This document shows positions 1 to 64,000 of a stretch of 64,000 nt of DNA, in pieces. The translations under genes and the position numbers were made by a program. The notes under the pieces were generated by a model. It was given only the letters and a program-made list of their open reading frames with translations. It did no database searches and was not told the DNA's origin. Positions within the stretch are counted from its first letter, which is position 1; the number at the start of each line of letters is the position of its first letter. The DNA is from an uncultured Eubacterium sp. (GTDB taxonomy: Bacteria; Bacillota; Clostridia; Lachnospirales; Lachnospiraceae), in the NCBI GenBank assembly GCA_947089855.1, contig CAMUML010000002.1, positions 1 through 64,000 on the forward strand. Direction: 5' to 3'.

Positions 1-4
1 TGCC

Positions 5-53
5 GTTACTTTTTACAGCACAGCCGCTTTTTGGCTGGGGTGTGAAAAGTAAC
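5..53. repeat. Imperfect 21-bp-arm hairpin upstream of mutS2
   Basis: Arms 5-25 and 33-53 are complementary apart from a few mismatches or G-U pairs, with perfect outer 9-bp ends (GTTACTTTT / AAAAGTAAC). There is no T tract on either strand, so it is not an ordinary terminator. It could be a dispersed palindromic repeat or an RNA processing site; nothing else in this window matches it. Confidence 0.6.
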
Positions 54-114
54 AAGGTAAGCGCTGCTGCCCGCCAGGCGGCAGGGCACAATTTTTTCAG
101 AAAGGAACTGCAAT

Positions 115-2496
115 ATGAATAAAAAAGTCCTCCAAACTTTGGAATATTATAAAATTACGCAGCAGCTGGCGGAATATGCTTCTTCTGACTGGGCGAAAGA
201 ACACTGCCTGCACTTAAAACCAATGACCGACCAGGCAGCGATCGAACAGGCGCAGCAAGAGACTGCAGCTGCACTTGCCCGCATTTATCAAAAAGGAAGC
301 CTGTCCTTTGGCGGCATCCATAAAATCGGTATGCCGCTGCGGCGTCTGGAAGCTGGCGGCGTATTAAGCATCCAGGAGCTTTTGCACACGGCTTCCCTGC
401 TGGATGCTGCCAAACGGGTAAAGACGTATGGCAGGCGCGACCGTGAAGACCTGCCTGCCGACACGCTGGATGCCATGTTCCAGGCCATTGAACCGCTTAC
501 GCCGCTTGTAGAAGAGATACGTCGGTGCATCCTCTCGGAAGAAGAGATTGCCGACGATGCCAGCAGCCAGCTAAAATCCATCCGCCGCGGCATCCACGGC
601 ATGAATGACCGTATCCATAAGCAGATGGCAACAATCCTAAACAATACAACTACAAGATCATATTTGCAGGATGCCGTTATCACCATGCGCAATGGACGTT
701 ATTGCCTCCCATTCAAAGCGGAATACAAAAACCAGGTGCCAGGCATGATACATGACCAGTCCGCATCCGGTTCCACGCTGTTTATTGAACCAGCCAGCGT
801 CGTAAACCTCAATAACGAATTAAAAGAGCTGTATTTAAAAGAACAAGAAGAGATCGACAGGATCATTGCCTCCCTTAGCAATGAAGTCGGGCTGCACAGT
901 GATACGCTGCTAAATAACTACAAACTGCTGACGACACTGGATTTTATTTTTGCAAAAGCCAGCCTGGCGCTGGAGCATAATGGCACAGCGCCGGAATTTA
1001 ATACAAACGGCTTTATCCATATCCGCCGGGGGCGCCATCCGCTGTTAAATAAAAAGTCTGTCGTCCCGATCGATGTTACCCTGGGCGATGAATTCCAGCT
1101 GCTTGTGGTTACAGGGCCAAACACCGGCGGCAAGACGGTTTCCCTAAAAACCGTCGGCCTGCTGACGCTGATGGGCCAGGCCGGGCTGCACGTACCGGCA
1201 GGCGACCGGACGCAGCTTGCCATTTTTCGGCAGATATTTGCCGACATCGGGGATGAACAAAGCATTGAACAAAACCTGAGCACCTTTTCTTCGCATATGA
1301 CAAACATCATTACGATACTAAAAAAAGTTACGCCAGATTCCCTCGTGCTGTTTGACGAACTCTGTTCCGGGACAGACCCAACCGAAGGCGCCGCCTTGGC
1401 CATATCGATTTTGACAACACTGCACAACCGTGGTGTACGTACTATGGCAACCACGCATTACAGCGAGCTGAAAGTATTTGCCCTTGGCACACCAGGCGTG
1501 CAAAATGCCTGCTGCGAATTTGATGTGGATTCGTTAAGCCCTACGTACCGGCTGTTAATCGGCATCCCTGGCAAAAGCAATGCATTTGCCATATCTGGAA
1601 AACTTGGCCTGCCGCAAGATATTATTGCGGACGCCCGCAGCCGTATCGCATCCAACGAACAGAACTTCGAAGACCTGATCGCCGATCTGGAAGCCAGCCG
1701 CACCACTATCGAAAAAGAACGTGTGGAGATCGAACAATACAAGTGCGAAATCGAGCAGCTGCACGCACGCGCGGAAAGCAGGCAGGAAAAAATTGACAGC
1801 CGCTGCGACAAAATTATCCAGGAAGCAAACGAACAGGCGCTTGCCATTTTAAAAGAAGCAAAAGAAGCAGCAGATGCCAGCATCCGTAACTTCCATAAAT
1901 TTGGCACTACCAACCCATCTGCGGGCGACTTGGAAAAGGAACGGGCCGCGCTGCGCGGAAAAATGAATGAAACACAAGCACGTATTTCCAAAAATGAGAA
2001 GCAGCCAGCAGCCAACCACAAGGTTCCAAAAAACCTGCGGCCAGGCGATTCTGTCTTGGTATTGACTTTAAACCAGCGGGGCATTGTTTCTACAAAACCA
2101 AACGCAAAAGGCGACCTGTTCGTACAGATGGGCATCCTGCGTACACAGGCCAATATCCAAGACCTGGTACTTTTAGAAGAAGAAACCGCCCCTTCTGCAA
2201 AAAAGGCATCCAAAACGAGCACCGGAAAAATGAAGCTTTCCAAAACATCCAGCATTTCCCCGGAGCTGATGCTGATCGGAAAAACCGTAGATGAAGCAAC
2301 CATCACGCTGGATAAATACTTGGACGACGCCTACCTGGCACACCTTTCCTCTGTGCGGGTCGTACATGGCAAAGGGACTGGCGCACTGCGCAATGCCGTA
2401 CATTCCCATCTGCGCCGCATTAAGTACGTAGATTCGTTCCACCTTGGGGAGTTTGGCGAAGGGGACAGCGGGGTAACAATCGTACACTTCAAATAG
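115..2496 (+). CDS. mutS2: Endonuclease MutS2
   Basis: MutS2 is a cytoplasmic ATPase of the MutS family that acts on branched DNA and, in several Bacillota, on collided ribosomes. The 793-residue length is normal. The Walker A motif GPNTGGKT is at residues 334-341, followed by a Walker B region (LVLFDELCSGTDP) and the conserved ATTHYSELK block. A Glu/Lys-rich coiled-coil segment occupies roughly residues 515-640. The C-terminal Smr nuclease domain has the VVHGKGTGALR signature. The ATG follows an AGAAAGGAAC ribosome site. A response-regulator gene follows 40 bases downstream on the same strand, possibly cotranscribed but functionally unrelated. Nothing is missing or truncated. Confidence 0.97.
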   Translation: MNKKVLQTLEYYKITQQLAEYASSDWAKEHCLHLKPMTDQAAIEQAQQETAAALARIYQKGSLSFGGIHKIGMPLRRLEAGGVLSIQELLHTASLLDAAKRVKTYGRRDREDLPADTLDAMFQAIEPLTPLVEEIRRCILSEEEIADDASSQLKSIRRGIHGMNDRIHKQMATILNNTTTRSYLQDAVITMRNGRYCLPFKAEYKNQVPGMIHDQSASGSTLFIEPASVVNLNNELKELYLKEQEEIDRIIASLSNEVGLHSDTLLNNYKLLTTLDFIFAKASLALEHNGTAPEFNTNGFIHIRRGRHPLLNKKSVVPIDVTLGDEFQLLVVTGPNTGGKTVSLKTVGLLTLMGQAGLHVPAGDRTQLAIFRQIFADIGDEQSIEQNLSTFSSHMTNIITILKKVTPDSLVLFDELCSGTDPTEGAALAISILTTLHNRGVRTMATTHYSELKVFALGTPGVQNACCEFDVDSLSPTYRLLIGIPGKSNAFAISGKLGLPQDIIADARSRIASNEQNFEDLIADLEASRTTIEKERVEIEQYKCEIEQLHARAESRQEKIDSRCDKIIQEANEQALAILKEAKEAADASIRNFHKFGTTNPSAGDLEKERAALRGKMNETQARISKNEKQPAANHKVPKNLRPGDSVLVLTLNQRGIVSTKPNAKGDLFVQMGILRTQANIQDLVLLEEETAPSAKKASKTSTGKMKLSKTSSISPELMLIGKTVDEATITLDKYLDDAYLAHLSSVRVVHGKGTGALRNAVHSHLRRIKYVDSFHLGEFGEGDSGVTIVHFK

Positions 2497-2536
2497 TACA
2501 AATGTCCCAATCATGATTCTGCGAAAGGAGCCGCTT

Positions 2537-3235
2537 ATGGCAAACAAACAAAAAATATTAATTGTAGACGACGATGTCAATATAGCGGAACTGATTTCCT
2601 TATACTTGACAAAAGAATGCTTTGAAACAAAAATAGTAAATGACGGGGAAGAGGCGTTAACTGCCTACCAGCAGTTTGCCCCAAACCTGATCTTATTAGA
2701 CCTGATGCTTCCTGGCATTGACGGCTACCAAGTCTGCCGGGAAGTCCGTGCCAAGAGCAACGTCCCGATCATTATGCTGTCCGCAAAAGGTGAAATTTTT
2801 GACAAGGTGCTCGGCCTGGAGCTGGGCGCGGACGACTACATTATGAAACCCTTTGATTCCAAAGAAATGGTCGCGCGGGTGAAAGCTGTGCTGCGCCGCT
2901 ACCAGCCGGCAAAGCCTGCACCAGAACCGCCGTCTGCCAAGATTGTAGAATATCCAGGCCTGACGGTAAACCTGTCCAATTACAGCGTGGAATACAACGG
3001 GGCCCCGCTGGACATGCCTCCAAAAGAACTGGAACTGCTCTATTTCCTTGCCGCTTCACCCAACCAGGTATTTACCCGCGAACAGCTTCTAGACAATATA
3101 TGGGGTTATGAATATATCGGCGACACGCGTACCGTAGACGTACATGTCAAGCGGCTGCGTGAAAAGATCAAAGATACGGGGAAATGGGGGATCGCTACAG
3201 TCTGGGGCATCGGCTATAAGTTTTTAGTTAAGTAA
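2537..3235 (+). CDS. OmpR/PhoB-family response regulator
   Basis: Cytoplasmic DNA-binding regulator paired with the next gene. The N-terminal receiver domain shows the acidic DDD pocket near residue 12, the phosphoacceptor Asp in LILLDLMLPGIDG and the conserved Lys of the KPF motif. The C-terminal winged-helix (Trans_reg_C) domain carries PPKELELLYFLA and the RTVDVHVKRLREKI recognition helix. An in-frame ATG 24 bases earlier exists, but the AAAGGAG site at about 2524-2530 fits only the ATG at 2537, giving 232 residues. Overall similarity is to the PhoP/WalR/SrrA group. The regulon cannot be deduced from the sequence. Confidence 0.94.
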   Translation: MANKQKILIVDDDVNIAELISLYLTKECFETKIVNDGEEALTAYQQFAPNLILLDLMLPGIDGYQVCREVRAKSNVPIIMLSAKGEIFDKVLGLELGADDYIMKPFDSKEMVARVKAVLRRYQPAKPAPEPPSAKIVEYPGLTVNLSNYSVEYNGAPLDMPPKELELLYFLAASPNQVFTREQLLDNIWGYEYIGDTRTVDVHVKRLREKIKDTGKWGIATVWGIGYKFLVK

Positions 3236-3278
3236 CCCGCGAATCTTCAGAAAGGAATATCCGCAACAACCTACTTTT

Positions 3279-4703
3279 ATGAAACAGACACTCTACTTAA
3301 AATTTCTGGCTGGCTACCTGATCTTTGGCATCCTGGGCTTTTTACTTGTGTCCACGCTGACCAATTATGCACTGCGCAGCCAGGTACAGGCAGCAGAATC
3401 GCGCACCTTGTATACGGAATGCACGGAAATCGCCTCCAGCTATGCCTCTAACTATTATAATGGAAATATGAAGCTGTCCAACCTTCACAGCTATCTGGAA
3501 ACGATCAGCCAATATATGAATACAAACATTGAAGTCATTGACGTTTCCGGCCGCATTATTGTGGATTCCGGCGATTCCGAAGCATTCCATAACGAAGCTG
3601 CCATCCAGGGGTTTAATATCAACGATTTTGGCAACCGCTATTATATGGTCAACCAGTTTTACGGCCGGTTTAGCGAAGATTACCTGACGGTATTTGCGCC
3701 GATTACGCCAAGTTACAAAGTCCTTGGATATGTGCTGATACATAAGCCCATCGCAGACATTTCAGACTACACGTACCAGCTTTTGGATGTCGCCTATATT
3801 ACGCTGCTGCTGATCTTCCTGCTGGCTTTTATTATCCTGCTCGTTTTTTCATTGCTGATCTACCGGCCAATCCATAAGATCACACTGGCAGCAGACGCCT
3901 ATATTAATGGCGACTTTTCACACAAAATAGGCATCCACACACAGGATGAGATTGGGCATCTGGCCGCGGCGGTTGACTATATGGCAAACGAGCTGAATAC
4001 ACTGGAAGACGACCAGCGTAAATTTGTCTCAAATGTATCGCACGATTTCCGGTCGCCGCTGACATCCATCAAAGGGTATATCGAAGCCATATTAGACGGT
4101 ACGATCCCTTATGAAATGCAGGATAAATACTTAAATATTATATTATTTGAAACAGAACGGCTGAACAAACTGACAAGCAGCATTTTAGAGCTGAACCAGT
4201 TTGGCTCCCACGGAAAAACAATCCTGTATATGAACAACTTTGATATAAACTATATTATCCGTATGACAGCACTGGCCTTTGAAGGGATCTGCAGTGAAAA
4301 ACATATTTCGATTGAACTGATCCTTTCCGGCCAAAACCTTTATGTAACGGCCGATATGGCTAAAATCCAGCAGGTCATTTACAACCTGACCGATAATGCC
4401 ATCAAATTCAGCCACCCGGATTCTTCCATCACGGTTGAGACAACCGAAAAAAATGACAAAGTCTTTGTCTCCGTCAAAGATTCCGGTATCGGCATTCCAA
4501 AAGAAAGCCTGAAAAAGGTATGGGAACGGTTTTATAAAACAGATGCTTCACGCGGCAAAGACAAGCGCGGCACTGGGCTTGGGCTATCGATTGTAAAAGA
4601 AATCATCCAGGCACACGGCGAAAATATCAATGTCATCAGCACCGAAGGCGTTGGCACCGAATTTATTTTCACCCTGTCGCTTTCCAAAGAACAGTACAAA
4701 TAA
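3279..4703 (+). CDS. Membrane sensor histidine kinase
   Basis: Partner of the preceding response regulator. Two transmembrane helices (about residues 9-31 and 170-195) flank a roughly 140-residue extracellular sensor. A HAMP linker follows (YRPIHKITLAADAY...). The dimerisation/phosphoacceptor box is VSNVSHDFRSPLTSIKGY with the His in SHDFRSP, then the HATPase_c N box (NLTDNAIKFSH), G1 box (DSGIGIP) and G2 box (GTGLGLSIVKEI). The 474-residue length is normal. The nearest Shine-Dalgarno (AAAGGAA at 3251) is unusually far, about 21 bases, from the only usable ATG, which suggests weak or coupled translation. The signal sensed is unknown. Confidence 0.94.
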   Translation: MKQTLYLKFLAGYLIFGILGFLLVSTLTNYALRSQVQAAESRTLYTECTEIASSYASNYYNGNMKLSNLHSYLETISQYMNTNIEVIDVSGRIIVDSGDSEAFHNEAAIQGFNINDFGNRYYMVNQFYGRFSEDYLTVFAPITPSYKVLGYVLIHKPIADISDYTYQLLDVAYITLLLIFLLAFIILLVFSLLIYRPIHKITLAADAYINGDFSHKIGIHTQDEIGHLAAAVDYMANELNTLEDDQRKFVSNVSHDFRSPLTSIKGYIEAILDGTIPYEMQDKYLNIILFETERLNKLTSSILELNQFGSHGKTILYMNNFDINYIIRMTALAFEGICSEKHISIELILSGQNLYVTADMAKIQQVIYNLTDNAIKFSHPDSSITVETTEKNDKVFVSVKDSGIGIPKESLKKVWERFYKTDASRGKDKRGTGLGLSIVKEIIQAHGENINVISTEGVGTEFIFTLSLSKEQYK

Positions 4704-4706
4704 TAC

Positions 4707-4756
4707 AAAAGCTGCCCGCAAAGCAATACAAAACTTACTTTGCGGACAGCTTTTTT
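4707..4756. terminator. Bidirectional rho-independent terminator between convergent operons
   Basis: A stem pairing AAAAGCTGCCCGCAAAG (4707-4723) with 4738-4756 ends in TTTTTT on the plus strand and has a matching A/T tail on the minus strand. It lies between the kinase stop and the rplQ stop and should serve both convergent transcripts. Confidence 0.9.
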
Positions 4757-4779
4757 ACCGATAATACCAATTACAAAAA

Positions 4780-5337
4780 TTATACTAATTCAATGATTAC
4801 CTGCAATGCCCCATCACCTTTACGCTGGCCAAGCTTCACAATCCTTGTGTAGCCGCCGTTACGGTCAGCATATTTTGGTGCAATTTCATCAAACAACTTT
4901 GCCGGAAGATTGACTTTCTTTTTATCTTTACGCTTATTTGACGTTACAACCTTGCCGTCCTTTCTTGTTGTTTCGGAGCTTGTAACAGGATAGAGGATTT
5001 TCAGCATCTGCCTTCTTGCATTCAAGCGTGACGGCCGGTCTTTCTTAATCGTCTTATCTACTTCATCGTAAACCGTCCTGCGCTTGCCGTCAATGACTTC
5101 TTTAACCCTTTTCCCATCCGCATCTTTGCGGGCAACTTTTGCTTTCACTGTGACTTCGTCAAAATTATCCTTTTCACGGACAGCCATAGCAATAATCTTC
5201 TCTGCGATCTTACGGACTTCTTTTGCCCTTGCCTCTGTGGTCACAATTTTGCCATGATACAAAAGCTGCGTTACCTGGTTCCTCAGCAGCGCCTTTCTTT
5301 GGGCAGAAGACTTTCCCAGCTTCCTATACATTGCCAT
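4780..5337 (-). CDS. rplQ: 50S ribosomal protein L17
   Basis: Last gene of the alpha operon. The N-terminus ([20 protein letters not shown]) and the C-terminal [17 protein letters not shown] block are diagnostic of L17. At 185 residues it is much longer than the 120-130 of most L17 proteins, because of a Lys-rich insertion at about residues 60-130, a form seen in Clostridia. The first ATG was chosen because GGAGGAAAT lies 9 bases upstream. A 188-base spacer separates it from rpoA, longer than is usual for this junction. Confidence 0.97.
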
Positions 5338-5525
5338 TTTTTATTTCCTCCAAATTCGTGGTACATTCGGCAGCACACTTTGGGATTATCTGCCGGATGC
5401 TGATAGATTTCTTCAATTCGCCACTTTCCCATATGGTTTTTGCCATATGCCCGGCAAAGGCTGGCTAACCTCTGCCAGAAGACCGGGCTGCACACTTACG
5501 GGCTTATCAGCCCAGCCTTGCATTT

Positions 5526-6485
5526 TTATTCATCCCCTGGATTTAACTGAAGCCCCAATTCCTTTAATTTTGCTAAAACTTCTTCCAATGACTTGCGGCC
5601 CAGGTTACGCACCTTCATCATATCATCCGGCGTCCGGTTGGTCAGTTCTTCCACCGTATTAATGCCTGCCCGTTTCAGGCAGTTATAAGAACGGACAGAA
5701 AGCTCCAGCTCATCAATATTCATCTCAAGGACTTTTTCTTTCGCATTGTCCTCTTTCTCAACCATAACCTCCGCTGTTTTTGCATTTTCCGACAGGTCGA
5801 TAAAGAGGTTTAAATGCTCGCTTAAAACCTTTGCGGCAAGGCTGACCGCCTCATCTGGTTCTAAGGTTCCATTTGTAAATACTTCCAACGTCAATTTATC
5901 ATAATCCGTGATCTGGCCGACACGTGTATTCTCCACTGCCAGGTTTACACGTTCTACTGGCGTATAGATGGAATCTACCGCAATCACGCCGATCGGCAGG
6001 TCTGGATTTTTGTTTTTCTCCGCGCTGACATACCCGCGCCCTTTTGTGATTGTAAGCTCCATATACAGCTTAGAATCCGCTCCGCCATTTAGGTGTGCAA
6101 TTTCCATTTCCGGATTTAAAATCGTAATATCCGAATCCACCTGAATATCTGCGGCTGTAACTACGCCTTCACCTTCAAATTCAATGTAAGCAACTTTAGA
6201 CTCGTTTGTATTGCTGGTATTTTTCAATGCCAGATTCTTTATGTTCATAATGATTTCAGCCACATCTTCCTTTACGCCCGGAATGGAGCTGAACTCATGC
6301 AAAACACCATCTATTTTCACCTGACTTACGGCTACGCCTGGCAGGGAAGACAACATAATCCTTCTGAGTGAGTTGCCCAGCGTCGTACCGTAACCCCTTT
6401 CCAAAGGCTCCACCACAAACCGGCCGTATTTTTTGTCATCGAAAATTTCTGCAATTTCAATGTTGGGTCTTTCAAAATCGAACAT
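5526..6485 (-). CDS. rpoA: DNA-directed RNA polymerase subunit alpha
   Basis: Scaffold subunit for RNA polymerase assembly. The N-terminal dimerisation domain contains [19 protein letters not shown], and the C-terminal domain, which binds UP elements and activators, contains [17 protein letters not shown] and [16 protein letters not shown] two codons upstream (6491) is also open, but the AAGGAGG site is only about 4 bases from it and 9 from the ATG at 6485, so the ATG is the start (319 residues). It lies in the usual position after rpsD. Confidence 0.98.
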
Positions 6486-6525
6486 TACCAAGTCCCTCCT
6501 TTTCGGATCAAGTGCATTACATTAA

Positions 6526-7119
6526 TTATTTCGAATATAATTCGACGATGAGCATTTCATTTACCGGCACATCGATCATTTCACGGGAAGGAAGTTCCTT
6601 TACAGTCCCCCGGAGGGTGTCAAGATCCACATCGATCCATTCCGGTACAAGCCGTCCGGCGGTTACTTCCACGACATCTTTCATCCTCTGGAAGCCTTTT
6701 CTGCTTTCTTTGATTTCCACCACATCGCCCGCTTTTACACGGTATGACGGGATCTTTACCTGTTTTCCATTTACTAATACAAATTTATGGCCCACAATCT
6801 GCCTTGCTTCCCTGCGGGTCCTTGCAAACCCCATACGGAAAATAACATTGTCAAGCCTGGACTCCAGCATCGTCATCAGGTTTGCACCCGTCATCCCTTT
6901 CATACGGTCTGCTTTTTCATAATAATTGTGGAATGGTTTTTCCAAAACGCCATAAATAAACTTTGCCTTCTGCTTTTCACGCAGCTGCAAGCCATACTCG
7001 GAAACCTTTTTATTCGTCCTCTGCGGGCTTCTTCTAGATTTTTTGCTATATCCTAAATAACTCGGGTCTAAGCCAAGCGCTCTACATCTTTTCAGTACAG
7101 GTACTCGATTCACTGCCAT
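6526..7119 (-). CDS. rpsD: 30S ribosomal protein S4
   Basis: Primary 16S rRNA-binding protein that nucleates assembly of the small subunit. The MAVNRVPVLKRCRALGLDP start and the S4 RNA-binding domain (ESRLDNVIFRMGFARTRREARQIV) are clear. The N-terminal zinc-binding four-Cys motif found in some S4 proteins is absent (one Cys only), so this is the zinc-free form. It sits between rpsK and rpoA, as in Clostridia. The ribosome site TAGGAGGGAT is well placed. Confidence 0.97.
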   Translation of the reverse strand: MAVNRVPVLKRCRALGLDPSYLGYSKKSRRSPQRTNKKVSEYGLQLREKQKAKFIYGVLEKPFHNYYEKADRMKGMTGANLMTMLESRLDNVIFRMGFARTRREARQIVGHKFVLVNGKQVKIPSYRVKAGDVVEIKESRKGFQRMKDVVEVTAGRLVPEWIDVDLDTLRGTVKELPSREMIDVPVNEMLIVELYSK

Positions 7120-7138
7120 CTTCGTCTATCCCTCCTAA

Positions 7139-7534
7139 CTAAACTCTTCTACGTTTTGGCGGACGGCAACCGTTATGAGGCACCGGGGTCACGTCCCTGA
7201 TAGAAGTAACCTCCAGGCCGCATGCAGAAAGCGCACGGATCGCTGCTTCCCTGCCAGAACCAGGCCCTTTTACCATAACATCAACTGTCTTTAAGCCGTG
7301 AATAAGCGCTGCCTTTGTAGCTGTTTCTGCCGCCATCTGTGCAGCATACGGAGTAGATTTCTTTGAACCTCTAAATCCAAGGCCGCCTGCGCTTGCCCAG
7401 GATAAGGCATTTCCTTCAGTATCTGTAATCGTAACAATCGTATTGTTAAAAGATGACTGAATATGTGCCTGACCACGTTCAACGTTTTTCTTAATACGCT
7501 TTTTGGTTACTTTTTTTGTAACTTTCTTTGCCAT
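7139..7534 (-). CDS. rpsK: 30S ribosomal protein S11
   Basis: Platform protein of the small subunit near the E site. A basic [12 protein letters not shown]-terminus is followed by the universal S11 blocks [24 protein letters not shown] and [15 protein letters not shown], ending in [13 protein letters not shown]. The 131-residue length is standard. It lies 19 bases upstream of rpsD in the same operon. Confidence 0.98.
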
Positions 7535-7614
7535 TTTTAAACTAACCTACTTTCTGAGTTCTTTTCCGGGCTTTTTAAACAATACGCCCGGAAGCTTTCC
7601 TGCTTCATTGTTTT

Positions 7615-7983
7615 TTATTTCTTCTTATTCGCTACTGTCCGCTTCGGCCCTTTCCTGGTCCTTGCATTGGTCTTAGTCTTCTGCCCGCGGACCGGGAGCC
7701 CTTTCCTATGGCGGATCCCACGGTAGCATCCGATTTCTTGCAGACGCTTGATATTAAGGGCGATCTCCCTGCGCAGGTCGCCTTCTACGGTCTGTGTTTC
7801 ATCAATGACAGCACTGATCCTTCTTACTTCATCATCCGTCAAATCCCTGCAGCGGGTATCTGGGTTTACTTTTGCTTCTGCAAGAATACGGTTTGAACTC
7901 GACCTGCCGATACCATAGATATAAGTCAGGCCAATTTCCACACGTTTCTCCCTTGGTAAATCTACACCTGCGATACGTGCCAT
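7615..7983 (-). CDS. rpsM: 30S ribosomal protein S13
   Basis: Head protein contacting the P-site tRNA and bridging to the 50S subunit. It begins [14 protein letters not shown] and ends in the basic [16 protein letters not shown] tail. The open frame extends 21 codons further upstream, but the conserved start and the TGGAGGTG ribosome site 9 bases before 7983 fix the 122-residue form. It is separated from rpmJ by more than 300 bases, a wider gap than usual in this operon. Confidence 0.97.
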
Positions 7984-8304
7984 GTGTATTACACCTCCAT
8001 AATTCCTTAAATTCGTATAATTTTTGACTGACACTTTTTGAAGCAACCGCCCGCCACAGGCAGGCTGTTACAATTTGCCAGCATCTCCTCGGTACAAAAG
8101 ATGCCGGGTACAGCAGTATCCGCTGTTATTATGAATCAGCGGGAAAGCCCCGCTGACAGCCGCTCATCATAATTTTCATTTTTTCTATCAATTTTTATGC
8201 CAATTGCTAGACGGCACCCTTCCCTGCAAGCCCACTTGCAGCGGATGCAAAACAAAGCAGCATAACAGGTAAAACCTGCTTGTCTGCCTCCCGCCAGCCC
8301 CGGA
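7984..8304 (-). other. Non-coding spacer between rpmJ and rpsM
   Basis: No plausible gene lies here. The spacer contains a perfect 8-bp hairpin (TCAGCGGG / CCCGCTGA, loop AAAGC) near 8138-8158 and shorter inverted repeats, but no T-tract terminator on the minus strand. It is transcribed as the rpmJ-rpsM leader and could hold an attenuator, an RNase processing site or a ribosomal-protein binding site. It resembles no riboswitch I recognise. Confidence 0.5.
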
Positions 8305-8418
8305 TTAGCCCTGGCGCTGTTTATGCTTCGGATTTTCGCAGATAATTCGGATACTCCCTTTTCTCTTAATTACCTTGCATTTGTCACAGATTGGCTTAAC
8401 TGATGATCTTACTTTCAC
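8305..8418 (-). CDS. rpmJ: 50S ribosomal protein L36
   Basis: 37-residue zinc-ribbon protein of the large subunit. The sequence [20 protein letters not shown] and the [11 protein letters not shown] end contain the C-x2-C ... C-x4-H zinc ligands, so this is the zinc-binding type. The start is GTG at 8418, supported by AAAGGAGG 7 bases upstream; the longer open frame to 8544 is not conserved-looking. It is the first gene of this transcription unit. infA, which usually precedes rpmJ in Bacillota, is not in this window. Confidence 0.95.
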
Positions 8419-8590
8419 AGCAAATCCTCCTTTCCTTACGCTTGCAAGCGCCGGATGATAAAATGCCCCTTTGCGTGTATCAGCATCCGATACGGAGAAA
8501 CTATAATGCAGATTAAAATACCGCATCCAGATAGGGGAAATCATTTATTATCCGGCGTTTCAAGGTTCATTCCAAAAGCGTCCGGCTAAT

Positions 8591-8619
8591 ATTATATCAT
8601 GGGGGTTGGCAAATTGCAA
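8591..8619 (-). promoter_or_regulatory. Sigma-A promoter of the rpmJ-rplQ operon
   Basis: On the minus strand TTGCAA (8614-8619) and TATAAT (8591-8596) are separated by exactly 17 bases. Transcription would start near 8584, about 165 bases before rpmJ. A small mobile element begins 9 bases upstream of the -35 box. Confidence 0.85.
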
Positions 8620-8627
8620 GAAGAAAT

Positions 8628-8808
8628 TTTTGTGATCTGCAATTAGGCTTTTGCCAAAATAATATAATATTCCGCTTATTGCATACACAATTCGGAGGCA
8701 GATTTATAAAGCAAACCATATATTTTGTTAGTTATCTCTGCATGGCAGTAATCAATTTCTAATGAATTTAAACAATTTAGTGCAAAAGCCTAATTGCAGT
8801 TTTGTGAT
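8628..8808. mobile_element. 163-bp MITE with 18-bp terminal inverted repeats and 9-bp target duplication
   Basis: The 18-bp ends are perfectly complementary: CTGCAATTAGGCTTTTGC at 8637-8654 and its inverse at 8782-8799. The 9-mer TTTTGTGAT directly flanks both ends (8628-8636 and 8800-8808), the signature of a transposition target duplication. The interior (8655-8781) is AT-rich and has no ORF. A non-autonomous element moved by a 9-bp-TSD transposase (IS4, IS256 or IS1-like) is the simplest reading. No transposase is present in the window. Confidence 0.85.
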
Positions 8809-8839
8809 TTAAATTTTTGGTGATCAGGATAAAGAGAAA

Positions 8840-8864
8840 AAATGGGGGCAAAAAATCCCCATTT
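8840..8864 (-). terminator. Rho-independent terminator of the toxin transcript
   Basis: The stem AAATGGGG (8840-8847) / CCCCATTT (8857-8864) is followed on the minus strand by a T-rich tail (TTTTCTC). It would end the mRNA of the small membrane peptide and make that mRNA overlap the whole opposing short RNA. Confidence 0.7.
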
Positions 8865-8877
8865 CCTAAATTAACGC

Positions 8878-8906
8878 TTGCAAATGAGCAAGGTATCATT
8901 TATAAT
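8878..8906 (+). promoter_or_regulatory. Promoter of putative antitoxin RNA
   Basis: On the plus strand TTGCAA (8878-8883) and TATAAT (8901-8906) have a 17-base spacer. It points at a terminator about 100 bases away with no ORF between, the usual layout of a small RNA gene. Confidence 0.8.
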
Positions 8907-8912
8907 CAAGTT

Positions 8913-9026
8913 AGGAACAATCATAGGATCTAGCACGGCCGATGGTTGCCACCGGAAACTTAATAATATAAATAATTTAAGTAGTTGGCTATCTCCTACG
9001 GCACATAGGAGATAGCCGTTTTACTT
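8913..9026 (+). ncRNA. Putative antisense antitoxin RNA (RatA-like arrangement)
   Basis: A roughly 110-base transcript is predicted from the strong promoter at 8878-8906 to the hairpin at 8987-9017. It contains no reading frame with a ribosome site. It overlaps the stop codon and 3' untranslated part of the convergently transcribed small peptide gene, as RatA overlaps txpA mRNA in Bacillus subtilis. The role is inferred from layout only; the 5' end is estimated. Confidence 0.6.
8987..9026 (+). terminator. Terminator of the antisense RNA
   Basis: A perfect 12-bp stem GGCTATCTCCTA (8987-8998) / TAGGAGATAGCC (9006-9017), followed by GTTTTACTTTTT on the plus strand. Confidence 0.85.
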
Positions 9027-9101
9027 TTTATGATGGTTGTCGAGATAAGATAAAGCTGCGAATATAACCAGCAGCAACGTTAAAACTTCTAACATATCCA
9101 T
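9021..9101 (-). CDS. Small hydrophobic peptide, putative type I (holin-like) toxin
   Basis: A 26-residue peptide, MDMLEVLTLLLVIF followed by AALSYLDNHHKK. It has one membrane helix (about residues 4-19) and a short charged C-terminus. This resembles the many putative holin-like toxins of Clostridia and the TxpA/BsrG class, which insert in the membrane when unrepressed. An excellent ribosome site (AAAGGAGG, 5 bases before ATG), its own extended -10 promoter and a convergent antisense RNA support a real gene. Toxicity is not shown by sequence; a small membrane protein with another role remains possible. Confidence 0.7.
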   Translation of the reverse strand: MDMLEVLTLLLVIFAALSYLDNHHKK

Positions 9102-9175
9102 AGGTACCTCCTTTCCGTTTCCAGAAAGTACAACCACCAGACTATCCCTACGCTGCCCTAATCTGACTATGGAAT

Positions 9176-9181
9176 ATTATA
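9176..9181 (-). promoter_or_regulatory. Extended -10 promoter of the small peptide gene
   Basis: TGCTATAAT on the minus strand is an extended -10 element. No good -35 is present at 17 bases. The start would be near 9169, giving a leader of about 68 bases before the peptide. Confidence 0.6.
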
Positions 9182-9272
9182 GCATATTTTTGCGGGAATG
9201 GGTACAAGATTTTACGGGATTATTGAAAAAACTATATACGTAAAAATTATGCAGGCCCACCTTTTTGTATAT

Positions 9273-10316
9273 TTATTCAAACAATGCACCGTAATCATAC
9301 GATGTATAAAAATCCCATACGTTCCCCCAATATTCCTGATAGTTTTCTTCCGTCAGCTTATGATCCCCCTTTGCCATACACTCCATGATAAAATCATTGA
9401 CCTTGCCACTGTAATGCCCGCTGTCTTTATAGTGATTAAGGTCTGTAATAACCCCGAACTCATCAAAGAAACTATAAAGGTGTATATTTTCATATGGCAG
9501 CAGCAGCTCTATAGCCTCTTTTTCCATCCGCAGCTGGTTTTGCAGTGTACCTTGCTGGTTTAAAGAATCCCAATAGACAATGCTGTATGGGGTAAAAAAC
9601 AGGTAAAATTGGATCTGCGGGTTTTCTTTTACTACGGAAACTACATTCTGGTTTAGGTTGCGGGGGTCAAGATGCAGCGCACCCTGTTTTTCTGCCCGCT
9701 GCGGCCTGGTATATTGGGACAGGACGGCTTCTTTGCCGTATTCGTACTGGCCGTCCCAATTGTTATATTCATCGAATGTCGTTGTTTTCCCGCCTCCCCT
9801 TGTATATGCAAGGACAGAGCCATAGGTATCCCCAAAAAGTACCTCTTTATTAAAAATATATTCCACATCATTAAAGGGCTGGCTGTCATATAAATAAGCC
9901 GGGTAGCCTTCATACCGCATTTCATCTGGATCCCGGAAAAAAGAATTGTAATCCAGCCCCCATAAAACAGTTTTTATATTATGGTTTGCCTGTATGGCAC
10001 GCTTTAAATTTTCGCTTACCTCACGGTAGCTGGCCCCCGAAAAAGGCATTTTCACACAGTGGCATCCAAATAAGCGGCCAAATTCAGATGCCTTAAAGTT
10101 TTGCGTCATGCTTGTCCCGGTAATCACTGCATCGTAATCAAAATGCTTTGCGATGCCATCGTTTTGGTACCTTTCATTATAGATACGGTAAGCCAGCCCA
10201 GGCAGCGGCTTATGGTAATGGAAATATGGGTCAATGGCACCGTCAGGCCGCCCCCTAAAAGCAGCAGCAGGGCGGCCACCGCCCCAAACGTGGTACACCA
10301 GCGTTTCATCCAGCAT
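9273..10316 (-). pseudogene. SGNH/DltD-like polysaccharide-modification protein, N-terminus out of frame
   Basis: The main frame (from DPYFHYHKPLPG to the stop) resembles the DltD/AlgX-like proteins that accompany MBOAT O-acetylases in capsule clusters; they act outside the membrane on acylated glycans. GTSMTQNF, with a candidate nucleophile Ser, and a C-terminal DSGHYSGKVND (Asp/His) fit an SGNH-like site. The expected signal anchor (MKRWCTTFGAVAALLLLLGGG) is present, but in a different frame, starting at the ATG at 10309; one base would have to be gained between about 10230 and 10260 to join the two. Read from 10316 the N-terminus is not membrane-like. The state may be a real mutation, a phase-off variant or an assembly error. 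It follows MBOAT across a G12 tract. Confidence 0.65.
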
Positions 10317-10328
10317 CCCCCCCCCCCC
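10317..10328. repeat. C12 homopolymer (G12 on coding strand) between MBOAT and the SGNH-like gene
   Basis: The last G of the MBOAT TAG stop codon belongs to the tract, which continues to the ATG at 10316. Seven bases then separate the tract from the ATG at 10309, so the G run is the only Shine-Dalgarno-like sequence for that start. Length change here would alter ribosome spacing or coupling rather than MBOAT's frame. Confidence 0.9.
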
Positions 10329-11797
10329 TAAAAATTAAAATACAAAAAAGTACTGACCCCTCCAAAAGAAAATACACACCAGACAAACAAAAAAGCCACC
10401 ACAGCCGGGGCCAGTTTCTTTTGGATGTGGTTTTCCGCCACCGTTTTCGCATCCGGCATCCCAAGTATAATAACAAATGCCGCCACGCAATACCCAAGCA
10501 TAATGCAATATGGATACGCCTCCAGCAGCCCTGGTACCTGCCCGAGCAGGAACTGCCATTCCGGCTGTGAAAATGCCTGTGCCATCCCACTGGAAACCCC
10601 GCCAAAATCCATCCGTGCAATGGCCTTCAAAACCTGCAGCCCCTCAGAAATGCTGCCGGCCCGGAAGAATACCCATGCAATATTAATAAAGCCAAACGCA
10701 AGAGCCCAGCTAAACACAGGGTGCATGTGCCCCCACCATTTCCTGCACAGGCGTTCCAGAACCTGCGCCGCCCCATGCATAAGCCCCCATAAAAGGAATG
10801 TCCAGCCAGCCCCATGCCAAAGCCCGCTTAAGAAAAACACAATGAAAATATTGGCGTAGGTCCGGGCAGCCCCTTCCCTGCCCCCTCCCAGCGGGATATA
10901 TACATATTTCGTAAAAAAAGCCGTCAGCGTCATATGCCACCTTTTCCAAAACCCAGTAATAGTCAGGGCTTTATAAGGGGACGCAAAATTCACCGGCAGG
11001 TCGATATTCACCATCCAGCCCAGCCCCACTGCCATATCGCTGTAGCCGCTAAAATCAAAATAAATCTGGATGGTATAAAAAAGCATGGCAAGCAAGGCCG
11101 TCGTGGCATTTAAGCTGCCCACATCCGAAAATGCCCAGTTGGCCGCATTTCCAAATACATCCGCAAGCAGCACCTTTTTTGCAAGCCCAAACACAAACAG
11201 CGCCGTCCCTTTGGACAGGTTCCCCCAGTCGGCCTGCTTCCTCGAACGGTCCCGCAGCTGCGGGACCAGCACATCATGTGTAACAATTGGCCCTGCGACA
11301 AGCTGTGGGAAAAACGCCACATAGGCCGCATATTCCAGCAGGGAGTAGCCCATACCCCCCCCCGCCTGGCAGGCGTCCGCTAAAAACGAAACCTGCTGGA
11401 ACGTAAAAAAACTAATGCCAAGCGGAAGGGCTATATTAATCAGGTTAAAATCCTGCCCGAAAAACCGGTTGATATTTTCAAGGAAAAAATCCGTATACTT
11501 GAAATAGCCAAGCACCGCCAGGTTTAGGGTTATGCCAGCTATTGTAATTATTTTGCGCACCTTAGCGCCGGGTTTTGCAGGGAAACGGTTTATCAGCCGG
11601 TAGATGCCATAGTTCCCCAGGATACTGCCGGTAATCAGCACCAGGTATTTGGGGTTAAAATAACCATAAAACCACAGGGACATGCACAATAAATAGAGCA
11701 GGCCCATACGGTAACATTTGAAATGGTTCCATAAAAAATAGCCGCACAGGCAGGCTGGAAGGAACAGAAAGATAAATATGTATGAATTAAACAGCAT
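10328..11797 (-). CDS. MBOAT-family O-acyltransferase (AlgI-like)
   Basis: A multi-pass membrane enzyme of 489 residues that passes acyl groups, usually acetyl, across the membrane to a surface glycan, normally with an SGNH partner such as the next gene. Family blocks FFPQLVAGPIVTHD, FDFSGYSDMAVGLG and FWKRWHMTLTAFFTKYVYIPLGG are present, along with SGLWHGAGWTF bearing the catalytic His. A G9 run at residues 145-148 encodes Gly-Gly-Gly in a loop (DACQAGGGMGYS). The frame is intact, so this copy is in an ON state. The likely ribosome site is GGATGGAG before the ATG. Confidence 0.93.
   Translation of the reverse strand: MLFNSYIFIFLFLPACLCGYFLWNHFKCYRMGLLYLLCMSLWFYGYFNPKYLVLITGSILGNYGIYRLINRFPAKPGAKVRKIITIAGITLNLAVLGYFKYTDFFLENINRFFGQDFNLINIALPLGISFFTFQQVSFLADACQAGGGMGYSLLEYAAYVAFFPQLVAGPIVTHDVLVPQLRDRSRKQADWGNLSKGTALFVFGLAKKVLLADVFGNAANWAFSDVGSLNATTALLAMLFYTIQIYFDFSGYSDMAVGLGWMVNIDLPVNFASPYKALTITGFWKRWHMTLTAFFTKYVYIPLGGGREGAARTYANIFIVFFLSGLWHGAGWTFLLWGLMHGAAQVLERLCRKWWGHMHPVFSWALAFGFINIAWVFFRAGSISEGLQVLKAIARMDFGGVSSGMAQAFSQPEWQFLLGQVPGLLEAYPYCIMLGYCVAAFVIILGMPDAKTVAENHIQKKLAPAVVAFLFVWCVFSFGGVSTFLYFNF
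11355..11363. repeat. G9 tract in the MBOAT gene (in frame)
   Basis: Nine C on the plus strand, coding GGG GGG GGT for Gly residues in a loop between membrane helices. Gain or loss of one base would truncate the enzyme at about one third of its length. Confidence 0.9.
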
Positions 11798-11858
11798 AAA
11801 AACTCCATCCTCTCAACTATAGGGATCCATTTCCAGCCAGGCGGACTATCCCTGCCAC

Positions 11859-12648
11859 CTATCTGGCAAACCCAGTTTTAGAAAGCAAATGCTTCCTTCT
11901 AAATAATAGGAACGGTTTTAATATTTTCGCCTTTCCAGTGCGGTAAACATCCCCTTCAAAAATTTCCACTTCATCTCCTCCAAATTCTTTTTTAAATTTG
12001 GAAATATTGGCAAAATATTCATTTACCATATTATAACCGCCCCAGTCCAATCTTTGGAATCCGATCCTTTTTAATTCCACCATATCTGCCCAATGCAGAT
12101 ACCGGTTCGCATGCCCAACCGCCTGCCTTCCTTTTACATCCAAGCTGCGGTATAAGGAAAAAGACGATTGGAGGATCACGTTGCCTACCTTTTTATTTCC
12201 CAAATAAATATGGCAGGCCATTACCTGCCCATCACTTTTTATCACAGATGCATATAAAATCCCACGTCTTTGGTAATTGGCATATTTTCGCCTGATAACC
12301 GCAACCGTATCACATGGCAGCTGTTTTTCATTGCGGAAAGCAACGTATTCTTTGGCCAAAAAATCCAATAAACCATCGCTGATGTCTGCACTTCCATTAA
12401 ACGTCGGCACCATTCCATCTTTCATCCCACGCCTAATTTCATTTTTGTTTTGCTGCGGATTTTAGCAAATAGCTCCTCTTCATCGACAGTAAGGTCAGAA
12501 AAAAGCGTATACCCCCCCCCTTGCAGTAATCCCCCTTATTAGAATAAGCAAACCGGTATTGAACTATATCCCCAGCATTTACGGTTTTCTCATCACATTC
12601 TGATGTAACCTGGGTAAATCCCCATTTCTTTTTCTCTTCAACAACCAT
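11859..12648 (-). pseudogene. FemAB/GNAT-like transferase, currently out of frame at a G9 tract
   Basis: Two adjacent open frames make one protein of about 263 residues. The first (12439-12648) runs MVVEEKKKWGF to SNKGDYCKGGG, then leaves frame at the G9 tract. With one more G the frame continues YTLFSDLTVDEEELFAKIRSK. A second single-base shift in the A5 run near 12440 then joins NEIRRGMKDG and the long second frame (11859-12425). The composite resembles FemAB/FemX-like or GNAT-fold aminoacyl- or acyltransferases, which are common in glycan loci: KIRSKTKNEIRRG is the typical helix and RLDWGGYN a core strand. As sequenced it is off. The second shift could mean permanent decay, a second variable site or a base-call error. 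Confidence 0.65.
12512..12520. repeat. G9 tract in the FemAB-like gene (frame-breaking length)
   Basis: Nine C on the plus strand. At this length translation enters a non-homologous frame that stops within about 25 codons; ten (or seven) G would restore the expected frame up to a second A-run shift. Confidence 0.85.
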
Positions 12649-12690
12649 ATCATCCCCCTAAACCGTCCGAAAACTCTACAGCCCCTCCCC

Positions 12691-14208
12691 TTATTTCACC
12701 TGCCGTTTACGTATCGCTGTATAATAATACCGAAACTCAGGGCGCCATGCATTGAGCCCTACCATTGATACTGCCAACAGGCCGAAACAGGCTGCTGCAT
12801 ATAGGATAAACTCTGCATACCCCCTGACTGGTCGTTCCATTAGAATTGGGTAGCCGATACAGACCGGGACAGAAAGCAAAAAAATATAAGATGTTACTGT
12901 TTTTATAAGTTCCACCACGGAAACCGCAAACAGATATTTTGCCAATACATACAGCGTGGAGCAAACCGTAACCATAGACGATAGTACTGTAGCAAGCAAT
13001 ATCCCATCCATACCGTACCTTACCCCAAGCACAACGGACAGCAAAACATTCAAAAACGCTTCTACAAGATAGCAATACTGGTCCTTTTCATAAACCCCTC
13101 CTGCCCATTTAAACGCTGTAAACAGGCCGATAAACCCTCCGTTTCCAAGCATCATTACCCAGGCAAATAAAATCACGGTACTTTTACTTAACAAAAATCT
13201 TTCGCCAATCCAAACGCGGATAAATGGATTTACTAACAGCATAAAACACCCAATACATAAAAACGATACAAGCATATATGCAAATAACAGCTTTTTAAAC
13301 AATTCATAAATATGGCCCCCATTCCTTTCAGCAATAAAATTTCCGATACTGGCCGTCAACGACCCCTTTACCATAACCATAAAAGTAACGATCATATTCG
13401 ACACGCTCATATAATTTGCATACAAACCCGCTGCCTTCAAGCCTGCTATTTTCGTGATCATTATCGTATCGGTACCACTGAAAATAACATAGGAAAAATG
13501 GATCCAAAAACCTGCATATATTTTTTTCATAATCCCCGTTTTTTCTTGTGTATCTAAAGAGCCCCGTTTTATCTGGAATACCTGTCCATACTCCCGCCTG
13601 CATTTCCAGGAGACCAATATACATGGCGCAACGGAACACAGCATCTGGATAAACATATAAACCTCAAAAGACTGGAAATAAACCAGGACCAGCAGCTGCA
13701 GCACGTATTGTACAAATGCAAAAACCTGTGTATAAATTTTGCAGATATACGTCTTTTGGGCCGCATTCAGCAGCGCAGTATAATGCAGGCAAAGGTAATT
13801 TACCGCAATCTGAAAAAGAAACAGCAAATAAATATATTCGATATGTTCTATACTGGTACGGCCTATCACCCAATCCAAAAACGGCAAAAGCGCCAAGCCC
13901 GCAGCCACCATAACAATCACAACCACGCCAAACAACTTATGCATATACCGCAGGAGTACGCTGGTTTTTTGATAATCCTTATGATAGACAGGGTGATATA
14001 AGGCGCTTTCAAAAACAGCACCGGCGCCGCTTTCCGCCAAGGAAAGCACCGTTATAATATTAGAAAACAAACCATTCGCACCTAAGTATTCCTCTGATAA
14101 ATACTTGAGGAACACAGCCCGTACAGCCAGGGATAGCACTACTGCGGACCCCTGGGCAAAAATACCGGCTGAAAGATTTTTCAATACAAACCATTTTCTG
14201 CTTTCCAT
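12691..14208 (-). CDS. Polysaccharide flippase (Wzx/MATE-like)
   Basis: A 505-residue integral membrane protein with about 12-14 hydrophobic helices. The N-terminus LKNLSAGIFAQGSAVVLSLAVR and the following KYLSEEYLGANGLFSNIITVLSLAESG are typical of the oligosaccharide flippase family of Gram-positive capsule loci. It would move lipid-linked repeat units of operon 1 to the outer face for EpsG-type polymerisation. It starts 7 bases after the methyltransferase stop, with a GAGG site overlapping the junction. No homopolymer tract is present, consistent with a core function. Confidence 0.9.
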   Translation of the reverse strand: MESRKWFVLKNLSAGIFAQGSAVVLSLAVRAVFLKYLSEEYLGANGLFSNIITVLSLAESGAGAVFESALYHPVYHKDYQKTSVLLRYMHKLFGVVVIVMVAAGLALLPFLDWVIGRTSIEHIEYIYLLFLFQIAVNYLCLHYTALLNAAQKTYICKIYTQVFAFVQYVLQLLVLVYFQSFEVYMFIQMLCSVAPCILVSWKCRREYGQVFQIKRGSLDTQEKTGIMKKIYAGFWIHFSYVIFSGTDTIMITKIAGLKAAGLYANYMSVSNMIVTFMVMVKGSLTASIGNFIAERNGGHIYELFKKLLFAYMLVSFLCIGCFMLLVNPFIRVWIGERFLLSKSTVILFAWVMMLGNGGFIGLFTAFKWAGGVYEKDQYCYLVEAFLNVLLSVVLGVRYGMDGILLATVLSSMVTVCSTLYVLAKYLFAVSVVELIKTVTSYIFLLSVPVCIGYPILMERPVRGYAEFILYAAACFGLLAVSMVGLNAWRPEFRYYYTAIRKRQVK

Positions 14209-14215
14209 CCTCAGC

Positions 14216-14971
14216 TCATTCTTTCTTTGCTACACATAATATTTCATTCGTATAATAATTTTGCGACCCCCTCGTTTTCTTTGCATATTTATTGCATATA
14301 CAGCCGCTTAAATGCATAATTAGTTTTTCAGCGGTTGAAAACTTGATATTTGCATCCTTTGCATAAAACTTTGCATAGTGGGCCGCATTATTATTCATTT
14401 CTTTTAATTTGTCAAATGTATTTCCATTTTTTCGCAGCTCTACCATGCGGAAGCCATACTTTTGAAATACTTCCCGGTACCAATATTCACTCAACCCGTT
14501 ATAGTAAAAATAAGGCGCCATATGGCATCCGCTGCATGCCGGAGCGGTTGTGATCAATGTCCCCCCCCCGCGTAAAATTCTGGAAAATTCCTTGACCGCC
14601 AGGTCCGGGCGTAAAATATGTTCAAACACCTCCGTACAGATCACCGCATCAAAACTGCCGTCTTCCACAGGTATATCGATAATATCGCTGACAATATCAA
14701 TATGGCTTGTATCCCAGGCGGCATTGGAATCCGACGGTGTCGCCAGCTTTCTTTCCTGTTCGGACACAGCAACACCCCGCACCTGGCAAAAATCCTGTGA
14801 GACATAATCCAATTTGGAACAAAACTGTTTATTCTTACACTGCCCAGCCCCTGCATCCAGCACCCGGGCCCCCGCCGGCAAACGTTCAATCCGCTTTTGC
14901 GTCCACCGCATCCTCCGCTCATAAAGGCTCTTTCCATAGATTTTTCTATACAGCTTTTCCTTTAATGCCAT
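14216..14971 (-). CDS. SAM-dependent methyltransferase (class I)
   Basis: 251 residues from the ATG at 14971, which has an AAGGAAC ribosome site and overlaps the asnB stop by 26 bases; an upstream ATG at 15001 is less likely. Motif I (VLDAGAGQ), an acidic post-I region and FDAVICTEVFEHIL show a Methyltransf_11/23 fold. In a glycan operon it probably methylates a sugar or a precursor, but its substrate is unknown. The G9 run at residues 135-137 falls in the ILRGGGTLITT strand-turn, where the family usually has RPGG, so the tract replaces a normal turn and keeps the frame open. Confidence 0.88.
   Translation of the reverse strand: MALKEKLYRKIYGKSLYERRMRWTQKRIERLPAGARVLDAGAGQCKNKQFCSKLDYVSQDFCQVRGVAVSEQERKLATPSDSNAAWDTSHIDIVSDIIDIPVEDGSFDAVICTEVFEHILRPDLAVKEFSRILRGGGTLITTAPACSGCHMAPYFYYNGLSEYWYREVFQKYGFRMVELRKNGNTFDKLKEMNNNAAHYAKFYAKDANIKFSTAEKLIMHLSGCICNKYAKKTRGSQNYYTNEILCVAKKE
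14561..14569. repeat. G9 tract in the methyltransferase gene of operon 1
   Basis: Nine C on the plus strand, coding exactly Gly-Gly-Gly after Arg134. In frame at the present length. Confidence 0.9.
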
Positions 14972-16865
14972 CGGTTCCTTCCCTTTCATAAATCTTCCCA
15001 TCTAAAAAAATAGATGCCCATAATTCCAACGAAAATGCTACCCACAGCAGTTCCACTTTACTGCTGTCATAAGTGCCATTTTTTTCGTATTGCAAAACCT
15101 GCCCTTTCCAAACATGCATGATATAGCCATACTCCAGCAGACGGCGACGTTGGATCCCTGGAAGCAATACTTCTTCAATATACGCCCTTATGGCGCCTTT
15201 CGTAAAATAATCCATTAACGGTATGCCAAACCCTCTTTTTTTCCGGTAAGCAAAGTCCTTTCCAAAAATTTCTGCCACGGCTTCTTTTAAGATTAACTTA
15301 CCCTCTTCCCGCACCAAAAAATGGTCAGGGACCGTACATACATATTCTACAAGTTCCGGCATTAAAAACGGTACCCGCACCTCAACTGCAGACGCCATCG
15401 ATGCTTTATCCGCCCGCATCAACAAATCCTGCAAATAAGTCCTAACTTCGTAATTCATCAGTTGCCGGATACCCCTCCCCGGAGTATTATCCATGATTTT
15501 TTTCCGTTTTCTTAAAATACCTTCCACGTTTGCTTTTACATACAGCTTCCTGACATCTTTACTTTTTACAAACTGGTTTGCCTGGATAAACTCAGACTGG
15601 TAATCCCAAAGGGACGGCAGATACCCTTTTATATCCTTTTCCCGCAACATCCGCCGCAGCACCCTCGCGCGCCGGAAAAATGGCCGCTTAGAAAGCTTGG
15701 AAAAAAGTGCGAACCTCGGGTATCCGCCCAACGTTTCATCCGCCCCTTCCCCGCACAGCATAACCGTAATTTTTTCTTTCGCCCTCTTGTTCAGATACAA
15801 TACACCCAGCGTCCCTTCATGGTTCATAGGCGCTTCAAAAAAATAGGTGGTTTCCTTCCAGCTTTTTAAAAACTCAGCCTCCCCAAAATTATACTGCTCT
15901 GCTTCCACTCCGCATTTTGCTATAACGGTATCCATATACGCTTTTTCTGAATATTCTTTCCCATCAAAAACAATCCCGAATGTCTTTAACCTGTTACGGA
16001 CCATCTGGCTGGCCTGATAGGTCAGGAACGAAGAATCTACACCTCCCGACAATTGGATGCCTACTTCTAAATCACTGACCATCCGGCTGGAAACCGCTTT
16101 CTTTAAAAGCTGCCCAAACTGCGTTTTGCATTCCTCTTTGGACATGGTTTCCTTTTGCTTTACATCCGGCAAAATCCAATAAGTTTTTTCCACTGCGCTT
16201 TGCGGCGTGATCATTAAATAGGAACCTGGCTTTAAATTCCTTACGCCTTTTAATAACGTCTTGCCATTTGTAATATAGCGGAACATCAGGTATTCTGTTA
16301 AAACCCCTTCATTTAATTCCGGCTTAAAACATGGATGGCAGTAAAACGCTTTATATTCGGATGCCCACAGGAAAACCTCACGGTCTTGATACACATACAA
16401 TGGCTTTTCGCCTATTTTATCCCTGGCCAAATAGACGCAGTTTTTCCTTTTATCCAAAATACCAATCGCATACATGCCATCCAGCTTATCCAGCATACCC
16501 TCTAAGCCATATTCCTCATATAAATATAACAGCACTTCCGTATCGGAAGTACCACGGAACAAATACCCCATTTCCTGTAATTGGCCCCGGTATCCATCCG
16601 CATTATAAATCTCCCCATTAAACGTAATGCAAATATCTTTTCCTTTATTCCACATCGGCTGGTGGCCCGCATCTGATAAATCACGGATGCTTAAACGGAC
16701 GAATCCAAGTGCGACTTCTTTTCCTCCCAAAGTATCCAATACTGTCCCTTGGTCGTCTGGCCCCCTGTGCCCCAGCATATGTTCCATTTTCTGGATAACA
16801 GCCCCAGCCGCCATAGGGCTGCCATCCGCACGTTTCCTTTGTATCAATCCCATAATGCCGCACAT
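14946..16865 (-). CDS. Asparagine synthetase B-type glutamine amidotransferase
   Basis: The N-terminal Ntn glutaminase domain begins MCGIMGL with the catalytic Cys2. The C-terminal ATP-pyrophosphatase domain has the PP loop QLSGGVDSS and RVPFLMPELVEY. The 639-residue length is typical. Within this operon, which also makes a UDP-uronic acid, the likely job is amidation of a hexuronic acid (as proposed for WbpS-type proteins in O-antigen loci) rather than free asparagine synthesis; this is inference from context. It follows an ATP-grasp ligase gene by 4 bases, indicating tight translational coupling. Confidence 0.92.
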   Translation of the reverse strand: MCGIMGLIQRKRADGSPMAAGAVIQKMEHMLGHRGPDDQGTVLDTLGGKEVALGFVRLSIRDLSDAGHQPMWNKGKDICITFNGEIYNADGYRGQLQEMGYLFRGTSDTEVLLYLYEEYGLEGMLDKLDGMYAIGILDKRKNCVYLARDKIGEKPLYVYQDREVFLWASEYKAFYCHPCFKPELNEGVLTEYLMFRYITNGKTLLKGVRNLKPGSYLMITPQSAVEKTYWILPDVKQKETMSKEECKTQFGQLLKKAVSSRMVSDLEVGIQLSGGVDSSFLTYQASQMVRNRLKTFGIVFDGKEYSEKAYMDTVIAKCGVEAEQYNFGEAEFLKSWKETTYFFEAPMNHEGTLGVLYLNKRAKEKITVMLCGEGADETLGGYPRFALFSKLSKRPFFRRARVLRRMLREKDIKGYLPSLWDYQSEFIQANQFVKSKDVRKLYVKANVEGILRKRKKIMDNTPGRGIRQLMNYEVRTYLQDLLMRADKASMASAVEVRVPFLMPELVEYVCTVPDHFLVREEGKLILKEAVAEIFGKDFAYRKKRGFGIPLMDYFTKGAIRAYIEEVLLPGIQRRRLLEYGYIMHVWKGQVLQYEKNGTYDSSKVELLWVAFSLELWASIFLDGKIYEREGTDGIKGKAV

Positions 16866-16869
16866 ACTG

Positions 16870-17823
16870 TTATCTTCCCTTCCTCTTTTTCGCTGGCCTT
16901 TTTAGCTTTAGCTGTTTCCCTAGGATCCAGTCCATTTCTTCTGGTATCATCGGCTGAAACCCGCCCGCAGTGGACAGCGTAATCTCCCCAAAATAGATAC
17001 GGCCACGGATAATATAAAAATCCAGCCGCATCTGCACATAGCCCTTTGCCAGTTTCCTGCATATACACAGCAGCTCATCCAGGCATTCCGGCTTTGGAAC
17101 TTCCCTATCGCTGACTGCAAAATGGTTGTCCAGCGATATATCCTGCTTAACCCAGTCCGTATCATATACCGATTCACTCAACTTGGCGCCTTTCACAAAA
17201 CGGTTATGGAACACTACAATATATTTTGGCCTGCCATTAAAACAGTAAACTTTATAATCCTCCGGAACTGCCCTTCCAGGGTCTTCCAAAAATACCTCCG
17301 CAATAATTTTCCTTTTTACATTTTTATAAGGCCATTCCCTAGACGGCAGATAGTAATTTTGCTTTAACCCCTCACTTAATTCACGCCTTGCTTTTTCTAA
17401 ATCCAGCGTTTTTTTATCCGTGCAAATACACATGCCCTTACCAGAATTATGGTTGCATTTTAAAACAAATTTCTCCGGAAGGGATTCAAAATCTATATCT
17501 TCTGGCTTATCCCATACCCCAATCGTCGGAATAATGTACTGCCTGCCAATCCTCTTTGCAACATAATCCTTTACCCGGTACTTATCCACCATAACCGTAT
17601 ATTCCGGCCGCCTGTCATACAATTTCAGCCATTGTATCTTTTCATTAAAAGTCCGCGGCGGATCCAGGTGCAATGCATATCCTAACCTTGCCTTCCCCAT
17701 CCTTTTTAAATACATCTTATCCGGCATCCAGTTATACAGGCCAAGCTGCGCCAAATTCAGGAATCTACGGTCACTGTCTTTGAGGTTATTTAATATTTTT
17801 TTACATAATTCACGTAATGTCAT
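16870..17823 (-). CDS. TupA-like ATP-grasp ligase (copy A)
   Basis: A member of the ATPgrasp_TupA family, named after Bacillus TupA, which is needed for teichuronopeptide synthesis; members are thought to ligate amino acids to uronic acids or modify glycans. Signatures are FNEKIQWLKLYDRRP, DKYRVKDYVAKRIG, KCNHNSGKG (nucleotide-binding) and IYFGEITLSTAGG near the end (metal site). The ATG at 17823 overlaps the preceding stop as ATGA and has an AGGGGG site, giving 317 residues. Unlike the two paralogues in this operon it has no poly-G tract. Confidence 0.85.
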   Translation of the reverse strand: MTLRELCKKILNNLKDSDRRFLNLAQLGLYNWMPDKMYLKRMGKARLGYALHLDPPRTFNEKIQWLKLYDRRPEYTVMVDKYRVKDYVAKRIGRQYIIPTIGVWDKPEDIDFESLPEKFVLKCNHNSGKGMCICTDKKTLDLEKARRELSEGLKQNYYLPSREWPYKNVKRKIIAEVFLEDPGRAVPEDYKVYCFNGRPKYIVVFHNRFVKGAKLSESVYDTDWVKQDISLDNHFAVSDREVPKPECLDELLCICRKLAKGYVQMRLDFYIIRGRIYFGEITLSTAGGFQPMIPEEMDWILGKQLKLKRPAKKRKGR

Positions 17824-18623
17824 GGTTGCCCCCTGAGAAACCCTTTCAACCCTTTCTTTACATCCCTTAAAAATGGGTGTATATAACATTCATATATTAC
17901 AAAAATCTGTTCTTCGGTCAAGGAAATCCATGTGTTCCGGTTTTCCAGTGAGAAACATTCGGAATAATCACAAATATACTCCCGATATTTTGCAATATAT
18001 TGTTCCAGCCTCCGGAAAGAAGCATGGTCCATATGGTTGGTATGGAAACAGATTGTCGTAATGCCGCATACCGGTTTTAATCCTGTTGCAAAAATACGCA
18101 CTGGTATAAACTCAATGCCGCCCCGTTTGTATTTTCCAAACGACCTCCCGTCAGACACCACCCGAAACCCCGTCATCCGCAATGCCCGGACCGTATTTTT
18201 ATCATAGGAATGCCCTGGGGCGAAAAAAATATCCGTATCCAGCGAATCACGCTTCATCTGCATTTTACCTGCCTTTAAAAGCCTTACCTGCGCTTTCAGG
18301 CTCTTGCCTGCAAATTCACTTTTGGGCCTTTTTGTAACAATCCCTTTTGCCGTACTGTCATATATATGGTATGTACCATGCATTGCAACCGCATACCCGT
18401 TTAGCCGGCACTGCTTTATAATATCTGCATAATGTGGGGATTCTTCCTGAACCATCAGCGACGCATCCCGGTTCCTTGGGACAATCCCTAACAATGGCTT
18501 TATATGATAGCGGTCCAGTATATCCCGCATCGTTACAAATTTTTGCATATCCATCGTAGCGCATATATCATCCAGCCGAAAAACGATTCTTTTTGTTTTT
18601 TGGCAGTGTAATATACGCCCCAT
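17820..18623 (-). CDS. Polysaccharide deacetylase-like protein (DUF2334 type)
   Basis: 267 residues from the ATG at 18623, chosen because the conserved part begins just after it; the open frame runs to 18707. RIVFRLDDICATMD carries the Asp-Asp metal site of the NodB-like fold, AMHGTYH supplies a metal His, and FAPGHSYD matches the late catalytic motif. It probably removes N- or O-acetyl groups from a glycan or precursor. No signal peptide is visible, so action on a cytoplasmic lipid-linked substrate is more likely than on the wall. It overlaps copy B of the ATP-grasp family by 56 bases. Confidence 0.75.
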   Translation of the reverse strand: MGRILHCQKTKRIVFRLDDICATMDMQKFVTMRDILDRYHIKPLLGIVPRNRDASLMVQEESPHYADIIKQCRLNGYAVAMHGTYHIYDSTAKGIVTKRPKSEFAGKSLKAQVRLLKAGKMQMKRDSLDTDIFFAPGHSYDKNTVRALRMTGFRVVSDGRSFGKYKRGGIEFIPVRIFATGLKPVCGITTICFHTNHMDHASFRRLEQYIAKYREYICDYSECFSLENRNTWISLTEEQIFVIYECYIHPFLRDVKKGLKGFLRGQP

Positions 18624-19536
18624 ATTCCAACTGTTTCTCCTCTGGTTCAATAATATTGCACCCTCCTGCATGGTGAAATGTAATCTCACCAAAATAGATT
18701 TTTCCATCCACGTTATATAAATCTACCCTGCAATGGATAAATGGTTTGGAAAGTTTTTCCGCAACCGCAATCATCTCTTCCCATCTATCTGGTTTTTTTA
18801 CTAGGCCAGGTTCAAAATTTTCCCTGGTAAACCGGATTGGCTGCAGTGTAAATTCCCTGTCGTAAATATTACGCCGGGCATACTGGGAATGTCCCCCCCC
18901 CGGGTCCATCGTCCCAATGTCAACCATAATAAATTTCACTTCCCCATGAAAACACATAAACCGGTAATCCACCAGCCCTGCTTTTCCAGTTTCCGTCAGA
19001 AATTCTTCACAAAAAATCCTTGGCTGGATACCCTTATAGTTATATTCCCTGGAACTCCAAAAATAATCACGTGCCATCCAATAGCCAAATTCCCGCCGGA
19101 AACTACCATAATCAAATTCTTTTGACCGGTCATAAATCATGTTGCATCCCGATGAATGGTTGCATTTAAGCAAACACCGGCCCGGCAGTTCGTTAAACAC
19201 AACCTCTTTATAACTGCTATACGTCTTTTTGCCGATGCGTGTTAAAATACTTCCAAGCCCGCAGCCTCGAACATAATCCCTAACCGTAAGTTTATCCGTA
19301 CATATTTTATACAAGGGGTTTTTATCGTATAATTTCAACCACCATATTTTCTCATCTAAAGTAACTGGCCGTTCCAAGTTTAGTTTCTTTCCACATTTGT
19401 TTTGATAACACATTTGCGCAAACTCTTCGTCTGATAAATCATTATACCTGTTATTTTTCCGATGCCGAAGATACGCATACAGCGGAAAGGTTACCGCTGA
19501 ACCGCTTATGATATGTTTCACCTTTTCTGCCAGCAT
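18568..19536 (-). CDS. TupA-like ATP-grasp ligase (copy B)
   Basis: 322 residues. LDEKIWWLKLYDKNPLYKIC, CLLKCNHSSGCNMI and IYFGEITFHHAGGC match copies A and C. The ATG at 19536 is preferred over TTG at 19542 because GGGAGG is 10 bases upstream. The G9 run at residues 212-215 gives TMDPGGGHSQYARR, at a place where relatives have a variable loop, and the frame is open. As for its paralogues, an amino-acid or related ligation onto a uronic acid is suggested but unproved. Confidence 0.85.
   Translation of the reverse strand: MLAEKVKHIISGSAVTFPLYAYLRHRKNNRYNDLSDEEFAQMCYQNKCGKKLNLERPVTLDEKIWWLKLYDKNPLYKICTDKLTVRDYVRGCGLGSILTRIGKKTYSSYKEVVFNELPGRCLLKCNHSSGCNMIYDRSKEFDYGSFRREFGYWMARDYFWSSREYNYKGIQPRIFCEEFLTETGKAGLVDYRFMCFHGEVKFIMVDIGTMDPGGGHSQYARRNIYDREFTLQPIRFTRENFEPGLVKKPDRWEEMIAVAEKLSKPFIHCRVDLYNVDGKIYFGEITFHHAGGCNIIEPEEKQLEYGAYITLPKNKKNRFSAG
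18893..18901. repeat. G9 tract in TupA-like copy B
   Basis: Nine C on the plus strand, coding the end of Pro plus Gly-Gly-Gly in a variable loop. In frame at present length. Confidence 0.9.
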
Positions 19537-20612
19537 CCGCAAACGACCTCCCTAAAGTAATTTCTATATTGCCTTGCAATATACCCAATCCTGTAATAAT
19601 TTTGCACTGTCCTGGCTGCTTCTTTGGAAACGGCTTCCAGATCCACCTGCCGTCCTATAATCTGCGCCATACATTTTTTTAAAGCGTCCGCATCCTTTTG
19701 AGGGATTAAAAATCCATTCTTTCCATTTTGAATGACCTCCGACGGCCCAAAATCAAAATCCGCCGCTATACAGATACATCCACAGGCCATTGCCTCAAGC
19801 AAGGCATTTGGCATCCCCTCATAATGGCTGCAGATTAGAAAAAAACGGTATGTTTTCAATATCTGGCTTACTTGATCCGTATTTCCGCATAGCTTAATAT
19901 AATCTTGTGCGCCGGCCGCCGCAATCCTGTTTCGAAGCCTGCTTTCTTCTGGCCCGCCCCCATATATATGCAGCGTATACCGTTGGTCGATTGCATGGAG
20001 CCTGGAAAACATCTTTATCATATGCCCGTAATTTTTGGCACTGACCAGCCGCCCCACTGCACAAAACCCCCATTGGCCTTTCCTCTCCGCCCCTTTTTCA
20101 GAAACAGTAAAATCCCTGCTGACCGGATTGTGGATCACCGCCCCTTTTGCCCCATAACAGCTTTGCGCCCCTTTTGTCTGAAAAATATAGCCGTCCGAAA
20201 GATAATAAAAAAACTTATTCCAAAGCAATTCCTTACGGCTATAAGCCATAAAAGGATTTGTCCTCTCCGACCCAATCACTTTTACAATACCTTTCCCCGC
20301 AGCCACCGCCTGGTACAGATTGCCTGCCCCCATGCTTAGAAGCACATCAAACCGCCTTTTTTTCAAATACATCCGCAAGGTGCGGATGATACGGTAATTG
20401 TATTTCAACTTATCGGCAACCTTTTGATTATTCTGCATTTTATACAAATGGACCAGCTCTACTTTTTCATCCACCTCATAATCCGGACTGCCTTCGTCAA
20501 TCATCACGATTGCCACCGTATCGTTCCTCTTTGTAAAGTAATTTGCAAGGTTAACCGTAACCCTTTCTGCCCCGCCTTTTTTTAGGGATGAAATATAAAT
20601 TGCAATCTTCAT
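19518..20612 (-). CDS. Family 4 glycosyltransferase (GT-B)
   Basis: 364 residues. The N-terminal MKIAIYISSLKKGGAERVTVN is the acceptor-side motif of GT4 enzymes. The C-terminal donor site has CSHYEGMPNALLEAMACG with the EX7E glutamates. It would add one sugar to the lipid-linked repeat on the inner face of the membrane. Donor and linkage cannot be read from sequence. It overlaps the next gene by 19 bases. Confidence 0.92.
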   Translation of the reverse strand: MKIAIYISSLKKGGAERVTVNLANYFTKRNDTVAIVMIDEGSPDYEVDEKVELVHLYKMQNNQKVADKLKYNYRIIRTLRMYLKKRRFDVLLSMGAGNLYQAVAAGKGIVKVIGSERTNPFMAYSRKELLWNKFFYYLSDGYIFQTKGAQSCYGAKGAVIHNPVSRDFTVSEKGAERKGQWGFCAVGRLVSAKNYGHMIKMFSRLHAIDQRYTLHIYGGGPEESRLRNRIAAAGAQDYIKLCGNTDQVSQILKTYRFFLICSHYEGMPNALLEAMACGCICIAADFDFGPSEVIQNGKNGFLIPQKDADALKKCMAQIIGRQVDLEAVSKEAARTVQNYYRIGYIARQYRNYFREVVCGCWQKR

Positions 20613-20658
20613 TTTTTCCAGATAAAACCTCTTCCTTTACTGTTTCTCATTGCCCAAC

Positions 20659-21723
20659 TTACAGCTCAAAGAAAAAATGATATGGCAGGATTCCTGAACT
20701 GTCAGAAATCAATAAAAAATTAGCAAAAACAAATAACATTGCAATAGACACCGCTGCAATAACCCTTTTTTGAACCCCTTTTTCCCTGCAAACCGTATTT
20801 GGAAGCAAAATAATAAAAAAAATCCAAAAATATTCCGTCAACCGGTTTAGTAAAGAAAACCCAAATGCCAATACCTGTACTGCTTCCCCAAATACACAGC
20901 TTTTAAATGCAAGCATCTCTATATCATTGGCATGGTACCGCCTTCTGACCAGCAGGCACCGGATCATGCAAAGCATTATACCTACCAAAAGGAATAACCG
21001 GACACCTTCTCCCCGCACGATCACCTGTGAATAGTCATTGATTTGATAAAGTTTGACCAGCATAGGTATCCCTTTCCAACTAATTGCTGCAAATAAAACC
21101 GCAACACCGGCAATTTCCAGCCTAAAATCATCCCTCTTTTTTACAAATACAATCAACACATACAAAAGTGCAATAAGAGCTGTAGAATGTATTATGGAAG
21201 CAAGAACCAGTAAGAAAAACCCTTTTTGATACCGCTTTTCATGCATATATGCAACCGCCAGGAAAACAATGGCAGCAGCAAGTTCGCTCCGTAAACTGCT
21301 GCACAGCTTGGCATAACCAAAAATAGAAATATAAGAAAACAGGCAGAATGGTATATTAACTGCCATTTTTTTTATGGCCTTATATAAGATCAAAATTGTC
21401 AGTCCCCCACAAATACGGATAAACGCATAAAAATTATCCGAAAACTGCCCCACGATCCAATTCAAAGCCATAAACCCAATATCTGAATTATGGATTTTTA
21501 AAAGTTCCACAAAATTCAATCCCGACCAATAATAAAATGAACTTCTATAATTCACTAGGTCGCCGCCGACATCATCCCGCCTTAATAAAACAATCAGCAA
21601 AATAACGGATAAAGAAATGAAATTGCATATTTTCCTCTGCAACGCATTCGTATGGAACATAACTGTCCAGCACGAAACCGCTGCTAAAAAAATAATGCCC
21701 ATAAGATAAACAAAAACACCCAT
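20659..21723 (-). CDS. EpsG-family polysaccharide polymerase
   Basis: A 354-residue multi-pass membrane protein. RRDDVGGDLVNYRSSFYYWS is the characteristic EpsG motif (R-x-D...G-D...Y). These Wzy-type proteins polymerise flipped repeat units on the outer face. The ATG at 21723 is chosen over the in-frame TTG at 21738 because GGAGG lies 8 bases upstream. It is the only polymerase in operon 1. Confidence 0.87.
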   Translation of the reverse strand: MGVFVYLMGIIFLAAVSCWTVMFHTNALQRKICNFISLSVILLIVLLRRDDVGGDLVNYRSSFYYWSGLNFVELLKIHNSDIGFMALNWIVGQFSDNFYAFIRICGGLTILILYKAIKKMAVNIPFCLFSYISIFGYAKLCSSLRSELAAAIVFLAVAYMHEKRYQKGFFLLVLASIIHSTALIALLYVLIVFVKKRDDFRLEIAGVAVLFAAISWKGIPMLVKLYQINDYSQVIVRGEGVRLFLLVGIMLCMIRCLLVRRRYHANDIEMLAFKSCVFGEAVQVLAFGFSLLNRLTEYFWIFFIILLPNTVCREKGVQKRVIAAVSIAMLFVFANFLLISDSSGILPYHFFFEL

Positions 21724-21762
21724 TTTCACATCCTCCAACGGCAGTAAGCCATCTAGTGCATT

Positions 21763-22917
21763 TTAGCCGCCATTTGAGCATATGGCCTCCTCAAACAGAT
21801 CAATCAAATTTTTTCTGTATACTTCATTTGAAAATCTATGCGCGATAGAAAAGCTATTTTCCCGATAAATATCCCTTGTTGCAGCATCACATGCTAACAA
21901 CCTGCAGATAGCCTGTGCTAAAATCTGTTCTTTTTCCTTTTCTTCCGACACATCCGACAAAAATGGCGGTACCAAAAAACCATTTGCGGCTTCCTCTATC
22001 ACTTGTTTTTTTCTTGCAGCACCCTTTCCGCCAAGTATTTCCCGTGGCCCCGTTACACAATCTGCAGCCACTACCGGACATCCGCTTGCCATTGCTTCAA
22101 CCAATGCATTCGGAAACCCTTCTGATATAGAGGTAAGGATATACGCTTCTGCCCTGCGCATATATTTATATGGATTGCCCTGAAAACCTGTGAAATGTAC
22201 ATATTTTGCTAATCCCAAAGTATCTGCCAGCATATGCAGGCTATCCCAAAGGCTCCCATCCCCTACGATCACTAAATGCAGGTTTTTATATTTTTTATGT
22301 ACCAGTTTGAAAGCTTTCAGTAAATGCTGGTATCCTTTTACATGTTCTAACCTGCCGCAAGTAACGATATATTCAAAGCCAAATCCTACCGGTTCCATCC
22401 CTAATTTTTGAATTTCATTTATATCATAAGGGTTATATATGGCATGGACTTTTTCCTGCCCAATCCCTTTTTTTATTAATTTTGCTTCTAATTCTTTCGA
22501 AACACAGACAAACCCGTCCGCTTTTTTCTGTTTTACATAATTCGATATAGACCTTTTAAAAAATGACTGGCTCCCCCGGATAGAAACAATTGTTTTTCCT
22601 GTAGCCTTTGACATACAATTCACTAAATTGGCCGTACTTCCAAAGGAATAAGACAGATCTATTTTCTGTTGCCTTTTAAATCTCTTGACCAATACGATAC
22701 GTTTGCATAAATGAAAGAACTGTACCAAACGGTTTTTCGCCGCAGGCACATGGATATTTACTACCCTGTGTTTTGGATAATAGACTTGTTTGGTATCTTC
22801 AAAGATCAGCAGCCAAAGATGATAATCCTTTGAAAGCAGGTCATACGTCAATGCAGCCACTTTTTCCTGCCCTCCAGCCTGCAAAGTGGGTACGATTAGC
22901 AAAACATTCTTTTTCAT
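21763..22917 (-). CDS. Family 4 glycosyltransferase (GT-B)
   Basis: 384 residues. It starts MKKNVLLIVPTLQAGGQEKV (acceptor domain); the donor domain has TSISEGFPNALVEAMASGCPVVA with the two conserved Glu. It starts one base after the ATP-grasp stop, so is translationally coupled. Expected to extend the repeat unit. No homopolymer tract. Confidence 0.92.
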   Translation of the reverse strand: MKKNVLLIVPTLQAGGQEKVAALTYDLLSKDYHLWLLIFEDTKQVYYPKHRVVNIHVPAAKNRLVQFFHLCKRIVLVKRFKRQQKIDLSYSFGSTANLVNCMSKATGKTIVSIRGSQSFFKRSISNYVKQKKADGFVCVSKELEAKLIKKGIGQEKVHAIYNPYDINEIQKLGMEPVGFGFEYIVTCGRLEHVKGYQHLLKAFKLVHKKYKNLHLVIVGDGSLWDSLHMLADTLGLAKYVHFTGFQGNPYKYMRRAEAYILTSISEGFPNALVEAMASGCPVVAADCVTGPREILGGKGAARKKQVIEEAANGFLVPPFLSDVSEEKEKEQILAQAICRLLACDAATRDIYRENSFSIAHRFSNEVYRKNLIDLFEEAICSNGG

Positions 22918-22918
22918 T

Positions 22919-23857
22919 TTATTTCTTTCCTGGCAGTTTTATATAATTGCCAAATTCGATATTATACTTATATGGTTCAAATTCTTCTGTTCCTGCAAAT
23001 TGGCACATAGTTAACTCCCCGAATTTTACATGTTCAAATTTGTCAATATAAAAATCTACCCTGACATGAGGCACCCCAGCAGACAATTTTTCTGCACATT
23101 CCAGCATTTCATCCAATTGTACTGGCCTTGGAATCTTATACGTGCTGTTAGGATAATGCTGCTTAACCGGAAGCCTGTTCCAATTCAGGTCAAAAAAATC
23201 AAATTTTGTATCTTTTCCCCTGTCTGATGCGACAAACAAAAATTTCGGCTTCCCATGAAAACAAAAAATCTTATAATCTTTTGGAACCTCATTGTTGTGG
23301 GTAGCTATGACTTCTTCCACAATAATTCTGGGTTTAATATGTTTATAACACCATATACGCCCTACGTAATAATAATTTACCGCTAAAGCATCCTTTATTT
23401 TTTTCTTCACTTTTTGAACATCGAATTCTCCCCCCCCCTTTCGTTTTACCACTACCGATCCACAGTCATGTGTGCATTTTATTACATATTCTTCCGGCAG
23501 CTTATCAAAGGGAACTTCTTCAATACTATTGTACACGCCAATTAACGGCACAAGATAACGCTCATCCTGCAGCTTGTCCATAACATATCCCCTTACCGCA
23601 TATTTATCCGCAAATTTCGTGTATAAAGGATTATGGTCATGCAAATTCAGCCACAGAATCTTTTCATTAAAGGTTACTGGATGTGCAAGGTTTAACTCGT
23701 GTCCGGTATTTTCTTTATACATCTTTTTTAAAAACTGTTCATCGGACATTTTAGACAGCCTATGGATCCGCCTCCTGCTCAATATCCGGTAGGCCTCTGC
23801 ACACAATGCACTTTTATGGACAACACTTCTTGCAGCCATTTTGATATTATGGTTCAT
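22919..23857 (-). CDS. TupA-like ATP-grasp ligase (copy C)
   Basis: 312 residues. FNEKILWLNLHDHNPLYTKF, YVIKCTHDCGSVVV and HVKFGELTMCQFAG match the TupA-like family. The G9 run at residues 141-144 (VKRKGGGEFDVQK) follows the nucleotide-binding strand directly, in frame. It is transcribed after the UDP-GlcNAc 4-epimerase-like gene, in keeping with a role on a uronic-acid-containing glycan. Confidence 0.85.
   Translation of the reverse strand: MNHNIKMAARSVVHKSALCAEAYRILSRRRIHRLSKMSDEQFLKKMYKENTGHELNLAHPVTFNEKILWLNLHDHNPLYTKFADKYAVRGYVMDKLQDERYLVPLIGVYNSIEEVPFDKLPEEYVIKCTHDCGSVVVKRKGGGEFDVQKVKKKIKDALAVNYYYVGRIWCYKHIKPRIIVEEVIATHNNEVPKDYKIFCFHGKPKFLFVASDRGKDTKFDFFDLNWNRLPVKQHYPNSTYKIPRPVQLDEMLECAEKLSAGVPHVRVDFYIDKFEHVKFGELTMCQFAGTEEFEPYKYNIEFGNYIKLPGKK
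23428..23436. repeat. G9 tract in TupA-like copy C
   Basis: Nine C on the plus strand, coding the end of Lys plus Gly-Gly-Gly. In frame at present length. Confidence 0.9.
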
Positions 23858-23874
23858 ATACCATTCTCCTTGCC

Positions 23875-24867
23875 TTATAAATGTTCCTTATACCATGCAA
23901 CAGCCTCCTGTATGCCCCGTTCAAAACTCCACTCCGGCTCGTAATGAAGCAGCTGCCTGGCTTTTTGTATATCCGCATTGGAATGTTTAATATCCCCCGC
24001 CCGATCAGGCCCAAAATGCGGCTGAGGCCCACTGCCATCCGCATGTTTCAAATCTAGCGCTTCTACAAGGTAATCATAAATTTCCAACAGATATTCCCTA
24101 CCGCCAAACGCTATATTATACGCTTCTCCGGCAGCATCATGCCCGGCTAGGCAGGCTTTTAAATTTGCCTCAACTACATTTTCAATATAAGTAAAGTCCC
24201 TGCTCTGCCTGCCGTCCCCATTTATCATAGGTGTTTCGCCATTCAACAGCTGTTTTATAAACTTTGGTATTACAGCGGCATACGCCCCATCTGGATCCTG
24301 CCTGCGGCCAAAAACATTAAAATAACGGAGCCCATATGTATCCAGCCCATAATGTTTTGTATACTGTTTTGCCCATTCTTCATCAGCACGCTTTGAAACC
24401 GCATAAGGCGATAGCAGCTCCCCTTCGCGGCCTTCCAATTTTGGCAGGGAAGGTTCATCCCCATAAACACTGGAACTAGATGCATACACAAACTTCTTAA
24501 CATTGTTTTGCCTGGCTGCTTCCAGCATATGGAGTGTCCCGGTAATATTATTCTCACAATAAAAAAGCGGCATTTCAACAGAGCGTGGTACACTCCCCCA
24601 TGCAGCCTGGTGCAATACAAAATCTGCCCCGCGGCACACTTGCATACACGTTTGAAGGTCTTTTACATCCCCCTTTATAAATTCATAGCCCGGATGGCCT
24701 TGAAATAAATCTACATTTTCCTGTTTTCCAGTAGACAGGTCATCCAAACACCTGACCTGGTATCCCAGTTTTAAAACCGCTTCACATAAATTAGAACCAA
24801 TAAAACCAGCCCCTCCTGTAACAACGAACAGGCTGCCTTCTGGAAATGTTAGCCCTTGATAACCCAT
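23875..24867 (-). CDS. UDP-N-acetylglucosamine 4-epimerase-like (WbpP type)
   Basis: Extended short-chain dehydrogenase of 330 residues. VTGGAGFIGSNL (NAD site), YASSSSVYGDEPSLPK and SPYAVSK (catalytic Tyr/Lys), and RYFNVFGRRQDPDGAYAAVIPKF are the pattern of WbpP-like UDP-GlcNAc/GalNAc or UDP-uronic acid 4-epimerases. It lies one base after a UDP-sugar dehydrogenase gene, so together they would supply UDP-GalNAcA or UDP-GlcNAcA/GalA-type donors. Confidence 0.9.
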   Translation of the reverse strand: MGYQGLTFPEGSLFVVTGGAGFIGSNLCEAVLKLGYQVRCLDDLSTGKQENVDLFQGHPGYEFIKGDVKDLQTCMQVCRGADFVLHQAAWGSVPRSVEMPLFYCENNITGTLHMLEAARQNNVKKFVYASSSSVYGDEPSLPKLEGREGELLSPYAVSKRADEEWAKQYTKHYGLDTYGLRYFNVFGRRQDPDGAYAAVIPKFIKQLLNGETPMINGDGRQSRDFTYIENVVEANLKACLAGHDAAGEAYNIAFGGREYLLEIYDYLVEALDLKHADGSGPQPHFGPDRAGDIKHSNADIQKARQLLHYEPEWSFERGIQEAVAWYKEHL

Positions 24868-24868
24868 A

Positions 24869-26221
24869 CTATAACCTCCAATAACGATAGCCCGCAGCTT
24901 CGTATTCTTTGCGGTCCAACAAACCTTTTATATCCAAGATTACTTTCTGCCCTTTTTCATACATGGCATCAATAACCGGACGCTTTAATCCTGCAAATTC
25001 CCGATGCGCTACTGCCAATATGACCGCATCCACATTTTTGATTTCATCCATTCCGGTAAATTTCGTACCATACAAGCTTGCAGCCTCATCTGCATCGGCC
25101 TGCGGGTCTGCTACCAGAGGCTGTATTCCATATTCTTTCAATTCATTCACAATATCAATTACTTTTGTATTTCTAGTATCCGGGCAATTCTCTTTAAAAG
25201 TAAAGCCAAGTACGGCCACTTTTGCATTTCTAACATTTTTGTCAGCTGCAATCAGATTTTTTACACAGTTTTCTGCAACATACTTGCCCATACCATCATT
25301 GATCCTACGCCCAGATAAGATAACCTGGCTATGGTACCCAAGCATCTCAGCTTTATAAGTTAAATAATAAGGGTCTACGCCAATACAATGGCCGCCCACA
25401 AGCCCAGGGTAAAAATCCAAAAAATTCCACTTTGTGCCTGCCGCTTCCAATACTGCTTTTGTATCAATCCCCATTTTATGAAAAATAATCGACAATTCAT
25501 TCATAAATGCAATATTAATATCACGCTGTGAATTTTCTATTACTTTTGCTGCTTCTGCAACTTTAATGCTATCCGCTTTATACACGCCTGCTTCAACAAC
25601 CAGCCTGTAAACATCCGCTATCGTATCCAGCGCTTCTTTATCAGAACCGGAAACAATCTTTTGAATCGTATCCAGCCTATGTACCCTATCGCCAGGATTG
25701 ATCCGTTCCGGGCTATACCCAACCTTAAAATCCACACCGCATTTCATACCAGATCCGCGTTCCAATAAGGGAATACATACCTCTTCGGTTACGCCTGGAT
25801 AAACTGTCGATTCAAACACTACGATGCTGCCCTTGCATAGATTCCTCCCTAAAATAACACTTGCACGCTCTATTGGCCCCAAATCCGGCGTATGGTCATG
25901 ATGCACCGGCGTCGGGACGGCAACAATATGAAACTTGGCTTCCCGCAGCCTTTCCTCCTCTGATGTAAACTCTACCCCAGTATTCCGGATAACTGAGTCC
26001 CCCACTTCGTGCGTTGGGTCAATTCCACGCTTATACAACGAAATTTTAGCAGAATTTAAATCAAAACCAATCACACGCACTTTTTTTGCAAAAGCTACCG
26101 CAATCGGCATTCCGACATACCCAAGCCCGATTAAGCTTAATGTTTCCTTTCCATTTAACAGCCGTTGACAGAAGCTGCTGTTTTCCAGTCCCTGTCCTAT
26201 ACTTCCTGTTTCCTTATGCAT
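24869..26221 (-). CDS. Nucleotide-sugar 6-dehydrogenase (WbpA/WbpO type)
   Basis: Oxidises C6 of a UDP-hexose(-NAc) to the uronic acid with two [23 protein letters not shown] is the NAD fold; [18 protein letters not shown] contains the catalytic Cys; [13 protein letters not shown] is the C-terminal domain motif. Length 450 is typical of the WbpA/WbpO/TviB group rather than shorter UDP-glucose dehydrogenases. It overlaps the upstream GT4 gene by 8 bases. Confidence 0.93.
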
Positions 26222-27317
26222 ATTTGTTTTTTCCTTCCGCTATTTTGTTAAGATACATCCCCCACTGCCGGTAAATTTTTTCTGGCGCAATGGACTGTGC
26301 GATTTCACCCGCATGCCTACCCAATTTCCGGGCAAGCTCCGGATGGGAAAGGATCATTTCCATTGCAGACGCTAACCCAGCTGCATCTTTTGGTTTCACC
26401 AAAATCCCATTAAAACCGTTTTTTATCAAAAACGCAGGCCCGCCGCACGGGCAATCCGTAGCAACTACTGGCAAACCAAGTGCCATAGCCTCCATTAATG
26501 CATTGGGCATCCCCTCATGGTCAGAAGACATCACAAACAAACTTGCTTGATATATCCTGTCATACACATCATCCTTTTGGCCAGCAAGCTGTACACTGCA
26601 CTCTAATTTCCATCTTTTTATCAAAGTACTTAATTTTTGTTTTAACGGGCCGCTTCCATAAATAACCAGCTTATAATCTGGAAACCTTTTGCTGATCTTT
26701 TTATATGCCTGCAGCAAAAGCAAATAGTTTTTCTCAGGTATCAGCCTCCCCACTGCCACAATTTCCTTTTTCCGCTTTCCCTCAAACGATTTTCGGACCG
26801 CATCCCGATGGATTGGATTTGGTATCACAACAGACTTTTTGCGGATATTAACAGGAAAATATTCCCTTGCACGTTCGGTCTGCAAAATCAGCCCTTCCGC
26901 TTTCGGATAGAAATACAGCATCAACATCCGGTATGGCAGGAACGTATATTCCATCGCAGGGTCGCTCCTTACCGAAACGACCATTGGAAATGTATATTTT
27001 TCTTTTAGGCTTAATGCCAAAAAAGACGGTTCCGGAAGAATATTTAACATTATATCTGCCTGTAAAGTATCCAGTATCTTTTTTAGCCTGTTACGCCTGC
27101 GCAAAAACCGCCTCGCCTTGCCTTGCCCTTTTTCTTCTTCCCTTTGATCTAAATAAAACCGTTTTACACTTTTATTTAATGGATAGGCATCTTTCCCTTT
27201 TATACAGGTAATAACCGTTATTTTATTCTGATACACGAGGTACTCGTTACATAAATTTGCAATTACCCTTTCTGCCCCGCCCCGTTCCATAGACATTGTA
27301 AAAATAACGATCTTCAT
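26214..27317 (-). CDS. Family 4 glycosyltransferase (GT-B)
   Basis: 367 residues. [22 protein letters not shown] and [25 protein letters not shown] are textbook GT4 acceptor and donor motifs. It overlaps its upstream neighbour by 4 bases (ATGA). The donor sugar is unknown. Confidence 0.93.
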
Positions 27318-28525
27318 TTAAAATGCCCCCATTGCCTTTCCGATTCCAGCCCCATGTAACATGCTTTCATTTTCATATTTACGGCATCCTTTCCAAACCT
27401 GCGGATTTTCTTTAAATTATGCAAACCCATATGCATCCGGCGCTTTTCTTCCTTGAGCCGGCATATCCTTTCCGCCAGCTGGACTGCATCATCCGGCTGG
27501 AACAGGTATCCGCCCTCCCCATCCTGGATTAAGTCCCGGTTGCCCCTTATATCCCCGCAGATGCATGGAAGCCCGCTGGCCATCGCTTCCATTAAGCTTA
27601 CATTCAGCCCTTCCCGCAAAGAAGGCAAAACGTATATATCCGCCGCCATCATAAGGCTGGCTATATCCTCCCGGTACCCCAGCAGGTGTACATGCCCTGC
27701 CACCCCATACTTTTTGGCTGCCTGGCATAGCGCCGCCTTCCCAGGCCCCCGCCCGGCAATAAAATAATGCAGCCCCTCAAAGAAACCGGCATCCCGCTGC
27801 TTTACCTGTGCAACTGCTTCTATTGCCTTTATATGGTTCTTATTTTTGTTCAGTTCCCCGGCCGAAAGTAGCACCGTATCCCCTTCCCGCAGCCCAAGCT
27901 CCTCCCTTACCCTGCCAGCACGCCCGCTGCTGAACTTTTCCGTATCGACCCCGACGCCCGGGACATAGACTGTTTTTTTTGCCTTCATTTTTTTTAAGGC
28001 CCTAGCATAGTCTTCACGGTTGACCGTTACCAGCACATCCGTCCAGCGGCTTAGGCACTTCTCCACCGGATAGTAAAGCAGCCAGTTTTTCAGGGGCGCC
28101 CCCTTGTAGAAATGGAACCCATGCGCCGTATATACCAGTTTCGCCCCGTGCTTCCTCCGGTATTTCTGGAATACGGCCCTTGTTATGGCGGCGCAGGCAG
28201 GCGCATGGCAGTGTACCAGTGCAAATCCCCTCTCAAGCAGCCTAGCAACCTGGCATACCGGCCTTAGGACATCCCGCAGGCGTGCAGGCTTCCTTGCAAA
28301 GTCCACCTGCACGGTCCCAACACCCATTGCGTGCATCTCTTTTACAAACCCCCGGATTTTATCTGGCGGGCTTGTGTCTTCTTTGGACTTGAAGTTTGCC
28401 GCCAGCGTCACCCGGTACCCAAGGCCCTGAAGGATCTGCACATTGCTGCGGTTAAAATTGTCATGCATAGAGGCTACGGTTGCAATCAGCAAAGCCTCCC
28501 TGCACCTTCCTGTATTTTTCACCAT
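27314..28525 (-). CDS. Family 4 glycosyltransferase, EpsD-like (operon 1 head)
   Basis: 403 residues. ATVASMHDNFNRSNVQIL, VYTAHGFHFYKGAPLKNW and SLREGLNVSLMEAMASGLP are typical of EpsD/CapJ-like GT4 enzymes, which often act early in repeat-unit assembly. It has a clear paralogue in operon 2 (53185-54474), where the gene is likewise preceded by a chain-length protein and an XRE regulator. Confidence 0.92.
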   Translation of the reverse strand: MVKNTGRCREALLIATVASMHDNFNRSNVQILQGLGYRVTLAANFKSKEDTSPPDKIRGFVKEMHAMGVGTVQVDFARKPARLRDVLRPVCQVARLLERGFALVHCHAPACAAITRAVFQKYRRKHGAKLVYTAHGFHFYKGAPLKNWLLYYPVEKCLSRWTDVLVTVNREDYARALKKMKAKKTVYVPGVGVDTEKFSSGRAGRVREELGLREGDTVLLSAGELNKNKNHIKAIEAVAQVKQRDAGFFEGLHYFIAGRGPGKAALCQAAKKYGVAGHVHLLGYREDIASLMMAADIYVLPSLREGLNVSLMEAMASGLPCICGDIRGNRDLIQDGEGGYLFQPDDAVQLAERICRLKEEKRRMHMGLHNLKKIRRFGKDAVNMKMKACYMGLESERQWGHFK

Positions 28526-28528
28526 ACC

Positions 28529-29968
28529 CTACACCATTTCCAACGCAGCCGCACCGGCTACCACTATGCCGCTTTCCTGGAAAAATTCCATCCCGTCGTC
28601 CACCATCCGGTATGTAGTAGCCCCAACCTTGCACACCAGCAGGACTGCCCCCGCCTGTGCCGGCGGCTCCCACGCAGATACCTTTCCAGCCATATTTTCC
28701 TCAACTGACGTGTCAATCCCCCATGCCTGCAGCTGGCCTGCCATATATTCCAGGCACCCCCGTTCCTGGCTATCCAACCTAAATTGCGCTGCCAGGCACA
28801 GCCTTTCCATACCTTTTTTCATACATACAAGCCTTATACGGTTTAGTACCTGTGCCATTTCCGGCAAGTTATCATTTTGCACCCCGTTCTCTTTTCCACG
28901 GCTTTCGCGCAATGATTTCTTTATCGCAATACTGCCATAAAACGGAATTGCATAATACATCTTAAATTCTTTCTCATTTTTGATCTTATCGCTGAATAAA
29001 TACCAAAAAAAATAGATACCGCAATACACAAAAATACCAGCTAACACCCCTAACAAAATATATTTCTGAACGTTGCTGCTGCCAGCCTGTTCCCCGGTTT
29101 CTTCCCATTCCAGATCGGAGCCAGTCTCTTGCGCAAATACAACTTGCTGTTCTTTTTGCAGTGCATCCACTGCTGCTTTCAGTTCTGCACGGCTAGACTT
29201 AAGCTGTGCCCTCTTATCCCGTTGCTGCGCCTGCAGCGACTGGTCGATACGCACATTTCCTTTACTGCTGACCAAAGAAAAACTATGCCTGCCACACTGC
29301 TGTTCCACTTTAGGTGCATAATTTAGCAATGCTTCCTGTATATCTTTGGCTAGCCCCGCCGCCATCGTATCATCGGTACCTGCTACATCCACATACAGCA
29401 GTGTCTGTGCTTTTACATCTCCAGCCGCATCATCTGTTGCGACTTGGTATACGCCGTCCGATTTCTGCCATACAGATATAAGTTCTGATAAATAACGGCT
29501 ATCTATATCTGCAGCCTTGCTGCCGGCCTTTTTCAGCGAATCTGCCAGCCCGCCATTTGATATAAAGATCACATACGCTTCCACAATTTTCGGCAATGTC
29601 CGCCTGGTCGCACCTTCAATACTAAAGAGCGAAACCACGCCATTCTTATGAAATGCGTCCAGCTTCATCCATACAGAACCTTCCATATATTCTTCTAACC
29701 TATCTGTTTCCTTTGCCAGTGTTACCGCATCCGCCACTTCCTGCCGCTGTTCTTTTGTGAGGCTTCCTTCCGCATCCGCACTGGATCCAGGCATTGCAGC
29801 TGCCGCCTGTCCAGCCCTAGCTGTATAGATCCCATATGCGCCAAACAAAACAGCAAAACCTGCTGCGCAGGCTATAATCCGCTTCCACTGCATACAAAGC
29901 CCCCGCAGCAGGCATAATAAATCAAGATCCCTCTCTTCTGTCTTTTTCCATGAATCAAGTCTGTCCAT
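28529..29968 (-). CDS. Polysaccharide co-polymerase (Wzz-like) with degenerate BY-kinase-like tail, operon 1
   Basis: 479 residues from the ATG at 29968, matched to the start of its operon 2 paralogue; the frame is open to 30067. One membrane helix at about residues 26-46, a long extracellular coiled region, and a second helix near residues 300-325 bound a Wzz-type domain that sets chain length. The C-terminal cytoplasmic 150 residues (NRIRLVCMKKGMERLCLAAQ, AVLLVCKVGATTYRMVDDGM) follow the plan of bacterial tyrosine kinases, but no Walker A or Tyr cluster is present, so it is probably a pseudokinase. The domain reading is mine and moderate in confidence. Confidence 0.75.
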   Translation of the reverse strand: MDRLDSWKKTEERDLDLLCLLRGLCMQWKRIIACAAGFAVLFGAYGIYTARAGQAAAAMPGSSADAEGSLTKEQRQEVADAVTLAKETDRLEEYMEGSVWMKLDAFHKNGVVSLFSIEGATRRTLPKIVEAYVIFISNGGLADSLKKAGSKAADIDSRYLSELISVWQKSDGVYQVATDDAAGDVKAQTLLYVDVAGTDDTMAAGLAKDIQEALLNYAPKVEQQCGRHSFSLVSSKGNVRIDQSLQAQQRDKRAQLKSSRAELKAAVDALQKEQQVVFAQETGSDLEWEETGEQAGSSNVQKYILLGVLAGIFVYCGIYFFWYLFSDKIKNEKEFKMYYAIPFYGSIAIKKSLRESRGKENGVQNDNLPEMAQVLNRIRLVCMKKGMERLCLAAQFRLDSQERGCLEYMAGQLQAWGIDTSVEENMAGKVSAWEPPAQAGAVLLVCKVGATTYRMVDDGMEFFQESGIVVAGAAALEMV

Positions 29969-30244
29969 CCCTGTATTTATCCTTCCCGATACAGTGCCCG
30001 CTATCGTAAGCCTGGCGTTTCTATCTTTTCTTGTATTCCAGTGCTTAATTTTCCATTGCACGGACACACACAGAATTCTTGCTTGCTTTATCCTGTATTC
30101 ATAATTTTACGATCGGCCCTATACCCACGAGCGATAAAGTTTACCATATGATTCCAGATAAGGACGCTCGTGAGCCGGTGTTATTTGGCAAACTTTTGTG
30201 TTTGCCAGTATAATCTACCGATATATATAAAATAGCTGTCTGCC
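29969..30244 (-). promoter_or_regulatory. Structured xre-wzz intercistronic leader with possible antisense promoter
   Basis: This spacer holds two perfect hairpins: CACGAGCG / CGCTCGTG (near 30126-30173) and GGCAAAC / GTTTGCC (near 30187-30206). On the plus strand TTGGCA (30185-30190) and TATAAT (30209-30214) have an 18-base spacer and point into xre from its 3' side. Operon 2 lacks this segment; its spacer is 63 bases. Function unknown. Confidence 0.45.
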
Positions 30245-30616
30245 TTAGCCAGCATTCATAATCTCAGCAACGGATTTCATTATCCTGATATACATAGAAT
30301 AGCTGTCTGTATGCTGCTGTGGTTTAGCATCCCTATCGATGCTGCCAGCTGCACTGCCAGCCGGTTGGCTCCACATAGCAAGCATTGTATTTGACAATCC
30401 TGCCTCACCCCATAAAATTTCATCTGCCCCGGCATCCAATGCCCCGCATATATTTACAAATGTTTCCATACTCATCACCCTGCTGCCACGCTCAATATGC
30501 CCCAAAAACGACATGCTGATCCCGCATTTCTTGGCAAGTTCATCCTGCGACCACCCCTTCGCCTTCCTGAGCTGGCGTATCCGCATCCCGATTTTTCCAT
30601 AATCTAATTCCCGCAT
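30245..30616 (-). CDS. XRE-family transcriptional regulator heading operon 1
   Basis: 123 residues. The helix-turn-helix (residues 8-65) reads RIRQLRKAKGWSQDELAKKCGISMSFLGHIERGSR, a standard HTH_3 domain. The C-terminal 50 residues end in MYIRIMKSVAEIMN, shared with the paralogue at 56058-56426, and probably form an oligomerisation or sensor helix. Being first in the operon, it is likely to control its own locus and perhaps the other; no ligand can be proposed. Confidence 0.88.
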   Translation of the reverse strand: MRELDYGKIGMRIRQLRKAKGWSQDELAKKCGISMSFLGHIERGSRVMSMETFVNICGALDAGADEILWGEAGLSNTMLAMWSQPAGSAAGSIDRDAKPQQHTDSYSMYIRIMKSVAEIMNAG

Positions 30617-30787
30617 ATTTCCACATCCCCTGCCCTCTCGTTGTAATCGCTAAACGCTTGGTTGCGAAGCCGCTTCACAATCCACCTTTACCGCAGCCTA
30701 TATGAATGAAAAACCTTGTACCAGCGGCATTCTTGATTGCCTCATTGTACAATGGCATTCAAACATACATAACAATTTATATGAAAC

Positions 30788-30840
30788 TGTTATGCGCAAA
30801 ATACTGCCCGAAAATACTGGGAAGCCTTGATTTATAAGGG
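30788..30840 (-). promoter_or_regulatory. Conserved leader block 2 (operon 1)
   Basis: A 53-base block, TGTTATGCGCAAAAT ... AAGCCTTGATTTATAAGGG on the plus strand, recurs upstream of the operon 2 regulator (56556-56607) with the same order and one gap, although the surroundings differ. It ends in a CCTT/AAGG imperfect palindrome and may be an operator or RNA structure. Confidence 0.5.
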
Positions 30841-30986
30841 ATCAAACAAATATCAAATAAAAACTATGTTTTACATTTTCTTGCATTTTCTATTTTAGCA
30901 ATCCAGCTTTTGACCATCTTATATGTATAATTTGATTTTAGAAATTTGTATAGAATATACAAAGACACGCTTCTAATAGCTATAGA

Positions 30987-31077
30987 AACATAGTAAAATA
31001 AGTAAAAATAGACAATTTTTTCTTTAGTCTTGCAAAAGACAGTAGTTTAAGATAGAATATATTTCAGATAACATTTT
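30987..31077 (-). promoter_or_regulatory. Conserved upstream element and promoter of operon 1
   Basis: The 78 bases at 31000-31077 align without gaps to 56766-56843 upstream of operon 2 (60 of 78 positions identical by my count), far above the neighbouring AT-rich DNA. On the minus strand TTGTCT (31010-31015) and TATGTT (30987-30992) have a 17-base spacer, and the operon 2 copy has boxes at the same places. The weak -10 suggests activator dependence, with the conserved block as binding site. The leader to xre would be about 365 bases. Confidence 0.6.
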
Positions 31078-31161
31078 CATATAAATAGTTAACTAATAGA
31101 AATACATAATATATTCCATATTATGATGAAACAAAATAATTTCGAACCTTGTTGAAATAAT

Positions 31162-31512
31162 GTGGTCGCAATCCCATTAGCTTTAGATGATGGGTTGAGA
31201 CCACAAAACTAACGGTTGCCACAGCGTATATATTCTGCTATAATTTATCTATACACGGACTTTGATAACTGTATATATGAGGTTGCGCTGAGAAATTTTA
31301 TGCGAAAACCAAGCTTTCCTTCAGCACGTAAAATATACAAGGTACGAATGTACGGTATAAACCGTTATAGGGCAGGGACTGCCCGAATTAACGCCTGTGG
31401 AGATAGTAGGGAGCAAAACGTCCAGTGGACGTTTGTTCTACTCCGACCGGAGTGGAACGTAGAATACGAGGTCGATGAAGCAGGAAGCCCATTGGCTTTA
31501 GACAATGGGTAG
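31162..31512 (+). mobile_element. Internally deleted IS200/IS605 relic with tnpB 3' end and omega-RNA-like segment
   Basis: Left and right stem-loops are alike (CCCATTAGCTTTAGATGATGGG-type loop at 31172-31194; CCCATTGGCTTTAGACAATGGG-type at 31488-31509). The frame before the right end reads YRAGTARINACGDS ... VDEAGSPLALDNG, the usual C-terminal end of clostridial TnpB, but no RuvC or zinc-ribbon region remains. AACGTCCAGTGGACGTT and CTCCGACCGGAG palindromes in the last 130 bases match the folded part from which TnpB guide RNAs are made. The 30617-31694 gap holds no other gene apart from the control elements listed. Confidence 0.65.
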
Positions 31513-31563
31513 TTCACATTTGTGGGATTTTCCAAGCTAAAATGCCAAAGAAACTATTATTAC

Positions 31564-31607
31564 AAAAACAGCGCAATTTATCTATGATACTGATAAATTG
31601 CGCTGTT
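31564..31607 (-). terminator. Terminator of the blaI-blaR1-like operon
   Basis: A perfect 16-bp stem (31567-31582 with 31592-31607) is followed by TTTTTG on the minus strand, about 90 bases after the BlaR1-like stop codon. Confidence 0.9.
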
Positions 31608-31694
31608 CCCATAAGTTAAACCCATTATATAAACAAAAATAGAATACCTTCAAATTGTACAACCCTACAACAAAAATTATGTACTTTTCCCTCA

Positions 31695-33599
31695 TTACCG
31701 AAATATATCCATATTTTCGATCCCAAACAGCTTCCAGAACATTTCATTGTCCTTTTCTTTATAATCATAAAAAGCATCCTCAACCTGATATATAGGGCAA
31801 CTGTCCGTAGCCGGGAAGATCTTGCCGCAACTCCCGTCTTTGCGTTTCAGGTACATAGCTTGTTGAAATGGGCACGCCGGAACGCCTTTTATTTTTTCCG
31901 CTGAATTTGAAAAATGCTTCTCAATCCACTTCAGTTTTTCCCTTTCTGTAATTATATATTCCTTCCCATCCACATAAAAAGAAACTTCACTTAAACCTTG
32001 TATATTTTCCGGCCCAAAAAAATCGCAATGGCCATATGGACGGTAAAATAACGGTTCATATTTTATCGTATTGCCGCCGTTATCATACCAGTAAACCAGA
32101 TCGCCGATCGTTGACCCTTTACAAAGGATTCCGCTTTTATGCGCCTTTTCCCATTTTTCCCTATCGTACCGTTTCGCTGGAAGTTTATAATCCAGATACT
32201 GCAATTCCATCGTATCTATGGAATACTGGTACATTTTTTCATCCCTCACCACATGCAGGTAAACCGTTTTTCCATCCTCGGATACATCAATCTTACAATA
32301 ATGGTCACCCTGTGTCGCATTACAGCCAATTTCTTTTAAATCCAGCGATTGTACAATTTCCCCCGTTTCTTTGGAATAGGCAAAAAGGCCAAAGTAACCG
32401 GCAAAAATCATACTTTTATCATCTTCATAATAAATATGAGGCGGATCGGCTCCCCATATATCGTCCAATTCAAATTCCGCGTTTTTTGCAGAGAACGTTT
32501 GGACTGGTTCCGGCTGGCTGGAAGGCATTTGGGATGCCTGCACAGGCTCTTTATCCGTATCCATTGCATCGGTAAACGCAACAAATCCTGTAGCACATAA
32601 AAGCAGCAAAACAATGGCCGTTGCAAAAATACTCCGTTTCCTTCCGCTCTTAATCATCCTGATCCTTACCTCCAATTCTGATCTTCCAGCCTTCATGGCT
32701 GTAGCTGTGCAAAATAAATCCTGTTTTCCTCCAACCGATACAAAAGACAGCAGGCTGTTTCCATAAGAAATACGTTCTTTCCTGTCCATATTTTTCATAA
32801 CAGCGCTGTCACATGCATATTCACAATCCCTTTTGGACAACACAGCTGCAGCCCAGGCAAGCGGATAAAACCAGTAGGCAGCGACCAAAACATTTCTTAA
32901 ATATCCCCACCATATATCCCCATGTTTCCTGTGGACGCTTTCATGTAATATAGCATGCCTTGCCAGCGTTTCATTTTCTATAACCATTTCCGGTAAATAA
33001 ATCTCGGAAGAGAGCCCTTTGCCGCGGAATAACAGCGGCGTTTTGATTCCGGCAGCAATATATGCCTTCTGTCCGTGGAAACTGGCCTCCATCCTGTTTT
33101 CTACCAGCTGCCTGCGAAATGTTTTTTCAGACAAAATCTGGCACGTTAAAATAGCAGTTGCGCCAGCTGCCCATATAAAAAATAAAAGGTACCTTAAAAG
33201 CGGTAATTCCATCCATCCAGATAGTCCTACGTTGCTGGCCGTTTCCCGTATTCTTTTTTGGCTGTTGGTATTCCTTTTTTGGGATTTATCTCCCTGGTTT
33301 TTCGATTTTTCCCCTTTTGCTGCTGGTTCTTCTATTTGCTTTACAGAAGTATCTGGCCTGCCAGCAGGAAATGGGGTTATTTTTACAAGGTTCATAATAC
33401 TGGCAGGGCTTTCTAGCCGGACTGCCTCCCAATTGCCAATATCCTGCAAAACAGTTACAAACACTGGAACCACCAATCCTGCTGCAAACAGCAGCCATAG
33501 GGAATAAAGGAATACATTGCCTGCTTTTGCCCGGAAAAATTTGCGGACTGCCACGATTGCTAAAAATATTACGCTTGTTGATAGGATCACTTTAACCAT
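31695..33599 (-). CDS. BlaR1/MecR1-type M56 metallopeptidase sensor
   Basis: 634 residues. N-terminal membrane helices (residues 1-20, 30-53, 133-155, about 325-345) enclose a zinc peptidase site, HESVH at 219-223, with DCEYACD downstream. The extracellular C-terminal part (about residues 350-634) is not a penicillin-binding domain: no STxK or KTG motif is visible. It looks beta-rich (GLFAYSKETGEIVQSL, KTVYLHVV). So the architecture is that of BlaR1, which cuts the BlaI-like repressor after sensing a ligand, but the ligand is probably not a beta-lactam. It overlaps the repressor gene by 8 bases. Confidence 0.85.
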   Translation of the reverse strand: MVKVILSTSVIFLAIVAVRKFFRAKAGNVFLYSLWLLFAAGLVVPVFVTVLQDIGNWEAVRLESPASIMNLVKITPFPAGRPDTSVKQIEEPAAKGEKSKNQGDKSQKRNTNSQKRIRETASNVGLSGWMELPLLRYLLFFIWAAGATAILTCQILSEKTFRRQLVENRMEASFHGQKAYIAAGIKTPLLFRGKGLSSEIYLPEMVIENETLARHAILHESVHRKHGDIWWGYLRNVLVAAYWFYPLAWAAAVLSKRDCEYACDSAVMKNMDRKERISYGNSLLSFVSVGGKQDLFCTATAMKAGRSELEVRIRMIKSGRKRSIFATAIVLLLLCATGFVAFTDAMDTDKEPVQASQMPSSQPEPVQTFSAKNAEFELDDIWGADPPHIYYEDDKSMIFAGYFGLFAYSKETGEIVQSLDLKEIGCNATQGDHYCKIDVSEDGKTVYLHVVRDEKMYQYSIDTMELQYLDYKLPAKRYDREKWEKAHKSGILCKGSTIGDLVYWYDNGGNTIKYEPLFYRPYGHCDFFGPENIQGLSEVSFYVDGKEYIITEREKLKWIEKHFSNSAEKIKGVPACPFQQAMYLKRKDGSCGKIFPATDSCPIYQVEDAFYDYKEKDNEMFWKLFGIENMDIFR

Positions 33600-33978
33600 C
33601 CTGCTCCCCCTCGTTCAGTATCCTATGCAATTCTTCCAGTTCTTCTTTATCAAATTTTTCCTGCTTCACCATAGTGGTAAGCATAAGCCCCAAGCTTCCC
33701 TTATATACACGGTTTAGGAAATCTTTTGTTTCCTGTACACAGGACTTTTCCCTCTCTATTATGGGATAGTAGTGCTTTGCCCTTCCAACGGTTTTCCAGG
33801 CAACGGCCCCCTTTGCCTCCATACGTTTTAACATCATAATAACCACATGCCGGTCCCAATTTGTAATTCCGGCAAAAGAATGCACAATATCGGCAATGGT
33901 TGCAGGGTTTTCGCTCCACAAAAAATCCATAAGGCGCCATTCGGCATTTGAAAGGCCTACTTTTTTGTTTTCATCCAT
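33592..33978 (-). CDS. BlaI/MecI-family repressor
   Basis: 128 residues. The winged helix (LSNAEWRLMDFLWSENPATIADIV, VVIMMLKRMEAKGAVAWK) and the dimerising C-terminus are typical of the Penicillinase_R family. It is the first gene of a two-gene operon with the M56 sensor, from a promoter bearing two ACANNTGT dyads, so it should repress its own transcription until cleaved by the sensor. Confidence 0.92.
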   Translation of the reverse strand: MDENKKVGLSNAEWRLMDFLWSENPATIADIVHSFAGITNWDRHVVIMMLKRMEAKGAVAWKTVGRAKHYYPIIEREKSCVQETKDFLNRVYKGSLGLMLTTMVKQEKFDKEELEELHRILNEGEQDG

Positions 33979-34002
33979 ATTTTCCTCACATTCATATAGT
34001 AT

Positions 34003-34050
34003 ACAATTGTTTACATCAGAAATGATAACATATGTCTACCTTATTGTCAA
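34003..34050 (-). promoter_or_regulatory. Promoter with two BlaI-type operators
   Basis: On the minus strand TTGACA (34045-34050) and TATCAT (34022-34027) have a 17-base spacer. The dyad ACATATGT (34028-34035) fills the spacer beside the -10; a second dyad ACAATTGT (34003-34010) covers the start of transcription. Their centres are 25 bases apart, as for paired BlaI dimers. Confidence 0.85.
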
Positions 34051-34202
34051 TGGTGATAATGGATGGCAAAGCCGACAATTATGCCCTTGGAAATTTCCTA
34101 AAATCTTTGGGTCTTCGCTTCTTCATTTGAAAACACTATGTTCGCAACAAATAAGCTTATCCAAGCCAAATCTTACACATTTTTGAGGAACCTGTTTATT
34201 AA

Positions 34203-34916
34203 TTAATCTAAAATCGGGAGGTTATTCAGGCAGGGAGGTAAGTGCATCATATGATGATCTGTCATAGGAGTTAAAATCATACCGCCCCTCGTCAGTCTTC
34301 CCCAAAATACCAGCAGCCATACAGAGCGAAAATCTGTGGTCACACCACCTTCTTCCAATATTCTCATTACCCATTCTTCCGGCACCATAGACTGTATCTG
34401 ATCCAATGTTAAATTTTCTAATATGTGGCGCGTATTTTTTCCTACTGTAATCATATAATCACGAAGAGCAAGGACATTCAACTCTTTTCCAAACGCCACT
34501 GCTTCATCAAATTCCAATGCATTTCCAGTGTCTGTAATGGAAGCACCGATTTTTTTCTGCCATTCTTTATTAAAAATCTGATTCTGGTTTACCATTAAAA
34601 TATTACTTACCAAATCCTCAATGCGGTATATATGCCAGAACTGCCAGCACATAGGAACTCTTCTTGTTCCCGCATAATGCAGGTCTACATCATAATCCTC
34701 TCTTGGCACTATCTCGTTTTGGTTTCCCATTAACATATATTCTAGAACATAGTCCGCGATCGTCTTTTCAGTTCTACCGGATATTTCAGCAGGGTGTACC
34801 ATAGCATGGACTTCCAATGTCAATTCTCTTATCTTTCCAATGTCTGTTCCCTTTAAAGCGTTTTTTAATTCATCATACTTTTCTCTGATTGGTATAAATA
34901 ATTCTTCTTTTTTCAT
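34203..34916 (-). CDS. DinB-like four-helix metal-binding protein
   Basis: 237 residues without membrane segments. WQFWHIYRIEDLVSNIL and the C-terminal HHMMHL motif match the pattern of DinB-superfamily proteins, where spaced His residues bind a metal for thiol-dependent transferase or unknown reactions. It is followed by remains of a WYL regulator, a common neighbour of DinB genes. No substrate can be assigned. Confidence 0.6.
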   Translation of the reverse strand: MKKEELFIPIREKYDELKNALKGTDIGKIRELTLEVHAMVHPAEISGRTEKTIADYVLEYMLMGNQNEIVPREDYDVDLHYAGTRRVPMCWQFWHIYRIEDLVSNILMVNQNQIFNKEWQKKIGASITDTGNALEFDEAVAFGKELNVLALRDYMITVGKNTRHILENLTLDQIQSMVPEEWVMRILEEGGVTTDFRSVWLLVFWGRLTRGGMILTPMTDHHMMHLPPCLNNLPILD

Positions 34917-34976
34917 AAAATGAAATCCCTCTCCTGTATCAACGTTTTATTACATTATACACGTTATCCGCGACAT

Positions 34977-35305
34977 CTACATGTCGTAATTAGATAAAAA
35001 ATTTTTTACAGTTTCTATCAGCTCTTTTTTATATTCCTCTGGCCCTACTACCCTTATTTTGTTTCCGAAACTGAGCAACAATGCTTTCCACAATCTTTCT
35101 TTTGCGCGAACGTCAATAAAAATACGGTTTATGGTTTCAGTAAGTTTTTCTGCTGGACAATCAGGAAAATATTCTGACATCAGGTTTGTATATTCATTGT
35201 CAAACTGTACTTCAATATGAATACACGTCTGGTAATATTCCTGTTCAGATTCTTTCATAAGTTTTTCAACATTTCCATGCTCGACGGTGGAAACCGTATC
35301 GTCTA
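34977..35305 (-). pseudogene. C-terminal remnant of a WYL-domain (YafY-like) regulator
   Basis: The open frame encodes LLLSFGNKIRVVGPEEYKKE and a C-terminal LIETVKNFLSNYDM, as at the end of WYL/WCX regulators. The frame is open upstream of its first ATG (35258), through EHGNVEKL, right up to the end of the small mobile element at 35305, where homology stops. The HTH and most of the WYL domain are gone. The insertion (and a deletion) is the likely cause. Confidence 0.7.
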
Positions 35306-35329
35306 GTTATTTATTTTACGGTGTACTAG
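35305..35329. mobile_element. Single end of the CTAG-type fold-back element
   Basis: GTTATTTATTTTACGGTGT followed by ACTAG is identical to the right end of the complete 165-bp element at 60842-61006. The left half is missing and the join falls inside the WYL gene remnant. The 35330-35475 stretch after it has no recognisable content. Confidence 0.75.
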
Positions 35330-35475
35330 AAACTCCCCATAACGTCTTGTGTTCAGACAAACAGCCTCCATCAAATAAATATTCTTGCACCAACAAAAAC
35401 AACATTTACGGGCCAAATGATACACAACTGGGAGCAAGCAGTCCTCAGGGATGGGTATGATACCCTGCCATCGGC

Positions 35476-37197
35476 TCAACCTATCCTAGCCGTTTCATAA
35501 TCCTGCATATAGCCACCGCCGGTCAGCACCCGTTTCCCTTCAAATGCAAACCCATATATCCGTATCTTATCCCTGCTAACCCCTTTTGCTTCCAGAGAAG
35601 CCGCATACTTCTTACTAAGGATCTGCTGGATCGCTGCATCCACAGTAGCTTCTAGATCCTGTTCTTCTTTGCCATCGTGGACCTTAAATTCCAGAATCAT
35701 GCCATCATCCCCGGCTTTTAAAGGCTCTAGCAGCACGTCGTACCTCCCTAGGCCGCTTTCCCTATATGATGAGATTGCATACAGGTTACGTAAGCTTGCA
35801 ATTAGGCCTAACACAAGCCCGTGATAAAAATTTTCAGGCAGCTTCCATTTGGAAGGCTTTGCACCGCTGTCATAATAACTGATGGAAGAAATGAGTATGT
35901 CATTTAAAATATTGTCCATAACTGTTTTATCCCCATCCAGCAGGGCATCGGAAAAATCCCCATTGGAATATACGTTGCTGTAAAGCCAGGCAGATGCCAT
36001 ATTATCAAACATTTCCCGCACTTCCAAATTCGCGAGTGAGAGCATGTATTCCCGTTTCCCCCTCTTATTTAACTGGAAACCATCCACCCTTAAATACCCG
36101 CTGGCCAAGAGCAGCCCCCATATAGCATTCTTTTTATACCGCAGCTCATTAAAAACGGTTTCTTCATCAATGGCTACGCTGATTGCTTTCCCATTTAACA
36201 AATCCTCTACCTGTTGTTTGATGCCTACATCACTCCCCCGTACCAGGTCGTCCACCAGTTTGTTAGAGCTTGTGTTTGCCCAGTAGGCCATAAGATTCTT
36301 TTTACCAAGAAAATTTATAATGGACCATGGGTTATAAATACTCATGCAATCTCCAAACCTATATCCATCGTACCAATGCTGCACATCGTCTTTCCTATCT
36401 GCTAGCCCAAACTCTTCCAATGCTTGGACTACCTCATTTTCGGTAAAACCAAACGCTGTCGCATATTTTTGCGATGTAACAGTAACTACCTCTAGATTGT
36501 TCAAACCGGAAAAAAGCGATTCTTTACTGACACGCGTAATACCCGTCATGACCGCACGTTCTAAATATGGGTTATCCTTAAATGCACTGCCAAACATCAC
36601 ACGCATAAAACCAGCAAGTTCATCCCAATAACCGTTTACGTAGGCCTCCTGCATTGGCGTATCGTACTCATCCAACAAAATAATGGCCCTTTTTCCATAA
36701 TATTGTGACAGGAATTTAGATAGATAAAAAATTGCCCGTGATGCATCGATATTATCCATATCCCTCGAAACCCTTTTAAAAAACAATGCATCCTCATCTT
36801 CAAGGAATCCTTCCCTTAGAAGGAATTTATGATCGATATATAGATCAAAAATTGTCTGGCATATCTTTTTCCTGGCATCGGCAAAACTGGACTCTTTAAT
36901 ATCGGCAAAACTAAAAAAAATCACTGGGTACGTTCCCTGCAGCTCCCTGTACTTTTCTTCCTGCCAAATAGCCAAGTTATGAAACAGCTTGCCCTGGCCG
37001 GCATACTTTATGGAAAAGAACCGCTCCACCATATTCATGAGAAGGGTCTTTCCAAACCGCCTTGGACGGGTGATCAAGGTTACTTTATCACCATTTTCCC
37101 ACCATTCTTTAATAAATTGCGTTTTATCTACATAAAAGTAATTGTACTCAATTAACTCGCTAAAATCCGTTATACCGATTGCTGCCCTTCTTGCCAT
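35476..37197 (-). CDS. AAA-ATPase-like protein with C-terminal PD-(D/E)XK nuclease domain
   Basis: 573 residues. The N-terminus (AIGITDFSELIEYNYFYVDKT) and the P-loop RPRRFGKTLLMNM are hallmarks of the AAA-ATPase_like family. IILLDEYDTPMQEAY is the Walker B. The C-terminal DUF1703/PDDEXK_9 domain has GRYDVLLEP and MILEFKV (D...ExK) as nuclease residues. The family is abundant and multi-copy in gut anaerobes; its function is not established, though defence or mobile-element roles are suspected. Confidence 0.9.
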   Translation of the reverse strand: MARRAAIGITDFSELIEYNYFYVDKTQFIKEWWENGDKVTLITRPRRFGKTLLMNMVERFFSIKYAGQGKLFHNLAIWQEEKYRELQGTYPVIFFSFADIKESSFADARKKICQTIFDLYIDHKFLLREGFLEDEDALFFKRVSRDMDNIDASRAIFYLSKFLSQYYGKRAIILLDEYDTPMQEAYVNGYWDELAGFMRVMFGSAFKDNPYLERAVMTGITRVSKESLFSGLNNLEVVTVTSQKYATAFGFTENEVVQALEEFGLADRKDDVQHWYDGYRFGDCMSIYNPWSIINFLGKKNLMAYWANTSSNKLVDDLVRGSDVGIKQQVEDLLNGKAISVAIDEETVFNELRYKKNAIWGLLLASGYLRVDGFQLNKRGKREYMLSLANLEVREMFDNMASAWLYSNVYSNGDFSDALLDGDKTVMDNILNDILISSISYYDSGAKPSKWKLPENFYHGLVLGLIASLRNLYAISSYRESGLGRYDVLLEPLKAGDDGMILEFKVHDGKEEQDLEATVDAAIQQILSKKYAASLEAKGVSRDKIRIYGFAFEGKRVLTGGGYMQDYETARIG

Positions 37198-37518
37198 AAT
37201 TTCCTCTCCTCTTTCTCAAAATTTACGCTTAAACGATTCTTAATTCTTTGCCCTCATACAAAATACAATCTAAAAACCCTGGTATATAAAAATACTGCCC
37301 TACTATAGAACCTTACATACCAGCCATATATACGTCGCTAAAATGAATCTTCCCTTCCCGAAATCTTATTACAAATTGCAAAAACCACCCCTATACTTTG
37401 GTAAGTAGATGGGTGGCATCACTATCTGTTATTAATCGGTCAACCCCTTGTGGACAGTTGCTCCTTTTTTATTTCATAATATTAACATATCTTTGATTTA
37501 ATTACAAGGGCATAAAAA
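37198..37518. other. Non-coding gap between operon 2 and the AAA-ATPase gene
   Basis: Apart from the terminator at 37381-37417, AT-rich DNA with no ORF that has a ribosome site. A GGAGCAACTGTCCACAAGG stretch on the minus strand near 37444-37463 precedes the terminator but is not a gene that I recognise. Confidence 0.5.
37381..37417 (-). terminator. Terminator of polysaccharide operon 2
   Basis: A 14-bp stem with two mismatches (CCACCCATCTACTT / AAGTATAGGGGTGG) followed by TTTTT on the minus strand, about 100 bases after the isomerase stop. Confidence 0.85.
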
Positions 37519-38172
37519 TCAAAAACTATCAGCAAAAAACCGGTCTTCAAGCAATAAACACCAGCAATGGTAGATTGGCAGGTGCAATTCCTGTATTTTG
37601 TAAGTCTCTGTCTCAGGCACTTTGACTGCTACATCGGCAACTTTAGCCAATTTACCCCCTCCGGCTCCTGTCAGTGCGATTACTTTGATGTTGCTTGCCT
37701 TGGCCACGACTGCTGCATTGAGTATATTGGCACTGTTTCCAGACGTTGAAATAGCCAGGAATACATCCCCTTCCCTACCAAATCCAAAAAGCTGCTGTGC
37801 AAAGGCCCCAAAGCCATCTACATCATTGATATAAGCTGTTGTCAACGCTTCATGGGCAACCAGTGGAATAGCCATCAAGCTCCGCTCTAGGGTATTAGCT
37901 AATTTTGCCCCACGTACTGGATCTACCTGTTTTAACTTTTGGGCATATTCTATGGATACTGGCCTTGGCAGCTGAAAGCTTTTCATTAGCTCCCCGGCAA
38001 TATGCTCGGCATCTGCGGCAGAGCCGCCATTACCTGCTAAAAGCAGCTTTCCATCATGCATAAAGCATTCTTCCATAACATCATATGCATGAATGATTGT
38101 TTGTCTGGCCTGTACCAGTTTCGGATAACGCTCTATTAATACGTTTATATATTTCGCTATTCTTGCTTCCAT
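37519..38172 (-). CDS. gmhA: Phosphoheptose isomerase-like SIS protein
   Basis: 217 residues. LLLAGNGGSAADAEHIAGEL and FLAISTSGNSANIL are SIS-domain motifs with the active-site arrangement of GmhA, which turns sedoheptulose 7-phosphate into D-glycero-manno-heptose 7-phosphate. A putative heptose 7-phosphate kinase gene (48711-49727) in the same operon supports that role. GmhB and HddC counterparts were not found in the window. Last gene of operon 2. Confidence 0.85.
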   Translation of the reverse strand: MEARIAKYINVLIERYPKLVQARQTIIHAYDVMEECFMHDGKLLLAGNGGSAADAEHIAGELMKSFQLPRPVSIEYAQKLKQVDPVRGAKLANTLERSLMAIPLVAHEALTTAYINDVDGFGAFAQQLFGFGREGDVFLAISTSGNSANILNAAVVAKASNIKVIALTGAGGGKLAKVADVAVKVPETETYKIQELHLPIYHCWCLLLEDRFFADSF

Positions 38173-38201
38173 TTATATTCTCCAAACCAATAAAACTATA
38201 A

Positions 38202-39218
38202 TTACCAATAAGCACCTTTTTCTACCTTCTGGTATCCATCTGGACGTTCCTTTTGCCCTGGCCTGGTCCAATATGGGTTCAGTATCCCTTTTTCTTTTAA
38301 ATACTGTTCATAGCGGGCGCCATAAATGCCAAATAATACCTGTAAAGAGCCGCATAAGGTAATCGCTTTTTTTCCACATCTTTTGGCATGAGCCGCAAGG
38401 TGGAATGCATATGCCCCACACCCGATCAGCGCAATCTCATAATCGATTTGATCCATCTGGCTTTTCATAAGATCGAGTGCATCAAACCAGCTGTTTATAT
38501 TTTTATCATGGTTGGCCCCGCCCAGGATGTTGTATGCTTTTATGGTTGTTAAAGAAAATTCCGGCAGGACCTCTTTATTTTGAAACAGCTTTTCCCTTTT
38601 TTTGTATTGTTTTTTTATCGTTTCTGCGAATGGAGATATAACAAGCACTTTGCGCCCTTTCAATTCACTGCTCCACGGATTGTTGAAATTATACGGCCAA
38701 TACATTTCTGAATTTAATACTCTTGGAACCCCATTGAAATATCCGGAAATATACTTTTCCATTTCCTGCCAGGTAAATAATAAATCAACCAGTTCTATAT
38801 CTTTTTCAACGTATTCCCCCCCCCACTTTTCCAGGCTGCTATTGGTAACTGGAAAAAATCCTGCATTGTTATGCATCGTCCTTTTTGTCCCTATACAATA
38901 CCAATTCGGAAAACACCGGTCTTGGATATACTTTAAATCCGAATACGCATAGCTGCGTTCCAGCCTTCCATTTACTTGAAGCCAGTTACAAAACGCACAC
39001 AATTCCACACTTCCAAAACGCACAAGCATCACCGGTGCATCCGACCTGATAAATTGTTTAATGGTTTCCTGCCCTTTTGAATAATGCCCTTCGTGGATGG
39101 AGTTATTTGGATATTGCCCATCCCGAAAAATGACTGGAAAAAATGTTTTTTTTACTTTGTGCATATATTCCATTAATAATTGTTTTTTTGTTAACTCATT
39201 CGTATATAGATTTCTCAT
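38202..39218 (-). CDS. Putative GT-D-fold glycosyltransferase
   Basis: 338 residues from ATG 39218, which has a GGAG site and clears the upstream stop; the frame is open to 39317. APVMLVRFGSVELCAFCNWL resembles the RFGDGE block of the GT-D (SP1767/DUF1792) family, and VLVISPFAETIKKQY and IALIGCGAYAFHLAAHAKR the later conserved segments. The RFGSVE change from RFGDGE makes the exact family uncertain. A G9 run at residues 132-135 encodes W-G-G-E in frame. Confidence 0.6.
   Translation of the reverse strand: MRNLYTNELTKKQLLMEYMHKVKKTFFPVIFRDGQYPNNSIHEGHYSKGQETIKQFIRSDAPVMLVRFGSVELCAFCNWLQVNGRLERSYAYSDLKYIQDRCFPNWYCIGTKRTMHNNAGFFPVTNSSLEKWGGEYVEKDIELVDLLFTWQEMEKYISGYFNGVPRVLNSEMYWPYNFNNPWSSELKGRKVLVISPFAETIKKQYKKREKLFQNKEVLPEFSLTTIKAYNILGGANHDKNINSWFDALDLMKSQMDQIDYEIALIGCGAYAFHLAAHAKRCGKKAITLCGSLQVLFGIYGARYEQYLKEKGILNPYWTRPGQKERPDGYQKVEKGAYW
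38816..38824. repeat. G9 tract in the GT-D-like gene
   Basis: Nine C on the plus strand, coding TGG GGG GGG Gaa (Trp-Gly-Gly-Glu). In frame at present length. Confidence 0.9.
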
Positions 39219-39255
39219 AGGATGCTCTCCAAAACCCAATATTGTTGCCACTGTA

Positions 39256-40314
39256 TCAAGCCCTTTTATTCCAATAACGTATAAACAGCTTCTTTGCAGG
39301 CTTTTCGATCCATTCATAAAAAAATACAGCCAGTACGAGACAGATACCTGCTGACAAAATTATTTTAAATAAATTGCTGTTGATACCAGAAACAGCTACT
39401 ATGTATTTGGTAATTGGCCAAGTAAAAAACTGGGCCATAAAAATTCCATAAGAAATTTCACTAAGGTAAATAACCGGTTTCCAATTCCCCCCCCCGGTTA
39501 TTTTGCTTGCTGCTACTAACATTAGGATCAATAACGGCAAAGAAAAGATATTATACAGCAGGTAATTATGGACATAAAATCCCCGCTTAACAGCATAGGA
39601 AACGGCTGCAATAAAAACGATGAACGCTGTGCTAAATACAAGAATATTTTGAACTTTTGCATGCGGGGCCTGTATTTTTTCCTTGTTTGCCAATGAACAC
39701 AACAGCGATCCAATGGTAAATTCTATCAACCGAAAAAATGGATTGGCATAAATATCTGCTGTCCCAAATTCCAGGGCAATAAAAGGGGCGAGCAGCAAAA
39801 TACCTGCGATTACCGCCCCTATTATAAATTTTTGTATATATCCCATTTGCTGTAGTAATTGCTGTAAAAAAGGGAATAATATATAACAGGCCATTAGGCA
39901 GGAAAGAAACCATGTCCCACTGTTGTGTGATTGAAAAAACAGCCCTGGGAACATCGCCTGCAGGCCAAATAGCTCAACTGGTAACAACAGCAGGTTTTGC
40001 TCCCAACTTTCTTTTCCCAAAAAAAGCACATAAAAGGCCCCGGCCACATAATATAAAGGCAACAGCCCAGCCATCCTTTTTCCATAAAAATAGCTCCGGT
40101 TTTGCTTTTGAGCCAAATCTGTACCAGCGTAGACATCATACATGACATATCCAGAAAGCATATAAAAGCCTGTCATAAAAATAGCGCCCATAAGAATGTA
40201 TTCATTCAAAAATCCATAGCTGCACCCCAGATGAAGCTGCTGGTGGAACAGAAACACCGTTGCTGCACTGATGATCCTAAATATATCCAGCCCAACCATC
40301 CGTTGCTGTTTCAT
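39256..40314 (-). CDS. Membrane O-acyltransferase (Acyltransferase_3 family)
   Basis: 352 residues with about 10 membrane helices. GLDIFRIISAATVFLFHQQLHLG carries the family His near the N-terminus, and SGTWFLSCLMACYILFPFL the central motif. It would acetylate (or otherwise acylate) a sugar on lipid-linked units or polymer. A G9 run at residues 274-276 encodes Gly-Gly-Gly in the loop before PVIYLSEISYG. It overlaps its upstream neighbour by 4 bases. Confidence 0.9.
   Translation of the reverse strand: MKQQRMVGLDIFRIISAATVFLFHQQLHLGCSYGFLNEYILMGAIFMTGFYMLSGYVMYDVYAGTDLAQKQNRSYFYGKRMAGLLPLYYVAGAFYVLFLGKESWEQNLLLLPVELFGLQAMFPGLFFQSHNSGTWFLSCLMACYILFPFLQQLLQQMGYIQKFIIGAVIAGILLLAPFIALEFGTADIYANPFFRLIEFTIGSLLCSLANKEKIQAPHAKVQNILVFSTAFIVFIAAVSYAVKRGFYVHNYLLYNIFSLPLLILMLVAASKITGGGNWKPVIYLSEISYGIFMAQFFTWPITKYIVAVSGINSNLFKIILSAGICLVLAVFFYEWIEKPAKKLFIRYWNKRA
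39487..39495. repeat. G9 tract in the Acyltransferase_3 gene
   Basis: Nine C on the plus strand, coding exactly Gly-Gly-Gly between two membrane helices. In frame at present length. Confidence 0.9.
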
Positions 40315-41015
40315 CTGGAAGCTGCTTCTTTTACAACCCTTGCCGGGACGCCCATAACTACCATATTAGGCGGGACATCTTTTGTAACAAGCGCAGATGC
40401 CCCGACAATTGCATTTTCCCCTACGGTTACCCCAGGCAGTAAGCTGGCGCCTGCACCTACGGTTACATAATCTTTAATCACAGGCCCTTGCAAGTGGGAC
40501 ACTGCTTCTGCATCCCTTCCCATAGAATTGTCATTTGTCGATGTCACTAATACACTGATAAACACATGGCTGCCAACTACCATATTTCCAGTAATATGTG
40601 CGCCGTCTAAAATCTTTGTATAGCTGCCGATTTTGGTTTCATAATTAATAGTTACATTCCTGCTAATAATATCATAGTCGCCAACTACGCATTGCTCCCG
40701 GATAGAAGCATTATCCCCAATCAATGTATTGTGCCCAATTACTGTACCTGTATAAATAACAACACCTGGGCAAATAATGGAATCGGCTCCTATCACGGTT
40801 TTGCCGAAACTACTGCCATAACTTTTCGCCGTACTTCCAGGGGATGTCGGTAATTTTCCAATCACGCTATGGTCATATACCTCTGCACCACGCTTTAGTA
40901 CCGTCCCTGGATATAAAACAACAAAATTATGCAGTACCACACCGTCTTCTATTTCCACATCGTCGTAAATCACACAATTATCTGGAACAACCGCTTTATC
41001 ACTAATCTTTTTCAT
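40311..41015 (-). CDS. fdtC: Left-handed beta-helix N-acetyltransferase (FdtC-like)
   Basis: 234 residues made of hexapeptide repeats (VIGADSIICPGVVIYTGTVIG, GAGASLLPGVTVGENAIVGA) and ending VMGVPARVV. Position directly after FdtB- and FdtA-like genes points to N-acetylation of dTDP-3-amino-3,6-dideoxy-hexose to give dTDP-Fuc3NAc. Other sugar or WlbB-type substrates are possible. GGAGG lies 9 bases before ATG. Confidence 0.75.
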   Translation of the reverse strand: MKKISDKAVVPDNCVIYDDVEIEDGVVLHNFVVLYPGTVLKRGAEVYDHSVIGKLPTSPGSTAKSYGSSFGKTVIGADSIICPGVVIYTGTVIGHNTLIGDNASIREQCVVGDYDIISRNVTINYETKIGSYTKILDGAHITGNMVVGSHVFISVLVTSTNDNSMGRDAEAVSHLQGPVIKDYVTVGAGASLLPGVTVGENAIVGASALVTKDVPPNMVVMGVPARVVKEAASR

Positions 41016-41108
41016 ACTATCAAACCTCCATTTCCATCAATTACTTCAGCTAAAACAGACTGTAAATGTTAAAAGCGTCAGGCAAATATTTCCTTTTTAC
41101 ACATTCCT

Positions 41109-42221
41109 TCACCTAAAATTATTAACTGCCTGTATAATATACGCCACCTCGCCTTCAGACAGCCCATAGTATATCGGAATACTTAACTCAGTCCGGCTGA
41201 TTTCTTCTGCAACCGGCAAGGCGCCCTTTGGTATATGCAGATCGGCATATGCCTGCTGTCGATGTATTGGTACTGGGTAATGCTTGCCTGTCCCAATCCC
41301 ATAACCCGATAAATACGCCTCCAATTCATCGCGCCTGTTGCAGCGTATCGCAAATATATGGTAAATATGCATATAATTGGGCGTACTTGCAGGTGGCAGC
41401 TGCACTTGCGGATTCTTAATCCCTTCCAGATACATGGCAGCAATTTCCCTGCGCCTTTCATTCCATTTGTGCAGATACTTTAATTTTACCCGTAAAAAAG
41501 CTGCCTGCATTTCATCCAGACGGCTGTTGGCGCCTTTGTAAATATGGTGATATTTATAATCCGATCCATAATTGCCTAATGCACGGACCTTATCTGCCAT
41601 TGCTTTATTATTTGTCGTAACGCAGCCGCCGTCCCCCAGCGCTCCAAGGTTTTTTCCTGGATAAAAACTGAATGCAGCCGCATCGGAAAGGCTTCCGGCC
41701 ATCCTCCCTTTATACTGGCTGCCATGTGCCTGCGCTGCATCTTCAAACACCCAAAGGCCATATTTTTTGGCAATAACCCAAACTGCATCCATATCTGCCG
41801 GCCTCCCTTGCAGATGGACTGCAATAATGGCTTTCGTCCGGCTTGTTATATGTGCTTCTATACGGGATACATCTATATTGTAGTCCTCAATGCGAGGCTC
41901 TACAAAGACCGGAGAAGCACCTGTATAAGAGACGGCAAGCGCTGTTGCAATAAAGGTATTGGAAGGTATCAGCACCTCATCAGATGCACCGATACCAAAT
42001 GCCTTCAGGATCAGATAAATGGCATCCAGCCCGTTTGCTACGCCAATGCAATGGCCTGCCCCTATATATTCTGCAAATTCCTGCTCAAAGGCTGCGCATT
42101 CCTTCCCCTGAATAAACCATGACGAACCTGCCACCCGCTGGTACGCTGCATCCAGCTGGCTGCGGATTTCCTGATGCATTGGCTCCATTGTTAAAAATGG
42201 AATATTTTTATGTCCTTTCAT
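41109..42221 (-). CDS. fdtB: DegT/DnrJ/EryC1 aminotransferase (FdtB-like)
   Basis: 370 residues, PLP-dependent. The Schiff-base Lys is in [16 protein letters not shown], and [14 protein letters not shown] carries the pyridine-binding Asp. Its overlap of 14 bases with an FdtA-type 3,4-ketoisomerase makes dTDP-3-oxo-6-deoxyhexose the likely acceptor. N-terminal [13 protein letters not shown] also fits FdtB/QdtB rather than the 4-aminotransferases. Confidence 0.87.
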
Positions 42222-42627
42222 GATCCGGATGCCCCTTTACATAGTTTAAAAATTCATCGTAGTCCCTAATATAATCCGTTTCATCATAAAATTCAGACGC
42301 CAGCACCATTAGGACTGCATCTGGCGAAAAATCAAACATTTCCCGCCACATATCATTGGCAACATAAAGGCCCTCGTATGGCTTTTCCAGGTGTACAGTT
42401 TTTTGCTCTTTGCCATTATCCAGCCTGATTTTACAGCTGCCGTGGATACAGACCAGTATCTGTTCTAAAGATTTATGCGCATGATGTCCACGCACAACGC
42501 CGGAAAGCGTATCATACATATAATAAACACGTTTAATCCGAAACGGAATATCCTTTAATTCTTCCAGTGCAATTAACTGCCCCCTGTCGTCGCCGTGGGG
42601 CTGGAACATATATTTTATAACCTGCAT
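42208..42627 (-). CDS. fdtA: dTDP-4-oxo-6-deoxyglucose 3,4-ketoisomerase (FdtA/WxcM-like)
   Basis: 139 residues, a single cupin domain. [18 protein letters not shown] and [19 protein letters not shown] contain the conserved His pair of the FdtA/QdtA/TylM family. The substrate comes from RmlA/RmlB, which are not in this window. FdtA and QdtA give galacto or gluco products respectively; sequence reading alone cannot settle which. Confidence 0.85.
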
Positions 42628-42650
42628 CGTATCCGTTTCCCCTTTCTTGC

Positions 42651-42813
42651 TTAGGAGCTGTATGTAAATAACCGGTGACAGTTGCGCCGGATTTTTTTTC
42701 GAAAGTGCCAGGTAAAAATTAGGCGCATAGCGGGCTATGTAACTGATTTTTGCCTAGTGCCCCCGCAGAAAAAGATAAGCAAATGGCATAGGTTATTTAC
42801 ATACAGTTCCTTA
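42651..42813. mobile_element. 157-bp fold-back element with 3-bp target duplication (GGAACTGT family)
   Basis: Ends GGAGCTGTATGTAAATAACC (42654-42673) and GGTTATTTACATACAGTTCC (42791-42810) are complementary with one mismatch; TTA flanks both sides. The interior folds further, for example GCCAGGTAAAAATTAG against CTGATTTTTGCCTAGTGC, so the whole element is one long hairpin. It lies between the flippase stop and the fdtA ribosome site inside operon 2, where it could reduce downstream expression. Confidence 0.8.
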
Positions 42814-42814
42814 T

Positions 42815-44335
42815 TTATGATCCAGAAAACAGCACGTGCCATACCTCTTTCGCATATTGTTTTGTCAACTGAAACCGGCTGGTTTTTATAAAAAGGGCCA
42901 CCAATAGCCCTGCTGTCAGGAAGAACGTAGCACCTGCAGATAACAGCAAGCCTAATAGCCCATGACCGGTATCGGCCAGCAGCTTTCCGGATATGGTACA
43001 GCTTCCTAGGGCCGCTGCAAGGTAAACAGCCTCCCTTTTGAACACCCGGTTTTTAATGGCTGGCAGCGCCCATTGGAATACCACGTTTGCCCGGCCTGCC
43101 TGTATACATACATTCCCGATCACCGTTGCAGCCAGAATGCCTGTAAGGCCATAAAGGGAACCAAAAAGCATTGATAAAACAATATTTAAAATAGCCGAAA
43201 GGATGGAATAACGCCTGCTAGTTTCATAATGCCCCACCGTTGCCTGTATGGAAACATAGCCAATCCCACGGCAGGCCACATACACATCAAGCCCAAGCGT
43301 AAAAGGCACCCATCTGGATAACAAATACGCATCCCCGTACAAAACTGCTACCACTTTTTGAAAACATACCGCCATTTCTGCCATGCAGACGCAACCGGCT
43401 ACAAAACCGATAAAATCCAAAATTTCAAAAAATTCTGCCCTTTTTTCCTCTGATTCGGTATAGACCAGATTTCCGGCCGAACTGCCTACGGCACTGATAA
43501 AAAAGTTTAAAGCCTGTACAATAGCACCATTGAGCAATTGATAATTGGAGTAAAAGCCCATTGTTTTTAGCCCGGTTAGCATCGGTATCATAAAATTATC
43601 TGAGGAATAGTATATGGCGGTTGAAACTTTATGTACCATGAGGTCCCTTAGCTGCGAAATAACCTTGCGCTCCCTGAAATCTTGAACCCTTGCTTGATAA
43701 TCAAAAACCCCTCTATATTTTTTCCTGGCTATTGCTGATATATGGAGGTTTGCCAGCAAACTGGTTGCCAAGGGAACCAGCAAATATACAATATAATTTC
43801 TGGTTGCCGCAATAGCGGCCACCCGGAAGCATCCGCTTGCTGTTTTATACAAGGTATCTACTGCTGTTACCTGGTATCCCTTTTGATCAGCTGTTAGCAA
43901 TGCCCTGCGGTATGCTAAAAAATAGGTGATAAACACCCCTGTAAGCTGAATTAGGTATATCGTCTTTACAAATGCCCAATCCTTTACTTCTTCATGGATG
44001 ATCAATGGAAGGCACCCATAAATAACCAGCCCTATGCATAAAACCAAACTGCCTATCAGCCGGAACAGTTTCTGGTACATGCCCATAATAGTACGCAGCT
44101 CTTTTTTGTCTTTTTTTGCCAATGCTTCAAAGAGCATATAATCAAACATGTTTTGTGAACCCATATCAGCCATAGACAGGATTGCAAAGATAGAACTAAA
44201 TAAACCCTCATAGCCTAAAAGTTCGACATTGAAATAGGCCAAAAAAACTTTTCTGACCAGAATACTGATAAAAAACAACAGTATATAGGATGTAATAGAT
44301 ATAGTTACATTTCTAATTACATTTTTTGTCCTCAT
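42815..44335 (-). CDS. Polysaccharide flippase (Wzx/MATE-like), operon 2
   Basis: 506 residues with about 14 membrane helices. VTISITSYILLFFISILVRKVF and FNVELLGYEGLFSSIFAILSMADMGSQN are the family start. It is the second flippase of the window and should export the operon 2 repeat unit. Its stop codon is just beyond the edge of a fold-back mobile element, so the last few codons may have been altered by the insertion. Confidence 0.9.
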   Translation of the reverse strand: MRTKNVIRNVTISITSYILLFFISILVRKVFLAYFNVELLGYEGLFSSIFAILSMADMGSQNMFDYMLFEALAKKDKKELRTIMGMYQKLFRLIGSLVLCIGLVIYGCLPLIIHEEVKDWAFVKTIYLIQLTGVFITYFLAYRRALLTADQKGYQVTAVDTLYKTASGCFRVAAIAATRNYIVYLLVPLATSLLANLHISAIARKKYRGVFDYQARVQDFRERKVISQLRDLMVHKVSTAIYYSSDNFMIPMLTGLKTMGFYSNYQLLNGAIVQALNFFISAVGSSAGNLVYTESEEKRAEFFEILDFIGFVAGCVCMAEMAVCFQKVVAVLYGDAYLLSRWVPFTLGLDVYVACRGIGYVSIQATVGHYETSRRYSILSAILNIVLSMLFGSLYGLTGILAATVIGNVCIQAGRANVVFQWALPAIKNRVFKREAVYLAAALGSCTISGKLLADTGHGLLGLLLSAGATFFLTAGLLVALFIKTSRFQLTKQYAKEVWHVLFSGS

Positions 44336-44372
44336 TTTTCCCTTTGCCTGAGTGATCCATCACCTAAAAAAC

Positions 44373-45038
44373 CTACTTCTTTTTTGCCCATATCACCGTT
44401 TCAAACCCCCAAAAAGCCCAAGTTCCGCTCAATACCTTTTTCTGCTTTCGGCTCTTTGCCTCCATACCCCCCCCCATAATCCAATAATACAGCGGCTGAT
44501 AACCTTTGATGGCCTTAACCTCTTGCATCCCTTCTTTTTTCAGCCATTTTAAAACCTGTTCCATCTCCGGCACATAAATATGTGTCGGGTCATCATAAAA
44601 GTTCAGGGTGCCTTCCCTGTGAGGGAAATGGACGCTCTCACTATTGGGAAACGAAAGGAATAGCTTCCCGCCACTCTTTAATTTTGCGCACATGGCCTTT
44701 AATGTCTCTTCTGGATGATTGCAATGTTCCAAATTATGGCTGGAAATAACGGCATCAAAACTTCCGTTTAAATGACGAATCCCCTCTGCAAACCGTTCTG
44801 ATTGAAATACTTGGTATTCATCCGCCAACGCAATTGATTTTGGGGAATTATTATAATTGCCGACATCTACCCCTACATAATAAGCATCCGGACATAACTG
44901 TTTCGTCAATGTCGGCGAGTTGTTTCCACATCCCACATCCAAAATCTTGGCCTTCTTCCCACGTAAAAGCAGCAAAAACGTTTGTTTTCCCCACCTTGTC
45001 CTTGGAACCCTCATTAACGCTTTCCTCAACCGATTCAT
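44373..45038 (-). CDS. SAM-dependent methyltransferase, operon 2
   Basis: 221 residues from ATG 45038, which has GGAG 8 bases upstream; a GTG at 45113 also opens the frame but has no ribosome site. ILDVGCGNNSPTLTK is motif I; AVISSHNLEHCNHPEETL and LKSGGKLFLSFPN complete a Methyltransf_11 fold. A G9 run at residues 188-191 gives YYWIMGGGMEAKSR near the C-terminus in frame. Target sugar unknown. Confidence 0.87.
   Translation of the reverse strand: MNRLRKALMRVPRTRWGKQTFLLLLRGKKAKILDVGCGNNSPTLTKQLCPDAYYVGVDVGNYNNSPKSIALADEYQVFQSERFAEGIRHLNGSFDAVISSHNLEHCNHPEETLKAMCAKLKSGGKLFLSFPNSESVHFPHREGTLNFYDDPTHIYVPEMEQVLKWLKKEGMQEVKAIKGYQPLYYWIMGGGMEAKSRKQKKVLSGTWAFWGFETVIWAKKK
44467..44475. repeat. G9 tract in the operon 2 methyltransferase gene
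   Basis: Nine C on the plus strand, coding the end of Met plus Gly-Gly-Gly; slippage would change only the last 30 or so residues. Confidence 0.9.
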
Positions 45039-45293
45039 AACAGCCGCTCCATTTCTGTACCATTTCAGCCTAAATTTTAGGTTCGTAATTTTCTGGCGTA
45101 CTATTTTTACCACCGCCGCCCATACACCAAACAGCCTACTCCTATTGACCTATGCTTGACCCTTTTTTCATACCGCTGGTTTACTGCTTTCCACAGCTTT
45201 GTCAATAACAAATAACAGCTTTTTGCGTTATCCTATTAACCAACATATTTTGCAATGGAAACTGTTAAGAGCAAATATAAGGCAACGGTTCCA

Positions 45294-45887
45294 TTATTTC
45301 TGCAATGCCATACCCGTTACTTTCTCCCAGGCATGCGTTGTAAAATTGTATTTTTTGATTACTTTAGCTGGATTACCGACTGCAATGCAATAATCTGGTA
45401 CGCTTTTTGTCACTACGCTACCTGCCCCTATCACTGCTTTTTTTCCAATGGACACACGCCCCCCCTCCCCGGAAATAATACATACTTTTTCTCCAATCCA
45501 TGCCCCGTCTTTTATTACAATTGCTTGCCCTTGGCATGGCTGTTCCCCATATGCTAACCTATTTTCCACGTTGGTACCATGGCTGCCTGATGAAAGGAAG
45601 ACATCAGACGCAATTGCAACATGACTGCCAACCGTTACATTTGCCCCTGCAAGGACGGTAAAATTGTATCCAATCCCCGTATGGCTGCCTATACGCACGC
45701 GGACGTTTGGATCGCCTGATACATTCTGAATCCGTGCCCCGCCTAGAATATGGGAATTATCCCCCATATACAGGCAGCTTTTATCAATACATTTTGGAAT
45801 GCCGCTGATCAAGCTCTTTTTCCCGGCAGCCTGAATGCCCTTGATATTCTTTTTGTTAAAATAAGTTAAAATGAGTTTCCCTACCAT
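45294..45887 (-). CDS. Hexapeptide-repeat acyltransferase
   Basis: 197 residues of left-handed beta-helix repeats (VRIGSHTGIGYNFTVLAGANVTVGSHVAIAS type) ending VGNPAKVIKKYNF, as in CysE/MaeA/VatD-like sugar O-acetyltransferases. SSGSHGTN contains the candidate catalytic His. A G7 run (45459-45465) encodes GEGGRVS, a shorter relative of the G9 tracts. Probably acetylates a sugar nucleotide or repeat unit. Confidence 0.82.
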   Translation of the reverse strand: MVGKLILTYFNKKNIKGIQAAGKKSLISGIPKCIDKSCLYMGDNSHILGGARIQNVSGDPNVRVRIGSHTGIGYNFTVLAGANVTVGSHVAIASDVFLSSGSHGTNVENRLAYGEQPCQGQAIVIKDGAWIGEKVCIISGEGGRVSIGKKAVIGAGSVVTKSVPDYCIAVGNPAKVIKKYNFTTHAWEKVTGMALQK

Positions 45888-45950
45888 ACTTCCTGCCTTT
45901 ATAAAAAAAACTTTGTATTATGTTCATCAAATAATACTTTTTTACCACAA

Positions 45951-46784
45951 TTACCCCTCCATGCCCATAATAGCATTTATTTTTGCCGCGTTGCCCCAAA
46001 CTGCTTTGGAATCGTAGGGCCGGTCGGGGTAAGCCCCATACTGAAGCGTAATCTCATAGTGGTTTTCTTTAATAAACCGTTCCACCCGCTCGGAAAGTTT
46101 TTCTGGCCTGCCGCTGCAAATATTGATGATTCCATCCACACTGTCCTGCACTACTGCTGCGGCGGCCATTCTGCAAAAGGTATCATAGTCAAGGAAATCA
46201 AACTGGTTATAACCCATCGTAAATGGAAAATCCCTTTGGCCCCTGCCTGCTGCCTGTACAATTTTTGAAAAAATAGAACACCCATCCCCAGTATTCCCAA
46301 CTATATAAAATCCCCTTAACCATTTTAGCTTGGCCTGATTTTGCTTGGCTATAATTTCACAGGCTTCCCGCAAAGCATTCTTTGCAATCCCATAATAGCT
46401 CAACGGCCGGCATGGCGTCTGATCCTGGATACTCCCTTCAAAAAAACCAACTTCGTGCATACTTCCCAGAACGCATAACTCTTTGGTTCCTGCTTTACAT
46501 ATTTTTTCAATAAAACCCACATGCTCCGGCAAATCTTTGATATGGTTTGGAGAAAAATGTTTAAAGCCATCCCTCCAAGCTAAATGCAGCACACAATCCG
46601 GCCTTCCAAAATATTGGAATGGATCCGGGATATGAAAAATATCAGCAGAGATGCATTCGGCCCCGCCGACCCAGCCTGCTATATCCTTATCAACTGCAAC
46701 GACAGTTACCCCCCCCCGCTTTACCAAATGGCTTACGATACCTTGCCTCAAATATCCATTTGCACCCGTAACCAATAATTTCAT
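45951..46784 (-). CDS. NAD-dependent sugar epimerase/dehydratase
   Basis: 277 residues from ATG 46784 (MKLLVTGANGYLRQGIVSHL), chosen over the open extension to 46859. The GxxGYxxxG nucleotide site is near-standard; PLSYYGIAKNALRE holds the Tyr-x3-Lys pair. A G9 run at residues 23-26 sits just after the first helix (LVKRGGVTVVAVDKD), so slippage would abolish the enzyme. The substrate is undefined; an NDP-hexose or heptose is possible given the neighbours. Confidence 0.83.
   Translation of the reverse strand: MKLLVTGANGYLRQGIVSHLVKRGGVTVVAVDKDIAGWVGGAECISADIFHIPDPFQYFGRPDCVLHLAWRDGFKHFSPNHIKDLPEHVGFIEKICKAGTKELCVLGSMHEVGFFEGSIQDQTPCRPLSYYGIAKNALREACEIIAKQNQAKLKWLRGFYIVGNTGDGCSIFSKIVQAAGRGQRDFPFTMGYNQFDFLDYDTFCRMAAAAVVQDSVDGIINICSGRPEKLSERVERFIKENHYEITLQYGAYPDRPYDSKAVWGNAAKINAIMGMEG
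46709..46717. repeat. G9 tract in the epimerase gene
   Basis: Nine C on the plus strand, spread over Arg-Gly-Gly-Val codons near the start of the gene. In frame at present length; the most severe possible OFF switch of the set. Confidence 0.9.
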
Positions 46785-46807
46785 ACCTTGCCCTTTCCCC
46801 CTCCCAT

Positions 46808-47710
46808 TTACCTTGCCAACAATTTCGGCAGCAAACCAACCATATCCTTTAGAATGCATAGCTGCATCCGGAACACATACCCATGATTTGTAAATATTAT
46901 TTTATGGCCAATGGCTTTTTTCCACCAATGCAGCCATCCGCCTACCAAAGCCTTATACCTGCGCATGCACCGTTTTTTCGGATACCCTGTACTGATATAT
47001 TTGTCCAAAAGCATGACATCTGTTTTTAATGTATCTATATGAATATACTTTACGCCCTTTGTAATTGCATTTGCATTATTCTGCCGATAATAAAAATCTG
47101 TATCTGCAAAAGCAATTTTATTTGCAGCCAAGTAAGATAACCGGACATAATATTCACAGCTATTGTAATAATCTGCTGAAATACCTACCTGTCTCACCAG
47201 CTCCATTTTTCGGAACGCAAATCCGTGTATTTGCCAAGTTAGGCTAAGTTCAAACGCCTGCTTTGGGCTTAAAATAGTTTCATAACCCACTTTGGCTGGA
47301 TACTTGCCATGCCTCCTGCATTTGCCTCCATAATAATGAATACAGTTCGGCAGGACTACATCGGCATCATACCTCAGACTGGCTGCGATACATGTTTCAA
47401 ATAAATCGTCTGCTAGGAAATCGTCCTGTGATAGAAAAAAATAATAATCGCCTTTGCACAACGCAAGCCCATATTCCTGCCCTCTAACAGCTGTCCCCAA
47501 TTTATACGCTGCATCGATCCATACAAACCTCTGGTCTCCCTGAATCCGTTTTTTTATAATTTCAGCAGACTTGTCTGTAGAAAAATCATTAATGAAAAAA
47601 ACTTCAAAATTTTTATAAGTCTGGTTTTTAATAGAATCAACCATTTTCCCAACGTAATCCTGCCCGTTAAAAATTGGCACAATAACCGATACCAGCTTAT
47701 CCTGACGCAT
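46808..47710 (-). CDS. Family 2 glycosyltransferase (GT-A)
   Basis: 300 residues. VSVIVPIFNGQDYVGKMVDSI and EVFFINDFSTDKSAEII are the GT2 N-terminal motifs; YYFFLSQDDFLADD carries the DxD-like metal site. Cytoplasmic, adds a sugar to the lipid-linked unit of operon 2. Overlaps its neighbour by 14 bases. Confidence 0.92.
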   Translation of the reverse strand: MRQDKLVSVIVPIFNGQDYVGKMVDSIKNQTYKNFEVFFINDFSTDKSAEIIKKRIQGDQRFVWIDAAYKLGTAVRGQEYGLALCKGDYYFFLSQDDFLADDLFETCIAASLRYDADVVLPNCIHYYGGKCRRHGKYPAKVGYETILSPKQAFELSLTWQIHGFAFRKMELVRQVGISADYYNSCEYYVRLSYLAANKIAFADTDFYYRQNNANAITKGVKYIHIDTLKTDVMLLDKYISTGYPKKRCMRRYKALVGGWLHWWKKAIGHKIIFTNHGYVFRMQLCILKDMVGLLPKLLAR

Positions 47711-48656
47711 GTTTTTGCTCCCATCTTTTACTTTTTTCTTTTATGGTTTTCAGATACTGGTTGGCTTTTGGAAGTTCACGTATCCGCGACCGGCGGAACT
47801 TCCTTGCTTTTTTTCTGATCCAGGGAGCTATATACAAATAATACCGCCATTTTACTCCATGATAATAGCGGTAACAGTTCCACCCCTTTGACATCCTTTT
47901 TTTCCTTAGAAACAGCTCATCCTCCAGTTTCTGCCCTTCCCTACGGTATGCTTCAGCAACCTTTGGTTCAAAATGCTGTGCTGTTGAAACCCCGCCCATC
48001 CGGTATAAAATATAGGTTGTGGGATCATATAACACTCGAATATCCGTTTTCATTATCAAATAATAAAAAAACATCACATCTTCAATATAATGGAACCCCT
48101 CAAGATAAGAAGAAGCCTCTTCCTGCAAATACTTAAGATCCCAAAATGTGCCTGGTGTTTCAATAATCCAGCATTCCTGAAATTCACTGGCCAGAAGGGA
48201 TTTTAACCGTTTCCTGCCAAGCAGCATCCGGTAGTTTCCCCATATGGTCTTTTCCATTGCCCGGCAGCCTGAAAACCTTATTGTAGGCGTTATGGACAAC
48301 GCCCCTGTTTTGGCTGCCTGGTATATACTGTTTTTGTAATAAAGATCATCTGCTGCCAGTATTTTAAATTTACTGGTATGGATCTGTTTGAGCGCGTTCA
48401 GGTAATTTTGAACCGTCCCTAAGTTTTTCTTATTTTCTTTGATAATAACAGATTCAAAAATAGCATGTTCCTGTGTCCATTGCTTTACTATATCTACCGT
48501 GCCATCTTTTGAGGCATCATCCATTACCAGCAGATAGTTTCTCCATCCTTTTCCAAATTTACAAACCTGGTATTGAATGGATACCAAATGCTCGATAATA
48601 AAATCCCTTTGCTTATAAGACAGTATAATAAATGTAAAACTTTTATCTGGTTTCAT
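47697..48656 (-). CDS. Family 2 glycosyltransferase (GT-A)
   Basis: 319 residues from ATG 48656 (GGGAAAG site); a start 9 codons upstream is possible. FIILSYKQRDFIIEHLVSIQ, LVMDDASKDGTVDIVK and FKILAADDLYYKNS define a GT2 fold with its metal-binding Asp pair. Donor unknown. Confidence 0.9.
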   Translation of the reverse strand: MKPDKSFTFIILSYKQRDFIIEHLVSIQYQVCKFGKGWRNYLLVMDDASKDGTVDIVKQWTQEHAIFESVIIKENKKNLGTVQNYLNALKQIHTSKFKILAADDLYYKNSIYQAAKTGALSITPTIRFSGCRAMEKTIWGNYRMLLGRKRLKSLLASEFQECWIIETPGTFWDLKYLQEEASSYLEGFHYIEDVMFFYYLIMKTDIRVLYDPTTYILYRMGGVSTAQHFEPKVAEAYRREGQKLEDELFLRKKRMSKGWNCYRYYHGVKWRYYLYIAPWIRKKARKFRRSRIRELPKANQYLKTIKEKSKRWEQKHASG

Positions 48657-48710
48657 CTTTTCTTTCCCATTTCCATTGACCACTAACTGGTGCCTCTTCT
48701 ATATTTGAAT

Positions 48711-49727
48711 CTAAGGAGCTGTTCCGCTTATTCTGCGTGTATAGCTTTCCGGCATATAATGGACCACGCTTGTACCGCCTGTTTCAAACGCAAACGGGAT
48801 ATATAACAAATCCTCCATTGCTTCCATAACCCTTGCCTGAGCATCTGGCGGTACATAAAAAATTAGAAAACCGCCTCCACCGGCGCCAAGCAGTTTCCCA
48901 CCCAAGGCACCGGCCTGTATCCCTTTCCGGTAAGATGCATCAATGCTTTCTGTACTGATATTGCTCCCTGTCTGCCGTTTTAACTGCCATGTATGGTGCA
49001 AAAGCCGTCCAAACTCGTCCAGATTTTTATTTTTATCCGTCAGGACTTGCTCGGCTTCCTCCACAAGCCCCATCATTTCTATTAGCTGCGCCGTCTTGTT
49101 TCCCCGTTCCTTAGCATTTTCTTTTTGTACCTGGCAGCTAAAACGCGTAAACCCAGTAAAAAATAGCAGTAACCGGTCATTCAGCTGCTGTTTGCGCTCC
49201 GGGCTGATAATGACTGGCAAAACTTTATAGCCATCCGGGCAAAAGCTGATTTTATTCAGCCCACCATAGCTGGCTGCGATTTGATCCTGCCATCCCCCTG
49301 TTTCCTGGCACAATACCCGTTCCAAATAAATAGCTTCATCTGCCAGGCGCTTTTTATCTGCATACTTGCCTTTTAGACAGTAAAATGCATTGAGCATCCC
49401 GACTGCAAATGAACTGCTAGTTCCAAGGCCCGAACGTGCAGGCAAGTCCGCTTCATAAGTAAGCCGGATCTCATGCATGTCCAGCATCTTCATGGCTTCC
49501 CGGATAGCTGGATGATGGATCTGTTCGACATCATTGACCCGTTCCATTTTGGAATATGCCAATTCGGTAGTGTAATCAAAAAAGCGTGGCAGATGGCGTA
49601 CCGTCACATAACAGTATTTATCAAATGTTGCGGACAGGACAGCGCCTCCATGTTCCCGAAAAAAATCTTCCATATCTGTCCCGCCTCCAAAAAAGGACAT
49701 GCGCAAAGGTGTCTTCGTAATAACCAT
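48711..49727 (-). CDS. hddA: GHMP kinase, D-glycero-D-manno-heptose 7-phosphate kinase-like
   Basis: 338 residues. ITKTPLRMSFFGGGTDMEDF, the ATP loop DLPARSGLGTSSSFAVGML and KLLGAGGGGFLIFYV are the three GHMP motifs, and the first matches HddA/FKP-type sugar kinases. With the GmhA-like isomerase at the operon end this suggests a GDP-D,D-heptose route. An L-fucose-type kinase is the alternative. No tract. Confidence 0.82.
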   Translation of the reverse strand: MVITKTPLRMSFFGGGTDMEDFFREHGGAVLSATFDKYCYVTVRHLPRFFDYTTELAYSKMERVNDVEQIHHPAIREAMKMLDMHEIRLTYEADLPARSGLGTSSSFAVGMLNAFYCLKGKYADKKRLADEAIYLERVLCQETGGWQDQIAASYGGLNKISFCPDGYKVLPVIISPERKQQLNDRLLLFFTGFTRFSCQVQKENAKERGNKTAQLIEMMGLVEEAEQVLTDKNKNLDEFGRLLHHTWQLKRQTGSNISTESIDASYRKGIQAGALGGKLLGAGGGGFLIFYVPPDAQARVMEAMEDLLYIPFAFETGGTSVVHYMPESYTRRISGTAP

Positions 49728-49742
49728 AAAATGGCCCCTTTT

Positions 49743-50885
49743 CTATTGCCAAAACGTAGTAAACGGCTGCCCAGCCGAATTAATATAAAACCTGGCAAAC
49801 AAATAGCATGAGATAATTATCCAATAAATCAGCCTGTTCCTATAATTTCCCACTTTCCCTTTTTGAAAAAATGACACGAGCATGGGAATCTGCATGGCAT
49901 TATAATAAATGGAAATCCGTGCAAAGGCATAGCCAACGCTAAACAATGATGCAATATAGAGCACAGAACCAACTAAATATAAGTTAAAATACCCTTCCAA
50001 AAACGGATCCTGTTTATGGATTTTTTGCAGATACAGCCCTGCCAGCACTAATACGCCAATATTTAACACAATACGAAGCAAAAAAGAAAGCAAAGAAGAA
50101 CTTCCTGTGGCAAATATCCCATAGCCAAGCCCATCCACTTCAAAATATTTACTCAACTTATTGCCAAAATCCCCTCCGATAACCTGGGCTACAAACCGTA
50201 CTGCGGTAGCAAATACTGCTGACAGCCCAACCGTACTGGCCAAGAATACTACCATTTTAGTACTTACTTTTGTATGCCAGTGATAAATAAAATACGCTGG
50301 CAAAAATATCAAAGCACTGTAATGGAATCCAGATGCAAGTAAAATCAAACATACAAAATACTTAAAATCTTTCTTCTGGATATATTTCACAGTATTCATG
50401 CAAATAACCAGAGCAATTGATGACCGGATAAATAAAATATTGCATTTGTATAGCCCCCAAAGGAAATACATTGCTGTAAAATAAAACTGGCCTTTGTTTG
50501 CGGTACCTCCTTTTTCTGCTTCATACACAAGCTTGGATGCCGCATAGATGTGCTCAGACAAGATAACGGCCAGTGCAAGTACTGCTTCAAAAAATATAAA
50601 GTTATCGCATATATTTTTGCAGAGCCATTGGAGCAAGCTATACAACGGTTCAAACACAAAATTCTGTTTTAAAAACAGCTCGCCGGGAACCGTATACACT
50701 TCAAATACTTCTTTATAAACAAAATAATCGCCATATGGCCCACCTCTGGCTACAGCCAGTAAAAAAAGCGTGGTTGCCAAAACCGCCTGAAATACCACAG
50801 TGGTTTTTTTGCCCTTTTTCATACCAAACAGCTCATAAAATGAGAGCAAAGCAACACCGCCATATACCCCAATATATATCCCCAT
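49743..50885 (-). CDS. EpsG-family polysaccharide polymerase, operon 2
   Basis: 380 residues with about 10 helices. ARGGPYGDYFVYKEVFEVY is the EpsG motif equivalent to that of the operon 1 polymerase, here with RGG-GD-Y spacing. Polymerises repeat units on the outer face. It is the only polymerase in operon 2. Confidence 0.85.
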   Translation of the reverse strand: MGIYIGVYGGVALLSFYELFGMKKGKKTTVVFQAVLATTLFLLAVARGGPYGDYFVYKEVFEVYTVPGELFLKQNFVFEPLYSLLQWLCKNICDNFIFFEAVLALAVILSEHIYAASKLVYEAEKGGTANKGQFYFTAMYFLWGLYKCNILFIRSSIALVICMNTVKYIQKKDFKYFVCLILLASGFHYSALIFLPAYFIYHWHTKVSTKMVVFLASTVGLSAVFATAVRFVAQVIGGDFGNKLSKYFEVDGLGYGIFATGSSSLLSFLLRIVLNIGVLVLAGLYLQKIHKQDPFLEGYFNLYLVGSVLYIASLFSVGYAFARISIYYNAMQIPMLVSFFQKGKVGNYRNRLIYWIIISCYLFARFYINSAGQPFTTFWQ

Positions 50886-50889
50886 CTGT

Positions 50890-52014
50890 TTATCCTAATT
50901 GCCTAAGCAGCTTCGCATACATTTTTGCCGCCACTTCCCAGCAGTTTTCCCTTACTGCCTGCTCCATCTGCATCCCAAAATCTTTGTTGCTATGGCATGC
51001 TTTTTGTATTGTTCTGTGCAAACTAGCTACGTCATTGGGCCTGCATACATATCCGATCCCATACCGCTCTATAAATGCCCGAAATGAACTGACATCCGTC
51101 GCAATCACCGGCAGATGGTATTGAATTGCCTGCATAAATACTCCGCTTTGTGAATAAAATTCCTTATAAGGCAAGATTAAATAATCACTTGCCTGAAATA
51201 GTACATCCCGGAATGCATCGGATGTATATTCAATAAACGGTATGGTTTTCAGCTTATTTTTTTCTATTAATGCCTGGTATTTATCGAAAGATTCCCCATA
51301 AAACGGTGCCCCTGCAATAATAAGCGTCCCATCTATGCCTTTCATTGCCCTTAAAAGAATATCAAGCCCTTTGGAACTGCGTATAGACCCATAAAACAAA
51401 AATACTTTTTCGGTATGGCTTATCCCTAACTTTTTCCGGCAGTCCGCTTTCGGCAATTTACGGTAACTGCTGCGGATGCCATGCGGGATTACTTTTATCT
51501 TCCTTAAATCCATACCAAAAATCTTATGCAATTGCCGCTTATTTTCCTTTGAATGCACAACAAGCAGATCCGCGGTCTCATAGGTTTTTTTTAGGGCTGG
51601 CCGACTCCAGCTGAGTGACTGTACCGGAACCACCACATCATGGACAATCAGTACCACTTTGCTGTATTTTTTTAACTGCGGTAAAAAATAGCAATCAACT
51701 GCAGAAAGGGTTGCCTGGATAAAAACCACATCCGGCCTGTTTTGTTTGATATACTGGTTGCGCCTTCTGCAATTTTTCAATGCTGTACCACAGCGGTCAA
51801 AATACCATAAAAATGACCCTTTCCTATGCCATTGATCCGCCTTAAATGGCTGGAACAGCGGGCTGACAGCCACTTTCTTATCTATCATGGGCAAATAGCC
51901 ATTCCCCTGCTCTGTAAGGTATGCCAAGTCTTCTACATATCTGGCTAATTCATTGCAAAGAATCCAGCTATAGTCGGAAAACCCTGCTGAATACTCACTT
52001 ATTACAACCTTCAT
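50890..52014 (-). CDS. Family 4 glycosyltransferase (GT-B)
   Basis: 374 residues from ATG 52014, the start of the conserved MKVVISEYSAGFSDYSW. VIPHGIRSSYRKLPK and FLFYGSIRSSKGLDILLRAM mark the C-terminal Rossmann donor domain; LILPYKEFYSQSGVFMQAI replaces the usual EGxP region. It adds a sugar in the operon 2 repeat. The acceptor is unknown. Confidence 0.88.
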   Translation of the reverse strand: MKVVISEYSAGFSDYSWILCNELARYVEDLAYLTEQGNGYLPMIDKKVAVSPLFQPFKADQWHRKGSFLWYFDRCGTALKNCRRRNQYIKQNRPDVVFIQATLSAVDCYFLPQLKKYSKVVLIVHDVVVPVQSLSWSRPALKKTYETADLLVVHSKENKRQLHKIFGMDLRKIKVIPHGIRSSYRKLPKADCRKKLGISHTEKVFLFYGSIRSSKGLDILLRAMKGIDGTLIIAGAPFYGESFDKYQALIEKNKLKTIPFIEYTSDAFRDVLFQASDYLILPYKEFYSQSGVFMQAIQYHLPVIATDVSSFRAFIERYGIGYVCRPNDVASLHRTIQKACHSNKDFGMQMEQAVRENCWEVAAKMYAKLLRQLG

Positions 52015-52036
52015 AATAGAATTTACTTCTCCTATC

Positions 52037-53179
52037 CTATGGTCTGCCGGTTGATTCTGGCATAATAAAACCATTTATCATAGAAACAAGCATTTTTGCA
52101 CTTTTATCCCAGCTGATTTCTGACAAATATGCTCCAATATGCTTTCTCATCTGTTCCATCATCTTCGGCGCATCAATAAATTTGCCCATTGCTTTTGCCA
52201 AAGCACGCGGGTTATTTTTCTGGATCAAAAACCCTGTTTTCCCATCCAATACCTGTTCCCCCAATGCGCCTGTATCGGTTGCAATTACCGGAACCCCATA
52301 ATCATACGATACCAAAATCACACCGGACTGCGTTGCATCTTTATATGGGCACACTACAACCAAATTTTCCCCAGAAAATACGCCCTCCACTTCTTCATCC
52401 CGGATCCACCGGTTGATAACATGGACGCTTTCCAGTTTCTTAAGGCCCCTTTGATACTTTGTTAAATCACCGTTTCCTATAATATACAGGGCTGTCCGTC
52501 TTGGATACTTTTTTTCAACTGTATGATATGCCTGTAATAAAATATCAATCCCTTTATATTTATCTATCCTGCCAAAAAATAGATAATTGATTTTATCTGG
52601 TTCATAGGAAACGATCTGTTTTTTCCCTTCCACATACCGGTACATTTGATGCTTGCCAAGCGGGAGATACCTGACTTCTTTATATTTACGCTGCAAATAT
52701 GGGACAAACCGCTTTGCATGCACAACCACAATATCTGCTGTATCAAACATATGGCTGCAAATGCTATATATCATCCGGTCTTTTCCTGAATGCGGAAATG
52801 GGTCATGGCAAGCCATAATTTTTTTCGTTTCCGGGAATAAACTATTTATTTTTTTCGTCCAAAACCCTACCATTGGAACGTATACCGCCTTAACCTGCAC
52901 CCCCTGCAACGCCTGCCGTATATCCCGTGCTGTACTGAAAAAGAAAATTGACCGTAATACAAAAGAAACAACACCAGTATAGGAATCTAAAAAAACTATT
53001 CTCTGAAAGCCAATCCCTTCCCATAGCTTCCGGTTCTCAATGGTTCCCGGTATAATGGGGATAACGTTTTGGCCTGCATGGACAAGGGCTTTTGCCATTT
53101 CATACGCATCCAGTGTACCTCCGCCCCGCCGCCCAATATAATTAATAATAATTACACCTTCTTGCCCTGTTTTTTTCAT
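52037..53179 (-). CDS. Family 4 glycosyltransferase (GT-B)
   Basis: 380 residues from ATG 53179 with GGAG 9 bases upstream; an in-frame TTG at 53194 is less likely. IINYIGRRGGGTLDAYEMAKAL is the acceptor motif, and YLFFGRIDKYKGIDILLQAY and VVCPYKDATQSGVILVSYDYGVP the donor domain. Related to the preceding enzyme, perhaps by duplication. Confidence 0.88.
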   Translation of the reverse strand: MKKTGQEGVIIINYIGRRGGGTLDAYEMAKALVHAGQNVIPIIPGTIENRKLWEGIGFQRIVFLDSYTGVVSFVLRSIFFFSTARDIRQALQGVQVKAVYVPMVGFWTKKINSLFPETKKIMACHDPFPHSGKDRMIYSICSHMFDTADIVVVHAKRFVPYLQRKYKEVRYLPLGKHQMYRYVEGKKQIVSYEPDKINYLFFGRIDKYKGIDILLQAYHTVEKKYPRRTALYIIGNGDLTKYQRGLKKLESVHVINRWIRDEEVEGVFSGENLVVVCPYKDATQSGVILVSYDYGVPVIATDTGALGEQVLDGKTGFLIQKNNPRALAKAMGKFIDAPKMMEQMRKHIGAYLSEISWDKSAKMLVSMINGFIMPESTGRP

Positions 53180-53184
53180 AACAA

Positions 53185-54474
53185 TTATCTCCAAACTGTG
53201 GATAAAACACCCTGTCCTGGCACATTCATACTGACCGGTGCATATACCGTTTTCATCGTTTCCAAAATCTTTTTCGTATCGGCACGTTTAACCATATGTT
53301 GGTTCCAGCGTCCTGCATCTATGTTTCCGTTGCCAACCACTTTTTTAATAGCCGCTGCAAACCCTGCTGCATCCAGGCAATCTACCAAATATCCGCCCTT
53401 GCCGTCTTTTATAAAGTCTACATTCCCACGGATATTGCCTGCCACTACCGGCAGTCCGGCAGCCATTGCTTCCATCATGCCTACATTGAGCCCCTCACGT
53501 ATGGAGGGCAGTATAAATAGATCTGCCGCCTGCAACAACTTTGGTACATCTGTACGAAAACCAAGCAAATGTAGGTTAACCCCCAGCTTTTGTGCCATAT
53601 CTGACAGTTCTTTGGCCAATGTGCCCTTACCGGCAATAAAATACTGTAGCCGGCCACGGTATTTCCCCATTGTCCCTAACGCCTCAATAACAGCTTTATG
53701 GTTTTTATTTTCATTCAGCTCCCCCACAGAAAGCAACATAATGTCAGAAGGTGCGAGTTTTAACCTTTCCCTTTCCTGCTGCCTGCCAGCCGCTTGGCCT
53801 CTAAACTTTTCCGTATCGATCCCGATACCAGGGATATAAACCGTGCGTTTTGCATGGAAATATTTCTTTGCCCGCCTGTAATCTTCTTTATTTATGGTAA
53901 TCAGCGTATCTGTTATCCAGCTTAACATCCATTCTACCGGATAATATATGGCCCAGTTTTGTTTCGGGGCGCCATCATAAAAATGAAAACCATGTGCCGT
54001 ATAGATAGTCTTGCTATGATGCTTCTTCGCTATGATCCGGCCTACTACCCCGCCTATCGGGCTATGGGCATGCACAAAATGATAACCGCCCGCCTTTTTT
54101 ATAAAATGATGGCGGTACGTATTCATAGGCGCCGCCTCCCCTGCCGCCACAGCATCCAATTGCCTGAACGCCCGTATCACAGCGCATGCATCCGATACTT
54201 TCCTGCTAAAATCAACCTGATAGCAATCCACGCAATAGAGGTCAAGCAGCTGTAACAATTCCCTTATTTTCTGATCTGTACAGGTACTGCCAGCAATAAA
54301 ATTGGCTGCTACGTCTACCTGGTACCCCATGCTTATCAGCAGTTTTATATTTGGAATATTAAACTGGTCAATCATAGAAGCTACCGACGCAACGATCAGG
54401 ACCGCTTTTTTACCACTGCTGTATAGGCCAGCCATATCCTTATTGTTTGCTTTTATTGAATGGTTCTTTTTCAT
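53185..54474 (-). CDS. Family 4 glycosyltransferase, EpsD-like (operon 2 head)
   Basis: 429 residues from ATG 54474 (GAGG 7 bases upstream). IVASVASMIDQFNIPNIKLL, TIYTAHGFHFYDGAPKQNW and SIREGLNVGMMEAMAAGLP parallel the operon 1 enzyme at 27314-28525, showing that the two operons share a homologous head. The presumed role is addition of an early sugar. Confidence 0.92.
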   Translation of the reverse strand: MKKNHSIKANNKDMAGLYSSGKKAVLIVASVASMIDQFNIPNIKLLISMGYQVDVAANFIAGSTCTDQKIRELLQLLDLYCVDCYQVDFSRKVSDACAVIRAFRQLDAVAAGEAAPMNTYRHHFIKKAGGYHFVHAHSPIGGVVGRIIAKKHHSKTIYTAHGFHFYDGAPKQNWAIYYPVEWMLSWITDTLITINKEDYRRAKKYFHAKRTVYIPGIGIDTEKFRGQAAGRQQERERLKLAPSDIMLLSVGELNENKNHKAVIEALGTMGKYRGRLQYFIAGKGTLAKELSDMAQKLGVNLHLLGFRTDVPKLLQAADLFILPSIREGLNVGMMEAMAAGLPVVAGNIRGNVDFIKDGKGGYLVDCLDAAGFAAAIKKVVGNGNIDAGRWNQHMVKRADTKKILETMKTVYAPVSMNVPGQGVLSTVWR

Positions 54475-54542
54475 AAACAAGCCTCTGCTACCTTCTGGTA
54501 TAGCAATTGCCAAAAATATCAAACTGGCATGCCCGGCTTTTT

Positions 54543-55994
54543 TCAGTTTTTCTGATAAAATGCCGTCGCCCCAATTACCGAAATACCGTTTTCCTGATAA
54601 AAACCCATTACATAATCAATCATACGATGCGTTGTCACCCCTATCTTACAGACCATCAGGACATTTCCTGTATCCGCCAGTTCCTCCCATCTGGCAGTAT
54701 CTACGCCCATATTTTCTACAATGGCCAGTTCAATCCCCCATCCCCTCATCTGATGGGCTATCGTTTCCAAACACCCCTTTTCCTGCGTGTCAAGCGGAAC
54801 ATCAGATACTGCACACAACTTTGTAATCCCCTGCCTGCTGCATACCAGCCGTATCCGTTCCATAACCTGTGTTTTCCCGCCTTCTAATATTTCTGGCTGG
54901 ATCTCCACACGTTTTGCCCTTTGCTTTTGGGATCTTCCTTTCAAGAAAATGCCACCATAAAACGGAAATGTATACAGCCCATCCAGTTCTCTGATACTTT
55001 TTACCTTATCGCTAAAAAGGTAGCAGCAAGAAAAAATGCCACAATAGAATAACAAACCTCCCAGCAATCCGAAACATAGGTATTTAACAGTAACCGACTT
55101 CCCTGCAGGCCCTGTTATTTCCGCCTCATCCTCTTCTTCCCCTTCTGTGCCAATCATATTTTTATACAATGCCATCTGCCCTTTGCTGAAAGCATCTGTC
55201 ATTGCCTTTAAATTAGCCTGATTTGAAGACAACAGCGTTTTTTTATCATGCTGTTGCGTCTGAAGCCCGCTGTCTATGGTAATACTTTGCTCCATACTTA
55301 CAAGCGTGAGGGTATGGCTGCCTGCCTTTTTACTGACTTCCACCGAATAGGCTTTTAAAACTTTTTGCATATCCTTTGCCATCTTTTCTGCCTCAACAGC
55401 ACTTTTGGCCGTTATCTCCACATAAAAAATGGCATCGGAAGGTATGCTGCTATCTGCACTTTCTTCTACAACAACCTGGTATGGCTGGCTATACGTTTTC
55501 TGATAAGCCGTTACCAGCTCTGCCCCATAAGCCTTATCCATCTTCCAGGCACTGCTGCCAGATTTTTTTAATGCATCTACAGCACCACCATTGACAATAT
55601 AGTTCAGGTAACTTTCCATAATGCTTGGCAGCTCCTGCCACTTTGCCTGGCCAATACGGTACAGTATAATGCACTTGTCCTTATGATACGGATCCACCTG
55701 CATCAATATAGAACCATCCAGGTATGTTTCAAGGCTTTCTATTTCCTGTGTAAGCTGCACTGCATCCGTAACCCCTTGTTCTTCTGCCTGCATCAATTCA
55801 TCCACTGCTTCCATATCCGGCTGTACCGTATTCGCAGCATTTCCGCCCTTTGCCCATCCATATCCACCCAATACAAAGGCAAATACCAGTGCACAGGCAG
55901 CTGCCTGCTTCCACTTCCTGCAGAGCCGGATGGCCAGCTCCGCCAGGTCTACTTCCATATCTTCTGTCTTTTTCCAAGAATACTGCTTATCCAT
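54543..55994 (-). CDS. Polysaccharide co-polymerase (Wzz-like) with degenerate BY-kinase-like tail, operon 2
   Basis: 483 residues, paralogue of 28529-29968. SWKKTEDMEVDLAELAIRLCRKWKQ precedes helix 1 (about 30-48). The extracellular domain ends before helix 2 (about 325-348), with YLFSDKVKSIRELDGLYTFPFYGG after it. The tail (MERIRLVCSRQGITKLCAVS, NVLMVCKIGVTTHRMIDYVM) recalls a BY-kinase fold but has no Walker A lysine or Tyr tail. It should control polymer length with the EpsG polymerase, without kinase activity. Confidence 0.75.
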   Translation of the reverse strand: MDKQYSWKKTEDMEVDLAELAIRLCRKWKQAAACALVFAFVLGGYGWAKGGNAANTVQPDMEAVDELMQAEEQGVTDAVQLTQEIESLETYLDGSILMQVDPYHKDKCIILYRIGQAKWQELPSIMESYLNYIVNGGAVDALKKSGSSAWKMDKAYGAELVTAYQKTYSQPYQVVVEESADSSIPSDAIFYVEITAKSAVEAEKMAKDMQKVLKAYSVEVSKKAGSHTLTLVSMEQSITIDSGLQTQQHDKKTLLSSNQANLKAMTDAFSKGQMALYKNMIGTEGEEEDEAEITGPAGKSVTVKYLCFGLLGGLLFYCGIFSCCYLFSDKVKSIRELDGLYTFPFYGGIFLKGRSQKQRAKRVEIQPEILEGGKTQVMERIRLVCSRQGITKLCAVSDVPLDTQEKGCLETIAHQMRGWGIELAIVENMGVDTARWEELADTGNVLMVCKIGVTTHRMIDYVMGFYQENGISVIGATAFYQKN

Positions 55995-56057
55995 CCTGGC
56001 CTTCTAACCTTTTCCTTTCAACCTCCACAGAATGCCGCTATAAAACAAAACCATCTA

Positions 56058-56426
56058 TTATGCCTCATTCATAATCTCAGCTACCGATTTCATAATCCGG
56101 ACATACATAGCATAACTATCTGCTGATTTTCCACCTTTTTTGCTCCGGCTCCCATCTATATCCTTTTCAGTATTCCCCCACATATCTAGTACAGCACCCG
56201 TAGGGCATACCTCACCCCAAAGCAGCTCATCTGCCCTGGTATCCAATGCACTGCATATATTAACAAATGTTTCCATACTCATAACCCTGCTTCCACGCTC
56301 GATATGTCCAAGGAACGACATGCTAATACTACATTTTTTCGCAAGCTCATCCTGTGACCATCCTTTTGCTTTTCTGACTTGGCGTATACGCATACCAATT
56401 TTACTGTAATCCAATTCCCGCCCCAT
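56058..56426 (-). CDS. XRE-family transcriptional regulator heading operon 2
   Basis: 122 residues. The HTH (RIRQVRKAKGWSQDELAKKCSISMSFLGHIERGSR) is nearly identical to that of 30245-30616, including the recognition helix, while the middle (residues 75-105) diverges. Near-identical DNA-binding helices imply that both regulators can read the same operators, so the two loci may be cross-regulated. GGAGG lies 9 bases before the ATG. Confidence 0.88.
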   Translation of the reverse strand: MGRELDYSKIGMRIRQVRKAKGWSQDELAKKCSISMSFLGHIERGSRVMSMETFVNICSALDTRADELLWGEVCPTGAVLDMWGNTEKDIDGSRSKKGGKSADSYAMYVRIMKSVAEIMNEA

Positions 56427-56555
56427 CTATCCCGACCTCCTCCAGCATTCCGTATATTTGCAGCAATGCCTAATGCCTTGCCTTATAAATTCGGCACGCA
56501 TGTATCCAGCTGTTTTTAAACTACCTACTAGCGTGCATAACATTTTCTAATAATT

Positions 56556-56607
56556 TGTTATGTGCAAAATGCTATTAAAATGAAGAAAAAGCCTTGTTTT
56601 ATAAGGG
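56556..56607 (-). promoter_or_regulatory. Conserved leader block 2 (operon 2)
   Basis: TGTTATGTGCAAAAT ... AAGCCTTGTTTTATAAGGG on the plus strand; counterpart of 30788-30840, one base shorter. It lies about 130-180 bases before xre in both operons. Confidence 0.5.
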
Positions 56608-56752
56608 TTTTCAGACTTTCTAAAATAGTACTTCTATTTACGTTCAAACAAATTCTATATGCTAAATGAAATTATGTAAGATTGTTATTATAGTATAATT
56701 TTTGTAATTCTTTGTGTATAATTAACAAAAATCCCTACCATCAAAACAGAAA

Positions 56753-56843
56753 AATACAATAGAAAAAGTAAAATTTGCCAATTTTTTCTTTATGGTTGCA
56801 AAAAATAAAAGATTGATATAGAATAACTAATAGATAACATTTT
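56753..56843 (-). promoter_or_regulatory. Conserved upstream element and promoter of operon 2
   Basis: Counterpart of 30987-31077. TTGGCA (56776-56781) and TGTATT (56753-56758) on the minus strand with a 17-base spacer; the 78-base block 56766-56843 aligns without gaps to operon 1. Shared sub-blocks are CAATTTTTTCTTTA, TTGCAAAA, ATAGAATA and AGATAACATTTT. Confidence 0.6.
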
Positions 56844-57033
56844 ATTAGAAAAAGTAAACTTTAAGAAATATTTCTGGCCTATATGATTAAATATTCTAAG
56901 GTATAACGAATAGCCAGTACACTAAGTCATATTTGAAAAATTATTTTAGCATAAAAATAACTTCCTGGATACAGCCTGGGAGGCCATATTTGTCCAGGAA
57001 GCCACTTATACTTTTATTCTCAAAACACACCCT

Positions 57034-57086
57034 TAAAAAACTGTAAAAAAATAACTTTAGCAAAGTTATTTTTTCACAGTTCCTAA
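57034..57086 (-). mobile_element. 47-bp GGAACTGT-family hairpin acting as terminator and stop codon
   Basis: Arms 57039-57058 and 57062-57081 pair over 20 bp with one mismatch and a 3-base loop; TAA flanks both ends (57034-57036, 57084-57086). On the minus strand the hairpin is followed by TTTTTT, a good terminator for the ABC operon. The TAG stop of the exporter gene is made from the element's end plus its flank. Confidence 0.75.
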
Positions 57087-58867
57087 CTCTGAAACTGTGC
57101 CATATACAACTGGTAGTATGCCCCTCTCCGATCCATCAGTTCCTTCGGGCTCCCCTGTTCCAAAATACCGCCTTTATCAATGACAAAAATCCTGTCCGCA
57201 TTCTGGATGGTGGACAGCCGATGCGCTATCACAAAACTGGTACGGCCGGAAAGCAGGGCTTCGATCCCCTGCTGTACAAGCAGTTCTGTATGGGTATCGA
57301 TGCTGGATGTCGCCTCATCCAAAATCAAAATCTTGGGTTTCGAAACCATTGTCCTTGCAAATGCAATCAACTGGCGCTGCCCTATGGAAAGCCCGGCGCC
57401 ATGTTCTTTCAGCTGCGTGTCATAGCCATGTTCCATATCCATAATAAAATCATGTGCATTGACTGCTTTTGCAGCTGCTACGATTTCTTCTTCCGTAGCA
57501 TCGAGCTTGCCGTATAAAATATTGTCACGGATAGTACCTTGAAAAATAAAGTTATCCTGTGTCATAACCCCCATCTGCCTGCGGAAGCTCTCCATTGTAA
57601 CTTTGGATAGGTCGTAACCGTCTACGGTAATCACACCTTCTTCGATATCATAAAAACGGCTGATCAGGTTAACGATCGTCGTTTTTCCTGCGCCGGTCGG
57701 GCCGACCAGTGCAATCGTTTCGCCTGGCCTGACTTGGAAGCTGACATTGTTTAGCACCTTGGTTTCTGCTGGGGTGCCTTTGTCATAGGTAAAGCTGACA
57801 TGGGAAAACGTTACGCTGCCGTGGATAGTAGGCAGGTCCTTTGCACCGTCGGTATCTGTAATATCCGGCTCTGTATCCAGAATATCAAAGATCCGCTCTG
57901 CTGCAGTCAGGTTTGTGACCAGGTTATTGTAAAAGTTGCTAAGGTTTAGGATCGGGTTCCAAAACATATTGATATAGCTGCCAAATGCGACTAGAAGCCC
58001 GACTGATATGGATTCCATGCCCAAGATACGGATTCCAGCCAGGTAAAGCATCATTGCCCCTATGCCCCAGCACAGGTCTACAATTGGCCCAAACAGGTCG
58101 GCATACCGGCAGGCATCCTGGAATGCATGGCAGTGTTCTTCCGTCAATGTCTGAAAAATTGCGTTGGTTTCCCCTTGTGCGCTGAAACTTTGCACTACGC
58201 GCATACCTGCAATATCTTCATGGACATAGGCGTTGAGGTTTGACGATTTTTTGCGGTAAATCTGCCAGCGTTTATGTGTTGCTTTCTGTACGAGCCAGAT
58301 GCCCGCCGCCATAGCAGGGAGTGTACTCAGTGAAGCCAACGCAAGGCGCCAGTCTTTGACCACCATAATAACGACCACTCCGATCACGGTAATAAATTCC
58401 GGAATTAATGTCGTAACTGAATTTACAAATACGTCTTTGAGGGCATTCACATCCCCGATGATCCGCGCGAGTATTTTGCCGGTGGGGCGGCTGTCGAAAA
58501 AGGAAAAAGACAGCTTTTGGATATGCCCGTATAAATCCTGCCGAATCTTTAACAGTATTTTATTGGAAATTACGGACATCACATACATACGCAATTTCAC
58601 TAAAATGATAAATAGGATATTGCATGCAAGTGCAATCATCCCCAGCTGGAACAGGCCGCGGTAATCCGACTGGGCGGCATACCGGTCCAGCGCTTCTTCG
58701 ATAAACAGTGGATTGGCCAGCGAAATGCCGACAGAAACCGCCATAATACCTATAACGCCAATAACCGCTTTTTTATAAACAAGCAGGTAAGAGAATAGGC
58801 GCCGTAAAATTTTCTGCCTGCTCGTATGATTGAGCGTTTCGTCTTCCCGATATGAATTTACTGCCAT
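57083..58867 (-). CDS. ABC exporter subunit (heterodimeric, YheH-like)
   Basis: 594 residues from ATG 58867 with AAGGAGG 7 bases upstream. Six membrane helices (about residues 25-310) precede an ABC domain with Walker A GPTGAGKT, signature LSIGQRQ, Walker B ILILDEATSSID and H-loop IAHR. It forms a pair with the next gene upstream and probably exports a lipid, drug or peptide. The change from LSGGQ to LSIGQ is common in one half of heterodimers. The final codons and stop abut a mobile hairpin. Confidence 0.93.
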   Translation of the reverse strand: MAVNSYREDETLNHTSRQKILRRLFSYLLVYKKAVIGVIGIMAVSVGISLANPLFIEEALDRYAAQSDYRGLFQLGMIALACNILFIILVKLRMYVMSVISNKILLKIRQDLYGHIQKLSFSFFDSRPTGKILARIIGDVNALKDVFVNSVTTLIPEFITVIGVVVIMVVKDWRLALASLSTLPAMAAGIWLVQKATHKRWQIYRKKSSNLNAYVHEDIAGMRVVQSFSAQGETNAIFQTLTEEHCHAFQDACRYADLFGPIVDLCWGIGAMMLYLAGIRILGMESISVGLLVAFGSYINMFWNPILNLSNFYNNLVTNLTAAERIFDILDTEPDITDTDGAKDLPTIHGSVTFSHVSFTYDKGTPAETKVLNNVSFQVRPGETIALVGPTGAGKTTIVNLISRFYDIEEGVITVDGYDLSKVTMESFRRQMGVMTQDNFIFQGTIRDNILYGKLDATEEEIVAAAKAVNAHDFIMDMEHGYDTQLKEHGAGLSIGQRQLIAFARTMVSKPKILILDEATSSIDTHTELLVQQGIEALLSGRTSFVIAHRLSTIQNADRIFVIDKGGILEQGSPKELMDRRGAYYQLYMAQFQS

Positions 58868-58923
58868 AAGACCGCCTCCTTCACCGCACAATCCACATAG
58901 CCTGGCTGCTGCCCTGTGCCAAT

Positions 58924-60642
58924 TTACATAGCCTGGACGCCATATTGTGCCTGATAAGTTTCATAATATAGCCCGCGGCGTGCCAGCAATTGTTCGTGTG
59001 TGCCGCGTTCTGCAATCTGTCCGTTTTCCAAATAAATAATCTCATCCGCATGCCGCACTGCTGAAATCCGGTGTGCAATGATAATTTTGGTTATACCCTG
59101 CATTTTCTGCAGCATCGCCTGAATTTCGTGTTCGGTTTCCATATCCAGGGCTGAGGTTGAATCGTCCATAACAAGCACAGGGCTTTTTTTCGACAATGCC
59201 CTTGCGATGCTGATACGCTGTTTCTGGCCACCGGATAGTCCAACGCCACGTTCGCCTACGACTGTCTGATACTGTTCGTCCATCCTTTTGATAAATTCGT
59301 CTGCTTTGGCATATTCGGCGGCCCGGAGGATTTCTTTCATGGCCAGCTCCCCACGGCGGCCCATTTTAATATTTTCCTCAATAGTATCGGAAAACAGAAA
59401 TACGTCCTGCAAAACTACATTGATACTGGCCCGAAGCTGGTGCAGCGTAAGGCAGCGGACATCCACGCCGTCCAGGCATACAGACCCGTGGTCTACATCA
59501 TAAAACCGCTGCAGCAGGTGGACCAGCGATGTTTTCCCAGACCCCGTTGCGCCCATAATGCCAAGCGTATGGCCTGAAGGGATATGGAAGTTGATACCCG
59601 TTAAGATCTGCCTGCCCTCTATGGAAAAGGAAACGTCTGTAAAGGTTACCTCTCCCTGTACCTGGTCCAGCACAGCTGCATTTTCCGGATCCATGATTTC
59701 CGGTTTTTCTTCAAAGATCTTTCTAATTTTTTTGTAAGAAGCCACTGCCGCTGATAAGTCGTTTGTAAGCCAGCCCATCATTTCCATAGGCCAGGTACAA
59801 TTCCGGCTGTATTCAATAAACGCCACCAAAGCGCCAAGTGTCAGCCTGCCATTGATTACGGCAGCGCCGCCGAGTACAGCCATACTGACCGGAAGCACTT
59901 TTCCTATAAACTGAAAATAAGGGTAATACCGCACCATTATTTTCGATTGTGTAATATTTAGTTCATAATACCGTTCATTATGGGAATGAAATTTTGCAAT
60001 CTCATGTTTTTCCCTTGCAAACGCCTTTACGGTGCGCACGCCTGCCAGATTTTCTTCGGCAACAGTGGTTAAAACGGCATTTTCTTCACTGATTTCTTCA
60101 TATACGGCATCCAGCCTGTGTTCCAGCACAACCGCCATCACCCCACATACGAGCATGGCGCAGGCAGGTATCAGCGCAAGCTGCCAATTTAAAGAAAACA
60201 TACAGTACAGCACCAATGACACGTGGATCACCACTTCCATTACCAGCATCCCGACAAACCCAAGCGCATTCCATATTTTGTCTACATCATCCTTAACCCT
60301 TGCCATCAATTCGCCTGTATTGGCATAGTCAAAATACCGCATAGAAAGCGTCTGAATATGCCCAAACAGATCCCTACGTATCTGTGTGCCAATTTTGGAA
60401 GCAAGCATATCAAACGTATATTCTTTCAAGTACCCGCACACACTGCGCCCAACACCAACGGCAACTACGCCTGCAAGCAGCTTTGTAAGCAGCTCTTGCC
60501 TGCCGCCGAGGATCACATCATCTACAATATGCTGCGTGATTTTTGGGTACAGCATATCCAGTACAATCGCAGCAACCATGCAGGCAGCGGCAAACAGGTA
60601 GGCATACCAATATACCCCTATATATGTACTTAGTTTTTTCAT
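58924..60642 (-). CDS. ABC exporter subunit (heterodimeric, YheI-like)
   Basis: 572 residues from ATG 60642 (GAAAGG 6 bases upstream); two in-frame ATGs (60648, 60660) lie just before. Six helices and an ABC domain with GATGSGKT, LSGGQKQ and VLVMDDSTSALD. Asp replaces the catalytic Glu after Walker B (MDDS rather than DE), so this subunit has the degenerate ATP site, as is normal for one partner of a heterodimeric exporter. First gene of the pair. Confidence 0.93.
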   Translation of the reverse strand: MKKLSTYIGVYWYAYLFAAACMVAAIVLDMLYPKITQHIVDDVILGGRQELLTKLLAGVVAVGVGRSVCGYLKEYTFDMLASKIGTQIRRDLFGHIQTLSMRYFDYANTGELMARVKDDVDKIWNALGFVGMLVMEVVIHVSLVLYCMFSLNWQLALIPACAMLVCGVMAVVLEHRLDAVYEEISEENAVLTTVAEENLAGVRTVKAFAREKHEIAKFHSHNERYYELNITQSKIMVRYYPYFQFIGKVLPVSMAVLGGAAVINGRLTLGALVAFIEYSRNCTWPMEMMGWLTNDLSAAVASYKKIRKIFEEKPEIMDPENAAVLDQVQGEVTFTDVSFSIEGRQILTGINFHIPSGHTLGIMGATGSGKTSLVHLLQRFYDVDHGSVCLDGVDVRCLTLHQLRASINVVLQDVFLFSDTIEENIKMGRRGELAMKEILRAAEYAKADEFIKRMDEQYQTVVGERGVGLSGGQKQRISIARALSKKSPVLVMDDSTSALDMETEHEIQAMLQKMQGITKIIIAHRISAVRHADEIIYLENGQIAERGTHEQLLARRGLYYETYQAQYGVQAM

Positions 60643-60660
60643 ATTCATCCTTTCTTCCAT

Positions 60661-60841
60661 GTTGCGTGGCCATCAGCAATATTGTGGTTTGGCATAGCAT
60701 AGTACGGAAGTGGTTGCCCCGATTCCATATAGAACCGGGGCAATTCCTTATTTTAGCAGTATATAATTTTTCGAATAAATTTTAATGCCGGAAACCATGT
60801 ATAGGAAGGTTTCCGGCATTATTCCCTAAAAAACGTGCTTA
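60661..60841 (-). promoter_or_regulatory. Leader of the ABC exporter operon, with two hairpins
   Basis: No gene. A GC-rich hairpin pairs TTGCCCCG with CGGGGCAA (near 60715-60744) in the exporter leader. A second perfect stem (AATGCCGGAAACC / GGTTTCCGGCATT, 60783-60820) lies between the leader and the tRNA element and may end the tRNA transcript. No confident -35/-10 pair was found for the exporter. Confidence 0.45.
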
Positions 60842-61006
60842 CTAGTACACCGTAAAATAAATAACTGGTTATATTGCGCCGGATAAATCTTCGAGAGTGC
60901 ATGGCAAAAACCGGAGGTGTACCGGGGAGCACCTCGGATTTTTGCCATGTGCTCCCGGAGATTTAGACAAACAAGATGGCCAGTTATTTATTTTACGGTG
61001 TACTAG
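60842..61006. mobile_element. 165-bp CTAG-type fold-back MITE next to tRNA-Leu
   Basis: The ends are perfect inverted repeats of about 27 bp, beginning CTAGTACACCGTAAAATA and pairing with 60980-61006. The interior is also palindromic (CATGGCAAAAACCGGAGGTG against CACCTCGGATTTTTGCCATG). TA lies at both junctions within CTA/TAG, the target pattern of IS630/Tc1-mariner elements, which insert at CTAG. It has no ORF. It ends 3 bases from the 3' end of the tRNA gene. Confidence 0.85.
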
Positions 61007-61009
61007 GAA

Positions 61010-61089
61010 TGCGGAATGTGGGATTTGAACCCACACGGTCTCCCACAGGAACCTAAATCCTGCACGTCTGCCAATTCCGTCAATTCCGC
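61010..61089 (-). tRNA. tRNA-Leu (anticodon UAG)
   Basis: 80 bases. The acceptor stem GCGGAAT pairs with ATTCCGC, with A as discriminator; the anticodon stem CAGGA/TCCTG holds the loop TTTAGGT with anticodon TAG. A T-loop GGTTCAAATCC and a type II variable arm identify Leu. CCA is not encoded. Confidence 0.95.
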
Positions 61090-61126
61090 ATTTTTATAGA
61101 CAGCTAATACTTACGCTGTATTTTTG

Positions 61127-61155
61127 ATTATACCGGAATTTAAAGTTCTTGGCAA
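61127..61155 (-). promoter_or_regulatory. Promoter of tRNA-Leu
   Basis: TTGCCA (61150-61155) and TATAAT (61127-61132) on the minus strand with a 17-base spacer, about 30 bases before the mature tRNA 5' end. Confidence 0.85.
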
Positions 61156-61170
61156 GCCTTTTTTTCATTT

Positions 61171-61845
61171 TTATACATCTAAAAATAAATGGAGCTTTGG
61201 ATAATATTTCAAAATTGCGCGTGCGATTATTTTATCCTTATGCACAAACGTATAGTTTTTTGCTTCCTTCTTATCGGTGGTTACGCCAGCATCCAATGCA
61301 CACTGCGCCCAATCCCTTGCGTCTTCGGAGATATTGCGGTTGTCGCCCAGCATCAGGTAGCAGCCGTCTGGTACTTCAAAGGTATAGCCGGTGTTCCTGT
61401 CAACCCATTTTTCCGGAAGATAGTCTTCCTCGATCGGTTCTTTGGCATGGTCGATATAAATTTTGCCTTTTTTAATTTCTACCGTTTCCCCTGGAAGCCC
61501 TATGACACGTTTAATATAAATGGTCTCTTCATCTACCGGATACTTAAACATTACTACGTCATAGCGTTTGGGTTCTTCCAATACATAGGACAGGCGGCAT
61601 CCAAACAGCCGGTCTTTTTTATGCAGCAGGTTTTCCATCGATTCAGACGGGATCACTGCATTGATTAAAACAAAATGGCTGATCAGCGTCGCTGCAATAA
61701 ATGCGGCTGCCATTGCCCAGACATAGCTCATAATTTCCTTTACAGCCGAACGCTTTTTGCCCTCTTTTCCATCCTGGCTTTCGGCTTCCTGCAAAACACC
61801 TGCCGTATCCTCCTGCCCTTTTTTTTGTTTCCTTTCCCGTTTCAT
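61171..61845 (-). CDS. lepB: Signal peptidase I (copy 1)
   Basis: 224 residues from ATG 61845 (GGAAGG site); the frame is open to 61908. A basic N-terminus, one membrane helix (about residues 48-70), the catalytic Ser in IPSESMENLL, the catalytic Lys in YIKRVIGLPGE and box E (LMLGDNRNISEDARDW) are all present. Cleaves Sec/Tat signal peptides on the outer face. Closely related to the adjacent copy 2, clearly a tandem duplication. Confidence 0.93.
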   Translation of the reverse strand: MKRERKQKKGQEDTAGVLQEAESQDGKEGKKRSAVKEIMSYVWAMAAAFIAATLISHFVLINAVIPSESMENLLHKKDRLFGCRLSYVLEEPKRYDVVMFKYPVDEETIYIKRVIGLPGETVEIKKGKIYIDHAKEPIEEDYLPEKWVDRNTGYTFEVPDGCYLMLGDNRNISEDARDWAQCALDAGVTTDKKEAKNYTFVHKDKIIARAILKYYPKLHLFLDV

Positions 61846-61892
61846 GATCGTTTGTGCCCTTCCTTTCTTATTCTGGATATTGCCCCTATTTA

Positions 61893-61902
61893 CAGTTCCT
61901 AA
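61893..61902. repeat. Solitary GGAACTGT-like end upstream of lepB copy 1
   Basis: CAGTTCC followed by TAA, with TATTTA before it, matches one end of the fold-back family at 42.7, 57.0 and 63.6 kb. No second end is present, so it may be a remnant or chance. Confidence 0.3.
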
Positions 61903-61917
61903 GGCCAATGATAACCG

Positions 61918-62577
61918 TCAATAATCCAGCAGCGATTCAAAATTCGGGTAATACTTGACAATTGCGCGGCCAAGGATTTGTTCCGATTCCACATACGTAT
62001 ACTGCTGCGCCTGCGCCTCATTTTTGGCAAGCCCGTCCTCTACTGCCTCGTCCGCCCAAAATCTGGCATCCAGTGAAATATTGCGGTTGTCGCCTAGCAT
62101 TAAATAGCAGCCATCCGGCACTTCAAACACATAGCCGTCATTATCATCTGTCCATTTTTCGGGCAGATAAGGTTCCTCCAAAGGCTGTTTGGACCCGTCA
62201 ATGTATATTTTCCCTTTTCGGATTTCCACGGTTTCCCCAGGCAAGCCGATTACACGCTTAATAAAATTCTGTGTTTCATCCACGGGATAGCGGAAAATAA
62301 CAATATCATACCGCTTTGGCCCATCAAAAGTATAAGAAAGCCGGAAGCCAAATAGCCGGTCGCCTGGCTCAATTATATTTTCCATCGATTCGGATGGGAC
62401 CTCCGCATTGATCAATACAAAACGTGTCATTAACTGTGCCAGGATAAAAGCCGCTACAAAAATCTCGATAAAACTTAAAATTTCCCGGAACAAGGTCCGT
62501 TTCTTTTTTTCTGGTTCCTGTGTTGTATCTGCTTCTTCTATCTTTTGCTGCGCATCCAAAAGTTCCTTCCCTTCCAT
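61918..62577 (-). CDS. lepB: Signal peptidase I (copy 2)
   Basis: 219 residues. Membrane helix about 36-57; VPSESMENII (Ser), FIKRVIGLPGE (Lys) and LMLGDNRNISLDARFW. It begins 32 bases after the uridine phosphorylase stop and is likely cotranscribed from the promoter at 63502-63530. The C-terminal substrate-binding part (EDGLAKNEAQAQQY) differs from copy 1 (DAGVTTDKKEAKNY), which may give different substrate ranges. Confidence 0.93.
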   Translation of the reverse strand: MEGKELLDAQQKIEEADTTQEPEKKKRTLFREILSFIEIFVAAFILAQLMTRFVLINAEVPSESMENIIEPGDRLFGFRLSYTFDGPKRYDIVIFRYPVDETQNFIKRVIGLPGETVEIRKGKIYIDGSKQPLEEPYLPEKWTDDNDGYVFEVPDGCYLMLGDNRNISLDARFWADEAVEDGLAKNEAQAQQYTYVESEQILGRAIVKYYPNFESLLDY

Positions 62578-62609
62578 GCAAACCTCTTTTCCAGACGCAA
62601 ATCCTTTTC

Positions 62610-63401
62610 TTATTGTTTTCTTTCATCCTGTATTTTATCCTGCCTGATGATCATCCGCATAGCATCTATTGCTGTTTTGACAGCCTGGCTGCTATCGTAG
62701 CACTTTGGGTCATCCAGCCCCAGCGAACGCCGCGTCTGATTGGCAAATACCGTCAGGATGCTCCCTACGCGCACCCCGCGGACAGCCCCTGCAATAAAAA
62801 GCGCTGCCGATTCCATCTCGCTGCACAACGCCCCACACTTTACATAAGCATCCCATTTATCTTTCAATTCGTAAGATACCGGCATGGTATCCGGGCTATG
62901 CTGGCCATAAAAATTATCTTTGCACTGCACAACCCCGACATGCACCCGCAGCCCATTGGCCACCGCTGCTTGATGCAAGGCGCTTACAACCGCAAAATCT
63001 GCCGCCGCCGGATACTCAATCGGCGCATATTCCCTGCTCGTACCTTCCATCCGTATTGCTGCGGATGCTACCACCACATCGCCGCCCATTACTTCTTTCG
63101 CCATACCGCCGCTCGTGCCGATACGGATCAATGTATGTACACCGCAATGTACAAGCTCTTCCAGCGCAATGGCTGCGGACGGCCCGCCAATCCCGGTACT
63201 GCATACGCTGGCAGGTTCCCCTTCCAGGCTGCCTGTATAAATCGTATATTCGCGGTTTGCCGCAACAAAATGCGCATCATCAAAATTTGCGGCAATCATT
63301 TCGCACCGTCCGGGGTCGCCTGGCAGAAAGACATAACCGCCTACATCTGAAGGTACTATTTTTAAATGAAATTCCCTGTCTGGTGAATATACGGTCGACA
63401 T
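62610..63401 (-). CDS. udp: Uridine phosphorylase-like nucleoside phosphorylase
   Basis: 263 residues from ATG 63401 with AGGAGGG upstream; the longer frame to 63473 is not conserved-looking. FLPGDPGRCEMIA (phosphate site), IRIGTSGGM, ALCSEMESAALF (nucleoside site, Met-Glu-Ser) are of the NP-I family; the overall pattern is closest to uridine phosphorylase. Splits uridine (and perhaps thymidine) with phosphate in pyrimidine salvage. Confidence 0.88.
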   Translation of the reverse strand: MSTVYSPDREFHLKIVPSDVGGYVFLPGDPGRCEMIAANFDDAHFVAANREYTIYTGSLEGEPASVCSTGIGGPSAAIALEELVHCGVHTLIRIGTSGGMAKEVMGGDVVVASAAIRMEGTSREYAPIEYPAAADFAVVSALHQAAVANGLRVHVGVVQCKDNFYGQHSPDTMPVSYELKDKWDAYVKCGALCSEMESAALFIAGAVRGVRVGSILTVFANQTRRSLGLDDPKCYDSSQAVKTAIDAMRMIIRQDKIQDERKQ

Positions 63402-63501
63402 GTTATCCCTCCTAATATATGAATATGTATCAGATGGTTCCCTGCTGCTGGTCCGGCGCCTTTTGGGCTGCACCCGGAAACAGCCGATAGAAACTTTCTA
63501 T

Positions 63502-63530
63502 ATTATAAACATTTAACCTTCTTTTTGCAA
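63502..63530 (-). promoter_or_regulatory. Promoter of udp-lepB operon
   Basis: TTGCAA (63525-63530) and TATAAT (63502-63507) on the minus strand with a 17-base spacer. Start near 63495, leader about 95 bases. Confidence 0.85.
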
Positions 63531-63570
63531 TCAATCCTGGCAATTTTTCAGTAGAAACTGTTACGGATAG

Positions 63571-63617
63571 TAAGGAACTGTCGCAAAATAACCTGTGCAG
63601 TTTGCGACAGTTCCTAA
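63571..63617. mobile_element. 41-bp GGAACTGT-family hairpin with TAA duplication
   Basis: GGAACTGTCGCAAA (63574-63587) and TTTGCGACAGTTCC (63601-63614) are perfect inverted repeats; TAA flanks both. The AAATAACC segment after the left arm matches the larger element at 42.65 kb, so this is a shortened member. Confidence 0.7.
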
Positions 63618-63858
63618 CAAATTTATCTTGATTTTTCTGATTTTTCTCTTGATTTCTTCCTAACTTTTATTTATAATAAAAAGAATATTTGCTATACAAC
63701 GTTGCCAATTCTTGCCCCAGCCGAAAGCGGCAAAAACAAGGGCCTGGTCATATTGGCACCGTTTTCTATAACTCCTAAATATTTATGATCCCTTGGCAGC
63801 GGACTTACAGCCAAGCCGCTGCCGCAAGAGGGATTAAGTTTCCGCTTGTAAAAAATTA

Positions 63859-63880
63859 CAGCCCGGCCATTGCCGGGCTG
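63859..63880 (-). terminator. Terminator of eda
   Basis: CAGCCCGGC / GCCGGGCTG stem with a 4-base loop followed on the minus strand by TAATTTTTT, 20 bases after the aldolase stop. Confidence 0.92.
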
Positions 63881-63900
63881 ATTTTATCATTGTTCCTTTT

Positions 63901-64000
63901 TTATGCACCTGCCTGTTTGCGTGCTTCCTTGCAAAGCTGTGTGATTTTATCGAAATTCCCATCGGTTATATCTGCTTTTTTACACACCCAGCTTCCGCCA
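63901..64000 (-). CDS. eda: 2-dehydro-3-deoxyphosphogluconate aldolase, 3' end only
   Basis: The last 32 residues, GGSWVCKKADITDGNFDKIT then QLCKEARKQAGA and a stop, match the C-terminus of KDPG/KHG aldolases, where GGSW lines the phosphate site. The gene runs out of the window at its 5' side. It splits KDPG to pyruvate and glyceraldehyde 3-phosphate in hexuronate catabolism. Confidence 0.75.
   Translation of the reverse strand, partial: GGSWVCKKADITDGNFDKITQLCKEARKQAGA

Follow-up and report, generated by a model that had tools for sequence, protein, structure and literature searches.

Poly-G tracts of nine in the polysaccharide genes of an uncultured Lachnospiraceae bacterium are probably part of a genome-wide set of contingency loci

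The window, that is the whole 64-kb stretch of DNA analysed from an uncultured member of the Lachnospiraceae, carries two polysaccharide operons in which a preceding sequence-only reading had noticed ten long C runs. The run count of the window confirmed nine C9 and one C12, read as G in the genes (Table 1); nine of the ten positions were as noted, and the remaining tract starts at 23430 instead of 23428. The window contains no C6 and no C8, a single C7 is the only further C run longer than five, and no G run longer than five was found on its plus strand. As had also been read, eight of the G9 tracts lie in frame within intact open genes and one (12512) sits at a frame break; the eight represent all three codon phases, and the gene with the latter tract has a second frame change ∼60–70 bases downstream in an A-rich stretch. 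The tract at 44467 is located past the methyltransferase domain, so that a frame shift there would alter the tail of the protein only. The C12 occupies all of the space that separates the MBOAT stop codon from the next ATG and may have a translational role; the order of these two genes is presumably that of alginate-type O-acetylation pairs. The match between the nearest named relative (L091) and the window is limited to bases 92–8172 (79% identity), and thus the glycan loci of the window are not common to that relative.

Table 1. Poly-G tracts of the window and adjoining features (codon numbers are given as position of the tract/length of the gene).
Feature	Position	Strand	Context
G12 tract	10317..10328	-	from TAG stop of MBOAT gene to ATG of next gene; Shine–Dalgarno position
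Gene directly 3′ of G12 tract	9273..10316	-	without Pfam match
G9, in frame	11355..11363	-	codon 145/489, MBOAT O-acyltransferase gene 10328–11797
G9 at frame break	12512..12520	-	followed by open frame 11859–12425, no Pfam match
G9, in frame	14561..14569	-	codon 145/261, methyltransferase gene 14216–15001
G9, in frame	18893..18901	-	codon 214/324, TupA-like ATP-grasp gene 18568–19542
G9, in frame	23430..23438	-	codon 140/312, TupA-like ATP-grasp gene 22919–23857
G9, in frame	38816..38824	-	codon 165/371, GT-D-like gene 38202–39317
G9, in frame	39487..39495	-	codon 274/352, acyltransferase-3 gene 39256–40314
G9, in frame	44467..44475	-	codon 213/246, methyltransferase gene 44373–45113
G7 run, frame continues	45459..45465	-	hexapeptide-transferase gene 45294–45887
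G9, in frame	46709..46717	-	codon 48/302, NAD-epimerase gene 45951–46859

Runs of this length had been expected to be rare by base composition, and this expectation holds: 100 dinucleotide-preserving shuffles yielded on average 1.65 nine-mer matches (sd 1.70, at most 8), compared to 13 in the window. Since the shuffles reach eight matches, chance at a single composition does not have zero probability; the stronger argument is how the run lengths are distributed, that is, a gap at 6–8 and a peak at exactly nine. The whole genome (G000) contains 94 runs of at least nine (97 if counted from the other side, which includes runs at contig ends), and the exact lengths are G7 in 8 cases, G8 in 13, G9 in 79, and longer in 15. 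Twelve sister species hold 3 to 113 runs of at least nine each (63, 87, 64, 47, and 113 among them), and 24 other genera of the family hold 0 to 14. In length as well as in frequency the repeat tracts exceed the expectation from composition. They are also clustered: for 42 of the 94 tracts a neighbor lies no more than 5 kb away (19.2 on average and 41 at most in 2000 null sets), and the 10 tracts in 36.4 kb compare to a largest value of 7 in 500 null sets. A sequencing-platform cap at nine was rejected as the sole cause, because runs of nine A or T are rare family-wide (79 relatives have 4 in 1.33 Mb) and calls of more than nine do occur. Within genes, 71 runs of at least nine have G on the strand read and 16 have C; the tracts of Campylobacter jejuni likewise have G mostly on the coding strand. 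Many tracts lie outside coding sequence, and a short palindromic intergenic repeat of 32 bp (63 copies) has a run of five in 46 copies, four in 10, six in 1, seven in 1, eight in 0, and nine in 2, with an interrupted run in 3.

Outside the window 24 of 50 tract-bearing open frames (23 genes) were classed as glycan-related by family. The glycan-tailoring genes with tracts encode glycosyltransferases, TupA-like ATP-grasp proteins, acyl-, acetyl-, methyl-, and pyruvyltransferases, and LicD. For 92 control frames, of whose 154 families 25 were listed, the only such group with at least two members among those listed is a sugar-nucleotide RmlD/epimerase group (two). In the sister species G002, 15 frames include GT8, GT2, PIG-L, methyltransferase, and sulfotransferase, one each. 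No sortase families were found among the scanned tract frames inside and outside the window. The claim that the tracts are confined to glycan operons is true within the window but not for the genome, in which tracts were also found at two-component, AraC, LacI, flagellin, TadZ, and integrase genes.

Across four species the length of the tract decides whether the reading frame continues. When frames were judged by open-frame lengths in these species, the frame continued in 44 of 56 in-gene G9 tracts (12 did not continue) and in only 3 of 31 tracts of 7, 8, 10, or 11 (p=2.6e-10), the other 28 being genes cut short. As controls, A8 runs continue in 30 of 37 cases, T8 in 19 of 26, and G5 in 236 of 295; G6 runs frequently break too (9 of 16 continue), and C9 runs continue in 7 of 15. 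Beyond the four species the numbers are small (in-gene G9 in G006, 1 of 3; in-gene G8 in G010, 1 of 2). In genes which are cut short but followed by a long open frame, 14 of 16 offsets agree with a single shared in-frame length of nine (p=0.002 vs coin). Among the in-frame G9 tracts every codon phase is represented (21, 14, and 9), and runs of GGG codons alone are thus no explanation. A codon-use score of coding potential over 150-base flanks was too weak for frame calling and was dropped. Genes of the radical SAM, methyltransferase, and FrhB types are truncated in one species and continuous in another, and the LicD gene is split across two frames at a G10. As a candidate switched gene, this LicD-type gene resembles Haemophilus lic1; Haemophilus, however, uses tetranucleotide repeats, and the bacteria and the gene sets differ as well. 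Across the four species these results support a dependence of the frame on tract length as predicted by slipped-strand phase variation, and place the in-gene tracts where their length would alter expression.

Comparison between the species shows that tracts are both retained and gained. Of 27 homologous gene pairs (G005 and G008), 6 share the tract site with a different length; the other 21 do not share the site, many of them being remote matches with less than 30% identity. At the shared sites lengths of 7, 8, and 9 are found in different species, and tracts are retained at the same protein site despite only 37–56% protein identity. For example, the homologue of the methyltransferase gene 14216–15001 in the sister species G008 has a G8 at the same site and a broken frame. 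Gains at independent sites are seen in the TupA-like paralogues, four of five of which bear tracts, at four different sites. An orthologue comparison with G002, which took in 30 of its 63 tract loci, yielded one informative gene pair: the G002 permease has an internal G9 where the orthologue of the present genome has interrupted codons, and G002 is devoid of the upstream tract of the present genome. This difference argues for fast gain and loss of tracts.

Thus, we suggest that the ten tracts of the window probably belong to genome-wide poly-G contingency loci which are mostly in frame at nine. Slipped-strand errors during replication would lengthen or shorten a tract by one or a few bases. 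In coding tracts this would move the frame and yield either read-through, mostly at nine, or truncation just past the tract; where a tract separates a stop codon from the following start, the spacing of the ribosome-binding site would be altered; and promoter spacing would be affected at one or two tracts. Candidates for the last class are two sites, L057 (TTGACA-15-TATAAT) and L055 (TTGACG-18-TATATT). Promoter spacing as a general feature of the tracts was rejected, as the class is not enriched overall (22 matches vs 16.3 expected from shuffled flanks). Since many tract genes tailor surface polysaccharide, the expected outcome would be variety of surface glycans from cell to cell. From the assemblies we infer variation of length within populations, slippage as its cause, an effect on expression, and selection on the tracts. 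The original reading as phase variation is strengthened in that the tracts are not due to chance, appear to lie mostly in glycan-tailoring genes, and decide the frame by their length; its limitation to two operons has to be given up.

It could be objected that the G9 tracts are real and do not switch, and that the 8s and 10s are errors of sequencing or assembly, so that the frame breaks are technical. We regard this as unlikely, even though miscalled G9 tracts would likewise give breaks almost wholly at non-nine lengths and downstream frames that fit nine. Poly-G runs are a frequent place of contig breaks and errors in Illumina assemblies, and length calls from short reads are error-prone (PMC4235727); in Bifidobacterium breve, a tract length differed from the database entry (PMC9187656), and some tracts of our genome lie at or near contig ends (end of C16, start of C23). 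On the contrary, errors do not explain the abundance and clustering of the tracts, the separate gains in TupA, or the lengths of 7, 8, and 9 at shared sites across species. The A8 and T8 runs at the same loci stay unbroken, which is, however, no test of G runs.

Neutral slippage, in which mutation bias would expand G runs to about nine before they decay and no selected switch exists, appears rather improbable to us. Glycan genes would then have more tracts only through fast turnover and tolerance of loss. Consistent with this, the run attains nine in copies of the intergenic 32-bp repeat, outside any gene that is read, and the permease pair points to fast turnover. But the in-gene G9 tracts match G5 runs in how often the frame is kept, which is unlike decaying genes, and both the retention at diverged protein sites and the separate sites in four of five TupA paralogues are contrary to a neutral origin.

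A third explanation, transcriptional slippage, assumes that RNA polymerase stutters on a run filling its hybrid, so that a stable G9 gives mixed mRNAs in each cell. The hybrid is about nine pairs long, and the peak at a single length as well as the bias for G on the coding strand would fit. We nevertheless consider this very improbable, as the assemblies hold DNA lengths of 7, 8, 10, and 11 with broken frames and as A/T nines, on which stuttering is expected to be easier, hardly occur. An origin by chance, through base composition or the use of glycine codons, is scarcely credible: GGG is frequent among glycine codons (346 of 1031 in 36 window genes), but the shuffles, the gap at 6–8, the three codon phases, and the scarcity of such runs in the other genera all speak against it.

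The preferred reading of the tracts as contingency loci can be extended to mismatch repair. Genes for mutS and mutL are present in our genome and in 12 of 13 species and were undetected only in G008, in which the lengths are G7 in 77 cases, G8 in 24, and G9 in 1; the two genes adjoin, and a single assembly gap might conceal both. In G008 the frame continues in 9 of 15 G7 and 4 of 13 G8 tracts (p=0.15), and the offset of the G8 cases favors seven in 6 of 7, which is only suggestive of an in-frame length of seven. A genus-wide phasome with one set length fixed by mismatch repair at the same protein sites, nine with mutS and mutL and seven to eight without both, is conceivable, and we hold it with considerable doubt. 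If mismatch repair does set the tract length, evolution would hold the switching rate constant and not the length. The narrow in-frame length together with a species without detectable mutS and mutL offers a direct test of the effect of mismatch repair on tract length.

On/off switching by slippage in run length is known mainly in pathogens. The C. jejuni phasome is similar in the large number of its poly-G tracts, in their location largely within surface-glycan genes, and in frame switching by length; strain NCTC11168 has 29 poly-G/C tracts of seven or more, and the in-frame lengths vary by gene, cj0275 being on at G8 and cj1429 at G10 (PMC4965091). In contrast, the in-frame length here (four species) is nearly always nine, and genomes with as many as 94 and 113 tracts occur. 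According to PMC4235727, C. jejuni is also devoid of mismatch repair, unlike the 12 of 13 species with mutS and mutL. The same source describes promoter and frame classes of repeats in contingency loci, and the coding, promoter, and end-of-gene tracts resemble those of Neisseria and Haemophilus. The statement that such systems have been little described from Gram-positive commensals needs correction in part: in B. breve, also a Gram-positive gut commensal, slippage at an intragenic G tract controlling sortase-dependent pili was measured by maximum depth sequencing, whereas switching is deduced from assemblies in our case. The authors report two pilus clusters with tracts of 10–12, and mention more G tracts, some in promoter spacers (PMC9187656); here we find dozens of loci with tracts of nine, apparently mostly for glycan tailoring. 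Capsule loci of gut Bacteroides and loci of Clostridioides use invertible promoters (PMC11868660) and, like the proposed system, make the surface glycans of gut bacteria vary in an on/off manner; their site-specific inversion differs from the slippage proposed here. Among the open-licence papers listed in the literature search, none dealt with poly-G tracts of the Lachnospiraceae.

If the tracts switch, uncultured Lachnospiraceae commensals would hold one of the largest repeat-based sets, with up to 113 runs of at least nine per genome. Immunity and phages would then face ever-changing surface glycans in a dominant gut family, which would also account for some of the differences between strains in metagenomes.

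The poly-G observation holds, and its extent exceeds what the sequence-only reading had seen. On the plus strand of the 64-kb window the run count gives nine C9 and one C12, all of them G on the strand read by the minus-strand genes, so that the ten tracts claimed earlier are all present, one of them displaced by two bases (23430 for 23428). Runs of five, six, seven and eight C number 58, 0, 1 and 0. That such runs exceed base composition could be confirmed with 100 dinucleotide shuffles, which gave on average 1.65 nine-mer matches and at most 8, compared with 13 observed. Their supposed restriction to two glycan operons holds within the window (10/10) and fails genome-wide, where tracts also occur at non-glycan genes. 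The two operons are located between ribosomal and transporter genes and are separated by genes for an M56 peptidase and an AAA-ATPase-like protein. The ten tracts lie in or beside the gene for an MBOAT protein and the one following it, one broken gene, and genes for two methyltransferases, two TupA-like ATP-grasp proteins, a GT-D-like protein, an acyltransferase-3 and an epimerase. The gene with the tract at 12512 carries two frame changes (12440–12520), one at the G9 and the other in an A-rich stretch, and may therefore be a decayed gene instead of a switch. Among the ribosomal genes, L17 (4780–5337) has 185 residues, and its 97-position Pfam model is spread across residues 17–185, which points to a long insertion.

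The source assembly comprises 4.08 Mb in 101 contigs and is 89.7% complete; its contig 2 begins with the window. RpoA places the genome within the Lachnospiraceae. Among named records the closest, with 96% RpoA identity, is a metagenome bin of an uncultured "Eubacterium sp."; its DNA matches the window at 79% identity, in bases 92–8172 only. Runs of at least nine number 94 when counted with the left flank and 97 with the right flank, because some runs lie at contig ends; the loci analysed cover 93 of the 94 places (C99:45 was left out) and one contig-end run. Across the whole genome there are 8 G7, 13 G8 and 79 G9. In 412 kb including the window, C/G runs of five to eight number 385, 23, 2 and 2, and those of nine, 10, 11, 12, 14 and 35 number 79, 8, 3, 2, 1 and 1, while A/T runs of seven, eight and nine number 295, 63 and 1. 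The tracts are clustered: for 42 of the 94, another tract lies no more than 5 kb away, compared with a mean of 19.2 and a maximum of 41 in 2000 null replicates. The run of 35 G is intergenic (L074:2099) and other contigs terminate in G14, as if long tracts had broken the assembly.

Tract length was compared with the reading frame for runs preceded by 300 or more bases of open frame, a frame being scored as continuing when open 100 bases beyond the tract. The test covered all fetched loci of the own genome (G000), 30 of 63 tract loci of the sister species G002 and 20 stretches each of G005 and G003, picked from listed tracts (for G003 from the G8 and G9 lists only). In these four species the frame continues at 44 of 56 in-gene G9 runs versus 3 of 31 runs of other lengths (G7 1/3, G8 1/14, G10 1/11, G11 0/3; Fisher p=2.6e-10), and not at the single G12. 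At the same loci it continues at 236/295 G5, 9/16 G6, 30/37 A8 and 19/26 T8 control runs and at 7/15 C9 runs. In addition, where a cut-short gene has another frame open for at least 150 bases, the offset agrees with an in-frame length of nine in 14 of 16 cases (G10 6/6, G8 7/8, G11 1/1, G7 0/1). Partial loci of two further species (G006, G9 continuing in 1/3; G010, G8 in 1/2) weaken the universality of nine. At L044:1975 a G9 directly follows an apparent signal peptide and the frame ends just past it, while a different frame stays open for more than 2 kb; this gene is a candidate for a secreted protein that is out of frame when the tract has nine G.

Nine might also be reached neutrally, by mutation bias without a selected switch. 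A 32-base palindromic repeat of the own genome (TACTATTCACGGCC...CCGCTCATAGTA; for example loci L247–L276) has 63 related copies with a central run of five G in 46, four in 10, six in one, seven in one, eight in none and nine in two (L263 and L270 are examples of G9 copies); three are interrupted, and two additional G9 copies have altered flanks. G runs hence attain nine outside genes with few at six to eight, as if seven and eight moved fast to nine. This spread speaks both for a mutational attractor close to nine and for the neutral explanation.

MutS (PF01624) and MutL (PF01119) are present in 12 of the 13 species; the family search did not find them in G008 (96% complete), where runs peak at seven (G7 77, G8 24, G9 1, longer 2). 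In 439 kb of G008 the frame continues at 9/15 in-gene G7 and 4/13 G8 (p=0.15) and at 146/162 G5, and the offset of cut-short G8 genes agrees with seven in 6 of 7. Any link of short runs to missing mutS and mutL concerns this one species; as the genes are about 3.5 kb apart in G000, a single assembly gap could account for both absences. G001 also leans to short runs (G7 38, G8 15, G9 7), yet has both genes. In the six-contig assembly of G004, the open frame with mutS spans just 193 aa and mutL is split in two, perhaps through assembly indel errors, though the loss may be real.

The 12 other species of the genus have 7, 63, 87, 16, 64, 47, 36, 3, 34, 113, 16 and 3 runs of at least nine, and a peak of nine over eight is present in 9 of the 13 species (G000, G002, G003, G005, G006, G007, G009, G010, G011) and was not seen in G001, G004, G008 and G012. 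Twenty-four other genera of the family have 0 to 14 such runs, and 24 genomes from other families of the order mostly 0 to 10. G040 with 19 and G053 with 93, some piled at contig ends, indicate that the trait is not unique to the genus; G053 is possibly a second lineage with it, or an artefact.

Outside the window, 24 of 50 open frames holding or adjoining tracts belong to families that we judged glycan-related; they represent 23 genes, as LicD is in two pieces. These families include GT4, GT8, GT11, pyruvyltransferase, LicD, TupA-like, DUF6625, FrhB-type, MBOAT, acyltransferase-3, hexapeptide transferases and methyltransferases. The remaining frames encode kinases, response regulators, AraC, LacI, GNAT, radical SAM, integrase, TadZ, flagellin or no known family. 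Among the 25 families listed (of 154) for 92 control frames from 20 stretches, the glycan concentration is absent.

A tract occurs in four of the five TupA-like genes of the own genome, at four separate places; relative to the alignment, three of the tracts come with one or two additional residues and the fourth lies in a seven-residue insertion. Of all 30 best-hit pairs between tract genes of other species and labelled own proteins (two further hits to control frames left out), 27 have a tract in both genes or in the own gene. The sites coincide within two columns in six (see table) and differ or lie outside the aligned part in 21. The coincidence in the window methyltransferase counts for less, since its site is a glycine-rich motif anyway. 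Tracts also occur at gene starts, where the flagellin tract might switch motility or antigen, and in candidate promoter spacers, without overall enrichment of promoter-like pairs around tracts.

Tract sites shared with sister species, and tracts at gene starts or in candidate promoters (L, loci of the own genome)
Feature	Position	Own genome	Sister species or setting
GT4, shared site		G9	G7 in G008
GNAT gene, shared site		G9	G8 and G7 in two G008 genes (two pairs)
Radical SAM, shared site		G9	G8 in G008, cut short
Methyltransferase, shared site	window 14561	G9	G8 in G008, cut short
FrhB-type, shared site		G9	G10 in G005, cut short
Gene start	window 10317		adjoins stop codon and next start
Gene start	L033		adjoins stop codon and next start
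Gene start	L050:8757		adjoins stop codon and next start
Flagellin gene start	L082:1999-3845	G10	adjoins stop codon and next start; four bases 5′ of ATG
Promoter	L057		inside spacer of near-perfect promoter match, TTGACA-15-TATAAT
Promoter-like	L055		inside spacer, TTGACG-18-TATATT

Our search of open-licence papers found no description of poly-G tracts in Lachnospiraceae. In C. jejuni NCTC11168 there are 29 tracts of at least seven, with in-frame lengths that vary by gene (PMC4965091), C. jejuni is without mismatch repair (PMC4235727), and a G-tract pilus switch has been measured in B. breve (PMC9187656). Judging from the sequences, we consider slipped-strand phase variation the most likely mechanism, with nine as the common length at which tracts are in frame.
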